Assembly: GCA_900708905.1 (NCBI GenBank)
Contig: CAADRB010000061.1
Span: 1,120,901-1,184,900 of the forward strand
DNA length: 64,000 bases
Origin: Hymenolepis diminuta
Lineage: Eukaryota; Platyhelminthes; Cestoda; Cyclophyllidea; Hymenolepididae
Reading direction: 5' to 3'
Shown: piece after piece, positions 1-64,000 of the stretch
Layout of the letters: every line of letters begins with the position of its first letter
Position numbering within the stretch: position 1 is the stretch's first letter
Notes under the pieces: generated by a model
The model's input: only the letters and a program-made list of their open reading frames with translations
What the model was told of the DNA's origin: nothing
The model's database searches: none
Translations under genes and position numbers: made by a program

Positions 1-3000
1 AATTCTATTTATAAAAATTAAATTTCTTTACTTGTTAAAAATATTTGGAAGGAAATGGGCTATATTTATTCTATTTTATTTCTGTTCTATATTAATTTCT
101 TAAGATTAAATTTCAACTTCGGTTTATTTTGAAATGGCTAATTTACAATTTTTTCTAAATTTTAAGATCTAGCATCATTTTGAAAATTTGAAATCCCGGT
201 GGCACTTTTAAAAGTGATTATTAAAAGCCCTGACATGTGGCTGCCATCCTATAAAACGAATCTTCAAGTGTTTCAGCCAAGCCCTCGAGGTCAAATTTGC
301 CATTTTATTACTGAGGTCATGACCTTGGTCTCTGTGAACGCAATTAGTCAGAATTTGGAGGACACAGATTCCCCATATTACTTGACTATGAATAAAATTG
401 TAAAAAGACTACTAAAACTACTGTGTGAAATAAATAAAATGACTTTTCACCGAGTTCGAATTAAGATACCACATGAACGTTTTTTAGTAGTACACTCCTA
501 TTCTGACAGTAAAGGTAACTTTAAGATTTTGATATTTACGAATTAATATATTAATATATTTATAGTGATTAAAAATTGAACTGAATATTTTTGAATTCTT
601 CACGACTAGCAGTTAACTATTACAATTAACTTAGTAATGAAGCGGAATTGGTTTAAACCCTCTGATGTCTGCTTTTCAGATGTACTAGATATATATATAT
701 ATATATATATATTTCAGACTTCTTCCCACTTGCGAGCTATCATCACACAAGCTCACTATTTTGATATTTCTTAATCTTCTTATGAAAATTTAAATTCCTA
801 TTGTGTTTCTTTACTGCTTCAACCATCTTAGCTCATTGCTACCTTATTCTTGAGGCTACTACAATACAGTTAGCTTCAACAGTGCCAAGGTAATTCTTCT
901 ACTCTTCCTTTATCATTAAAAAAGGCCATGTTGACGGTCTATTGACCTGTCCTTTCTAGAGTCTTATTTCCCTTGAACATGTTGTCTATATTTCATATAA
1001 TGCTATCAGGCATTAATCAAAATTAATAATGTAGATAATAATTTCAAATGAAAGTAGATTGTTTCCACATGTGATAACAACATGGCAGACGGCAATAAAT
1101 TTGCCTGATCTGTTTAACTGAACTTTTTTCTTTCACATATGAACTTATCAGCAATAACAGGATCAAATTTAGATTTTTTCAAAAAAATTTCAAACTTTTA
1201 TTGTATACAGTGATTCAAATTTCAATTTCAGGCAATTGGCCCTACAATTTTAAACCCTCTCTTAAGAGATTTCTTTATCCATCACAGAAGCCCTATTTGA
1301 ATAAACTTTCACTCAGGAAACCGTTTTAGTTTAATATATCTAAGTTCAACAGCCCTTAGATAATGTGTTAAATGGGTTATTCATCTTTAAGTGCCTAATC
1401 GCAAAACCTTTCAAAATTATATGCCTTTTATAGATGACGCGGTGAAGGTACTGTTTAACCAGAAACAGTGAGACTGAAATCATCGGTATTAATTATTCAA
1501 ATCTACATGACTTTACCCAGACATCACGAAAGCCAACCACAACGTATCGTTATTTTTTCCATTGGAGAAGCGAGATCGCTTAAATAATATAATTATGACT
1601 TTTGCTGACATTTCCACAGTTCACGACACTGATATCTATTTAGCTGAAACATTATCCGACAGAATTTGAAAAAAATAAATTATTTTTTCGCCTGCTGATA
1701 GAGGAGGGAGGCGGGTAAATAATTTATAATTCTGGCTTTCTTGTAGATACCATGATACGCGTATGCGTTTATTTCTGCTTGCATATTTAAATGGCACTTC
1801 TGAGTCAAGAGCCACTGGACCATTTCAAAATGAATAAATGAACTCCTGTCTGATACAAAAACGGACTTATTTGTCTGGATTTAATTAGGAAAAGTTCAGA
1901 AAATTTTTAATAGACGAAGTATTCTGTTACAAACTTCATAGGCCATTTAACACTAATTTATCACTAATTTGGTGATATTTCATTAGTGTGCTGACAATTT
2001 TGAGACCTAATGATGCATGGATATGTTCAGGAAAAAGATTCCTCAGCACCAGAGACTTTATTACACGTTTACTGTGATATTAAATGACTCGAAACAACCG
2101 ATCATTGACTAGTAGAAAAAGAAAAAACCCCACATTGTGTGTCGGTAACTTACAATGCCAAATTAAAATAGAAAAATGCACGAGAGATGATGCTTCAAAA
2201 TACGGGTGTTTGAGACGGACATCCAAAATAAACTAAAAGCAAAAATATAAAAATACACTGCAAAGCGTTCCAAATTAAGCTGTTAAGACTTCGTAGAGTC
2301 CTTAAAAGGCTATTAACTTAGATTAAATGCAGCATTAAATGCGGTGCTTATTAAGAACATTAATAAGAATTAGGTGCAAACATGCATAAATGATGACTGA
2401 GATGGGCATTCGGGGACGAATTTTGGAGAATCGATCAGTCTTATAGAGCGCATATTTAAATTAGCTCGAACACGTTCATACATGATAAGGCCTTCTAAGC
2501 CGAAAACGAAGGGCGAATGGCGGGTGCATTGGGAACTAAACGAATGGCAATCTTAGAAATAAGAGCATTGTATTGTGCAACTTGATGAAGTAATTGTAGT
2601 GGTGAATTACCAGAAAACAGTGTGAAATAGCTCAAATCTGGGAAGAACATCATATATTTTAGAAACATCATTTTAGAGTATAGAACTTGAAGATCCTGTT
2701 TTTTTAACTTTAAATGATCAAGTTTATTCTAATAATAGAATATATTACTGATTTACCATTGCCAAATTTGTTTTACTTGCAGCGATTTAACTTGTCAAAC
2801 ATAGATTTTATCATGAAGCTAATGACCTCATTCAACTCAGAGGTCCATAAATATACGTTATGGCTAAATTATGGATTCATATCACTTTGATCCCCCATCA
2901 CCGTATAAATTGCAAAGATTTTTCGTTCATCTGCATCCGAAAACACTCTTTAACCACAAAAGGAAACAAAATCAGTACTAATCCAACAAAGCGATCTTTT

Positions 3001-4485
3001 CCCTGTCGGGTAAACTCTTTTTTTCCCAGTTTTACAAAACCAATATGAGAACAAAGCGGCAGTTACTGAAACCGCAATTTGGTTATTCTATTTGGTAGTC
3101 ACGCCATATTATAAAAAACGCTTTGTACCCCTCTGAAATAAGCAGATAACATCTACCGATGGACTGCAAAATATTCGTTTTCAAAATAGATGATAAAATG
3201 CATCCTGCCTTCATCCGTTTTAAAAGGTTATATATTCTATTTAAGGGATTATACTATTATCCATAGAGCTCGGGAGCTTAGATAAGACATATATTTACCT
3301 AAACCACTTCACCTTCGAATTTCACGGAGGATTTATTGTCCTTTTTAAATAGAAAATCAAATTAATCGATTTCGCATTGTTATAAAATGGAGGATATCAG
3401 CAACTTTGATCATCCATAAAATAGTGAGTTATTTTTAAATTTCCCGAGGGCTTAATTAGCATTTCCATAAAATTGTAGTCTCCTAACGCTGATGATTAAT
3501 TCACCTCATTAAATTGTATTTCTTATAACAATGAGCAAGTAGATGCTATTTGTAGAGACATTTTAAACCTGAAAAATTTTAGAAATTGTCTCTGCACTAA
3601 TTTTACATCGCATTTTCAGAAAGCTTGGATAAGTTTTTCTTTTCGAGATGATGTTATTAACTGAGATTTCATTATTGCATGGATACCGCTATTTTCATTT
3701 TTGTTCAACACTGACTGTCTCAATTTAGAATCTTCTGCTTAAGACTCAGAGAGTTTTGATGAATTTGGTGTGCATGCACAAAAGGTAAATAATTTATGAA
3801 CCCGACACTCTATTAGGAATTGTAGTATCTTTAATATCGATTTCTCTTTATCAGGTCATTTTGAAGAATCATCCGCTGATATTTATACTATGTAGAGAGT
3901 CGGGCTTTTGGAGAATTTTTATGTTCTAAATCCTTCCTCTGTCATTAATACGTTGAGCCATTTTGATAATTTGACACATGACGCACACTGATAATTACTG
4001 AATAAATGAACTCTGAGTAATCGAATATGTCACTAACTGTTCCCAATGATGCACAACCATTTTCAATTGGACTATCAAAAATAAAAATACCACTTGTGGA
4101 GTTTTGATTTTTGGAAAAGGCTTTGTTTTTTTCGATATAATCATCAAGGCTTATTTCTGAAAATTCGTCTGCTAAATTTCCATATGGATGAAAATTATTA
4201 CAATAACTATCTTGATAATATGTAACCTCTTGTCATTAAGATAAGAGCCATTATAAAATACATGACTTCTGATGATAACTACGGAAATACACTCGTGTTA
4301 ATCCTATTATTAATCAAATGACGAAAATTGATTTCTGACACGAGGAAAATGGTTACGATTTATCAAAGTTAATTAAACAGATTGTTTTTTCCGCCTGTCC
4401 CTTGATAGTTTGGATTTCATTTAAATTAGGAAATAAAACACAACAGATTTAAAACATTAACGAACTATTCTGATCACAAGAGATG
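1..4485. other. AT-rich non-coding stretch
   Basis: I see no gene here. The longest open frame (199-546, plus) begins at a GTG codon and its translation resembles nothing I know, so I treat it as chance. The stretch holds one microsatellite (annotated separately). It has two pockets of less AT-rich sequence near 1430-1640 and 2400-2560 in which no reading frame or RNA fold is convincing. It could be intergenic or intronic. Confidence 0.6.
689..712. repeat. (AT)12 microsatellite
   Basis: An uninterrupted run of the dinucleotide AT covers 24 bases. It is a simple sequence repeat, probably length-polymorphic. No function is implied. Confidence 0.95.
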
Positions 4486-4830
4486 GGCCACTATTGGTCT
4501 CCACGTAACACACTTTACGGAAACCCTACCTGTGTGTCCTTAAAGAAGTAAACCTAGAGGGGATTCCTTCAACCAATAGGCGTAGGACGTTACTAGGGCG
4601 GGAATAGAGAAAGGGAGAATCAGGGATGGGGCTGCCTTAACTTCCATTTGGAGTAGAGGGTTTTAATGCCTCATCGGCGCCAGATGTCCCTATGACTCAT
4701 CCTCAATGTCACACATGACAGCTAAAAGGGATGTGGGAGGTAAGTTAAAAGGTTCTCTCTTTGGAATATATATATGTATTCCCACCAAACCCGAGAGTGC
4801 TTGAGCTGAAGACGTAACCGTTGTCATGGC
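4486..4830 (+). promoter_or_regulatory. GC-richer island with promoter-like motifs (solo LTR, promoter or exon)
   Basis: This block of about 345 bases stands out because it is much less AT-rich than either flank. On the plus strand it carries, in order, a CCAAT motif (4572-4576), a GC-box-like GGGCGGG (4596-4602), a perfect splice-donor consensus GAG|GTAAGT with the intron start at 4740, and a TATA-like run (4767-4775). An ATG follows at 4826 and opens only 14 codons. A 24-codon open frame precedes the donor (4667-4739). This arrangement could be a core promoter, the remains of a long terminal repeat, or an exon. No terminal TG/CA pair with flanking duplications was found, so an LTR is unproven. 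The motifs are short enough to arise by chance, but the compositional contrast is real. Confidence 0.3.
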
Positions 4831-7800
4831 TTCTGCATTCCTAAATAATGATTATATTGAATATTTCTAGTGATTAGATTGAATAAAATGTAAGCTGGTT
4901 TCTAACCAATAATTTGGAATATTTTATTTCAAATAATAATAACATTTTTTACGAAAATTCATTTATCATTTGTTACCAAGTTTACATATACGAATTGAAG
5001 TGAACATGTTTTAGAAAAAATGATCTTTTTAAAATTGTTTACAGAAGACTTTATTGCAACGCAGCAAATGAGAAGAATCGCAAATTTGCTCATTCCTGCC
5101 TTTAGAATTGAGAAAAAAACAGCGGTTGATCGGTTGTAAATGATCTGCCAAATGGTTAACTCCTTTATTCTCTAGATGAGAGCAACAAAATTTGTATTAA
5201 AAATGGAAGCTACGAAACTGCATGAAATCACATTGTCCAGATATTTCATATAACAAAAGAGATAGCAGTAGGAGGAAACAAGTCTAATCAAACTTTGAAT
5301 GGAAAAATCCACTTATCTGATAATTCTAATGATCGGATGAGGTGCCGCTCTCCTTAGTCCATGATTCTCACTCATACCCTTCATTTATATTTAGAGTTGT
5401 AGAAATCTTTTGCTCTGTCACAAAAATATAAGTAAATGACAGGAGAAAGATATGAGAAATTCAAATATTTTATTTAATCATTTGAGTTATTTGAATGCAT
5501 CAAAATTTATTTGATTTGCGCTTGATACACGTCATCTCTCAACAGCCAAAAGCCAAAATTGGAGAGTTTTGGATAGAATACTAAAGTTGCACACTTTCCT
5601 CTATCATTGTATATACAATAATATTAGCATATAAAATTAATTTTAATTGTTCAAAAAGAACCTAATATTGAGGACTGAAGTGTTTTCCTATTCTTACGGT
5701 TATAGTATGTTATTGCACTTTGATCTTTATATTAAATTTTTCAGTAATTTATGAAAATTTACTATTCATTTCTTCTTATTTATTGTAGTTAGACAACCTG
5801 CAGTATTTAAAAAATTATTTGGAAATGCTTTTAATAATTCCGTAAAGTTTTTACAATTCTATCATCGATAAATCGAGATGAAAGAGGTAAAGATTTAAAT
5901 TTTAACAACGGGCACTTTGTATTCTCAATTTTAATTAGTTAATCTAGGCAGAAGCTCTTTCTTAAATTCCTTCAAATTCAAATATTTTCAATTTTGAATT
6001 AATTAATCATGCTGTCAATTTCTTCACCAAGAAGGGCTACTTTCCTCTTAATCATTATTACTTTCAACCCATCTTTGATTTAATTTTGCTTAAAGTGAAT
6101 CATTTTACCTATAGTTTTTTCTTTTCAAATTTCACTTCCTTTGACATTAAATATTTGTTAAATATTGATGAATTTAAATTTGATTAATCAATAACTCCTT
6201 GATCGTATCTATCACTAGCATACTGTTTCGGTGTTCCCAAAACTCTATGCAATGCTTTGCGTAGACAATCTAATTTACAATATCGAGACGTTGAGGTTAA
6301 AAAACAATGGATTGTAATTAATTACTAGATTAGAAGTGTGGGATCAAGTCGTTATTTAGCATTAATTGGGTATGAAATTCTCAATGAAATACATCAAGAG
6401 GTAATGTACGTCATAAAAATTCAACCGGCTGAATTAACTCCTTGATTTCTATACATATTTTTGTAATAATGACAGTGGAAAAGGGATTAAATAATAAATC
6501 TTATTTATTTTAGCCCTTCTTAATCAACCGAAGTTCAATTAATCATGTACCAAGAACAAGTGATTTTGCTTTTATTTGTTTTAAGAGTTCATGTCTGAGG
6601 AAAAGTTTTTTGGTAGCAAAGTTACTACTCTGCTTAAAAAATCATATTATGTCATCTACATGGTATGTCAATGTAGGGTATCTCTACCATTATTACATAT
6701 TTAGGTGACACGACGGAATCGCATAGTGATTAAAAACATGAAAGTTCTAGAATAATGTATGAAGCGCGATTTTAATCAGTTAATTTAGTGGAAAATGATT
6801 TTTTGAATTGTTATAGGTAAGTTTTATTGCGACATCAAATTGTTTAACCATCGTGTCATTTCATTCATCAAAAGGCCTTTTTTTAATTTTCACCACAGCC
6901 AACGAGTGAATGGTCGATCGACCTTTCCTTGATATTCTACTTTCAGTAGTGTCTAGTGTATTTTACTCATTGCTGTCTCTTATTTAAAATGCTCGGAAAC
7001 TCTTCTTTAGGAGTAACATAGACTGATACCTCATATTTAATTTCATAAGTTTGTGCGGTGATTTCTAAATAAAACTCACATAAACTTACTATTTTTCTAA
7101 TGCTAAGAAGCAAAAATGAATCTAATTTTAGTGGATAAGCTAAAAGCGCTTGTTTAAAAGACTTTTAGCTAAAATATAAGAGTATTTTTCAGGAGAAGGA
7201 AAGCTTATGTATTTCTTCAAAAACAAGTCTTAAATAGTCAACTTTTGTAAACTAAATATTCCAACTCTGACATCCATAATAATAGTCTGAATATAATCTC
7301 CGGAATAAAATATAGATGGATAGGGTGCTTCCATTCCGATCGTGCTGTTAATATGTTTAAAAGTAGAAACTCAAATATTACAAGAGATAGATGGTAAATG
7401 CACAACTGGGGAGGAGATAAAAATGGCAGTGAAGACAAGACAGAATTTTCTTGAAACTGAGAGCATTGAACTGTCCATATTTCAAGAAGGAGAAAATACG
7501 CATTTTAATGATATAATATTCAATATTCACCATTTGACTCTCAGATTCATAAATGCGATTATTGGTAATATTATTCAGCACTCATTGACTGGCTGATTTA
7601 TTTCCGAAGTTGGTCACATCACTAGAGTTATTTGCATATTTTTGAAGTCAAGAGCAAGTAGGTGAGATCAAAGCAATGCAGTTAACTTAGCAAAATTCAC
7701 CACAACTTACTCAAGATGAATATTCATGTTAAATTTCTCAACTGTTAGTGAATTTAAGTAGCATGCAAACCCTAAATTTAATCACTAAATTATTTTAGCC

Positions 7801-10509
7801 AATAATGAGAAAGAACTGTGTGAGGGGTTAAGAACTAATTAGATTTGACAGCCGAAAAGAAATCAACTGAGTCAGAGATATTTGTTAGAGAGCCAATTTA
7901 TTCGTTGATTTTAATTAATATAAGGAAATAATAATTGTAGGTAGGAAGTTTCATAATTTACCTGAACGTAATTTAAGCTTTCAGATTACAATTGAGTGTC
8001 TTCAAGTAATTATTGTAATAGCTATCAAAGTATATTTTATTTCAAATAACAATTATCTGGAAAATAGATTTTTATGAAAGACATGCTCTCCTAAAGAATT
8101 AAGAATGATTTTAAAATGTTGCTATACACTTTTTTAAAAGTGATTATCCATGTGTTTGATGGAATAAAAAAATTTTGGAGTAAGTACAATAACTTTTGAA
8201 CCGATGACAGAATGGTATGTCCGCCACGTCAGACATCGATATCTTTTAAAAATAATATTGGACAATACTAAGCTTCCCAATAATGATAGCGGTAAGGATT
8301 CATTCTTTAACAAATATAAAATGGAAATGCTTTATTTAAAAAAAGTTGAAAATCATGGTCTTTGCATTCAAGGTCAATTAAATTATAATTCTTACAAATT
8401 AAAGCGTAAATTCAGTGACATGGTGGAAAGTAAACAAAACTGTCAGTTAAACTTAAATTCAGTAAATTGACATTTTCCTGCTTCATATCTTGACTGAAGA
8501 TTTTGTAATTCTAAGGACGGCGATGCAAAATCATTTAATATTTTAAGCTTGGTCAGGTCGGGATTTAACTGTTGTTTTATTGAAACCATTATTATATAGT
8601 GCACATTATACTAATATATATGTAATCTAACGTTTTAATTAACAAATAATTAAAAACGGAAGGATATTTGAACAAAATTCATATTGTTTTATTAAAGGTT
8701 ATCTTTCTTCAGTTACCAGACGTTCGATTTCTGTTTTCCGGTATTTCTTTCTGACAAAGGAGTTTTCCTATGCTATTTTACTGAACAACAAGTTAGTCTT
8801 TCATCAGTAGATAGCATAGTCACAACAGAAAATTTGTTCATTTTTGACACGAAAAATAGATCATTTAATTTCAAATAACCCATTTTTTCTCGTCGAGGTA
8901 CTATTAAATTCACTGGTTAGCCTTGACTGTATTAGAAGGTACAATTAAAGTAGTATTGATTAACAGTTTGTACACAAGTCACCTTAGTCAATTTATCTTC
9001 CTGAGGAATATTTTATTTGAAATTTACCATTTGTTGTTCTTTATAGGCAATTCCCGGAAGCATTTTACTTTATTCTTTGAAAGTGCAAGTTGTTTCTACT
9101 TGAGAGTTAACGCTACTTTTATGACTTTCAGGTAGGTGTGCAATATATCATGTTAAGTAGGCTGCTCTGCTGGTATATTTTAACAAAATGAAGGAGATAA
9201 TTTTGTGTTGCGTTAAAAACCGTATCGATTTACAACTTTTGGTTTAAAATACGTTCTAGATTTAGATATATCATTGCTGTAGATATAATTTAGTTTGTCA
9301 TCTTTTGCATTTAAACAATTTATTCTGTAAGATTTTTATAATTGAAGCTGGTTTGGAGGTGACAAGGATTGATAGGAAAAATCGTTACGGTATTTGAATT
9401 AATTTCTTATCTTAGGTTTCTCTTCAATTTTGTCCAATAATATGCCAATTTATTCCTAGTTAAAATGCCTAAAATATTCTTCATTTTTTATTTATGGCAA
9501 TGCAGACCTCTTATAGAAGTTGTAAACATGGGAGCGCATTTAAACAAATGAAATAGAAATATAATTCAGAGTGGAACGAAGTGAAGGAGACGAAACTACA
9601 CGTGTCAAAATTTGAGCTATGAACTGTTCACTAAACTGATTTGAATCATTTTTTAATGTTCAGATATTTCAAAGAAATTTTTTCAAGGAAGTAGTGTAAA
9701 GACAAACTAAACACATAACTGTTTTTGAAAGTGGAATAGTTTCGATAAGAATCAAATCAGTGTTTGCAAAAGAAACGAAATGATGTACTTATTTGTACTC
9801 ACATTTGTGTCTGTTTGCCAAACTCCATCGAGAACAGACCTTTGCTAAATCCGTTAACCTTTCTTGAATTTAATTAAAAGATTTTACCTTTCCACGGTTT
9901 TTGCACACTGAATAATTAACTATTAATATAATACGACGAACTTAGGTGATTAATTTTATGTAAACTATTTAAAATGCATGGATAATCACCACAATTCTGC
10001 ATAAATTAGCTTAGAAATCTGAAGTAAAATGTTTATTTTTGTTCAGAGTTTTCTGCTGAGGTACTATTTTTGAGTTAAGCCTATTTGTTTAGACTTCTAG
10101 AGTATCTTATCAGATGGTCATATGACAAATTTATGCTCATGGGGAAAGAATTGTTGCACTTAAAGATGAATTGGCCTCTGGGTACTCCAATAATTATTTT
10201 CCACTTTCAGCCAATTGCTTTTGGAATGAATACGAAAGAACCAAATAACTTAAGAAATAAATATTCGATATATATTTATAATGATACGCGTAAAACAAAT
10301 TATTTGTAAATGACTTGATTGTTTCACGAAATATATGACATCATTTTAGTTAACGTTTCAGCCACAGCAAATAGTCAAAAAGATAATATTGAAAATATTT
10401 TTTTGCCTTCTCTTAACCTTAAGACAAAAAATGAAAAAAATGAATGTGAGAAAGCATAAAATAACGGGAATAGTAGAACTGATTAAAAAGTAGAAATTGA
10501 GCAGAATTT
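4831..10509. other. AT-rich non-coding stretch
   Basis: No gene is seen. The interval is rich in TTAATTAAT-type words and short A or T runs. Small open frames on both strands (for example 7342-7596 plus with 7378-7581 minus, and 8204-8470 plus) overlap one another or lack recognisable content, as expected by chance in DNA of this composition. A weak inverted similarity between about 6000-6045 and 6505-6550 (shared AAGAAGGGCTA / TAGCCCTTCTT) is the only structure noticed. Confidence 0.6.
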
Positions 10510-10822
10510 CAAAACAATCAGGGCGTAGAAGTTCTGTACATTCTTTTCACTGCTTCGTGATTACAGTTTCACAGATAAAATATGAAGTTTTATCTCCTGC
10601 TTTTGTGATGGCAAAATTCTCCACATAGTGCTTTGTGGTTCTCTTCCTATGATATTGAGGAACTGACTTTCCAGATATTCCTCAAATGGCTCCCTAGAAT
10701 ACTGTGGCACTAATGCCAACGCAAGTTGTCCGTTCACGAAGATCCATTAAAATCCTTGCATTCTTTGACGTACTCCCGTACCAGCTGTTTTCTCCAATGT
10801 CCTTATCATGAAGTTGGGTCAT
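10510..10822 (-). pseudogene. Possible piggyBac-like transposase fragment, decayed
   Basis: On the minus strand a frame starting at an ATG at 10822 runs about 100 codons with three internal stops. Near its start it reads NSWYGSTSKNARILMDLRER followed by TTCVG. This loosely resembles the piggyBac-family segment in which an Asn-Trp-Phe/Tyr-Thr-Ser motif is followed by an 'L..L..R.T...GT.R' stretch. The surrounding sequence is less AT-rich than average. None of the catalytic aspartates is securely identified and the match is short, so this may be a chance resemblance or another repeat. Confidence 0.2.
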
Positions 10823-11680
10823 TTCTCTGTATTTCCAGAACAAAGACCACAATCAATACCTATACATCAAAATATATATCAAAAATAGCATTTTAAATAT
10901 ATATTAAATTTGCTCTCTTCACACTTTGCGCTTACAAACGACAAACACGCTCATTTACATTTTTTTCTCCTGAATTTGCCTGCTATCGCATAATGGAGCT
11001 TATTATTCAAAGGTCTCAATTTTTCAGCTTATTTCGTGATAAAGATTGATAGTCTTTAGAAGTGGTAGCTACGGTGTGGAAAGCAAGATTCCTGGCTATT
11101 ATCCTGTTAGAGATTGCTGAGGTGTCTGGAAATTATTGAATAGAGTATTAATTTGGAGGTCCGTTTAATAAATTTCAAATGTCTACATTTTACCATATTA
11201 CAAGCTGGATAATACCGCGCAATTCGATTGAATCCAGTCAAGGTTAAGCTCTTTTTATGTACCTAGAATAATTTATGAAACGAAAATTTGCAAGGCAAGT
11301 ATTAACAAATTTGCATTGTAGGAAAGCATCTAAACACAGGCGTCAATGCGAATTATATAAATATTTTGATATCTATTCTTTGTATATAGGTTGTGCGATA
11401 TTTAAATCTCCTTTGTGTCTTAATTTTCTAATATTTGAGTATCAAATTTGACAACTTTCCCAATATTCTAGATAAAGTTGAGATCTTTTTGATCAGCTTA
11501 TTTAGTTAAAACGGATGATAAACCATCTAAAATACATTTTTCTTCTTATCCGTCAGAAACTAATTGAATAATAAAATGAAACAAGGACTTAAAATAACTC
11601 AGCGCAATAAAAATATTAACATTTAATTATTTCTAGCAACTATTGCTTAATTAACCGAGGTATTTATTTGGCACATATTT
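10823..11680. other. AT-rich non-coding stretch
   Basis: I see no gene or repeat copy here. The sequence is composed of AT-rich words with short homopolymer runs. Confidence 0.6.
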
Positions 11681-11869
11681 ATGAAACAAACCTTTATGAA
11701 GGGGCTTCAAATTTGTGGATTGCTAAATGACAATTTTCTTCCTCTTTCATTCAATTATATATTTCAACCTTATGATAAATATTTCATTAATCCTTGCGCA
11801 AAGTTACTGTATTTGATAAAATCCAAATATCACGATTCATTCTACTGCAAATGTATCTTCGTGTCCATT

Positions 11870-12060
11870 TGCACAAATCGCAAAAAGGGATTTGCTATTA
11901 AGTGTTTATTCAAGACTTTGTTAATACACAGAAAATCATGCACTTTGCTAGGGGAAGTTGTCGTCTGCTTTATTATCGCTTAATCTGTTATTGCAATAAA
12001 ACACTATTAATATCGCATTATGTGAAAATTTAAATGAAAGCAATATTCTTTTTTGCTCAT
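11870..12060 (+). repeat. Repeat family D, copy 1
   Basis: This segment aligns by eye with 17120-17300 in direct orientation, at roughly 65-70% identity over about 160 bases. Shared blocks include GTTTATTC, CACA.GAAA.TCATG, ATCTGTTA..GCAATAAAA and ACTATTAAT. On the plus strand the two copies also translate alike (here LLIHRKSCTLLGEVVV, the other LLTHGKSCNLPVKLAVV). The open frame 11681-11983 ends inside this copy. The repeat could be an old transposon fragment, or an exon of a duplicated gene on the plus strand. The sequence upstream (11681-11870) may also be related to 16900-17120, but more weakly. Confidence 0.5.
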
Positions 12061-15000
12061 CATAATGGAAGCATATTTATGATTGGAAGGTTATAATATT
12101 GTTGATGTCATTCATACGATATCAAAGTACTTCTGACGATAATAGCCTTTTTAAAAATGGAAAGTTTATATAAAAATTTTAATTTGATTTATTTAAAAAT
12201 ATTATAAATATTCAACAAAGTTTTACTTTCATGCATGTTAACAAAATACTTTAGCAGTATCGCTTATTTATTTTAATAATTTGAAATGATTCAAGTGGTT
12301 CTATTTCTGCCGTCAAAATGGTTCAGAATAATAAAATTCAGACAATACTATCATTTGATATATTCTTATTGAATATTTTTACTTGTAACTAGGAATTAAA
12401 TAATCCAAGCTGCCCTAAAAGTTGAAATTAATGTATGAATTAATTTTCGTTGTCTGAGAAATTATTAATTTCTTGTTCTTTGACAGATATACACACTTAT
12501 AAAGAGTTCTGCAAAGGTAAAATGAGAGTGAGACAAGGCTTCTCAGGATGCAATTAAAAAAATTGTTTCATTATAAAATTAAATTCATGCACTATAACTG
12601 AAAATTTCATTATTATCCATTGCAATACAAAACCGCCACAGTTATAATCATGAAATAGCATCTGAACACTAGAACTAGCAGCAGTTTTAGTGTGGAATAA
12701 AACCGATGGGGATGGGTGAATAACATTATCCAACAATAATAACGATATCAATAGCAATACACTACTTTCTACTAGTAGGGAATTATTGAATTTCTCATAA
12801 AGGGCTTAACTCACTTTGCAATTATCAAATTTTCCAAAGCACTTATGTACCAGGGTGAATTACTCTCCATTATATAAAGAACCCGGTAGTCAGCTAATTT
12901 ACTTGATTAGTTGGTCAAGGTACTTTGACTTTTTCGTTTGCTTTTACTGCCATGAGCAGGCAAGAGAGATTAGCATTAGCACTGCAAACAGCGTTGGACT
13001 TACTAGAGTTCACTGAAAGTGAGCTCAAACAAAAGGGGAATGCCATATAAAATGGATAAATGTATAAAATTGAGTAAAAAAGAAATAGGATGAAAATATT
13101 TGAGGAAATTACAACCTACATTGTCTCATTTTTGATCGATAGAGTACAGAGAAGAGAAGCGTTTCCTACAAAGTGAAAACCAATATCTAATTTGTCAAAA
13201 TCCTGGACACAGCGTTAAAATGCGTTAATAACTGTATTTCTCTCACTTTAAAACTAGAATTTTACATAAAATTCCTTTTCAAAGATATGTTTGGCATCTT
13301 TAATTTTAATTTTTAATATAGAAAATTGTATTATAAAACAGCTTTTGTTTTTAAAGGAGAAACACAATGTGCGAGGTCTCTGAAATAGACTTTTCAGTAA
13401 ATTTTAATGGCGTGGCTCCAGCAGCTTTAATTACTGTCTGACTTGAAGCTTCTATCTGAATGTATTTTCTGATTTTAAAATAGAGCATTGACGTTTAAAA
13501 TACGGAGTGTCTTGAAAGATCATTTTTCATACATTTAGTTTTAAAATACCCCATCCAGCCAGTGTTTATAAGGATTTCCATTGATTAAACCTTCATTACG
13601 TTCTGCATTTTACCTGAATTCTTTTAAGGACTTGATTGTCATAAGCAAAAATACACCGGTCATATGAGTTAAAATACTCACTTCTAGTTCATTAATTCTA
13701 CCAAATTTTTAAACTAGCCAACTTGTTTAACGTTAAATTTAAACAATTTTACTAAAAATTGTATTATTCTGCCATTTCGTTATTAAATTCTTTTAGGAGC
13801 TTAACTTAATTTAACGCCACTCTCCATTTTATACCGCATTTACTTAAAAAATCCTCCTTCAAGTAAGCAAACGGTGAAATTCCATTCATTTTCCTATTAT
13901 CAGGTTAATATGCTTCAGTATTCACGAATACTATAATTTTAAAACTATTTTTGTACGAAATCTAAAGTTTTAGTTCATTTAACTCAAAAAATGAAAAGAA
14001 AATCCCATAAAATAAGCACTTTAAAAGAAAAGATTGAAAGCAAAGAAGATAATAAATAATAAAATCTGTCTCAATAACTTTATATTGAGTATATTTCTTC
14101 CTGAAATGATTCTTTATCAAAAAATAAATATTATATTCAAATATCAATTCTGTAATAGTTCTGCACTGGTCCATCAATTTGCCGGATTTTTTCAGTGGGA
14201 AAATTTACCTGAAAGACTAAATTCAACGCCTCTTATATTTGGGCTGTTTTTGGTTGGTCCGGGCATCAGTTCCTTGTTTGTACCCGTGCATTTCCGCTCT
14301 TATTTGAAATTGGAGATTGTGAAATATGACAGATGTTGGATCATAAAATTATATCGAAATTTTATGTTTAATTCGTATAACTCCATCATGCCAATTGTTC
14401 TTTCGTGCCTTATGAGCAGCTAATAATCTGAAATAAAATACTAATAGAAGGAATTTATCTAAATAATTGTGAAAAAGAAAAATTTGCGCACTTTTTTTAT
14501 ATTTTATTGAAAGGATAAGTGGGTATCGGAGAAGATTTTTACAAATTTACTTCCTCGTCCTACGAAAAGAATAGAATAATCTGACGATAACGCAATTTGA
14601 AAGTATGTTGCTGTTGCTCTGGAAAAAAATTAATGTCACCACTGTATAAGGTTAATAATTAACGCTCCCTTCTGCTAATTGAAACGCTTATTATATTAAG
14701 ATGGGGTGGCTGAACCCGCATCATAGAGCCGCCAAACTGTGAACTCATGCAAATTCAAATGCAAAATGCGAAATAGTTTTCAAAGACGCCTGTTCAGTAT
14801 AACGAAGAAAGTTCTTGCTATTAGAGAACACTATATATTATTAACAAAACTTAACCAAATATTAACAAATACTCGACCAAGGATGCGGTCGAAAAAACAG
14901 AGAATACAATACGGGCAATTCAGAGTGAATATTTGCCAACTAGAGAGATCAAATTCTATTGGGATATGTTATAGTATATTTGACTGAAATATTAGAGCAC
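12061..15000. other. AT-rich non-coding stretch
   Basis: No supported gene. The plus-strand frame 14034-14423 (129 codons) is long for this window, but its translation is unrecognisable and it overlaps a 71-codon frame on the other strand. The frame 14739-14987 (82 codons) is basic and likewise unrecognised. Both are treated as chance. A short GC-richer pocket lies at 14700-14745. Confidence 0.55.
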
Positions 15001-15009
15001 AACTGTATT

Positions 15010-15400
15010 TTTATGTACACATTTGAAGAGTCCAATTGCCCATCAAAATTTGATTTTCAGTTACCGTAGGTGAGTTATTGTTTTTCAACGACAAACAGGC
15101 CCCAGTCTCATGCACGTTGAATTTTATTAGTAAGTAAGGAAGTGGACATAAATGACAAGGTGTTTATTTAATTTCCGGAGTTTCTCCATCTATCTATTCC
15201 TCCCCGATCTCTCCTCACTCCCCCCTTTCGTCCTACATCGCCTCCCACTTCCGTTTACTAGGACGTAAAAAAGCAAAAATCATAGTACCATCTTTTCATG
15301 CTTCTATCCGATTGTGCGTAACATTGCGGAGGTTGCAATATTTTACACTCGAATTTCACCCTTCAATTTGTTCCATCTGTGAATACGGCCTAAGTCAGCA
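15010..15400 (+). repeat. Repeat family C, copy 1 (pyrimidine-rich core)
   Basis: The core reads GTGTTTATTTAATTTCCGGA, then a C/T-rich tract of about 90 bases rich in CTCC and CTCAC. It is preceded by AGTGGACATAAAT. Related sequence occurs at 19430-19660, 19740-19985 and 59150-59400, all in the same orientation, each with the order 'tggacat - TTTAATTTCC(G/A)GA - C/T tract'. The copies are diverged and no terminal inverted repeats or target duplications could be defined. It may be the remains of a non-autonomous transposon. Confidence 0.45.
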
Positions 15401-17100
15401 ATATCGGGTATGAAACTTTTGACGGGCTTCACAGATAACCGCCAAAACTCCATGCTGTAAAATACAACAAAGTTGCTTTCTTTAAAAGCTAACAAACTGA
15501 TTCTGTCAATCTCTACTATTTAATAATAAAAGCAATGAAAGCGGATAATTAAGATACTTATTTGTGCATTTACGTGTTTGTGATACGTATTGAAATCGAT
15601 ATTTGTGCTGAGATGCCCGTGTTGTCTAGACCACACTAACTTAGCAAGCCTTTTTGGTACGATTATTAAACAAATTGATCATTTACTTAATTTAAAATTA
15701 CGAGGAACATTTACGAGATGGTCACCGATTTGTACTGATATAACTTTTCATTTCCTGCTTTTATAAAGTAACCTATGGCTAATCCTTTCGGATTGAATAA
15801 TATTTCAGCTTGACGTTAGTATCAGTTGGTAGCTGGTTTAAATGATTGCATATTTTTTATAAAAAATGGTAACTGACTTTCTTAAAGTAACATCTGCATT
15901 TGCCGAAATTTAATAACAGCAACTTTTATAAACCATTTATTACCGTAAAAGAAAGTCAAAATCAGATATTTTAAAAATTTTGTAAGATTAGTTTAAAGTT
16001 TGATCAAATCAAAGGCAATAGAATAAGCAAGGGACGAAGAAATGGAAGAGCAGTTTAAAGTCCTTATTTATTTTGAAGTCAAAATTCTTCACCATTTCAT
16101 GTTTTAAAATTTTGTTTTACTCTAAGACAGTCTTAACTTGCTCTATTTCGAAAACAGTGAGCATTGCTGGTGAAGGGTCTTAAAATTCCTTGAAAGGCGC
16201 CTTTATGTTTGAATGGCCACAGTTTGCCTTAAAAACAAAGACTTAACGTAAGAGATTTTCACTTTATCGAATATTTCTTACAGCAATTGTAATTTGTACC
16301 GTTAAAATAAAGATTCACATGTCTTCATGGCTAAGTAATATTTAGCTGATATGAACTAAAGTAGAATAAAAGCAATTGAAATTAAAAAATTGACGATATT
16401 AACAACGATGTGACGTATATATTACTTCATCAAACACCACCTGAAATTAGCTTTGGTTACAGGCAAGTGAATAAATTGGAAATTTTATTAAAATTAAACT
16501 GTTTATCCATTCAATCAAAATGTGTTCCTTTCTCTTTTTTCCTGTTTTCATTTCCGTTCAACAACTCACATTCTTAATTCGAATGAGAAATGCTTTCACA
16601 AATTTGAAACACAAAGGACATCTAAACGTGAAAGAATAGATAACAGTCAGAAGTGTTTGCACCCTCTAATTCTCCACTAACCCTCATCTTACTTTTGGCC
16701 ATAAATTAAGTGCTCGAATTTTAGTCATTCCATCCTTTATAATATTTATAAACCTAAATAAAATAAAATACGAAGTTAGTTGCAGTAGCCAAAGTAAACA
16801 GTTTCCTAATTTACAAATCAAATAATCTCATTTTCCTCCTTTAAAGGCATTAAGCCTTATCCTAATCAATTCATTGCTCATGCATTCTACTTATAACCTG
16901 AGCTAGTTTTCAAATTATTGTCTGGACAAAATTTTCAATATTTTTTCAAATTTCTGTTTAAAATCTTTGTTGGAAGTTGTAAAACCAATGGCAATGATTT
17001 ATCCATGATTTAAACTTTTCTTAATACTATTTTATGTATACACCAATCACCCTAACAAAGATATGTAAAAATTAATACATTTGTCCACATTTTTATGACC
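15401..17100. other. AT-rich non-coding stretch, with a possible fragment of family E
   Basis: No gene is seen. Around 16180-16240, a short GAAAGGCGCCTTTATGTTTG block followed about 20 bases later by TTGCC weakly resembles the core of family E (27830-27880 and 59950-59990). It lies about 1 kb downstream of a family C copy. In the last 4 kb of the window E also follows C, at about 0.75 kb. The resemblance is too short to call a copy by itself. Confidence 0.4.
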
Positions 17101-17119
17101 GTGTTCATTTTTTGTAAGT

Positions 17120-17300
17120 GTTATACGTCGTAGCCTACTGTTTATTCGAGTATCTGCTAACACACGGAAAGTCATGTAATTTGCCAGTGAAACTTGCTGT
17201 TGTCCATTTAGTTATCGTTTTATCTGTTAGCACAATAAAAAACTATTAATGTTGTATTATATCAAATATAATCTAGAAGTAATTTCTGTTTTACATATTC
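17120..17300 (+). repeat. Repeat family D, copy 2
   Basis: Second copy of the repeat at 11870-12060, in direct orientation. The best-conserved part runs from CTGTTTATTCGAG to ACTATTAATGTTG. The plus-strand translation (SLLFEYLLTHGKSCNLPVK) parallels copy 1, including a shared H-x-KSC core. Frame conservation in both copies would argue for a coding origin, but with only two copies this is weak. Copies D1, C1, D2 and C2 alternate in this half of the window, which suggests a larger duplicated block. Confidence 0.5.
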
Positions 17301-18551
17301 TAGTCGCGTTTACACGTAGTCTGCGAAGATAAAATATAATTTTACATTTATTTAAATCAAATTGTCAACCAGCTTTTCGTATCGTAGTCATTAACTTATC
17401 AGGAAACCTTGGAGATAGCAGAATTCAGTCTAAATTTTAGAACACTTAAGCATTGCACATTTTATTACATTTCCCATGACAACGCAGACAACTCCTGGAT
17501 TCCAGAAACCAAACAAAGCATGATCCTTGATGCCCCTATTTCATCATATGCGAAACCCCTTGTCTAACACGACAAAGATGCTATTTCGTACATCTAATGC
17601 TATCCCTTAACTGAAATTTTCAAACTCTTTTGGTGTCATCATCCATTGTAAAAATATAGATATAATGGCGGTAAGCATATGAAATAATAATAAAACGCTT
17701 TCTTAGATAATAATCGCTGTTCATTGCTAAAAGTAAAATATGAATAAAACCGTGAATTTGAGGTAATATTAAATTGTGTCATGTAAGATATCATATGTGA
17801 TACCATATTGTTCAGTTTTATCGCATGACTCCCAGATACACGGATATGATTATGTCCACTCTATTCCAAGCTCGCCAATCGGTTGATTTATTACTATGGT
17901 AAGTTAAACCATCCCTTTTCATTTGCATCTTTTTATTGCAGCGGGCAATCGGATGGGACCAACTTCGATAAATTTACCAAAGCACAATTCAATACAACTC
18001 ATTCAGCGTATATGTAGATTCACAAATATATTCTTCAATATTTTGATTAATACGCATGGAAGGGAATAACGTTAACAGTATTGATTTATTTCTTGTCAGT
18101 GGTTACATGAAGCCTCGTAATCCATTTTTTTAAAACTCTGCCGTGTGGCCTTCTAAATGATATGAAAAATCAAAATTTTATTTGCCCATTTGGAATATGT
18201 CAGAGAATGAAAAATTTTTTCCAAGAAATTAATTAAAAATACTATGCATTTTACAAATTCTTATCATTTATTACATATTGCTTATATCCTACATTCGTAA
18301 TTACATCATTTCGTAGTCATATTATTGTTCTTTCCAATGCTCCATTATTTTATTATAAGCCTGGTTTTATTGCATTAATTTTTATAATTTATAAAAATCC
18401 AAAATAACCCATAAATCTTGTGATGCTACTAGTAAGTACTATTCAAAATTCTTTTACTAACCCCTTATTCCCTGGAATAAAATCAACGCATTAAGTACGC
18501 AAGTTAAATAAAGGGTAATAAATATATTTTTACATACAATTTAATTGGTAT
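17301..18551. other. AT-rich non-coding stretch
   Basis: No gene is seen. A pocket of more mixed composition at about 17465-17600 has no open frame or recognised motif. Confidence 0.6.
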
Positions 18552-18764
18552 ATGGAAAATAGTCTAGTTCCGCATAACGTTATTTTGGAAACAAAACCGC
18601 ATTTTCGCCCATCGCAAAGTCAGATGCACAAACTTGACGTCCAGCGGTTGGAATTGCTTAAGTCTGAACAGGAAATTCAAGTCTGTCGCTATGAAGACTA
18701 TTTCTTAGTCAAAGATAAAGTTTGCAAAACGCTACTCAATTTTGTATCTCTTTCGGTGAATTAA
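18552..18764 (+). CDS. Small ORF of unknown identity, coding-like composition
   Basis: A 70-codon frame from ATG to TAA is distinctly less AT-rich than its surroundings and uses a broad set of codons. The protein is hydrophilic, with a likely amphipathic helix in the middle (KLDVQRLELLKSEQEIQV). It has no signal peptide or membrane segment and two cysteines near the C-terminus. A splice-donor-like AAA|GTAAGT lies just after the stop codon (18765-18775). It could be a small gene, an exon, a fragment of a transposon ORF, or chance. I recognise no family. Confidence 0.2.
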   Translation: MENSLVPHNVILETKPHFRPSQSQMHKLDVQRLELLKSEQEIQVCRYEDYFLVKDKVCKTLLNFVSLSVN

Positions 18765-18769
18765 AGTAA

Positions 18770-19425
18770 GTTTACTTCAAAATTTTTTTTTGTATAGTGT
18801 TTCTCTTACATATTATTAGTTTTCTGTGTATGACATCGGTATACATCAAACTTTGTTAGTCCTACATGATAGAAATTTCAAAAAGAGTGGTTTGGTTTTT
18901 TGAGGTAAGAAGAAGTACTTAGGATTTATCCATTAATTCCTTTTGGGTTTGGACTTACTGATTTTGTATGAAATATGATAGCATTCATATCCCGAAACTG
19001 CAATAAATTTATTTAAATATAACAAAGTTTTCCCCTAATTACATCACAAACAGAAGTCAAAAGACATCATTCTTATTAGAAATTCAGAAATATTTTTAAA
19101 TGATCAGAAATTTTCCAGTTCCTAATATCAAAGAAAAAATAACTTTATGTCTAAATGATTAAATTTTCTCGACAGACCAAAAACCAGTTATCTAGCATTA
19201 TAAAATTGTAAAAATATTTATTAATTTTGCATAAAGGAAAATAAGGCAAATAATTAAATAATCTAGCCACTAGTTTTTTCGTACATATGATCCCGTTGAA
19301 CTATACACAGTCTAAACTTATGTAACTAATGCACCGATTTAATGCAATTTGAAATTGGTAAAATATTTGTATATTTATACGTAAATCTGAGAAAAAATTA
19401 ACTCCATAATTTGCTCATTCTGAAG
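18770..19425. other. AT-rich non-coding stretch
   Basis: I see nothing beyond AT-rich words and short homopolymer runs. Confidence 0.6.
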
Positions 19426-19429
19426 TAAA

Positions 19430-19660
19430 TTTAAACGTCGGAGTGTTTATTTGATTTTCGAAGTTTTCCCATCCATCTCTTCATCCTTAATTTCTCCTAA
19501 TCTCTCCATTTGGCCTTGTCTTTTCCTTCTTCCCGTTTTCTAGACCACACGATTGTATAAATCATCAAACCATTTTCCATGCATCCACTGAGATCAAAAA
19601 CTTTGCTTTGTTTTAGGCTATGATTTTACTCCTCCGTTACAATTCTTACCCCAAGTAGAA
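19430..19660 (+). repeat. Repeat family C, copy 2
   Basis: Reads GGAGTGTTTATTTGATTTTC followed by a C/T-rich tract (CCATCCATCTCTTCATCC, then TCTCCTAATCTCTCC), parallel to copy 1 at 15150-15240. The downstream part shares the TTTTCCATGCATCC-type block with copy 1 (TCTTTTCATGCTTC). Read on the minus strand, copies 1 and 2 share a short peptide (RWM, then KLRK, then NKH), which may only reflect DNA similarity. Confidence 0.45.
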
Positions 19661-19711
19661 ACAAAGACATCAAATAAAGTTATCAAGAAGTAGCAGCTGA
19701 TGTCATATTTC

Positions 19712-19728
19712 TATATATATATATATAT
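19712..19728. repeat. (TA)8 microsatellite
   Basis: A short TA dinucleotide run lies between family C copies 2 and 3. Confidence 0.9.
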
Positions 19729-19739
19729 TTTAACACGCC

Positions 19740-19985
19740 TAAAATTTTACTGGAGGGAGTGAACATAAATATTGCATTTAGTTTAATTTCCGGACTTTGG
19801 CCCACCACCCATCTAATTATTATTTCCATTGCTTCCTTCAGGTTTGCCACTATATTGCCACTACTTCCGCTAAACAGGGTTCATTTTCAAGATTCAGAAA
19901 CAAAACATATTCCTACGTACGTAATCGAATGGTTCATGCATATGGGTATTTAAGCACTTGTATTCCATCTTTATCCCTCATTTAA
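19740..19985 (+). repeat. Repeat family C, copy 3
   Basis: Reads GGAGTGAACATAAAT, then TTTAATTTCCGGACTTTGG and a pyrimidine-biased tract, matching the order seen in copy 1. It starts about 80 bases after copy 2 ends, so this is a local near-tandem pair. The plus-strand frames inside it (19759-19953 and 19797-19985) overlap each other and are not supported as genes. Confidence 0.4.
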
Positions 19986-19989
19986 TATC

Positions 19990-22900
19990 CTGATCTTGGC
20001 TGTTAACAACTGATGTTGATCTAATAATGGAAGGAAGGAAAAGGAGTTGCTGGTAGATTGCAAACTCACTGAGTATTAATGCAAATACAGCCATTTATTT
20101 ACATAATTGTTCATTTATCCTCCTTTTGACCTTCGAAAAATTATTTCGGTACGTTCTGGTTAAGATTGTTTTGGAATTTGGTTATTTTCTTTACATATAA
20201 AACAACTTTATATCAAAATTTAATCACGTATGTTATTTTGTATTTTAAGGATTGACGTCTTTTCTCCATGATTTTCGTTCAACCTATTCAAATACAACCC
20301 TTTAATCTATTTATTAATTATTTAATTAATTTATTGATCTCCGTTAAAGGCGTATGACCAATGGCTAAGGAGTTCTACTTGTCATACGTTGGTGATTGCT
20401 ACGCCATAGTCTTCCCCTTCAGTAGATGTTTTAAATAAATACGTATATTTTAAGAGCGTACATGTCTTCTATTTAAAATGTGCTCAACACGCCGAAATCA
20501 GTTAATCAATAGTTTTCAACAAAACATATTATGTCAAATCAACAACAAGAACCAACTTTTTGCGATTTTGAAATAAGAATAATCAATTTAATTTTGATAT
20601 TTGATATGCACATATGTACTTTCATGAACAAGACATTATTTTTCTTGGTAAATCTAAGGGATACCCCAAGATTTCTTTGATGTATTTAGCAATAATCATT
20701 TAACTCATTTTGATAAAAATATCAGGCTTACGTTTTTGCGTTTGTTAGAACTGTTTTTAATCCTTTCAGTTAGGGAATATTGATTAAGGATTCGTACTTG
20801 TTACTTCTGCGACAACTCAGTCTTAACCTGCAAAATCCAGTACACGACAAGTACAAAAGTAGTAACGCCGGCGGCCGATTCTCGAGCTCACCATTGTCCA
20901 TCGCCTTATTCTATAGCATGTTATTAATATTTTCCTTTTATTCCCTGAAATATAATTTTTTAATTTTTGCCTTGATTCTAACACATAGCATACCAAAATT
21001 TGAGTGATCAAACTAGAGTCGGATAATTATCCAGATAAAGTTTACATGCATCACTACTTTGTCTAAAATCTGCCTGAAAACTTAAGCGAAAATCTTATTT
21101 ACAAATTTAAATATAATTGAAATTATTGTGTCACGTTTTCATGACCCTTTTGAGCATTTAAATTATGTGCGCAATTGATTTCGCCCGCATAGAATAATTA
21201 AATTGTGTCTAATAGAGTGCAGTCAAACAAAATACCAGTTATATGAGTGACAAGGAATGGAGGGATTAAGGGAGAATCAACACCAAACTGATGAAATAAC
21301 CACAAATACAGTATTTAAGAATGGATGCATTTTTAGCTTTTATCTCTTCGCCAATTTTTAACGGACCAGGGTTAAAAAAATTACAAAATTCTTAAAAAAT
21401 AACAAATAGGATGCATTCTACTCTGACTTTTACATGGTATAGCACTTCTAAACCAAAAATTTATGATGATTTAAAAAGCGCAGTAATTGTTATAATTCAT
21501 ATTTAAACATAATATTTCAATTTTACTTGCATCATTTTATTCTAAGTTCATGTGCTCTGTGTTCAAGAACGGTGGACAAACAAAATGAATTTTGTTTTTT
21601 TCAGAGCTTTATACCAGTGACCATTCTAAAAGTCAGATTTGTACTTACATATATTTGTATATTTTTTCGTTTGCTTCAAAATAAGGTCGCGTTTGTAAGA
21701 TTATATAAAATTTGATATTGACTTTTTTGTCATGGAAGAATTGAGCAAATTTCCAACATTCTTTCCTTTCGTATTCATTTTAAATTAGTAATTTTTATTT
21801 TCGTTGAGTACTATTCACATTACTAAACTTATTCTAAAAATTTGTTACAAGCGATTTTAAGCAAAAATAAATTAATAACATCTGCCATTCTTCCAATGCT
21901 TACTTTTTATACCAAATAAGCGATTTGAGCAGACTATTTCATTTGCTGTTCTCCTCATTTCTAATAATCACGTTCTGTTAACCATTATTGTGAAGTGTGT
22001 CTGCTTTAAACACCAATTATATTCAGACTGATCACTCTAATGACTGACAATAAATGGCACTGCATAAATCAAAATTTGTTCCTAGCTAGAATTAATTTTT
22101 AAATTTTAACTATTGCCATGTTAAATAAGTTAAAACTTGTGATTGTAAAAATCACATGCACCAGTTAAAAATGGACACGTCAATAACTAATATGAGTGTT
22201 GGAATCTAACATATGTTATCAGAAAATATCTAAATATAGTTATGCTGGACAGATATGCTGGACGTTCCCTCTTTTATAATTCATATTCATATTAGTTCCA
22301 TTGAACCTATAATATTTAAAATAGTGGAAATGGAGACAGAAGAGAATTATGCGGAGGAGTTATTACTTGTCTGCTAGCCATTGGCGCCAATCTAATTGTC
22401 AGCCACAAGTGCTTATGCTCCATTTAATTCCTGCAAACAGATGCTAAATTTGTTTTCATAATTTGAAGTTGTACAATTATTTTCATTATTATTAAATTAA
22501 GCAACGAAGATGTCAAAAAATTTCAAGATCTAAATGGAAGAAAAGAGTGATGAAATCGGTGATTTTTCTCAAATTCTACAATGTCTTCGCAAATTCTGGC
22601 CACTTTGTGCTGTATGAAAAGCAGTTGTTTTGTCTGATGAAATTGTTTTAAGATAAACTGATGTGTCTTCATAGGCTGTATGGAGGGAAATGAAACGAGA
22701 TCTTGTCCTTTTATAATCAGAAATAGAATTTCTATTGCCTAAACCACAACAAAAAAGTTGAATTCTTGGCAGAGTACTTGTAAGAGAACAGCAGCATGTG
22801 AGTGAAGTAGGACATGAGTGGAGCGAGTTGATGACCTATGAAGAGGTCATTACGAATTTTCTTTATTTTGATTTGTTAAGGATAAATTATCACATTTTCA

Positions 22901-25900
22901 GTAGAAAGTATTTAACTAATGATGCCCGGCTGTTCAATCTTTATTCTTCAGGTTTCTACTTCCTATTAGACATTATAACTTTTATATTTACAATTTAGCG
23001 ACTAATTGATTCTTCCCTAATTGGAGATGATACTCTGATTTATTAACATTTTGTTGCTACTAATACTTAATAAATGAAAATAGTAACGGATTTTTCGGCA
23101 CAGCAGTATTCATAACGGTTTATTCATGGTGAACTTATGATCATGAAAATTAAATATCTTGTTGTAATGCGATGTCATTGCAGAAACCTATTTATCACTT
23201 TCAACGGCAAATGAAATGATAATGTGCGTTGAAGCTTCAATAATTGTTGACGGTGAAAATTCTCATGTAGATTTTTAAAAATTTTTTAAAAGAAATAATG
23301 GTCTAAACACCATGCTACAGTCGGACAATCATTCGGACTGCCACACTTCCTGTAGTAAACCCTTTTTGTCATAACTGCAGGCAAGTCAAAAGTATATTTT
23401 TGTTTACTAACCATACTCACTGATAAACGCTTCCGATCAAGATTTTATTAGCATTTGGTAACTCAATCAGTTGGAAGTTCTACAGTCGTTCTTACACCAA
23501 TATGAGACATTTTGAAGCAATGTTGAATAAATATAGTCTGCTTAATAGCATTTGTTTATAACAGTTTTATTTATTCTTATTCTGTTTCTTTCCGGTAAAA
23601 TTTACTATAATGAAACATATTTAAATTTTTATATATTACAGAGCGAAAAAGATAAAATGGCATTTTATTTTAAATAAGAATTGCTTTTTCCCTTATAAGC
23701 GTTTGACATTCAGTATATCACATGAATATCAAAAATAGTAATGTACGCATTTTGATAATATTTCCCATTAAGACCAGACCAAGAAAGTGATTCGGATCAG
23801 AAATATAAAAAACGTTACATTTTGCATTTTTTCGAGAGCTTACTTGAAATACGAAGATATGTATCTCCAGTCTGGACTACAATTTATTTAATATTCTGTT
23901 CAATTAAACTTTATTGTTTGTTTCAGTTTGTTTTAGTTTCATATTGTTCTGCCAGTAAGTAATGAACATATTATTAATAATATTTAAAAATTTATTCTGA
24001 AAAAGTAATTTAATTTCCGATATTAGGGTTATTATTGAAATCAAGTGGTATTAAATGGTTAACGAATCCCTTTGAAAGCGGACCCACAAGTTAGAACTAG
24101 TTTGTACACTTTGTACACGCAATTTTGGAACGTAGAAAGCATTAAATTTGCTACTTAAATCACATCCACATAAATTTACTTTATTTCAATGTCTAAATAA
24201 ATTAAAAATTCAAGATTATCAAACATTTGATGCCTGCGAATATAAACATATTTAAGTGGTTTCTAAAGCCAGCATATAAACGAAACTGAATTATTTAAAA
24301 TCGTCAATTTTTAAATCAAATAATTAATATGAACACAAAATTTAAAGCGTAGTATAAATTTGATACTATTTTTACGATTTCAATTTGAATATGATTACTG
24401 GATCCATTAAGTTTGACGGAGCAGAAATTTGAAAGCCGTATTATTGTAATCTATTAATTCTTCCCCATTTATTTGAGATATATATTTAGAAGAACGACTT
24501 CCAATAAATGTGTCGGCTTCGAAGTTTGGATTTCACGAATAAAGTTTTAATTAATTTTTATAGTCAAATTTTGCAAGTATGACTTGCACTGTAAATTTAA
24601 ATTTATCATCATTCTATTTATTCTTGCATCACACGGACTATTAATCTCAATATTCAAATATTTTAACGCTCATAAACTCTAAAATAGCTCAGAAATAGTG
24701 TTTTAATTTTTACATATTAAGTCAGATTTAAAAGTCATTAACTTATAATTAGCCTTGATATATTAAATATTCCTAGGTTTTTAACACTCAGAGAAATTTT
24801 ACTAAACTCCTTTACTGACAATGTGCTCGATCATTTGAAAAAATTAATTGAATTCGCTTTTAAAGATTAAATACAAATAAAAGGTGTTTTCCAAATAAGA
24901 TTACTCACCTTTTATTTTTGGAGAAGGTAGATACCACTTACCTGATCTCTTACGGCTTTAAGGACGTTTGACAAGTGCTTAAAAACAAAATTTCGCTTAC
25001 CAAACAGGTAAAGATATCAAATTTTGCCCTCTCATTATTCCTTCAGTCATCGGACAAACTTTCGTTTAATGGAGATTAAAGATAATGACACAAATGTTTT
25101 GGTTGCCTTTTTAGAATAATTGCTAAATAACACATGTTTGCAGTCAACAACGTATGCAGTAAACAAACACGATTAAGCCCCCTTTCCCTAAGAAAACGTA
25201 AATAAATGGAAAGTTAAACCAACCCTCAACTCTATTTTTATTTATTATTCTTATAAAAAGTTTTTTAGCAAGCGAATCTTTAGAATGTTTAAAAGTGATA
25301 CAATGCATCTAGCAATCCAGCCAAATAAGGGATCAATTGCAATTTAAAGTTAAACTTAACGATATAAATTAGTCAAACCAATTTCGATTTAATCTGCCCT
25401 TCAAATCCATTAGTCCAAAATTTAATCGATATGAATCCGCGATTCACACTGACGATATGATATATAAACAAATTTTGAGGAAGTAAAGATCAGAGCATTA
25501 GTATACATAATGTTGGTCATATTTATAACTTTATGCCAATGTGAATAGTCACTACTGAATAGACAAAATACGATGTTTTTAATAATAAGAATATTAATGA
25601 CTAATCATAAAATTATGGATCGGTGTTTAAACTGAGACACAACTTTAGTTAACTTTATTAGTAGTAAGATATAGAGCGTCAAACAAATTGACTCCTAAGC
25701 CATTTAATATATTGCTTTAGCACCAACTTTATTTTCATTGATTTGAATTAACACCGTCTGCAGTCCATGTCACTCAATCATTTTAAATGCAACGAATTTG
25801 TATAAATATTTGTATAATTGTTTACCTAAGAAATATTTTTCAGGTCATTACTTTTAGAAAAAAATACATAAAAGTGTTTTTCATTAATATCTAATTCAAA

Positions 25901-26550
25901 CAATACAATACTACTGAACGGTCCGGAATAAAATCTGCTTTGATTATTTATATCAATAAATCGAACCATATGCCACATGTGTCAGACCTTTAGACAGGTT
26001 ATGCAGTTTGTTAATAGTATGATACTTTACTATTTTATTACACTAGTTGCAAATATTTACCGACCGTCTACAGATCAGGTTTGACGATAAATAAAACTTA
26101 ATAAAACTTTCCATGTTTCCTAATAAAAGTGAAATAAAATTAATTTCAGTGTATAAATTTTTCCCAGACGTCAGTGAAAGACGAAAAAATGGAGAGATAA
26201 CCAATTATATCCTTGTGTTTTTGATTTCAATGTTCTACATTCTAAATTTTTTTCCTTATTTCAAATTTTCTAATATGTCGGTCAATTATTTGATTGAATT
26301 TTCACTATGTGAGTATTTCAACATAAAAAGGCCTCTGTACAAGATATTTTATTTTGCTCAAACAATTTTAATAGGTTCAAAAATTATATTTTCAACGCCT
26401 TGTAATTAAATATTTATATTAATCTTGTATAACTTAAATAAATATGATTTTTGTAATTGCATGGATAGAAAAAAGTCTTGCAGTCTCACAAAAGTTAATC
26501 TTTAGAAAATTGCACATTCGAACTTAATTGAGCATATATGAAAATTTCCT
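19990..26550. other. AT-rich non-coding stretch
   Basis: No supported gene. Points of note are a GC-rich pocket at 20862-20890 (GCCGGCGGCCGATTCTCGAG), the densest CpG cluster I noticed in the window, and a 13-base tandem duplication (ATGCTGGACAGAT) near 22240-22266. Short frames at 22798-22998 and 26113-26409 are hydrophobic, AT-driven and unrecognised. Confidence 0.55.
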
Positions 26551-26599
26551 AATGCTTTAAATTATTTTATTTACAAATATCAAGAAGAAAGGCACGAAA

Positions 26600-26935
26600 T
26601 TTATAGCAATAGAACTACATACGGACAGGGGAGAAATAAAAGACAGATTGGAGGATACAAAGCAGAAGTTAAACGGCGAAGCGGAAAGAATGGAGCTAAG
26701 GATTAGACTGGTATGAGATGGGGATGAGGGAGCCTGGTTGATAGATAACAGAAACAAGGGACTTTGGAGTGGGGAAGGATAGAATTGGGGGACAGTTAAA
26801 ATAGCTGAAAAACACTTCAAGAAGGCAGCTGTGAAAGGAAAGGTAAAGACACGACGATTAATGAGATGCATGGGGAGAAGGAGGAAGTTTGACCGGAAGG
26901 TATGCATGGTGATAAGATCTTGCCAATTGATAGTA
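26600..26935 (+). other. Purine-rich tract (polypurine on plus, polypyrimidine on minus)
   Basis: For about 330 bases the plus strand is dominated by A and G (runs such as GAGATGGGGATGAGGGAG and GGAGAAGGAGGAAG). This strand asymmetry creates the longest open frame of the window on the minus strand (26557-26952, 131 codons), a Ser/Phe/Leu/Pro-rich low-complexity translation that I do not believe is a gene. Purine tracts can form unusual DNA structures. It may alternatively be the tail of an old retroelement. Confidence 0.5.
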
Positions 26936-27209
26936 ATTTTGAAAATCGCCAAGCTATTTAAAAGCTTTTTCAGTTAATGAAAACCGTCAATCTTAAGCAA
27001 TTCATTAAATTTTAATTGGAAAATATTCCCCTAATCTTACATGAATACGCATCACGATCTTCTTAAAAAAATAATAAATTGTGCTCAACGTTTCCGAGAA
27101 AATGTTTTTTCTAAATTTTTTCAAAGAGATTAATGATTGAAATTTCTGATTTTATTTATTTAAGTAAAGAATAATTTAAAAGAATTTCCAATGAATGTTT
27201 GAATATTTA

Positions 27210-27290
27210 TTTATTCAAGGGGCTTAGGGGCATTGTTAACTGACCCGGATAGTGTTGAAGATCTTTAAGCCCTGTTCGAAGCCAAATTGG
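27210..27290 (+). repeat. Weak tRNA-like promoter signature (SINE head?)
   Basis: GGGCTTAGGGGC at 27220-27231 matches 9-10 of the 12 positions of the RNA polymerase III A-box. TGTTCGAAGCC at 27273-27283 matches the B-box core GTTCGANNC in every fixed position. The spacing (about 54 bases between box starts) is longer than in a simple tRNA but within the range seen in tRNA-derived SINEs. No cloverleaf can be drawn. One good B-box is expected by chance now and then in 64 kb. Confidence 0.2.
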
Positions 27291-27769
27291 TAGCGTTTGA
27301 AATATCTTAAAAGAAACGAATAAACTACTGCTTGTGTAGTCCTTCTTGGATATAAGCTGAAAGAGGATTTTTCTGCAGAAACTTATTCAATATAGTAGTC
27401 ACTTACTTAGCACTCAACGAAGGTTAATTTAAATAAATTTAACTTATTTACTTTAGATTTTCTTGTTGTTCTACGTGCCAATATGTTATCATTTATTCAA
27501 TTTTAATGTTTACCATCGATTCTAGTTCTAATATCAAAAAGGGAGTATTTTAAAAGTTATTTAAAAATGATCTTTTAAAGTATTGATTTTATAAAATTTA
27601 ATAGTACATTGTTAAACATTTTTTATTGCAGAGTAAATACCTGAAGGAATGCATATATTTGAACTTAGCATCAATTAATTTCCTTGACTAGGAGAATGCT
27701 GAGTTCTCTCGAGAGGTGGTCGGCAGTACCAACGATATTTTTTGTGACTTGCTGGCGACGAAAATCCCA

Positions 27770-27950
27770 AATTAAATTCTTTCCAAACCGCATATGGCCA
27801 CGTCATGCATTAAGTGGCAAAACAACTAAACCTAGAAACTTTTCGGCGCCGTGTCTTATTACGGCAGATTTATGCCCTCACTACATGCGAGGATATCTGA
27901 AAACGTTTGTTCAAAGTCGTGATTTCCGGGAAATTTTAAAATTGCAATAA
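27770..27950 (+). repeat. Repeat family E, copy 1
   Basis: Shares blocks with 59880-60030 in the same orientation: AAAACAACTAAACC, then GAAACTTTT..GGCGCC, TCTTATTAC, CAGA.TTATGCCCT and ATG.GAGG. The other copy carries about 60 extra bases between the first two blocks. The plus-strand frame 27684-27950 (88 codons, basic) covers this copy. The two copies share the peptide KTTKP(R/K) but are otherwise not alike at protein level, so I read it as a repeat rather than a gene. Confidence 0.4.
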
Positions 27951-30900
27951 TTAAAAAAACGCCAATATAACATTTAAATTTTGAGCCACCATACTTTTCT
28001 TACTTTGTGCTATTAATTATAGAATCAATTGTAAATTTTTTTTACAATAAATTGCTTCAGATGTTTATTTGACTTTTAAATGTTAAAAATTCGGAGCGCG
28101 ATTTAAAGAATATAATGTTTATTTGTTGCAAATTTTTGAAGTCGGTTGTTGATTTCGAATGAAAACTTATTTTTTTGGAGAATATTTACTTATGTTTTAT
28201 CCAAAATCTGGCGAACAGGGTGCATTTATAGGAGAAAATAATAGTCAATTAGTATATTGCTGCAAAGTGCGTATCTTTTTAATTTGTAAATTCAAACATA
28301 GAATTTCAGTAGGAATGCTATTTTTAAACTATAAATATATTGAAAAGTAATCAAATCAATGATACAATTATACCATCTTTGGAGAAAATTATTGAGCTGC
28401 AAAATGATTGCAAGCTCTATATACAATAAATGACAATTTCCTTAAAAAAATTTAAATAATTATATTTGATGGAGAAATAATTCTGATTATTTTATAAGGC
28501 TGAAAATTATCCCTAATTGGCATACAATTTCTTTATACGTTAAGATTTGTATTTATCTGGTGCGTAGACAGAAGCATAAAATCAATAAAATTCCTGTTTT
28601 GAAACATTTTAATTTGCTATTAACTTTAAAAAAGATGTTTGATTGATTGTCTATTAAAAGCAGATCAAATAGTTTCTTAATATATTGTTTTTTGACAAAT
28701 GTGACATATGCTCAATATCATATTCTATTTAATTTATTTACTTAAAATCACCTACCTCTCTATGACTCATTCTAGAGTTCCCTAGGGAGCAGTAATATCT
28801 TTTTAATGGCAGTTAAAAACGCAAGTCATTAAAATGCTTTTTCAGGTAAATAATGAGCATATTATGTGATAATAAATTCAATGGTCTATAATGTCATGCG
28901 ATATTCTTTTATTAAAGCTCAGCACGCCATTTCAGCCCCTTCAATGCATGGGATATGAAGTCCTAAAAATTATCGTCTTGTCGTCAGTAGTTAGTTACAT
29001 ATGTATCCAGAGCATGTCATTGTCTACATCGTACAGGTTTCAAAAAATACCAAAAAGGAGCTTGAAAATTGTGATGGTCATGTTCAACTACGGATTAGAA
29101 TTATTAGTGCTAATTTGGTAGAATTTTGCAAATGTTTTTTATCAAAATAATGTGGTAAAGATTCAAATCAGCTTACTAGGGTCTGTTTGCTTAAAATGTT
29201 CAGTTTTCTGATGTCTCCTGTATTAAAACTGTAAACCGCGAAATACCATGTGAGACCATTTACATTCTCAATCATTGGAAAAGAAAATGAATAAAAGTGG
29301 CACATTTTTTATTAAATAATATCGGTCGACAAGCACTAAACATTGTAGACAAGCATTTGCTGCAATCCAGGGAGAATCAGCATGAAATATGAATTTTGAA
29401 ACACGAGCATCACATTCGTTAAATGCTGTAAAACTCAAATCCAAAATTCAAATGAAATAAAATTCTATTATTTCTTGACGTTATTCATAGAATCTTTTTA
29501 ATCGCATCCCCATTATCATTCAGTGGATTTTTTCAACCGGTTTCACTGGCATTCCTCTATTAAGAACTGTAGAATTTTTGTATTAATGCAGATGATGAGG
29601 ATTACGTGCATTAGAAGATGTATTATTTAAAATCTTATTTTAACATGAAAATTTAAAATGTCTTTTCAAATGCCCAATCAAGCGACATTACTAATCACAT
29701 ACACACAGATGACGAAGGTTTCCTTTCTTAATCATTCGTAATAAGTTGAATAGCATCTTAATGGAAGTGACTACTTGAAGGTCAATCAGAGAGGAGCAGT
29801 AATTATCGAAAACTACAGTTAAAAGTGTTGCACTGGCTTTGCTTCAAACATTTGACAATGTTCTTTTTTAAATTGCACAACTAAGTAAAAAGGACTTATT
29901 GATAAAAAATATTGCATTATATAAATAAATATTAAAATTAATAAAATGTTCGCTTTAGATCTGTTTCATTGCATGGATACAAATTTCTGAATCAGTTGCA
30001 CATTCTCGCACAAGTTTTCACACACTTACGGATTTATAGCATTTTCAATCTTAAATTGGCCAATAGATATAATAATATTTAATGTATTTTGCTCTATGGG
30101 GTTTATTTAAAATTTTTTTGTCAATTTTACTTGAATAAAGTGACTTTTGACAATAATTTAACATTATTAATTTAAAAACTTCATTTTCTTTTTCGAATTT
30201 GTTTGCCAACTTAAGGTTTTATGGCTCTGCAAAAAAGTGTAATTACATTTCTCATTTTTCTACAAAAATAAAGAGGTTTACCGTCAATTTAATTTATATT
30301 TCGAATGTAAAAGCATGGGCACCTAAATAATATCTCATGAAATTGCAACCCTTCCCACTAATTATTTATTCACCAATTTTAACTTATTTCGAACAAAAAA
30401 TATCGTATTTAAGTATATTAAATAAAATTCAGTAAAATGTAACAATAATAACTGCTTTATGAAAATGAGATATTTTTTTCCAATCCTTAAGGTCAAATGA
30501 CTAAATTTCGGCTTGCAAATCTCAGTGTCATATGCAATAATGGGAGCTACACTTCCCCTTATTTACCGTGACCCATGAAAAGGAATAACGCACAGCCATG
30601 CATTGAAAAATTTTAATAATTTTTTCAAATTTATAAAACAAACAATATTCGCAAGATCCATTTGCGTGCTAAGTCTATTTTAATAAAACGTAAAAAATTA
30701 ATTAGTTTAAACCCCACAAGCTTTGTCCATATTCACTTTGCAACAACACATCAACGTGAAATTATCGCCGCGATGCTTAACTTAAAAAACACTATAATTA
30801 ACTTATTTACTTACTTTAATTAGCTAAGTTTTGTTAAACCATAAACATTAAAGCAGTAAATTTTAAAAAATAATAGTTAAAAATTTTCTTATTTAAAAAG

Positions 30901-33900
30901 CAAAAGAAAAGGGGAATGTTTAGTTAAAAAAGAAAGTGTACCGAAAAGTTTTTAAAATATTTTGTACGTAAAAAGTCTTTTCCGTTTTAAAAAAAATACT
31001 TTAAAATTATTTATTTAATCTCTAGCAGAATAAGCGAGAACAGTAGGCGACATTCAGACCACCGAAGATTGTTAGAATTTCTTTTCACATCAGTTGAATT
31101 CTCTGCCAGGCGACGATTGAATATGGCTCCTTTTCATCTTTCGCCATTTGTCTGGTTTATTTATTTATTATTTTAGTTCCTTTTGATAAATTTAAATAAA
31201 TATTAGAAGAACATTATTCTCAAATTCATTCACATTTAATTTGGTTATTGCTGAAACCAAAAAGCTGTGAAATACACTGAAAGTTAATGATTAAAAAATG
31301 GTTTTTTTATACTAATTGGTGTACTTAATAGTATTTTGGAGTGATAATTTGCACTTTTTCACTAATATGGACATCACAAACTTCCCTTAACGTAGAAATC
31401 CTTAGTGAATAATGAGGTATGATCTAACGAAATTTTTATAAATTCATATTTTAATGCGTAAAGACAGAAAAGAAAAATTTATCCTACAGTTTTTATTTTT
31501 CAATATATTGGTATGATTTTTCGATCACACTTTTTCGAGCTCATTAAGAGAATTTTTAAAGGCGATTGAATTGGGCTGAGGAAATTTATCTTGAATTTAC
31601 TATTACAAAATAATCACATTCTTTAACCTCCTTAGTGCACCAGAATTAATCGAAGTGGTTGGTCACAAATACCACTAGATGTGCATCGATCGGCATTGAT
31701 AACGTGATCACTGACATGGAAGTAGCGCACATTAACTACTCTGTCACCGGCGCATAAGGAAGTCAGTAATGCTGGATATTCCCAACCGTTCACACATGAT
31801 CTATTTTGAACTGGATAGTACTATTGCAACGACAATTAATAGTGTCCTATAAGATAGAAATGAAGATATGCTGAAGGCAACCCGATTAGAAATATTCATA
31901 ATGCCAATTCCTACTCCATATTAGACGTGTCGTCCAAAAGTGAACATTTTAATTTTGAAAGTATTTTCACATAAGTAGAAGCCATGTGAATGGACACGTA
32001 CATGCACCAAGTAAACTACAGTTATTTAATTAACTTTCGAATTTGCCTGACGAATATGATTTATGGGGTAGTGAATGCAGTGAGTGTTAATTTGCAAAAT
32101 TTATTTTTTTCAGCAAAACTATAAATAATTTATAACAATTTCTAACCTCATAGTAATTGTTTCAAACACTCATCTATAATTAAGTGTATCACTGTTATTG
32201 TAAATTATTGATGTAAATTTTGCATCCTCAGAAAGGGGAGAAATTTCAAGGCAAGTACATTAATTTGTTTGTATATTTTGTTCTTGCTAACAATAAATAC
32301 TGTATACAGCTGTCGCCGATTTACTTTCGTGCAGATGGCCACCAATAAAGAGGTGCTTTATGGCTATCTAATTTCTATTTCTGCTATTCGTAACAAAATA
32401 AATATGGCTAGCAGATGTACTAGACCAAGCGAATTTGTCCTTTTAGCTCCCAATAAGGAGAGAAACGATTTTAAAAAGAACCAATTTAATATTGTAAATG
32501 ATGAGAATCACTGTTTAATCTGCTTGCATTTTTTTTAAATTTTGGTTTCGTATATCACTAACTCGTACCCTTTATCCTACGTGGCATACACAGGAGATTA
32601 AACTATTTTAAGTATGGTGCTCTAAATTAAAATTTATTTTCACATTAAAAAAATTAACTGATAAGCTGAGTAACTATGGTAAAAGTTTGAATTTTCTTAA
32701 TATTTGAATTTTAAAAGTAACATCATATTAAACAATTAATCGTAGGTAGTATTTTATGTTAGATACATAGCATCGTTAATCGATGGGGCCTTTGATCAGC
32801 AATTTAAAGATAAAGTACAATTTTCAGAGAGATAAAACGTGATAAAACTCTTATATGTTTTAATTTTGTGTTGATTCATATCATATTTTCTTAATTTTAA
32901 TCAAAATTTTAGCTCTCTGATTTTTTATAGTACGCATGTAAAAACAATTAAAAATTTCAATTTATTCGTGATCAAGTTCATGGTTTTTAGTATTTTAAAT
33001 ATGATATAATTAACATTGCGTTAATAACTACATAACTTAGTAGTCAAGGCCAAATTTTAATTTTTTAATTCTTTTTCACCAAAAAAGTCAATATTGACCT
33101 GTAAATTTTGTATCAAGGTAGCAAACCACTTTACCGTTCTGATATTGGATATCTGAATTCAAGATGCATAGAAGTAGCTTCTAATAATACGTTTAAAAAA
33201 TATTTTTCCATATGTAAAGTGACATAGTTTAAATGAACAGACGTTGGCTCATCTGAAATAAAAATGAAATCTGCAAAGAGATCCCTATTAATACTATTCA
33301 GCACGGATTCATAAACTAAAAAAATTATTCTAGTACGATAAAAGTAATGTGAATCGAATATTGTGTGTATTGACACATAAACAATTTCTCATAAATACAG
33401 AAAAAAAATGTCTCTTGTTACATTTTTTGCAGATTAAATTCAGAAAAAATACTTGCGGAGAAAATACTTTCATCGCTGCCTTATTGGAGTTTCTGTTAAA
33501 ATAAAAATGTAATGTCCAATTAGCAAAAAAGAACGTTATCACCCACAACGCACATTACTTAAGTTAATGAAATGTGTTATAAACTTTCCTTGAGTTCTAA
33601 CTCACGGACAGTCTGTTTGAAGTTGATAGTAGAATGCTTTCTTTTCATAGTGCAGTGAATGCAATTTTTTAAACCTGTGCAAATCTCTGATTAATTCCCC
33701 TCGGTTAATAACAATTTAGGATATAACCAGATGGGAACTTTGTTTTCATCAAGCAGAGAATTTATATTGCCGCCAGAGATTATTTAAAAGAGAACGCTTT
33801 GCTTCCGAAGAGTTCATAAGTAAAAAGCTAGAATATTAAATGTCAAATTAATTGATGAAAAAACATAAAATTGAGGTCAAGCGGAGTACTACTTTGTTTT

Positions 33901-33930
33901 GCAGTTTAAATAAGAGGAAATAGTCACTTT
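27951..33930. other. AT-rich non-coding stretch
   Basis: No supported gene. A pocket of more complex sequence at 31620-31830 includes GCATCGATCGGCATTGATAA and CTGTCACCGGCGCATAAGG. Another lies at 31020-31140. Neither has a convincing frame. Frames at 28891-29121, 32269-32538 and 33131-33548 are short, AT-biased and unrecognised. A (CTCA)n run follows at 34194-34209. Confidence 0.55.
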
Positions 33931-34200
33931 TCATTCAGCGAAACACTGCGCTCGCCAAATATCATTCTCCTTAAAATTCCTTTCTGCTATGAATTCAGAA
34001 AAGATGCGCAATACGCAAAACGATATCTTTCGCAATCTTGTTGTCATTACTTTTACCTTATTACTGGACATACCCTCTTCCGCACATAATGCCTCTTGAA
34101 AGAATTTCAGTTGTGGGAGGCCCACCAAAAAGGGGGGATAGAGTATTATACATCTTAACAAGGCTAATAGCTGACTAATGGCCCCGCAAATTTGACTCAC
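33931..34200 (-). pseudogene. Module B, copy 1
   Basis: An 89-codon minus-strand frame, the most intact B copy. Its first half shares ISQLLALLRCIILYPPF with copy 3 (ISKLVALSKWIVCPPSF) and copy 5 (ISQLTALLGCPIPPLPL). It continues with GLPQLKFFQEALC, which matches copy 2 (GISQLEFLQEILL). The segment has a mildly hydrophobic start and an acidic middle. No known domain is recognised. A GGTAAAA at 34051-34057 (minus sense) could be a donor, but the homology to other copies continues past it, so it is probably not one. Confidence 0.4.
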
Positions 34201-34209
34201 TCACTCACT

Positions 34210-35590
34210 TCAACAAGTAAGTTACCCCCAACATGTAAAATGCCATATTTAAAAGGATGTCAAATCTGGGCTGTCTGGACCGGATTCAGTGAAAGAAAAT
34301 CCCGAAGTCTAAAGAATTCAATCATCAGTATACACAAGCATTATTAAAATATCAGGTCTATTTGTGAAAAGGATGTTTGAACCAAGTGACTAAGATGCCA
34401 AAGAGGAATAATAGTAATAATGGAATAAATTATTAACATTGTAACAAATTGCACTTATTGATTATACGCTAAAAAGGGAGAGTTATTTTAGTAATAAAGC
34501 AATTGCTTAGGTGATGCCTCACCATTGTAATGGATGGGCAAATGTGACTAATTTTATTACTGTGCTATTTGACTTTAAACAAGAATTTCAAATATGCCTG
34601 AAGTATGTAATTACAAATTTTGATGAAAAGTTAGATAAATCAATCTACCACTCGAGTATAGTTAGTTTCTATAATTTAACTATCTAAATAAATTAATTGA
34701 TGTCTAATCGTTGAAAATACAAAGGAATATTGAGCATGATCTTGGTGAATTAGTTCAGTTCAGTGACTGATTTATTAAGTACAGTGTGAATTCGAAGTTT
34801 AAAGGTGTGCGAACAAGTGCTTTCGTAATACTTTTAATCATGACAATTGATAACATTTAACTTTAATGGAGAGCATTTGCAGAACGTTAGCTACTGTTAA
34901 TATAAGCTTCCAGTTTATAACTTTGGAAACGACAGTGGAGCAGAAAACCAGTGTCTTAAACGTGGTAAATTTAGAAAATTGTTTGCTCTGATCTCAAATA
35001 AATTCAAATAGAAATATCAACTGTGGTTTATTCAACACTATAACTGAAAATAAATCAAGATCTGATGATCAAAATTGAAACTACTCAATGACGAAAATCA
35101 GAGAAATAATCTGTTCTAAAGGCTAGAATGTTACAGTACGATATGGTCAGCGGTCACATTAAATATGTTTCAAGGTGTAACTAACCGAGATTATTTTCCC
35201 TGCATCATTTCAAAATTATTATTAAGAGTCATTTTTCTCCTTTTCGGAAGTCTTCTTTAAACATCATTTCAATTAAACGGATCAAATAAAAAGGAAAAAA
35301 GATTATTCAGTAAGTTGAAATTTTACTCAGTTTAAGAAAAAGAAGTGTGTGAATGGCTTGACATCAATTAAACATATTGATGCCATATTCTTTAAGCTCT
35401 AAACATACTTATCAAATGCATAAATATTATATATTACTAAATTTTGCCGTAAAAGGAGTTTTAACTTTTTAATGCATATCATAAATGCAAAACGCTTGGG
35501 ATCTTCAGTACGCTAATGTTCAACTCGTCTTGAAAACTCTTGGTTATATATGATACCGCTTTTTAATTGGTCTGAATAAAAATACACAAA
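34210..35590. other. Spacer of the array
   Basis: AT-rich sequence between modules B1 and A1. I see no gene or further repeat copy. Confidence 0.5.
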
Positions 35591-35594
35591 AATT

Positions 35595-35865
35595 TTCTTT
35601 GTGAAATATTGTGCTGAGTAAGCAAACATGTAATAAAATGATGGGCGAAGAGATGCTCACCCCTCCAGATTCGCAAAAAATTTTACTTTACTAAAAACTC
35701 TCTATCACACATGATCGTCAACACAACACTTTCTCCCCCTTCTATTCTCTCACGAACCAATTTGCTGTGAGTCATCTATGTAAGTATGATTAAATCCAAA
35801 CTCGGTGCAAATTTCAAATCATGCATGTTTAATTTTTCACTAGTTTTTCTGAACAGCTAAATGAA
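35595..35865 (-). pseudogene. Module A, copy 1
   Basis: Plus-strand hallmarks shared with the other A copies are GTGAAATATTGTGCTGAGTAAGC, GATGCTCACCC, the CACGAACCAATTTGCTGTGAGTCA-like block near 35750-35774, and the downstream AAATCATGCATGTTTAATTT. Read on the minus strand it gives a VDDH motif and, after a frame change, VSISSPIILLHVCLLS. This parallels LVISLHACLLSPG in copy 4. It contains stops and a frameshift, so it is not a working exon as it stands. Confidence 0.4.
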
Positions 35866-35869
35866 TAAG

Positions 35870-38245
35870 TTCTTCACTCATCTAAAATAAGTTCCAATTG
35901 ATTAAATATATTATTTAAATTTATCGCAGAATATTTAAAATTTAGTTAATTTAGTGCATTCGGTGTTTTCTTGAACTATTGCATTGCTATCTAAAACAAT
36001 AAGCATTATTGTTACACAAATGAATATATTCCTACCATATGACAAAAAAGGGGTTTTCAATGAACACTTTAAAGCATTATAAATATTTTTAAAAAAGATA
36101 TTATAATAAAAGTATCATCGTCATTTGTTATATCATTATATAACTTATATTTAAGAAATTACAAATAGTCCATATTTAAGAGAATTTGAAATTAAATCAC
36201 GTAAGCGTTAAAATTTGGCGTTACGGATATGCACTTTCTTCTAATATCTTACTAATAAGAACTTCCGTGTGCCGTTCTCCGTTATGAAAGCGTACAAGAA
36301 TGTGAAATTTAGTTTAAGAAAACAACAAATAACATTTCGCTAAACAAGCAGCGTCTAAGACTTGAATCTACGAACGATCCCTGCCATTGTCTATGTTTTG
36401 CCGCATTGACTGATTTTAATCTAACATGCTTATTTTGAATAACTTATAAAACACATTACCATTACCCTTTTCTCATTAAAATGTATTCAAACACACTGCA
36501 CAATTACAATTATGGCATGTTGGAGTTGGTATATGAGGGCAAAATTGCGTATGACAACAGCCCTTTTCAGCGCAGTTGGTTAATAAGTAGTCTTCCAATT
36601 CAAATTGTCGCAAAAAACGCCAAACACAAACAGTTTTAAAATTCAGAGTAATATTACTTATTTGCGGATATAACATACGACTGAAAGTCAATCCGGAAAT
36701 GTTTTACAACTGAAGTAACTCACTTAACGTAAGCATTATAATTTAAATATATATATTAAACATACTTTGTCATTAGTTTTAATCCGGTAAAAGCGCTTTA
36801 TTATTTATAGCAAATGAAGTGATATCCATTAAAAAATAAAACTATAAAATATTAGTCGAGTCGCATAAAATTATAAGTAACAACATTTTATTCAACCTTA
36901 AACAGTGTCCATTGGGAAAATATATGCATGATAAAAGAAATTAAGCTTATCTGTGTCAAATTTAGAGGTCATGAGCTTTTTACCTCAAAGAAGTCAAACT
37001 CATTAAGTGAGAAAGTGTTTATGTTTCAGCAGACGTGACCGACTGTGGTTATTTCAAGTTATCGAAACTGCTTTTCCCCCTTCCTCATCATCCTAAAACA
37101 TCCAGGCAACATCAAAAACCCCTACTTTTTCTCAAAATTCACCTTATTTACATACGTAGTTGTTATCAAGCATAAAATGCAAATCCAATTGAAAATTGTA
37201 ACAATTTCCACAAACAGATAAAATATCAAGGAATTTGTAAAATATAAGAATTTTATAACGTACGCAATTATTTCATATTTACTGTAATTGTATACAATTA
37301 TAATAAAGTTACAATCAGCTATTTCTTATAAGATTTCCGTTATAACTTCAGAATATCAATTACTCATAAAATGATATTCCTCACAAATGCTTTTATTTGC
37401 TGTAAAGCGAGTATATATTGAATGTATTACCGATTTTGTGGTTACTGACAGACGATTAGACTACCACATGCGCTTTACATTTAATAAAAACCACTATGTT
37501 TCCAACCAAGTTGCGATAATATTGAACCTCCTGAAAGTTGAGTGGTCAATATACAGTGGATAATAGTGCTTTATTGATAAAAAATAAGTGATCATTAAAT
37601 GTTTTCCCTTCAAGTCATGTATAAATATGTCATGATCATTGATCAATAAATTCAAATGAAAATTATTTAAACAATTTCTATTGCTACTATCTTCAGAATG
37701 CAGTTCAATTTATTCCAAAACATGATGAATTCAGAGCAAAAAAATTAATTATTCATAGCAAAGCAAAAAACTACAATTTTTAATCGTGGAGAGCGTCTAA
37801 CTAAAGGCAGTGATAGAAGTGACTTAGTCAGTGTCAGAGTTTTGGGGGTAAATCAGGGCTCTAAATGATTAGGTTATCTGCATTTTGATTGTCTGTCATA
37901 ATGTTTTACATTAGCCCCTGTCATCACCTTATTGAAATTTCCGGTGGCATGCTTTCAATTGATTTTGTAACCACCCTATTTTTGCATAGCTCTTGCAACA
38001 TCAATCCACTAGACAAGAAATTCTGACAGTTTATGGAAAATCTGAATTTTGATGATTGTTAATTCACCAGTTTCTTCTCACCTCACACGTATTTTACAGC
38101 TTTTATTTGCTGTTTTGTTCTAGTAGGCTCAAGAAAGAGTTGTATTATGACGTGTTTCAAGAAGTTTTGCTCAAGATTTAATGGTAAGTACTTTCAGTCA
38201 TAGAACTGACATGAGCATCAGAAGCGGTCTTTGGCCTTCATGAAA
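35870..38245. other. Spacer of the array, upstream flank of the LINE relic
   Basis: AT-rich sequence with no supported gene. The minus-strand frame 36476-36691 ends in a cysteine-rich stretch (8 Cys in about 33 residues), but it has no signal peptide and no repeat copy supports it. The lower-coordinate limit of the LINE relic may lie inside this stretch. Confidence 0.5.
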
Positions 38246-38249
38246 TTAA

Positions 38250-39570
38250 GAAGTAGTTTTGAATTTAATGCCCCGCTTAAGTCAAAAAAACGTACTACAG
38301 TTTCAGTCGATGGCTTCCTGAATTAGAGCTCTTACATGAAGGATCGTCTGCTCTGTGGACACTGCAATATGAAATGCACAAGAAGTATTTATTGATTATT
38401 TGGTTATATGCAAGCATCTCTTAGACAATAGATACAAGATATTTCTCCAACGTATCAAGAAAATACTTCCTTGACTAGCTGAGTCAGTACTTGCACTCTT
38501 AATTTATAAATACTTAATACTTCAGCCTCTACTTGGGATCGGAGTAAGAACCGCTAAAATTGATAAGCTCAGACCGTAAGCCATTAGTTCTGGGACATTT
38601 CGGAGTTTTCAATGCTCTTTTGCTTGCTATTAATTCCTATAGTGTCAAGTTTGCATTCTGATTCATTTCCGCAGTATCTACGGTTAAATCAGATTGTAAT
38701 TAGTTAAGCACATTGTTCTGTAAGAGAGCTAGGATTAACAACAAAACTATTTCCTTTCGAATCAGACTATCTTCAAGGGGTTTCCTATAGAACTTTTCAC
38801 TGTGCGTTGTAAGCTTTTGTGGGTTCATTAATAACAAAAATTTTAAAATTTTAGCTAATTTTTCCTCTAATTTTATTCTGTTAGCATTCAGAGTAGGCGA
38901 GTTTGCTTTGTTTCTATGTGTTTTAGAGGATTCAAAGGATTGATCGGTTAACCACTGTTTTCGTAGCTGTTTCTTCTACAGCAATTTGGCACACAGATTT
39001 ACTTTAGCCATTTTATACCATGGCTTCAGTTTTCCAATTCCAGAGCAGTATATGTGACATGCTTTATCGCCAGTATCTGTAAAAACACTTGACATATCAT
39101 TTTATTCCAAGTTGTGTTTCGGCACCGTCTTTTCAAGCATTTCTTGGCATTGGTATTTATGCTTTTATGCAATTCTGTTGCCGAATTCTTCTCTGACTTA
39201 TATGTCTTTGTAACATTCTTTAATCCTAGGATTTGATGTAACCAAGCAATTATTAGATTTTGCTTTTGCTTCTCTCTCTTTCGCTTGTATATCAAGAAAT
39301 GTAACTTTATTTTCCGCGAAACAAGACAGAATCCCGGCCTATTCTTAATTGGCATCATGTGTGTCATATTTTATTAAATTTTTGAAAAAAGTATTGAAAG
39401 AGTAAATGTTGTTTCTCTTACAAAAGGTTAACAGGCGCATTCCATTGTCCTTATTCTCCACTGAGCCATATGATTTGCATGAGCATCCGGGCCAATTTGA
39501 TAGTTAAAAGCTTCCATAGTGATAATATTTTCACCCGAAGGAACATCCGATTGTTCATGAAAGGTTTCTA
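38250..39570 (-). mobile_element. RTE-like LINE retrotransposon relic (endonuclease and reverse transcriptase)
   Basis: Read on the minus strand, fragments of a non-LTR retrotransposon protein appear in the right order and spacing. First comes an endonuclease segment, MEAFNYQIGPDAHANHM (39517-39467), matching the 'GDFNAKIG' region of AP-type endonucleases. It is followed by a long lysine-rich stretch (39367-39026). Then comes DLTVDTAE (38690-38667), then ALKTPKCPRTNGLRSEL (about 38615-38565), matching the reverse-transcriptase motif 'LKNGKAPGxDxLxAEL'. Then RWRNILYLLSK (38452-38420) matches 'NWRGITLLS'. A 'GFRxxRSCxDQI'-like segment may follow near 38306-38366. Spacings (about 275 and 80 residues) fit the RTE clade. 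There are multiple stops and frame changes, so the element is dead. It lies between array modules A1 and B2, in the largest gap between neighbouring modules. Confidence 0.6.
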
Positions 39571-40360
39571 TTGGTTAAAGTAAAATTTGAAGAGTAATCC
39601 ATTGGCTCATGAAAGCCAGTAATATTCAGGAATGTATTATCAATATTAAATATAATTGTAGCTAACCGATTTGAAATAAGATTTGAATTCATGAGCCTGA
39701 TTTCGTGTATTATTGATGAAAAATGTAACAAAACTAATTGGTATGAAGTTATTTTGTATGCTCAGAATTATAAACAGTAAATTCGGGGATTAATTCAGTT
39801 TTTGCCATTTTAGCAGTTTAGTTTCTGTTAAAACGCCCCGTTGGATTCTACGAACAGGCAGTTCTTGCGTAGGAGATAAGCTATTTAGTTTGTTGTGAAA
39901 GACCAAACATTCCATGGTGATAGAATTCAGAGCTAATGTTTCTGATTTTTGCTTGAGTTACCATGTTCACATTTTCTGGAGAATAGCAATGTTTTCCTTT
40001 TAAAGCCTCTTTTATGGTGGCGCATTTTATTCAAATGAATAAAAATCCCATGAGTTTTGATGCATCTGTTATCAATTTGAAATGACTAGTCTATTTACAC
40101 TCAGTATCTCTGATTTACCCACCTTAATTTAGTCAGCTGTGGTTATTTCGTAGAAGAGTATTTTAGTCAGTTAGATAAATAATATGACCTCTAGAGAAGG
40201 TCGTAAAAGGGCAGTTTAGCCCTTGCACATTTTGTAAATGGGAAAACTCTGTATTGGAGGTCTAATCTTTAATAAACCTGAAGTGAGGTTTTTATTTATT
40301 CAATAGACAAATCACAGTTTCTATGAAACTCAAAAGCGGTTTTTTATTCAATATCTAGTA
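39571..40360. other. Upstream flank of the LINE relic
   Basis: This may include the degenerate 5' part of the LINE endonuclease on the minus strand, but I cannot align it with confidence. No other gene is seen. Confidence 0.4.
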
Positions 40361-40364
40361 AATT

Positions 40365-40600
40365 TCACAACATTAAGTTTTGCTTCCGATTTAAACAAAT
40401 ATTGTGCTTCAATCCGTAAACCGCAACTTTTCTGTTGCCACTGTCGATATCTAATTCTTGGGCATGACACACTTTCACAAGCAATATCTCTTGAAGGAAT
40501 TCTAATTGTGAAATACCGGCTAAAAATTCGAATGTCTGTGAGAATGAAATATCATAACAAAGTAACCAAATCACTAACTAAGCCACCACTTGAAAAAATA
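40365..40600 (-). pseudogene. Module B, copy 2
   Basis: A 69-codon minus-strand frame with GISQLEFLQEILL followed by HAQELDIDSGNRKVAVYGL. It aligns with copy 1 (GLPQLKFFQEALC), copy 4 (IGNVQELGKINVNRGEIM) and copy 6 (NVQILDISNDSRNKV). DNA identity to copy 1 is clear over about 150 bases (for example TTCCTTCAAGAGATATTGC versus TTCTTTCAAGAGGCATTATG in minus sense). The reading frame through the D-I-x-N segment is shared by copies 2, 5 and 6, which favours a coding origin. Confidence 0.4.
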
Positions 40601-40609
40601 CACCGTTAG

Positions 40610-41830
40610 ACATAGGGTGACCTAGGCGATCCAAATTTATTTAAGTAAAGGGAGACCACAAAAGCCAAACGACGCTCTGATTATACATTAAGAACTTTCA
40701 TACTCCACTGGAATACAAATGGATATAATTTTTCTTGAAAGATTTTCTGGACAAATATAGATATGGCGAAAGATGGATAATAGTAGAACTGAAAATGTAT
40801 TTATGAATAACCGCACTTAATATGCTTTGTAAACTGGAAGTTATATCACTTTATTTAATAAATATTTCTATCCAAAATCCGATGATCTTTTGTTCTTAGA
40901 CAGTAATATTCAAAAGATGCAGAAAAATTGTGGTTAGAAATAATCATAACCGATTTTTTTCCCAAATGAATATTTTGTGGAATAAAAGTTACAGATGCTG
41001 AATGAAACCAAATGAAACTAAGTTTGCAAAATCCGATTGGATATATCTTTAGATAAGATATACTACAGGATACGCAAAACAACAGACTCCAAAGCACTTT
41101 GATTTAATTGGCACTTATCATCCAACGAAATTATTTTAAGAATATTTGAAGCATTAACCTACTACATACTCTGATAATAATTAGAAATAATAGAGTAAGT
41201 TCATGTTCCATTCTATTCATTTGAGGAATTTTACTTTGAGCAATGTGCTCCATTTTGTTATAAAATCATCTTTATTCAACAAAGATGCAGTTAAGAAATA
41301 TTGATCGATGGGATTTTATAAGATTTAATTTGATGTGTAAGTATATAAAGGACATAATAAGGTGCTCTTAATCTATTAACATTAATGTGAATACACTTAT
41401 AATTATGAAAATTTCATTTAAAACTCTTCTATTTCGACAGTTCAATATCTATTTCAATGTGACACCCTTCCTATCTCTACAGAGCAAATTGAATAATTAT
41501 ACCGGATCACATGTTCGAATTTTTTAACTAGTGAATATATTTTGTACCTTTGTAAATAAATAAGGTTATGATAATAATTATCATTGCTAATTGATACCTA
41601 TAAATATTTTGATTTTCTTTTTAAACTAGCAGATTTGTTGGTTTCGATCTAATATAGATTTATTCAGATTCTACTCTATCCTTATTATCTATCAAAACTG
41701 TCCCTAATTCCTCATGAGAATATGGAATTTGAAATCCTAATTTAATTCGTAATTTGTAAAATTTATCTTTTATTTGCGTCAATATTTGACAACTAAGTTT
41801 GAAATTACCCGAATAAAATGGAAATAAAGT
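40610..41830. other. Spacer of the array
   Basis: AT-rich sequence between B2 and A2. The minus-strand frame 40855-41097 (80 codons) has no counterpart in other units and is not supported. Confidence 0.5.
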
Positions 41831-41831
41831 T

Positions 41832-42105
41832 CTCCTTGTGAAATATTGCCCTGGGTCTGTGAGCATGCGATGGAGAAGGGATGCTCACTCTTTCTTGCTG
41901 AGAAGGTACTTTTGCTCTGCCGAAAAAGGTTTATATCACAAGCGATCGTCTATGCGAGGTCTATATCCCTTGTTTTACTCTTCGATAATGGCGTCACACG
42001 AACAAACTCGCTGTGAGTCATATACTTTGGAGAAATTTAATCATTCTTTATTATAGATTATGAATTTACTTTTTCACTGGGTTTGTTCAACAAATACTCA
42101 AATCA
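41832..42105 (-). pseudogene. Module A, copy 2
   Basis: Contains the full set of A blocks on the plus strand: GTGAAATATTGCCCTGGG, AGCATGCGATGGAGAAGGGA, GATGCTCACTC, GCGATCGTCTATG, CACACGAACAAACTCGCTGT with GAGTCA, and TTATAGATTATGAATTTAC. On the minus strand it reads RIDDRL and KYLLSKKE and, in another frame, VSIPSPS. These parallel VDDH and VSISSP in copy 1. The plus-strand frame 41838-42056 inside it is a shadow. Confidence 0.4.
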
Positions 42106-42469
42106 TAACCTTTATTTTGTCATAATATGTTTCTTTTTCATTCTGAATTCATTATCACATTTATAAGTCTATCACTTTCATGATCAATTTATTACTATCA
42201 CTTACAAAGGCTTCAGTTTTATTCCTCTGGTATAATAATGTGATCTAATTTTGTAAATAAACAAAAAATGTTGATAATCAATTGAATTCTAAACATATTT
42301 CGCGAAAATGTAGTACCTCAAAACAGATACTTATAATTAAATGGAGGAAAATTTGCCAAATTTTTTAAAAACAATCATCAATATCTTGTTAACATTATTA
42401 GGAGGTCTATGGAAAACTCTACATTATATGTCTTTGGTCTTTTATTGTTATTCATAAAAAGAGTATTTA

Positions 42470-42710
42470 ATGTAACCAGCGAAGGACCCTTACTTTTCTT
42501 CGTTATCATTGTTGATATTTAGTTATTGAGAATTCTCAATTTTACGAGCATTTACTCCAAGTGTGGGAGGCCCAAAGGAAAGAGGTAACGGTGGGATGGG
42601 ACATCCTAACAAAGCTGTCAACTGACTAATTTCCTCGACATTTTGACATGCGCATACTAAGTAGCAACTATGCAAGCAATCAGAAAGCCCTGTCACTTAG
42701 AAGATAACGA
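42470..42710 (-). pseudogene. Module B, copy 5
   Basis: Plus-strand hallmark GTGTGGGAGGCCC (42560-42572), as in copy 1 (TTGTGGGAGGCCC) and copy 4 (TTGTGGGAGGGC). The minus-strand translation gives ISQLTALLGCPIPPLPL, then GPPTLGVNARKIE and INNDNEEK, all alignable with the other copies. It starts only about 0.4 kb after module A2, so this unit is short and may have lost its G module by deletion. Confidence 0.4.
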
Positions 42711-42714
42711 TAAA

Positions 42715-43850
42715 TTGAATTTTAACTTATAATATCTAAAATAATTCTTTGCAATATTGCCGTTTGTTGAAAGTAGCACTATTTATAACTTTTACAAAAT
42801 TATGATTGAACAGACCCCTTAAAGATGACACACAAGTGTTGTGGCTCCCAGATAATTAATTGAAATTTTATGTGGACTATTTATGTCATAAAATGGAGTC
42901 ATAATTGCCTCCAAAAGTTTGAATCAGTCGTTTAAAGAAACTAACTTCTAAATCTGACGGGATTGAATATGTTAGATCAGCAAAAAAGAGCTATCGATGA
43001 ACTGCTATTGAACTTAACATACCCTGACCGACCATGAGGAGGACAGGGAGATTTAATGTCACTGAAGGGTTACCAGTAGTGTATTTGCTATTCATGCTAA
43101 AGCATCTAGTTGTCTCTCCTATTCCATTTATTTGTGCTAAAAGGATGAATTAACTTAAAAAAAAACAATTTATTCAAATTTGAATGCAGTAATTCTACAT
43201 GTTTCTGAAAATCTCCATGCGTTCGATTTTAAATGAAACCAAAAGGTTAAAGAAATTGATGCTCACAACTAAAGAGGATGTATAAAAATGGCATTTTACT
43301 TACTTACATCATCCACCCTGTTTCATTGAAATCTACTAAATGCGAAATCTACATTCAATTTACTTCTATTCAGATAACTTTAATTCCTTGAAAATAGAAT
43401 ACATCGAAATGCTAATTACATTTTACATTTATTTCTGCCAGTCATTTTTTTACCACCGCTCGTCATGTTGTGTTTTTTGTAATGCAATTATTGACAGTTC
43501 ATATCCGCTCCTTTCATTTTCATCATGAGTCATTTTGGGGAAAATTTTTAAAAATGCTGGCAAATATTTCAGTTTAATATATACAAAAGATGAAGATCGG
43601 GATGCAAAATATTTTCCTACCGTTATCTGATTTATCAAACCTATTAGCTAAATGCAGCATATTTATGTCACCAAGAGATTAAGAGCCTAACTGTGATATT
43701 TTTCCACTGATAATAATCTTAACAATTGAATACACCAGATTATTGCAAAGTTGGACAAGAAAAGGGTGTTTAAGAGTGAATAATCGTTAGCACAAAGTTG
43801 AATTTTATGAGCACACCCTGTCGAAAGTCATTTACTAATTACGAGTTTGC
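42715..43850. other. Spacer of the array
   Basis: AT-rich. Frames 43340-43528 plus and 43450-43638 minus overlap each other, have no counterparts in other units and are unrecognised. Confidence 0.5.
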
Positions 43851-43857
43851 ATGTTTA

Positions 43858-44185
43858 TTAGGCAAATAAAAGCCTCGTTTTGCATATCGCGCAGGGCAAG
43901 TGGACACGCGATGTTTTCGTGTGAAAGATATGTTCGCACTTCTCCTTGGCAGGAAAGGTCTTTTTAATGTTTAAAAAAATATAATATCGCACTTGGTCCT
44001 CTACAACAACCGTTTTTCGCCTTATTTTTTTGCTTTTCATGAAAACAATGGGGTCACATAAAAAATTTTACAGTGAGTCAGAAAATTTGAAGGAAAAACC
44101 TCCCTATCCCTGTAAGCAATAAATCATGAGAATTTCATTTTATACTGAATTTCCTAAACAATCACACAAACAGATTCTCCGGTTC
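43858..44185 (-). pseudogene. Module A, copy 3
   Basis: A 60-codon minus-strand frame (43858-44040) covers the head. It starts from the GGCAAATAAAAGCCTC block that corresponds to AGCAAATAAAATCCTC in copy 4. The tail at 44070-44180 (ACAGTGAGTCA, then AATAAATCATGAGAATTTCA, ATACTGAATTTCCTAAAC and ACAAACAGATT) matches copy 4 almost block by block. The head is more diverged than the tail. Confidence 0.4.
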
Positions 44186-44189
44186 GCTA

Positions 44190-45150
44190 AAACAGTGCAA
44201 TAGCTGTTGATTTTATGACTGACTCTACTTTCAGAATATTTTCAATCAGATCAAATTAATCTAAAATCAATGCATTTAATACATTCCTGATTTATTAAAA
44301 GTGAAAATTTAAAAGAAAATAAAACTTTCGTACCGAATTTCAGTATATAGAATAAAATGTTTAATTAAAGAAATTTATAATATGTTATCAGAATTTAAGA
44401 TGAATCAATATCTTAAAAAGCATTTTTTCGGAGAATTCGAGCAATAGAACGTATGAGTTGATGCTGTAAATGTATAAATTATAACTATTCAACTATTTAA
44501 CGCAAATAACGCTTAAACGGGAGTGTGACTTCCACAAACTTATTTAAAATTGGTTTCTTTTGGAAGTATCCTACATTTAAACATATATAACTTGGTTTAT
44601 AGGACGCCGAATTGACGGCGATGCTCTTGAAAGCCAGCAAAGTTGTAATTACGAACTAGTCCTCTAAAGCTAAGACTTATAAAAGTTACCGCTAGTTAAA
44701 AGCATTATTTACATTTATTGTAATAAAAAACTTAGATCTTATATTGGTGAACCACACACAATCATTTTTGAAACATAGGTCATTTAGAAAGACATGTACG
44801 ACGTTTTCAAGTTAAAGGACATCATGATTATTTTTCGTCTTCCCAAAATACTGTAGATGCATATGATTAGACTATATATAATATTCTCCAAAGTAATGAT
44901 GACGCTCCATTATTTAATAGCTCTAAGGATAAAATTAACCTTCAATTGGAATGAAAGATAGCATAAGTTGTTTTTAATAAAACCATTAATGGATAATTGG
45001 ATTGAGTAATGGAGTACTTGTGAATCCTGACTCATTAAAGCCCTTGCTGAATTTATTTGTTTACAAAACCCTCAAGCAGTAAAGAATCAATCTGTTTGGT
45101 TTGGAATAATTGTTTAAATACTGTCTCTATGAATCCTCTTTCGAATTTAA
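44190..45150. other. Spacer of the array
   Basis: AT-rich sequence between A3 and G1. No gene is seen. Confidence 0.5.
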
Positions 45151-45154
45151 TTGA

Positions 45155-45250
45155 AACCGATTAGGGCATCTGCGCAGATGCAGAATTTATTTATCACCAA
45201 ACGGGGAATCTTCACAGCGACCAGAAATAAGACTAAAATAAATATGGTTG
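45155..45250 (-). pseudogene. Module G, copy 1 (hydrophobic segment)
   Basis: On the minus strand it reads LFLVAVKIPRLVINKFC followed by ADALIGFN. Copy 2 gives FSFSVTVKILKLTLNEFC and AKALI. Copy 3 gives FILFFNSLVNENEFFIP and AELICFN. The first part is hydrophobic enough for a membrane segment. In minus sense the module follows TTTATTTTAG, a good splice-acceptor sequence, seen only in this copy. It lies about 230 bases from module B3. The similarity extends downstream in plus sense (TTTTAGTATTCA shared with copy 2). Confidence 0.35.
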
Positions 45251-45479
45251 TAAGAATTTTAAAAAAATTGAAATTATATTATTCTCTTACAGCCTAATGA
45301 TAGGTAGAATACTTTTAGTATTCAGTTTCTGTATGAGCGTATACACTATGTTTAATAGATTTATCAAATGGACTTTTGAGTGTTTACTAATTATGAGGCT
45401 ATCAACGAACAGCCACCAATGACTGCTGTCCATTAAAGAAGAATTAAAAATTCAATATTAAATAAAAACATTTAATATG

Positions 45480-45700
45480 CTATGATAAAAAGGCTTTTTA
45501 ACAATGAGAATACATTAATTCTGGGCATTATTGTAAATAACACTATTTTCACCAAAACCAAATATAATTTATTCTTCTCGGATGTGGTGACTTTAACCCA
45601 ACTGTTGGAAATTCCCTATTTCACACATACTACCTCTTCAACAAATTCCAACCACAGGAGGTCCATGTAAAAAGGAGAGAGTGTTAAGGCAAACGATATA
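45480..45700 (-). pseudogene. Module B, copy 3
   Basis: In minus sense it reads LWLEFVEEVVCVK, a stop, then GISNSWVKVTTSEKNK. This aligns with GLPQLKFFQEALC and downstream sequence of copy 1. The plus-strand block CAACAAATTCCAACCACAGG with AGGTCC corresponds to CAACAAATTCCAGTTGTGGG in copy 4. At least one stop interrupts the frame. Confidence 0.4.
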
Positions 45701-45709
45701 TTTTGGCAA

Positions 45710-46130
45710 ATGTACCAAATATACAAATAGCCATGAACAATCAGCAATCATCCAGCTCTCAAAAGGTCACATAAACATTACTTACAAATAAAATCAAATT
45801 AATGAATTTAACACCCTTTTTTCATTTAAATTGAATTAAAGTTTTATAACTCTAATAAACAGGAGTTTCTTCAATCCAATTTTGAGTTTTCAAATTCTAA
45901 ATAAAGTTATTTTTCTTGTGATCAGGACAAATGTCAAAATATCTCAACAATAAGCGTTATATTTGCCTTAAGTTATTATTTAAGTTCGTGAAGATTGATA
46001 AATAAATAGGAGTAGATACATTTTTTTATTTACGTTGCATTTTTGGAAAAAAATAATATTTACAAAATCGAGCATCTAATGAAAGTCCAAGACACTAAAT
46101 TGGCATTCGCTGATTTGAAAGCAAATAAAA
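45710..46130. other. Spacer of the array
   Basis: AT-rich sequence. No gene is seen. Confidence 0.5.
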
Positions 46131-46400
46131 TCCTCTTCAAGAAATCCTGGGCTGAGTAAGCAAGCATGCAATGAAATCACGAGGAAAGGAGTGCCCACCC
46201 CACACACTTTTCCCTCGTCAAAAGCCCAATATAACTCATGATCGTCTGCTCCACCATTTCCTTTCCTTATTGTGTTCACTCGAACAAATCCACAGTGACT
46301 CACGCGCAGTGGAGGAATTAAATCCCCATTTCTCGCAGATTATAAATCATGTAAATTTAATTTTGCATTGAATTTGTTAAACGTATGGACAAACAGATTT
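46076..46400 (-). pseudogene. Module A, copy 4
   Basis: A 75-codon minus-strand frame (46076-46303), one of the best preserved A copies. It contains GADDHELYWAFDEGKVCGV, then LVISLHACLLSPGFLEED. The corresponding residues in other copies are VDDH (copy 1), IDDR (copy 2) and CDEH (copy 8). The non-coding tail extends to about 46400 with AGATTATAAATCATGTAAAT and TGCATTGAATTTGTTAAAC. There is no signal peptide and no recognised domain. Confidence 0.45.
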
Positions 46401-46404
46401 CGTA

Positions 46405-47100
46405 ATTATTTCAATTTTTTATAACAATTCTTATAAACTTAACAAAAACACGTATTGGCTTTTGTTAAAATAGTTTTGTAAATCTACAAAGGCGAAATAC
46501 GCGGTTTAGAAGTCAGTCTTTCAGAAGGATGAAATAACATGTGGAAATGGGAAACCTAATTCTAATAGAGTATATAAGGAGGTACTTTGGAATAAGCAGT
46601 TCTCAAAGGAACAGGATCACCGGTTATAATGAGCGGAAGTATTTGCCATACTCCTTCTTAAGTCTGCTTTACAAGTTTGAAATTTTTTTTATGCCCACTA
46701 ATGATAAATTACAACTCAAAAAAATGTTGGAATAAGACGAACTGTTTTCTGGTTAAAGTGAGAAATATGCGGATATCATGAACGAAAGCATTTAAAATTT
46801 CTCGGAAAATATGCTAAAGTTTTGGCAATTTTAGCCAAAAATGAAATAAATATCTTCCAGAAATGCTTGAACCTCCATCTTCGTGAACTTGTCAGTAAAT
46901 AACTCTGAAAATTAGACCAGTGTTGAATAAAACTGATCATTTCTATGATATGCATTACGAGAATACACGTTGTGTTTAGTGAATTACTCCGTAAATTATA
47001 ATTTATTGACAATTTTTTAATAAAAATTTTTACTTTACTCAAGCAAAAATTATTCGATTACTCTATGAATCAAATTATGTTTTGATAAATAATTTAAAAT
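46405..47100. other. Interior of the 46.1-47.7 kb unit
   Basis: Between A4 and G2. Two frames (46541-46735 plus and 46776-47042 minus) have no clear counterpart in the other units, although a TTTTGTAAAT(C/A)(T/A)ACAAA block near 46480 recurs near 42255. Not supported as genes. Confidence 0.4.
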
Positions 47101-47104
47101 TAAA

Positions 47105-47195
47105 TTAAATCAAATTAATGCCTTTGCTGGGATGCAAAATTCATTTAACGTCAATTTGAGAATTTTGACGGTGACCGAGAATGAGAACAAAATTA
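47105..47195 (-). pseudogene. Module G, copy 2 (hydrophobic segment)
   Basis: The plus-strand block GGGATGCAAAATTCATTTAA corresponds to GCAGATGCAGAATTTATTTA in copy 1 and CAGGGATGAAGAATTCGTTT in copy 3. On the minus strand it reads FSFSVTVKILKLTLNEFC followed by AKALI. It lies about 150 bases from module B4, the same order and similar spacing as in the other two units. Confidence 0.35.
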
Positions 47196-47339
47196 TGCAT
47201 GAAACACTTCAAAAGTGATATCGTATTTACTTCTTACAACCGACTACTAAAAAAATTATTTTTAGTATTCATTTGTAATAAAACGCATTCTGTGCCTCTA
47301 GCAGTCTTATCTAAGGGAAGGTGATTGTTAAATAGTTAA

Positions 47340-47721
47340 AGAGATGTTAATCAACATTCAACAGCGATCGTGCTCAGCCAAAGAATCGTCAAACATAAAT
47401 GTAAAGATTATATTTATCATATTCAATAAACTCATTCTACGTGCATTTGTACATAACATTCTTTTCCAACGTCCATTTCCACAAAAGCAAGCCAAAATAT
47501 ATATCATTATTTCTCCTCTGTTGACGTTTATTTTACCCAACTCTTGGACGTTCCCAATTTTGCACACAATATCTCCAACAAATTCCAGTTGTGGGAGGGC
47601 AGCAAAAAAATGAAGGGGGACATACTATCCATTTGGACAAAGCGACCAACTTACTAATTATCCCGCCAGTTTGACGCACACAAACAGCTAAGCACATAAT
47701 CAGACATCTTCTGTCTTTCAA
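47340..47721 (-). pseudogene. Module B, copy 4
   Basis: Two overlapping minus-strand frames (47533-47721 and 47358-47567) together span the module, showing a frameshift in between. The first gives ISKLVALSKWIVCPPSF, as in copy 1. The second gives IGNVQELGKINVNRGEIM, as in copy 2 (HAQELDIDSGNRKV). This split is direct evidence that the copy is broken. Confidence 0.45.
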
Positions 47722-47724
47722 AAG

Positions 47725-49840
47725 ATTACCATCTTAAGAGGCTTAAGTGATTTTAATATTTAAATAAAGCAAAACTTGAATACTCAAGAAAAAATAAAGA
47801 AATTTGATAAAAAATTCTTTGGATTCACACTTCTGCTAGGGCATAAAATTTTATTGGATAATTCTATTATACCTCCTCTGAAACAAAACTATTCAACCTA
47901 ATGAAATCAAACAACTCAGTTTCGTTTGTGACCTACATTTAAAAAGATGACATATTCTAGTCTGGAACTCTAAAATCTATTAATATTTCATATTCTTTAC
48001 AAATGAGTTACTTGTAGACAAAGAATTAGCTGTGAAAAAATGATACATTTGCGAAAAGTCTCTTACTAGTTTAAGAAAAATAAAGATGTATTAGGTTTAC
48101 AGAATTTTATAAGAAGTTGATCACAAATTTGTCCGTTCAAAAACAGTTAAATCAGTGCTAAAATCGACATGTGGAATGAAAAAATATTGTGCATTGTGTA
48201 AATATATCTGCCCGTAATCTGATTATTTACAACTTCTAAGGAAATATTATTTTTTGACATAATAAAAATAACTCACAGGTTATTATTAATCTTCTGTGTT
48301 TCTCATATCAAATTGTATTAAGACTGGAGTTCCTTTAAGTTGAAAATAAGGCAAATCGATAAATTATTATAACAGTTGCGAGTGATTTATAAAATGTAGA
48401 ATATAGGAAATATTTCATTCTCTTATCCTCTACTCAAAATTTGACCAATGCGCGAGTAAAAATGTTCCGATTTTATAGTCATTAATTTATCAATGCAAAA
48501 TCTTATGAATAATTAAAGGGAAGATCGACCTCTTATTTGAAAATTTAATCCAATCGTCTAGTTCATGTCATTCAATCATTTTTCTAAACATATGGATCAA
48601 CTTTAGGTACTTTTAATACCCGTTATACTGTAAAAGATTGGAAGAAAAATAACGGCAGAATTTATACGTAAAATGTCTTATAAGTATTTGCCAAAATTTG
48701 AGTAAAAGTTTTGAATTTACCAGTAAATTTTCTTTACTCTTTAACTCTAGAATTAAATAATAATATTTAAGCAGGCATTTTTGAACTTAGATATAAAATT
48801 TGTCAATTCATCTTTAAATGTACATAAATATATAATTCTCATTATAGCTGATCGTTTCTGAACTATCAGGCTGTGTCAGTATATCCTATCTTTGTCATCT
48901 CCATCCTGTGGATGTGAAAAAATTTTAAATACGCTGACGAATTGTTCACTCTAAAATAATAAATAATTGATTTTAAATATCTTGAACATAAATCCATTAA
49001 GGAATTGAGATCAAGTCTTGAATTCGTTGTAAAGTGCTTCCATTGAGGAAAATATGGGCAAAAAACTGTTATTCGAAATGATAAAGTAAGAATTTTTTAC
49101 TTTGAGTTGAATATTTACGTCATTATAACAAAACATAAGAGTTTTGCCGATTTTTACTGCTCTTTGGGTTCAGATATTCTTTCCTGATAAAAACATAGTT
49201 TTTCTCGAACAATACTGGTGTTGATAATGAAAACAAAATATTTTAACAGATTGTACGCTAAAAATTTACTTGTGGACTAAAGTATGGCACCCCAATGATG
49301 CCCATAAAATATTTTTCTGATAGAGTAAAAAAATTTATTTTCACTTAAAATCACTTTTGAAATCACATTTTTATATAATTTGAATGAAATACACCTTGTT
49401 GAATACGTTGAATATATTAAGAGTGCTGAGGTCAACCCCAAGATTTGCAAAATCTAATTCAGGAAATTTCATTTATTAAGAAAATTTATGCTCTCGTTGA
49501 TTAACATTTTTTGACAATCTCATGCCATGCTTCTTTTCTCTTTCAATCATTTCATTTATGAGTGATCACAAGGAACGCTTTAAGTGCTTTATGTCGAAAT
49601 GTTTACTAAAAACAGGTCAGACAGAAATAAAGTATATTCTGCTTTGCTGTTTTGGTTTTTATCTACCTAAGGTCAAAATAAATCAATACAGTAATATGAC
49701 AAAGCACATCTGAATCAATTCATTTCAGAGATTTACCAAAATGTGCGGAATATTCTTGACTGTTCTAAGGCACAAGAACTTTGAATGAAATAATGAAGTG
49801 ATTGTTAATATTTAGTAGAAGAATTTCGTTTAAGTATGAC
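47725..49840. other. Spacer of the array
   Basis: AT-rich sequence without supported gene. The frame 49522-49713 (plus) is unrecognised and unsupported. Confidence 0.5.
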
Positions 49841-50170
49841 TAAATTTCGATTTTCATACGTTTATTGCAATAAAAAAACATGTTAACGTGTTGCATAGGA
49901 GAGCATATATTGAGTAGACAATAAATGGACGTTTCATCCCTCCATTTTCCTAAAAATGACTGCTCATCTGTCACATAATAACACTCATATAATATTTGGC
50001 GGTCTAATTCACTTTCTTCATTCCATGTACACTTCATGATAACAATGATATTGCACGAATAAATTTACTGCGTGTAGGTAAATTTGGAGATTTGTTTCCT
50101 GTTCTAGAGATTACAAATTGCATGAATACAAATTTGAGCTGAATTTACTTTACAAACACGCCAACTAAAT
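49840..50170 (-). pseudogene. Module A, copy 5
   Basis: A 65-codon minus-strand frame (49840-50037) covers the head. The tail at 50045-50165 shares the CACGAATAAATTTACTGCGTG, TTTGGAGATTTG, GAGATTACAAATTGCATGAA and GAGCTGAATTTAC blocks with the other copies. The coding-like head is more diverged than in copies 1, 2 and 4. A short tandem motif (TATGTACAA, three times) follows at 50348-50385. Confidence 0.35.
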
Positions 50171-50330
50171 CTTTAATTCGGAAAGACTATAGTCTTCCCC
50201 TCTAATGCAGTGAATGAATAATTTAGCATTTCATATAGAAATTCGTTTCATCGCTTATTAGACAACTGACCATTAAAAATTCAGTGGAATTTTGCCAAAA
50301 ATCATATTGTACAGCCAGATATTTTCAAAT

Positions 50331-50386
50331 ATAATATATATACATATATATGTACAACGTATGTACAAGACATTTATGTACAAGAG
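50331..50386. repeat. AT run and TATGTACAA triplicate
   Basis: An alternating AT stretch (50331-50352) passes into three imperfectly spaced copies of TATGTACAA. This is simple local duplication, with no function suggested. Confidence 0.7.
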
Positions 50387-50494
50387 GTGTAGGGTATCTG
50401 AGAGCACTTACATTTATGCAATTCAAACTAACCCGATAATAATCAGTATATTTTTATATCAAAAGATCTCATCGTAGATACTAGTATAACTAAT

Positions 50495-51375
50495 GAAATA
50501 AAACGGTACGCTGTAATAGTGTCTATAAAATCGAAATACGGTAGTTTAGAAATTGCGAGATTTCTAAAAGTCGCCAGATTTTTCGATAGCGAAGTTAAAG
50601 AGGAGCTGAATGAAAACAATGGAGATGAATTATCAACAAGTAATAGAAAACAGGAGCATTTTCAAGGCTTTGACTCACTTAGAACACCCGAGTTTATTGG
50701 AAGAGTGCATGGTATGATGGACAAAAATCATGGGGAATCAATTTCACATCTTATCTAGGATCTTCAAGTGTCTGAAGGAACAGCAAGGACTGTTGTTCCT
50801 CAAGACCTCGGATGCAAGTCATATGTCTTTATTCGGATGAGTTGAACAAAAACAACGTAAGAGAATCGTTTAATGCGTGACAAACGACTCTCAAATAAAT
50901 TAAAGTACCCAGAAGAACAGCATAGTCTTTGGTTTTTATCCAAAAATTTCTCCTAGGATCGAAAAGTTAGCCGAAGAAACGATAGGTGACTGGGTGCGAG
51001 CAGACCCCATTGAAGTTCCAAATGTAATGCATGCGCACGGAATTTCCAGTAACAGTGATGGTTTCCAGTTTTTTTAGCAGTGAGAGTGAGGCACATCAGG
51101 ACTCGTCAATGTTTACATAGGTCCTTAGAGTCAATGCAGATGTCTATGTCAAGACTCTTCAAACAATTGTTGTTAAATCTTAGATGGACAGCTTAACCAA
51201 TGGAGGAAGGCCCCATTTCTTCCAACAAGATTCGGCTCCATCCCATAAAGCTCTCATAACACAAGATTGGATGGAGCTAATTAAATTTTCGAAGTTTCTG
51301 CATTCATCTACTCGACATTTCATGGCCTACCCCTTTATTGCTACATCTTGTCCACTTTGTTAACGGTTCCGCTTA
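50495..51375 (+). mobile_element. Mariner-family transposase relic
   Basis: The plus-strand frame from about 50495 aligns with mariner transposases over nearly the full protein. It has an N-terminal helix-turn-helix region, then LRTPEFIGRVHGMMDKNHGE (50681-50740) and DLQVSEGTARTVV (50759-50797). The region of the first catalytic aspartate reads WFLSKNFS (50930-50953) where the family has W-F-S-D-E, so that residue is lost. RRNDR follows, then in other frames RADPIEVPNVMH and LRVNADVYVKTLQTIVV (51124-51174). The second catalytic aspartate is kept in QQDSAPSHKA (51223-51252). In-frame stops lie at 50756, 50843, 50858 and 50954, with at least two frameshifts. The C-terminal PDLNP-type motif is not recognisable. 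Terminal inverted repeats were not found. It sits inside array unit A5-B6. Confidence 0.85.
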
Positions 51376-51379
51376 AAAT

Positions 51380-53280
51380 AGGTTATCTAAAGTGTTTATC
51401 ATTCTCATGTCTAGGAATGCATAAATTTATCATGACGGAAAGGCAAAAATTGACTATTCGTGGATAGAAGTGTAATAGCGGTCCCATGTCATCGTTATAC
51501 CACTCTAACATCAAAATAGTAGTAAGTCACAGCATGTCGAGATCCATGTTCATGCATCTATCGGTTCTTTATCTGCTTAATCGTATTGTGCCATACGTTG
51601 AAAATGAAATATTAATTTTCACTTCAATCTTCCCTGGCCGGTCACAATCCCGAATAACTGGCTTCTTAATTATACAAATGTACCTAACTTGGCTAGTAGG
51701 CCATTCATGTCTTGTTATTCATAGATTTCCTTCTCTTCCTTACTGAGTTCTGCGCAACTCTAGCATATTTCAAGTAGTGGTTCAAAAACACATAGCAACA
51801 GATATGAATTCTTATTCAAATAATAATTTTCCTATTATTCTAGAAATACTTCTTCTGAAAAACACGTCATAAAGAGGTACCATTACTTTCGCTGACACAG
51901 AACTATCGTTGCTGTGTGAAAAATTGAACAGAGCAAAAGCAAAAAAATGTTTCATGTTTGATAAAAGTATTGCGATAATCACATTCAAAAAGCATAAATC
52001 GAAAATTATGTCAAAAATATTTAAATTAATATCAGGTAAAGCACTTCATAAAATACCAGTTGAGCATGATGCGTAGAATTTTACGAAAAATGTAAATTGA
52101 AGAACATTGCTTTTAATATTACGACCTCCTTTGTAACTGTTCCTATATCAAATGTGTTAACTTGGGTGCATTTGCCATTCTGACGAAAAAATTTTCAAAT
52201 GTTAGGGCATCTTTTCTGAAGGTAACGTTAACGATGTTTAACTTGGGTCGATGGAAGGGGTGCCCACTTGATACTGCGGGAAAATCGCAATGCCTTCTCA
52301 TTATTAGAGATAAAATTAATTTGACTGACAATCTATGCCATTGGATAAACACCAACCAGTGATATAACCATTATCGCAAATATCATATTCTTGCAATATT
52401 ACGGATTTCATCTGATTTTGATCAAATATATAAAAGTTAATTAAATAAAACACATTTACAATCATTCTTTAAGTGTAAATGAAATGATAAATAATGTAAT
52501 TTGAAAAGAAACCCCCGCATTACATTGTAAATATAATAATTTTTTATTTGTATAAAGGTCAATGCAAAATAGCTTCTTTTTACGAAAAAGAAATGAATTC
52601 AAAAGGTGAGATTTTGACCATCTAGAATTGATATATTTATTTAAATATATAAATTATTCAAATTTAAATTTAAATTCTTTTGTTAAGCAAGAATAAAGAA
52701 ACTATCTGTCCGTCAACTGACCTTTCCCCATGTCTATATATTCAAAATAAATAAATCTTATGGATTAAGGATTCTGCAAAGTAAAATGGGTTCACCTCGT
52801 AATAGTTGCACGAAATAATTCAAAATTAAAACAGTATTTTGTGTTCGTTAGAAGAATAAGGAGGCTTATTGCAGTCTTTTAATATTAATAAAAAAACGTT
52901 GCCTTTTTTATTCAGAAAAATAGACGTCTAATAAAAGAAATAACCACATTTATAAAAACCTTTTAACTATTACGATCGTTAATAAAATAATTCAGAAGGG
53001 AAAGATTGTAGACGGCATTACCCCAACTCATGCATAACTCATTTCCACTACTAAAAGCTTTTTAGATAAGATTATTTCTTCAATTTGAACAAGAGATGGC
53101 AGTCACTTCCATTCCATTCATATCCACTATGTGGATCAATAGAATAAATGTGCAAACTGATTCACTGTCAGTTGGTTTGAAATTAGGCTTTTTTACACTC
53201 AAGCACAATTCTTCCACCCGTTTTTTAAGTGAACACTATTGATTGATGCATTTTAAATCTCTACAAGGTCTACCTTAATT
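51380..53280. other. Interior of the 49.9-53.9 kb unit, downstream of the mariner relic
   Basis: No supported gene. The frames 51486-51746 plus, and 52162-52362 plus with 52143-52355 minus, lie in pockets of more mixed composition. They are unrecognised and the latter two overlap each other. The 3' end of the mariner element probably lies in the first few hundred bases. Confidence 0.45.
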
Positions 53281-53284
53281 AAAA

Positions 53285-53400
53285 CAAATTAGCTCTGCCT
53301 CAGGGATGAAGAATTCGTTTTCATTAACAAGAGAATTGAAAAATAAAATAAAAAGTACAAAATATCGCCCTTGAAATTTTTAAAAATAAGAATAAAGCAA
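53285..53400 (-). pseudogene. Module G, copy 3 (hydrophobic segment)
   Basis: Plus-strand TTAATTAAAACAAATTAGCT and CAGGGATGAAGAATTCGTTT parallel copies 1 and 2. The minus-strand translation gives FILFFNSLVNENEFFIP and AELICFN. The upstream context and distance to module B6 (about 250 bases) match the other units. Confidence 0.35.
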
Positions 53401-53639
53401 TTATTTTTACTATAAGGTAGCTAGAACACTTTCTTTAGTTAGTTGAGAAAGGAAGACCAGAGATGGACTTTTGGAAAACATATATGGAAGGTAATTTGGC
53501 GATCACGCATGAGGAAGTCTCCCATTTAATGCAAGTTTTAACAAAAGTCCATTGAAATCTAATATTGGTAATGCGTTTATGCTATAATGATGCCAAAGCT
53601 TGTGTTCTCATTCTTTGAAGTTACCCTGTAGATTGTTGT

Positions 53640-53860
53640 CCGAAATGTATTTTTATTTCAGACAAACCCACTTAACTTTATTCCTGCTGTCATTACTGAT
53701 ATCCAATATTTGAACATTGAAATTTTCACACGAATGTTTGCTTATTGGAATTTTATATGTAGGAGGCCGTGAAAAATGTGGAGGAAATTGGGAATGAGAT
53801 ATTCCTGTGTTGCCAGCCGACTAATTGGTCTCCATTTGCACACAAAACGTCATACAGGCA
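53640..53860 (-). pseudogene. Module B, copy 6
   Basis: The minus-strand reading contains NVQILDISNDSRNKV followed by KWVCLK, close to HAQELDIDSGNRKVAVYGLK in copy 2. Farther upstream in minus sense, in another frame, is RPISRLATQEYLIPNF, comparable to ISQLLALLRCIIL of copy 1. The plus-strand GTAGGAGGCC at 53759-53768 corresponds to GTGGGAGGCC. At least one frameshift is present. Confidence 0.4.
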
Positions 53861-54109
53861 CACTATTTACTGCACATTAAATAAAATAGCTAGTTGCATT
53901 AATGGCGGGAGAATTCATTTTGACAGATTTTATATTTAGTTTAAAATATATGCAAATTTTGAATATTAGCATTTATCAACAACGGAAGGACTTGTAAATT
54001 GAAACTAAGTTTTATCAAAAAATTATGCTTATTAACATCCAAATTACGACAATCGGCGTTTATTGTGATTTTGTACGACTATATTTCAAATTAAATCATC
54101 ATTTTCATT

Positions 54110-54170
54110 TGTTGCACTGAGCGAGTGTGCATTCAAAGAGGAATATGAAGAGGTGCTCAGTATATTTGTT
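54110..54170 (-). pseudogene. Module A fragment, copy 6
   Basis: The plus-strand TTGCACTGAGCGAGTGTGCA and GAAGAGGTGCTCA match the head of module A (TTGTGCTGAGTAAGCAAACA and GAAGAGATGCTCA in copy 1). Only about 60 bases are recognisable. Confidence 0.3.
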
Positions 54171-54174
54171 GGGT

Positions 54175-56030
54175 AAAGTAGACTAAAAGAACTTTTTGAC
54201 TCTTCTAAAAGACCATCTTGTCAAAAGTGTTTGTTTATCGCGTGTTGCTATAAGTACAATTAAGTTGTGAGCCAGAGGCTTCAAGTTGTTTAAACCCTCT
54301 TTCTAAACTGATTGTTAAGCATGCAAATTGGACTTTTTTCTGTATTTGTCGTGTAAAACAGAAGTAGTTTCCAAACTTCTGCAAAATTTTTCCCTTTTCT
54401 GTTAAGTCGCCAGTGGAATAGTAATAATTCATTTCTACCTAACCTTATATTTTTCATGATTTTTTAACATCTTGCAATTTACAGGTTGCTGAAATTGTTG
54501 GTCTGAAGTGAAAGGGAGATTAGAGATTCGTATTTGGCTACCTCAATGGTGTATTGTAAAACTTTGTCTTTATACCTTACACTGTAATATTTGTCTGCAA
54601 GTAGAAGAAAAGTATTACATTTTTGTAGAGGTCAACTACAAGAAGTTATTATAAATAGAACAGGTGCTCTCAGGAGCCTATATATAACACTCATCTGATG
54701 ATTATGAAACTGAGATGGGATAGGGTTCTCCTAGTTACTAACTCAAGCTAGTACTGACTAAAATATCTTTTTTGTGGAAAAAAATTCACTTCCTTCACAT
54801 GTGAATACATCCCGTAGTTACAAATTTAACAATGTGTCAACCCGAGTTGATAAATAACATTATTTATCATAATTAAAAGGACAAAACGATGACCGGTGGG
54901 CCTGGAAGACAATGCATTTTTTTGTTAGAAGTTAGCCTTGTTGACCAAAGAAGACAAATCTTGGTTTTGAATCTTGTTATCAAAGGAAATGAAATTGCAA
55001 TGTCGTTTAACAGTTTTTTCCGTCCTCAGCGTAAAATATATATTTTATTTCCTTAAAATAAATAAAGTTATCGAATTCATATAAAGTATACATATTATTT
55101 AACTAATCATAATACAGGGGTCCTAACTCTTTTCCTCTCGATATTCAGAGGTGAAAATGAACTATTTAAAATTCAATAACAGATCAGTACCGGCATGCTG
55201 ATTTATTCAATAATAGCCTCTTTGATAAAAATAATATTTAGAATGAATAAGGATAGCATTAAATATATCCATTATATTCATTGTATCTTTAGATAGAGTG
55301 CATAATGAAATACCCCTGCATAGTAGGTCAGTGAGAATCCGTTTGATTTGGACGAACTATCAGAATCGATTTTATCATCCTTTCTTCACTTTGTGATATA
55401 GTTTTTTGATGTACTGTTTTGATAAATATTCTCATCTAAAATAAAAGGACTTAATAAGTGTGCACGAATGGTAGCAACCTAAATCCCCTAAATACAGTTG
55501 ATATAACTTGCCCTAATCTGTGGCAGTTAACGTGACATCTAGACTTCCTCCGTAATTGGATTAATACCAAGTATAAAGCTGACAGGAACACAAACCATAC
55601 CAGCCAATTCAAAATGCCAGATCAAGACGCATATTCCACGCTCTAACTAAATGTTAATTTTACAGATCGGTTTGAATAAAAGGATATAAAAGCAAGTACA
55701 AATTAAAAGGTGAAAAATAAAACTTCTACATATCCAAATTACTTTGGTAGAATATTAACCTTCTAAATATAAAGCGGCAAAAAGATTTTTTATTATATAT
55801 GAGATGTCTTGAATAAGTTAATGAAATTATTGCATTGAATTTTCTATTTAAAGTCAAATTACCTTTATCTAATTTGAAAATTAAAACACTATGTAAACAG
55901 CTCTATTAAAAACAAAAATTTCAATTGGTGAAATTAGGAGATTAAAAACCATTTAATATTTTCTGTTGAACCAATCGCATATTAAATATATGTTTGTGCG
56001 AATTTGGTACAACTAATTTAACGTCCAGTT
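54175..56030. other. Spacer of the array
   Basis: AT-rich sequence without supported gene. The frame 54235-54432 (minus) is unrecognised and has no counterpart in other units. Confidence 0.5.
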
Positions 56031-56034
56031 ATCT

Positions 56035-56175
56035 AGTTACCATTGTGGTCATACGAACAATTTGCGGTGAAATTAACTCTTTGGGAGATTATATTCTGCT
56101 TCTAAGAGAATTATAAATCACAGGAATTTGATTTTGCACTGCACTTGCCAAGGAAACCTACCAACACGTCCTTAC
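56035..56175 (-). pseudogene. Module A tail, copy 7
   Basis: The plus-strand CATACGAACAATTTGCGGTG, AATTATAAATCACAGGAATT, TTGCACTGCACTTGCCAA and CCAACACGTCC blocks match the tail of copies 4 and 5. The coding-like head is not recognisable on the low-coordinate side. Confidence 0.35.
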
Positions 56176-56814
56176 CAGGCAGCATATCTTACATTTTTGT
56201 GTACTGTTTATTTTTCTTAGGGTGTATTTTATAATAAGGGTGCCGAGAAAGAATGCGTGGCTTATTTTGTAAAAGTACTATTTCTGATACTTGCCTTAAA
56301 ATGCATGCTTTCGAATCTTTTGAAAATTTAAATCGAAATTGTTCATACGAATGGCAATGAGTAATAATGCTTTAAATATTTCATAACACAAACAAAAGAG
56401 AAATCTCAATTGGATAATAAAGTAGGATGCTTAACTTTCAGACAGAAGACAACAGGATTATTTTGAACAGAAAATTATTAAAATAACAATTTTGTTATTT
56501 ACAGATCTTTTGTTTGCTATTAAACTCTATCTTTGATTCCATCATGTAAATTAATATGTCTTCAATACAGGGGTTTATTTACAAATTTACGAATATTCAT
56601 TGATTTCAAAATTATATTGTTAAGACTTTGCAAAGATATTATGTCATAATATTTTAAAATGCACTGTGTTCGAAGTATATCAAATCAGTTTTATTGTAAA
56701 ATGATAAGCATTTTTTTATCAAAATTTCACAAAGATAAATCAAAGTTGTAGCTGAGTAGCTAATAAAAATGTGAATTCTACATGACTTGAAAATTGATTA
56801 AATTTTTTATTTGA

Positions 56815-56985
56815 GAGGATTTCTCGAGTAAGGTAAGAGAGGAAACGCTAGCTACTCTTTCAGATGCCACTCCAAAAATCGCTTCCTCAGATGTGCTTAT
56901 ACATGTGTGCTCGTCACAATTCATGATGTACCGCCGACAAACATACAGTGAATCACTTGAAGGAGTGAATACGTAAACAATTCTT
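56815..56985 (-). pseudogene. Module A head, copy 8
   Basis: On the minus strand it reads CDEHTCISTSEEAIFGV, then ASVSSLTLLEKSS, alignable with GADDHELYWAFDEGKVCGV and SLHACLLSPGFLEED of copy 4. The plus-strand CAGTGAATCA near 56946 corresponds to CTGTGAGTCA. It marks the high-coordinate end of the recognisable array. A possible further trace (GAGGAGAAATGCTCACTTA) lies at 57168-57186. Confidence 0.35.
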
Positions 56986-57319
56986 CTATTTCAATAAAGG
57001 AAAACTTTGTTAATTATGACATTTATTTTATCCACCCGCAGAGTGTTTAAATTCAGAGAAATTTAAAACATAAAATGAAAGTTAAAATTACTCTGGTCGT
57101 TCTATTATTCAAAAGCGAAATTTGTGTTCGAGTCTTTTTGTTTAATAACTTATATATGGATAGGATTGAGGAGAAATGCTCACTTATCATATTGAACTTG
57201 ATAGTACTTTTCAGCAAATTAAATAAAAGAGGTAAATTAATTTTTTAACATCATTGATTGTTTAAAATACAAAGTAGTGTTTTTTAGTCGGTTAAATAAT
57301 GTGTTTTCCAACCAGAGGT

Positions 57320-57400
57320 ATCCGTGTGGCTTAGCAGGAGAGCCTCCAGTTTTAAATATCATGCCTTGATCGACTTATTATGGATGGGATTTGACGTGAC
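57320..57400 (+). repeat. tRNA-derived SINE-like sequence (A and B boxes)
   Basis: TGGCTTAGCAGG at 57327-57338 matches the RNA polymerase III A-box consensus TRGCNNAGYNGG in all 12 positions. A D-stem (GCTT paired with GAGC, one G-U pair) can be drawn. About 41 bases downstream GATCGACTT (57368-57376) matches the B-box GWTCGANNC in all but its last position. The spacing is that of a tRNA. Acceptor and T stems do not pair well, so it is not a functional tRNA. It is best read as the head of a tRNA-derived SINE or a tRNA pseudogene. Confidence 0.4.
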
Positions 57401-59145
57401 ACTCTTGTTTAAGATTTCCACTTCTAGGGCAGTGGTAGCAGGAACATCAGACATCATATAAAGTTCAAAAAACAAACATGGAACAGGAGATTGACACAGA
57501 AATCGGTAATAAAACTCGCCAGAAATTACCTAAAATTAAAATTTAGAAATAAGTGTATATCAAAGTTATTTTCAGTAATCTTGAGGCCGGATCTAAAATG
57601 ATCGCATACATTTTAAAAAATAGTTTTATTGCCTCTTGACTAGTGAAGTTTTATTCGATTTACATGCGTAAATTCTTTTTCCTTGTCATTGTAAATAAAA
57701 ATTCATATTTTAACTAATTGTGAAAATTATATCCTCTTTTAAGCTACTAAACCCCATTGGAGCACTTACTCATGTGCTTTTAATGTGTTTTGTACTCCAA
57801 TAGGAGATGAACTTTATAAATTTGTCTAAACTAAAATTATGTACAAAATTTATATTTAAACAATCTATTTAATTGTTTTTTCTACTGTGATTATCCGAAA
57901 TCAGATATAGTAACCGGAAAAACCATGGATTTTATAGTGGGGTTAAATATTCTTATCATCGTATATAGCAAAATATTGTTAAAAATTAATCCCTTGGAGA
58001 TTCTAATGACCAAGACTGTAAACAAATGTGTTTTTTAAATTATAAATATCTCAGCAGGAATCATTTTTTGATTTCTCAATCGGGTTAAGTAGGTTTGAGA
58101 CACGTCAAGATCCCCTATGTATATCACCACAAAAATGCGCCTAACTTGCATTTTTCACACTCGTTCTAATTTAGGGGACCTTTCCATTTAAACAGTTGGG
58201 CCAACACCACATTAACATTTAGTATTTGAAGGCGCGATGATTTTGTCCATTCCCACAGCAGGTCAAGATTTTGAGTTGATCTTATCTGAGTTTTACTTTT
58301 TATCACTGAATGCTTGGTTTCATGAGCCTTTAGAAACGGTAACTCTATGCTTAGCATCAAGGGATCCCTATAAATTTTGCAGTCAATTGGACGTGAGTGT
58401 TCAAGACCGAATTAATTAAAAATACTGAGAATTTAAATTCTTCTTGTTTGTGTTTAAAGCCAATACATGAGAATAGTCTCACTTAATAAAATTAATTAAC
58501 CTGCCCAATATCTTTCAGTTCATTCACTGGGCCAAATTCCCAGTTACTTAGCGAATAATTTTAGTAACTTCTATTTCTCATTCTAATTTCTTGCTTTTAG
58601 AGATTTGAATAAAATTTGAAAATTAAAATTAACTTTAACACTTGTTTCAAAATAAAATAAGTATTCCAATTTTATTGCTTTTTTAACTAATGTTCCCATA
58701 CCAACTGCCTTTTTGTTATATATTTAATATTTTCCAAAAAATTCAATTCCCTATTATTAAAAGCAAAATTTATTATGCTTGTTGCTCACTTAACAATGAA
58801 GAAATTGCTTTTCAACGTAAAAAACCATTACTTAAAAAAATTTTAAGGAACTGAAAATTCTTAAACTCTCTAAAGAAGAATATTATTTTTTTAATCACTA
58901 TGTAATTAGTCCATAGCTCAATAAATGTGCGTTTTAATTGGATCGCAATAAAATTTTTTTTTCATTGTTGTTCGGTTCTGTCATTATCCCCCTTTTGTAG
59001 ACATTTCTGACTTTATTTGGGATCAGAAGTTTTAAAACGCATCGCAAGTGTTTTAATCTGCTATATATATTTAAATTTATTAAAATTTTCAAGATCACAA
59101 TAGCGATAGGAACAGTGATTTTTAAAATGTAATAAACTATGATTT
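57400..59145. other. AT-rich non-coding stretch
   Basis: No supported gene. A pocket of more mixed composition at 58090-58430 has overlapping frames on both strands (58166-58360 minus, 58237-58419 plus), neither recognised. Confidence 0.55.
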
Positions 59146-59149
59146 AATT

Positions 59150-59400
59150 CAAATTCAATTGCACAATACGAGAGTGGACATACATTTCAGAATGTTAATT
59201 AAATTTCCAGAGTTTCTCCATTCATCACTTTACTCTTTCAACGATCTCACCCTCATTTGTTTACCGACTGCACTATTGTTAAGAGTGCCTGCAAATGTGT
59301 GATTTGATGACTAAATTAGGTCATAGATATTTCGTTTTGTTTTTTAGATCAAGGACAAATATGTAAAGGAGCAGTTCAATTCTCATATCTAATATCATTT
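59150..59400 (+). repeat. Repeat family C, copy 4
   Basis: Reads GAGAGTGGACATACATTTCA, TTAATTAAATTTCCAGAG and TTTCTCCATTCATC, then a pyrimidine-biased tract. It matches copy 1 at 15140-15190 (GAAGTGGACATAAATGACA, TTTAATTTCCGGAG, TTTCTCCATCTATC) in the same orientation, more than 40 kb away. This is the clearest match between the two ends of the window. Confidence 0.5.
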
Positions 59401-59879
59401 TGCTTTATCAATTCTCATTCTATAAAATTTGGTAAAAACATTTGTCAAAATAATATGTCACTAATATGAGAAATAGTAAGTAGTATGGCTCACCAACTGC
59501 TAAATCCTTCTTTGCCTCCGAAATAGCCTACAAATCCTAAAACTCTGTAACAACATGGATTTACAAAATTGTAGGTTTTTCTCAAAATATAACATTTCTA
59601 CGACTCTGTGATTTATAAAATTTTAACTAGTATACAATAATTATTTACAATCAAATTGTTATTTATTTTCATGGATAACATTTGTCATTTTTATCCAACA
59701 CTAATGCACTAATTATAAATCTCAATGCCGAAAGAAAAATCAAAACTTTCTCCAACGGCGCACATAATTGTAATTAATTTAAAAGAAGATAGTAATTTTC
59801 TAATACTGCAAATACATTCCAACAATATCATATATCTTTCCCAATTATCCAATGTAAGTTCAAGAGGGATGAAATCTAA

Positions 59880-60030
59880 AACCACTAAGCCGAAATTAAC
59901 ATATTTTCCAGTACCTCAATTTACGTTAAATTCTACAGCAAAAAAACTTCAGAAATTTTGAGGCGCCATATTTTATTACAAACAGAATTATGCCCTATTC
60001 TCATGTCAAGTTAGGAAAAATATGCATTTT
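59880..60030 (+). repeat. Repeat family E, copy 2
   Basis: Carries AAAACCACTAAGCC and then, after about 60 extra bases, GAAATTTTGAGGCGCC, TTTTATTAC, CAGAATTATGCCCT and ATGTCAAGTTAGG. It parallels copy 1 at 27800-27890. The 78-codon plus-strand frame 59725-59961 ends within it and is unrecognised. Its position about 0.75 kb after a family C copy may mean that C and E belong to one larger element. Confidence 0.4.
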
Positions 60031-60034
60031 TCTA

Positions 60035-63000
60035 TTAAAAGTCTTTTGGCATACGCGTCTTTAAGAAATTGTGGATGCATATAAAAGGGAAAAGATTTTG
60101 TGTTATCTCAAAACATTCAAGCCTAAGTCCCAAATACAAATTACGGCCGTTTGTACACTTGTAACTTTGCATCAAATGACCGCAATATCTAGAATTTCAC
60201 TAATTTACTTCCCATATATTTATTAAAAGAATAGTGAGAAGATATACAAACTTTATTATAAAAGATTAAAAGGATTTTAATAGCTAGAACAGTGCAAAAT
60301 TCTGTATTTCGGAAAGAGAATATTTGGAATTGACCGAGAAAAAATTTCTAAAGACGTCATTGTCAAATAATACTATAAACTTATGAAAGATACCTCGCTT
60401 CAACAATGCTAAAGAAAAATAGCATAAAATTATAACTTTATAAGCAGTCGAACTTGATTGTAATGTAATTCCAGCTAACATTGTCAAAATATCTAAAAAT
60501 GTCAGTAAAACGGAAAAGACATTTAAAGATTTTAGAAAGTTATGTAACAGTATCCAGTTCTTTCGAAAAAATTACGTACTTTTCAAGGATATTCATCAGC
60601 TCGGACAAACAATTAAATAATTAAAATTTATTTAAAATGTGAAAAGTTAGGAAACATAAAATGGCATGTTGCTATCGTCAAAGACGTAAATATTTAATAA
60701 TTTACATAATTTTATTTTCTCCTTAACAGATTGTGCATATTTTAACAGATTTCAATAGACATAATTTTGATGAAAAATGTTATCCTTTTAAAAATACTTA
60801 TTTTTTTAAATCGAAATGCTCCTCTCTTGTTTAAAGAAGAGAATTCTATTTTTCAAATGTACATATTTAACTGTGAAAGAATAGCAAATAGCACACATAA
60901 TCGGTCGATATATTCAGTAATTTTTGCGTTAGAGTTTTGTCAAAACTCGTTCTCGATTTTCATGTTGAACTACTGTCTTTTAGGAGAACAGATTAATTTA
61001 CGTGTTTAGTACTATTTCATGCTAATAATATGCGTATCTTTTCTTCTCACATTATCCAAATGCCTTTCTACTGGACATTTTTTCCACTATCGCATTGGTA
61101 AAAATGTTCTCTAAGATCTCAAACTTTCAAATTTTAAAAATAAATGTTTAAGTCAGTGCGAATTTTTCTAAAAGGACCATTTAACTAGCACAACATTATT
61201 TATAGCTGGTGTCATTTTATGCTCATCCTATTTAAAAAGCCGTCTGTTTAACTTCTAAATAATTCTTTGTTCTTCAGGAAATATTTTATTGCTGATCTCA
61301 CAACACAATAGGGGCCAGGGTTTTTATACACCACTTTATCATAAAAGTAGAGAGCCTTATTTTAATAAATTTTAAAAGTGATATTATGTTAACTGTGTTC
61401 TTCTCTAGTTAACCAAATAAAATAATATGCCTCCGGTGCATGACTAGAGAAGTTAAAGTGAAATCAAATGTTGTTTACTGAATAATGTCATTTTTATATT
61501 CCTATCGCACAAACCGTTACTTTTTTAAAAACAGCATAGGGCGTTATCCAATAGAAGTAGCGATTCAAATATTTGTAATTTTTAATAAATTTTTATTACA
61601 AGAGACATATTTTTAATTACATATGGATTTTTTGCAAATACAGACAGATAAAAGTTCAGAAATTTTATTTTAACTATAATAATTATATAATGACCGTTTT
61701 CATTGGTATTTCCTATTCTATCAATATCATTTTGGCATAAAAGGTTAAACTTTAAAGAATTCATTATCTTTATTCCGAAATTTGCTTAAAGAGCAAATGA
61801 TGGTAACTTACTTGATGTCGGCTAAGTCTGTTGAAAAAGGTAGTGTCTTGACTAAGATAGGTTGTCAGTTTAGAAAGAAAATACATGCATCCACCTTAGG
61901 AAGGCAGCATCTTTAGTTGAAATAATAACATATTGCCATAAAATCAAATGGAACTAAAAACTTATTTTTCTGTTTTGATTTCTAATTACTTTTTCATTCT
62001 AATTTGCTATACATGTTGTTATTATTCTTTCTATTATTCATAAATATTTACATTGCGTTTCGAAACTTGCTGTCTTGATCGGCAAGCGGCGCTCAAAACA
62101 CTAAATGTTAACACAACGCCCCGACTGGTTATTTGAATTCTCTTCCAGATGATGCGATACAGTAGATTATCCCTTCATCTGCTAATTGCATTTGTATCTT
62201 AAAATTATATTTCCATTTTGGTTATCTTAATAAGTAGTGGCATTACGAAATTAGATTTAAGAGAATTTTTCAATCTTATCAGCATATCAATACAATTAAG
62301 TAATTGAAAAAACAAACAATGCCTTACAACAAATTCAGTGAAATGAATTTGCTGATAACTAATGATTAGTTCAAATGGAACCAGTATTTTGACAAGTTAT
62401 AATGTTATTCTATTTTATTCCATTTAATTGTTAAAGATATTTCAAAAAACCCGATAATATTTTATGAAACCACCTTGATATCTGGCTCCATTATTAATTA
62501 CACCTGTATGCAATTTTATTTGCTAAAATAACCAATAACTTTAATTCGTTTAAAAATTTAATTCGATAGTATTTTACCAATTTATAAAATTTGATTGAAT
62601 AGATAAGGTGCTTTATGGAAATGGAAGTTTAGGTCAAAAATGTGTTCCCTCCAGATCTACACATTAAAGCTCGAAAAGTTTTAGGTTTTGTTGTTTCAGA
62701 TCTACATTCATTAACTGTAAGACACTGTTTAAATGCTTAAGTATAACTATTCACATTTAATGACAAGTCACATGTACTACAAATGCATGATTCGTGTCTT
62801 GAGGAGGTCAAGTTGGGAATTTAAAATATGGATCGAATGAATTTTTTGTCAAATTCTGTTGCTTAAAATTTATAATAGGACTCACATTCAAAGTGCCAAT
62901 GCAACGCTAATAAACAAAGTGATTCAAGTTTAAAAGCAAATGAAAGAGAAGGCTTCCACACAAGTTTCCTAATTGAAACATTATAAAAAAGGATACTTTA

Positions 63001-64000
63001 ATTCGTCTGTTTACGATTGGCATTGCAAGTTAATGGCAATGTTTAATGATTAATGTTTAATGATCTTGTAATTTTATAAATATGATGCTTAACGTTTTGG
63101 TCATATTAATAATTACGGTATCTGTAGTATAAAAGTATTGCTTATTAGTCCTCGGTAAAACTTGCCTAATTAATCTTCATATGCTTACCGCCAGTGGCTT
63201 ATGTGAATATCTCCTGATTACGAGGTGAATTTTTGTATCTCAAAATACATTTGATAATAGTAATATTTTTACCGAATGTTTGGCATCTGGTAGAAATATT
63301 CCTGTAAGCACCTTCGATACGCACTTGGCTCTAAAACGGACAATTCACTTAACTTAATTTGATTAGCCGTTTCTTTAAGGCAATGTTTTGTTCATTTGTG
63401 AATATCATTAATATAAATGTAACGCTAAAGCAAGAGTTTAAATTTACAGACAAATTAGATTCTGCTGATCTAGAATAAAGAAATTCAGTAGTTTAGTGCA
63501 CATTTACAGAGCATATAAAACCATAAAACGATATAATTCAATTGAAATATTCCAAAACACACATGAGCGCAAACGAGCGTTTTAAAAGAAATCCTTTTGA
63601 AAAAAGTTTTGCCACTTCTTAGTCAGCAGGCAAACAACCTGCTCACATCAAAGAATTTCGATTCTTTTCAGTAAACCCGATTTGCGAACTTGCGGGATAA
63701 TATCTTGTTTGAAATATATTTCTCCTGCAAATGCAAGCGAATTGTATGTGTTATAAATTAATTAGATTCCCACAAATCCCAAAACTTTACTCCAAAATTC
63801 TGCAACGCAATAACCTTGCAATTCGGCATATTTTAAAAATATGCAAATCGTGTGAAATAATTAGCAATGAATTGTTAATATAAGCATTCATTCACTTTTA
63901 TCCATTAGTATTTAAATGTCTCAATAGTTAGACAATAACGACATTATATATATTTCGTCCCACACTGTTGCGATTTTTGAATAAGTCACACTCGACATTT
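60035..64000. other. AT-rich non-coding stretch
   Basis: No supported gene. Short frames at 60284-60487, 60767-61009 and 61582-61764 are AT-driven and unrecognised. A 14-base direct duplication (AATGTTTAATGATT) occurs at about 63039-63065. I see nothing else. Confidence 0.6.

Follow-up and report, generated by a model that had tools for sequence, protein, structure and literature searches.

A hidden tandem array of diverged, apparently non-protein-coding modules in a gene-poor part of the Hymenolepis diminuta genome

The described systems closest to the locus reported here are long-period tandem repeats and satellites, the relics left in tandem gene clusters, and duplicated conserved non-coding elements. 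A duplicated element of the last kind has been reported for HOTAIR (PMC7139118). Among the listed titles and first lines of abstracts on similar arrays or on Hymenolepis and cestode genomes, no account of an array such as the present one was found.

The window analysed, a stretch of 64,000 nucleotides, belongs to a gene-poor part of the genome of Hymenolepis diminuta (the rat tapeworm), and the stretch hosting the array is without recognisable genes. A hidden tandem array, with modules A and B alternating in one orientation, had been proposed from inspection of the sequence, and its existence was confirmed by profiles, left-out tests and self-BLAST. Profile searches located six copies of A and six of B, one of the latter probably broken in two, between 33.97 and 56.17 kb, all on the minus strand and alternating. 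Sensitive self-BLAST (E<1e-3, both ends inside 33.7-56.2 kb) gave seven matches in the same orientation and none in the opposite one. The modules were as follows:

33965..34197, minus strand: A34, module A copy 1 (left-out E=7.8e-25)
35561..35858, minus strand: B35, module B copy 1 (left-out E=1.6e-29)
40404..40594, minus strand: A40, module A copy 2 (left-out E=1.7e-14)
41798..42102, minus strand: B41, module B copy 2 (left-out E=8e-31)
42479..42647, minus strand: A42, module A copy 3 (left-out E=5.4e-13)
43840..44171, minus strand: B43, module B copy 3 (left-out E=1.9e-20)
45531..45732, minus strand: A45, module A copy 4 (left-out E=2.2e-13)
46100..46394, minus strand: B46, module B copy 4 (left-out E=3.6e-37)
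47447..47676, minus strand: A47, module A copy 5 (left-out E=6.8e-31)
49934..50165, minus strand: B50, module B copy 5 (held-out E=8.1e-5, model positions 6-185, covering 49988-50165 only)
53636..53841, minus strand: A53, module A copy 6 (held-out match 53656-53845, E=2.4e-12)
54064..54212, minus strand (to 54352 in the iterated profile): B54, module B copy 6, 3' part (held-out E=3.8e-4, model positions 190-330)
56037..56151, minus strand (56027-56165 in the iterated profile): B56, module B 5' part (held-out E=1.6e-7, model positions 20-136)

Profile iteration may inflate scores, and the test was therefore redone with copies left out. Each of the five core A copies was recovered when left out (E from 6.8e-31 to 5.4e-13), as was each of the four core B copies (3.6e-37 to 1.9e-20), and the copies outside the core profiles (A53, B56, B50 and B54) were recovered with the held-out values listed above. 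When the 13 module stretches were searched singly, 10 matched another copy at E<=1e-3, and every such match fell on the minus strand and inside the array; of 40 random 300-bp window pieces, 2 matched anything. B54 and B56 may be the two parts of a single B copy, separated by about 1.8 kb that arrived later and holds a dispersed repeat, because the held-out matches represent the 5' part of the model in B56 and the 3' part in B54. The iterated profile speaks against this, since its alignment of B54 (model positions 15-323) takes in the 5' part too; if B54 has its 5' part, there would be seven B copies and one missing A.

Identity between module copies was 44-68%, with 0.025-0.027 gap openings per aligned column. 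Repeated local tandem duplication is well supported, because the modules share one orientation, alternate and have no copies found elsewhere, and so is the long divergence that the original prediction had proposed; the predicted unit of about 2 kb needs to be amended to a period that is about 2-3 kb in the core but reaches about 6 kb at either end. Block C was located directly 3' of A in two copies, and probably a third, and block G was supported in two copies by comparison among spacers:

45120..45472, minus strand: block C, directly 3' of A45 (A+C alignment with the 47 unit)
47075..47436, minus strand: block C, directly 3' of A47 (A+C alignment with the 45 unit)
53269..53336, minus strand: probable piece of block C, at the expected place 3' of A53 (held-out E=0.016)
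43484..43592, minus strand: block G copy 1 (pairs with 48862-48969)
48862..48969, minus strand: block G copy 2 (pairs with 43484-43592)

The A+C segments of units 45 and 47, the least diverged pair, aligned over 622 columns with 59% identity (E=1e-29); a further block C candidate, at 33.73-33.78 kb, reached E=2.9 only. The two G copies were 68% identical over 91 columns (E=9.7e-6). An order A-G-B repeated three times had been predicted, but G was supported in two copies only, a third candidate having E=1.4.

Profiles run over 264 kb (the window plus 100 kb on each side, 9,550 bases of which read N) detected no A or B copies outside the array, the next best core-profile match having E=0.99. In the 170.6 Mb genome, pattern scans with up to 3 mismatches gave two matches for a 27-nt B pattern, one for a 35-nt B pattern and one for a 25-nt A pattern, all of them in the array, and none for the reversed patterns used as control; each scan recovers just one or two of the copies in the array. 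BLAST of array units against the whole genome returned the query alone, and is no evidence of uniqueness because it also missed the array's own paralogues; patterns and profiles were relied on. Such arrays can escape notice in this way, and also because Tandem Repeats Finder, as run here, ends at period 500.

Within the sensitivity of the patterns and profiles, the homologous units are adjacent, in one orientation and confined to one locus, as in a tandem array; dispersed copies in both orientations, which would indicate a transposable element, were found neither by the pattern scans of the genome nor by the profiles over 264 kb. The expectation that transposon insertions would not give such an array holds to the same extent. 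It is very improbable that the modules are remnants of a mobile element, old and low in copy number, that had A-B repeats inside it, or of nested insertions of two element families. The region does hold transposon relics (a mariner-like one within the array, at 50.42-51.24 kb, and dispersed repeats), but the patterns disclosed no module copies elsewhere, one orientation and alternation are not what this origin would leave, and the dispersed repeats of the window, unlike the modules, occur in both orientations.

The array is flanked by a protocadherin that matches a Hymenolepis diminuta protein with 100% identity over 1153 aa, and the species name rests on this match. For a second cadherin, the matches listed (at least 120) included no named Hymenolepis protein, the best being an unnamed one with 96% identity, and a search of the assembly for COX1 found none. 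A UBA domain was found in a gene adjoining the window, which we take to be “TDRD3-like”. Five decayed same-strand stretches of exons of this gene (57.6-72.4% identity) lie 18.7-29.5 kb beyond the window end, indicating that gene copies do decay in the region of the array. The modules themselves were rejected as relics of neighbouring genes: 1250 translated frames from the flanks were compared with the window and matched dispersed-repeat stretches, the mariner relic and one 18-residue stretch at 21.3 kb, but nothing in the modules. A bacterial promoter scan found 28 promoters vs. 32.3 expected, a result without meaning for an animal.

Modules and spacers differed in conservation. Among module pairs, 24 of 30 had z>3; among spacers, this was so for 1 of 25 like pairs, namely that with the two G copies, and for 1 of 30 unlike pairs. 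The comparison drew on six A, six of the seven B pieces (all but B56) and 11 of the 15 inter-module segments, two of them shortened, and part of the contrast is built in, because modules were defined by their similarity. A simulated 680-bp spacer with indels was detected 30/30, 30/30 and 28/30 times at 36, 40 and 44% substitution respectively, whereas the spacers next to the A+C segments of units 45 and 47 showed nothing (z=-0.5 and 0.5). The argument depends on this single simulated spacer, and several of the real ones, at 218-376 bp, are shorter. Since a spacer that had diverged equally should still be detectable, the modules probably evolved more slowly than the spacers and would have been constrained during much of that time. 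Their slower evolution relative to flanking DNA was seen between paralogues within one genome only.

These data also bear on whether the array is a neutral relic, that is, a 2-3 kb segment amplified in tandem that simply decayed, the islands being what indels spared. Low identity, many indels, other DNA landed in the array and no sign of present function are all compatible with such a relic, but it appears distinctly unlikely, given that the spacers beside A+C 45/47 are silent where simulation predicts easy detection and that every unit has retained the same pair of islands.

The original prediction took the unit for a minus-strand multi-exon gene. This was not supported: there was no shared frame, no protein relatives were found, there was no consistent codon signal, and the modules do not look like protein-coding exons by tests of limited to moderate power. 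Four pairs of decayed UBA-gene exons, used as a power control, gave p=0.047, 0.012, 0.010 and 0.12 in the codon-similarity test (for the pair with p=0.010, the signal came from the strand antisense to the gene), and p=0.056 in pooled periodicity. For the modules, 3 of 39 pairs had p<0.05 in the codon-similarity test, on different strands, and pooled three-base periodicity of mismatches gave p=0.023, 0.48 and 0.38 (A core pairs, B and A+C respectively). The A value was the one result in favour of a shared open frame with codon-like substitution between copies, which was otherwise not seen, and A had no clear codon-position pattern.

Searches for protein homologues of the modules gave no Pfam family above cut-off (minus-strand frames up to 53.0 kb), no PDB match of note and no match in the large-database search, run without the A47 frame. 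Four Pfam families were rejected as below cut-off, two from X-stopped frames (PilZ-like, E=0.038; NTP_transf_5, E=0.008) and two from single-frame scans (E=0.13 and 0.057). An 87-codon open frame (46079-46339) overlaps B46, and one segment of it, with a codon-usage score of 11.9, was one of just two in the window above 10; compared with 5.8 billion proteins, the frame shared too few words with any to give a candidate, and it had no match in Pfam, PDB or elsewhere in the genome.

The array might nevertheless be a cluster, dead or dying, of tandem copies of a fast-evolving protein gene on the minus strand, with A/C and B as former exons and the spacers as former introns and intergenic DNA; constraint would date from the time when the copies were genes, and frames would have been lost later. 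The single orientation, the exon-sized islands, the decayed UBA-gene copies just outside the window, the A periodicity, the codon usage of the B46 frame and a splice-acceptor-like AG at one aligned place in six of the seven B pieces fit this history, but the scattered codon-test results, the B periodicity and the lack of any relative of the B46 frame do not, and we consider it the main alternative, possible though rather unlikely.

No conserved RNA structure was detected in the modules (RNAalifold energies of -0.33 and -0.05), for which folding z-scores ranged from -2.15 to 1.65 (15 modules, both strands), and Rfam and tRNA scans gave no match; neither covarying structure nor an Rfam family thus marks the array as one of structured RNAs. 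A hairpin-like window on the minus strand (48846-48955, z=-4.3, the best of 838 windows) overlaps block G, and was rejected as a conserved structure because the other G copy folds differently. The heptamer TGA[C/G]TCA was present in all four core B copies, one of them having the alternative middle base, and absent from the three other B pieces, with 4 seen in B vs. 0.39 expected at the window rate, and is a lead only. Core B lacks any invariant stretch of 5 bases, and core A any of 4, which weakens a reading as regulatory cassettes.

Our tentative best explanation, based on sequence comparison, is a tandemly duplicated, locus-specific, non-protein-coding unit that was once, or is still, under constraint. 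A minus-strand unit B-A-C of about 2-3 kb would have been multiplied head-to-tail at a single place, presumably through unequal crossing-over, giving at least six copies; later the spacers would have diverged beyond recognition and the array would have received other DNA, while A and B remained alignable, as did C in the least diverged pair. The constrained thing is most likely not a protein, because the modules show no conserved frame, and may be a non-coding unit in repeated form: the modules would then be exons of a non-coding transcript from the minus strand, or else cis-regulatory cassettes belonging to genes nearby. That six paralogous cassettes (A-C and B) are still functional, either as a repeated unit of long non-coding transcription or as a cluster of enhancers for the neighbouring protocadherin genes, in which each copy is free to diverge, seems unlikely. 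If the modules are constrained, comparing the six diverged copies would show, within one genome, which sites of a non-coding unit are constrained and which are free, and the array would offer a concrete tapeworm locus for tests; if the modules are instead dead gene copies, they would illustrate the extent of decay at which a tandem cluster can still be recognised.

Like long-period tandem repeats and satellites, the array has one unit arranged head-to-tail, but its copies are 44-68% identical with no sign of homogenisation. The UBA-domain gene relics, a tandem cluster with pseudogenes, resemble it in being local, same-strand and decayed (to about 58-72%) with islands left; they match a gene with a known domain, whereas the array matches no gene found and has no consistent codon signal. 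Duplicated conserved non-coding elements, such as the one reported for HOTAIR (PMC7139118), share with the array paralogous non-coding blocks that were kept while flanking DNA diverged, and differ from it in that the conservation of the array is seen between the copies of one genome and not between species.

Six A and six B modules, alternating and all carried by the minus strand, were found between 33.97 and 56.17 kb of the window. Self-BLAST, searches with single copies, and profiles both iterated and left-out gave concordant results. The order along the minus strand, with each copy named by its letter and start in kb, and with C for a block directly 3' of A, was:

B(56/54) A53 (C) B50 A47 C B46 A45 C B43 A42 B41 A40 B35 A34

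Module pairs were 44-68% identical in profile alignments. The first B on the minus strand consisted of two pieces about 1.8 kb apart, separated by a dispersed repeat, whose held-out matches were to different parts of the model; in the iterated profile, however, the second piece aligned in its 5' part as well, making a seventh B copy possible. A segment of the A34-B35 spacer (34578-34703) was similar to the 5' edge of B35 (35810-35930) in the same orientation (65%, E=6e-4), and may be a further B-edge piece. As a control, the remaining 22.5-kb bins of the 264 kb formed by the window and 100 kb on either side contained at most two internal matches each, orientations summed, except for 80-102.5 kb, where eight same-orientation matches corresponded to five decayed exon stretches of a UBA-domain gene and three short local repeats. 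The one-orientation alternation described in the original prediction was borne out apart from details, and its reading as tandem duplication was supported.

Three patterns, searched with up to three mismatches in the whole 170.6 Mb genome (203 contigs), matched only in the array (two, one and one matches), and the same patterns reversed gave zero matches genome-wide. No pattern retrieved more than two of the copies in the array itself, so a few others of the same age may exist elsewhere; by our estimate, a family numbering above ten or so would probably have been detected. Across the two 100-kb flanks of the window, neither the A nor the B profile matched a further copy with E below 0.99.

The DNA between modules also included a dispersed repeat and a transposon relic that its protein pieces mark as presumably mariner-like. 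These and other repeats were:

50420-51238, in opposite orientation to its copy some 43 kb left of the window: mariner-like relic, 72% identical to that copy
37744-38001, both orientations genome-wide: dispersed repeat, at least 39 other matches
about 55664-55757, both orientations genome-wide: dispersed repeat, at least 19 others
29193-29596, both orientations among its copies in the 264 kb: dispersed repeat
7446-7734, three copies within the 264 kb, all opposite to it: dispersed repeat

Three same-orientation repeat pairs (68-72%) had both ends outside the array: 11903-12054/17139-17292, 15139-15304/19422-19585 and 15120-15214/59152-59251.

The unit, of about 2 kb, had been read as a minus-strand multi-exon gene duplicated long ago. 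The gene reading was not supported: only 3 of 39 module pairs fell below 0.05 in a column-shuffle test of codon similarity, on differing strands, pooled three-base periodicity gave p=0.48 for B and 0.38 for A+C, against p=0.023 for A, the one value in favour, and the protein searches made returned no relatives. Mismatch rates of A per codon phase were 0.42, 0.44 and 0.45. Four decayed UBA-gene pairs, the positive control, gave p=0.056 for pooled periodicity and p=0.047, 0.012, 0.010 and 0.12 for codon similarity, the best frame of the pair at 0.010 being antisense to the gene; in the codon-similarity test, comparison pairs gave 0.63 (mariner), 0.41 and 0.24 (two other repeats) and 0.10-0.66 (four array pairs). 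No Pfam family exceeded the cut-off, either for minus-strand frames in which stops were written as X (33.9-48.9 kb and 48.0-53.0 kb) or for four single frames. The B46 frame had no candidate among 5.8 billion proteins, in the PDB or elsewhere in the genome; the A47 frame had no genome match, and its best PDB match was at chance level (E=0.48). With 15 open frames of the neighbourhood as training set, a scan of codon usage detected just two marginal segments, at 15.2 and 46.1 kb, in the roughly 100 kb that run from about 19 kb before the window to 82.7 kb. The latter segment falls inside B46, and the gene-like codon usage of this part of the B46 frame counts for coding; a dead gene is possible. 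On balance, the modules were unlike coding sequence.

Left of the window were CDK5RAP3, an XPD/FANCJ-type helicase and, about 21-25 kb before the window, a plus-strand protocadherin gene with cadherin domains (L017:5410-8868; 100% identity over 1153 aa with H. diminuta Protocadherin-1, 89% with H. microstoma). This one protein suggests the rat tapeworm, H. diminuta, as the source. Minus-strand genes to the right were the UBA-domain gene, which we take to be TDRD3-like, one of the Nup84/107 family and a further cadherin gene (L026:2222-3808), for which the 120 matches listed included no named Hymenolepis protein; two PDB searches with frames from this side returned no match. The five decayed UBA-gene stretches (57.6-72.4% identity) lay on the same strand in at least three places 18.7-29.5 kb past the window end (loci L021-L023), where a short segment also resembled a Nup107 exon by eye. 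The two cadherin genes, on opposite strands, flank this gene-poor region of roughly 100 kb, although on the right further genes intervene.

In a comparison with shuffled sequence that covered all A and B pieces but B56 and 11 of the 15 inter-module segments, two of them shortened, z exceeded 3 for 24 of 30 module pairs; among spacers it did so for 1 of 25 like pairs and 1 of 30 unlike pairs. Since a simulated 680-bp spacer with module-like divergence was detected in 28-30 of 30 runs (detection would be harder for shorter spacers), change was most likely slower in the modules than in the spacers, as judged from paralogues within one genome; this is the main argument for a function, past or present. 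No fitting RNA structure or Rfam family was found for the modules. A heptamer that we liken to AP-1 sites was present in 4 of 4 core B copies (those building the profiles) and 0 of 3 other B pieces; core B had no invariant run of five bases, and the heptamer is therefore a lead only. The best folding score among 838 windows (z=-4.3) fell on the minus strand at 48846-48955, a hairpin-like stretch that overlaps one of the two copies of block G (43484-43592 and 48862-48969); the other copy folds differently.

Sequence comparisons thus point to an array unit that is most likely non-protein and kept under constraint after duplication. If the array were regulatory, both cadherin genes would be possible targets. 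The words "tandem" and "lncRNA" do not occur in the main text of the Hymenolepis paper PMC6890685, and the available portions of PMC6890685 and PMC7653826 do not mention the A/B array; in the latter, "tandem array" is used for the spliced-leader genes of other flatworms.
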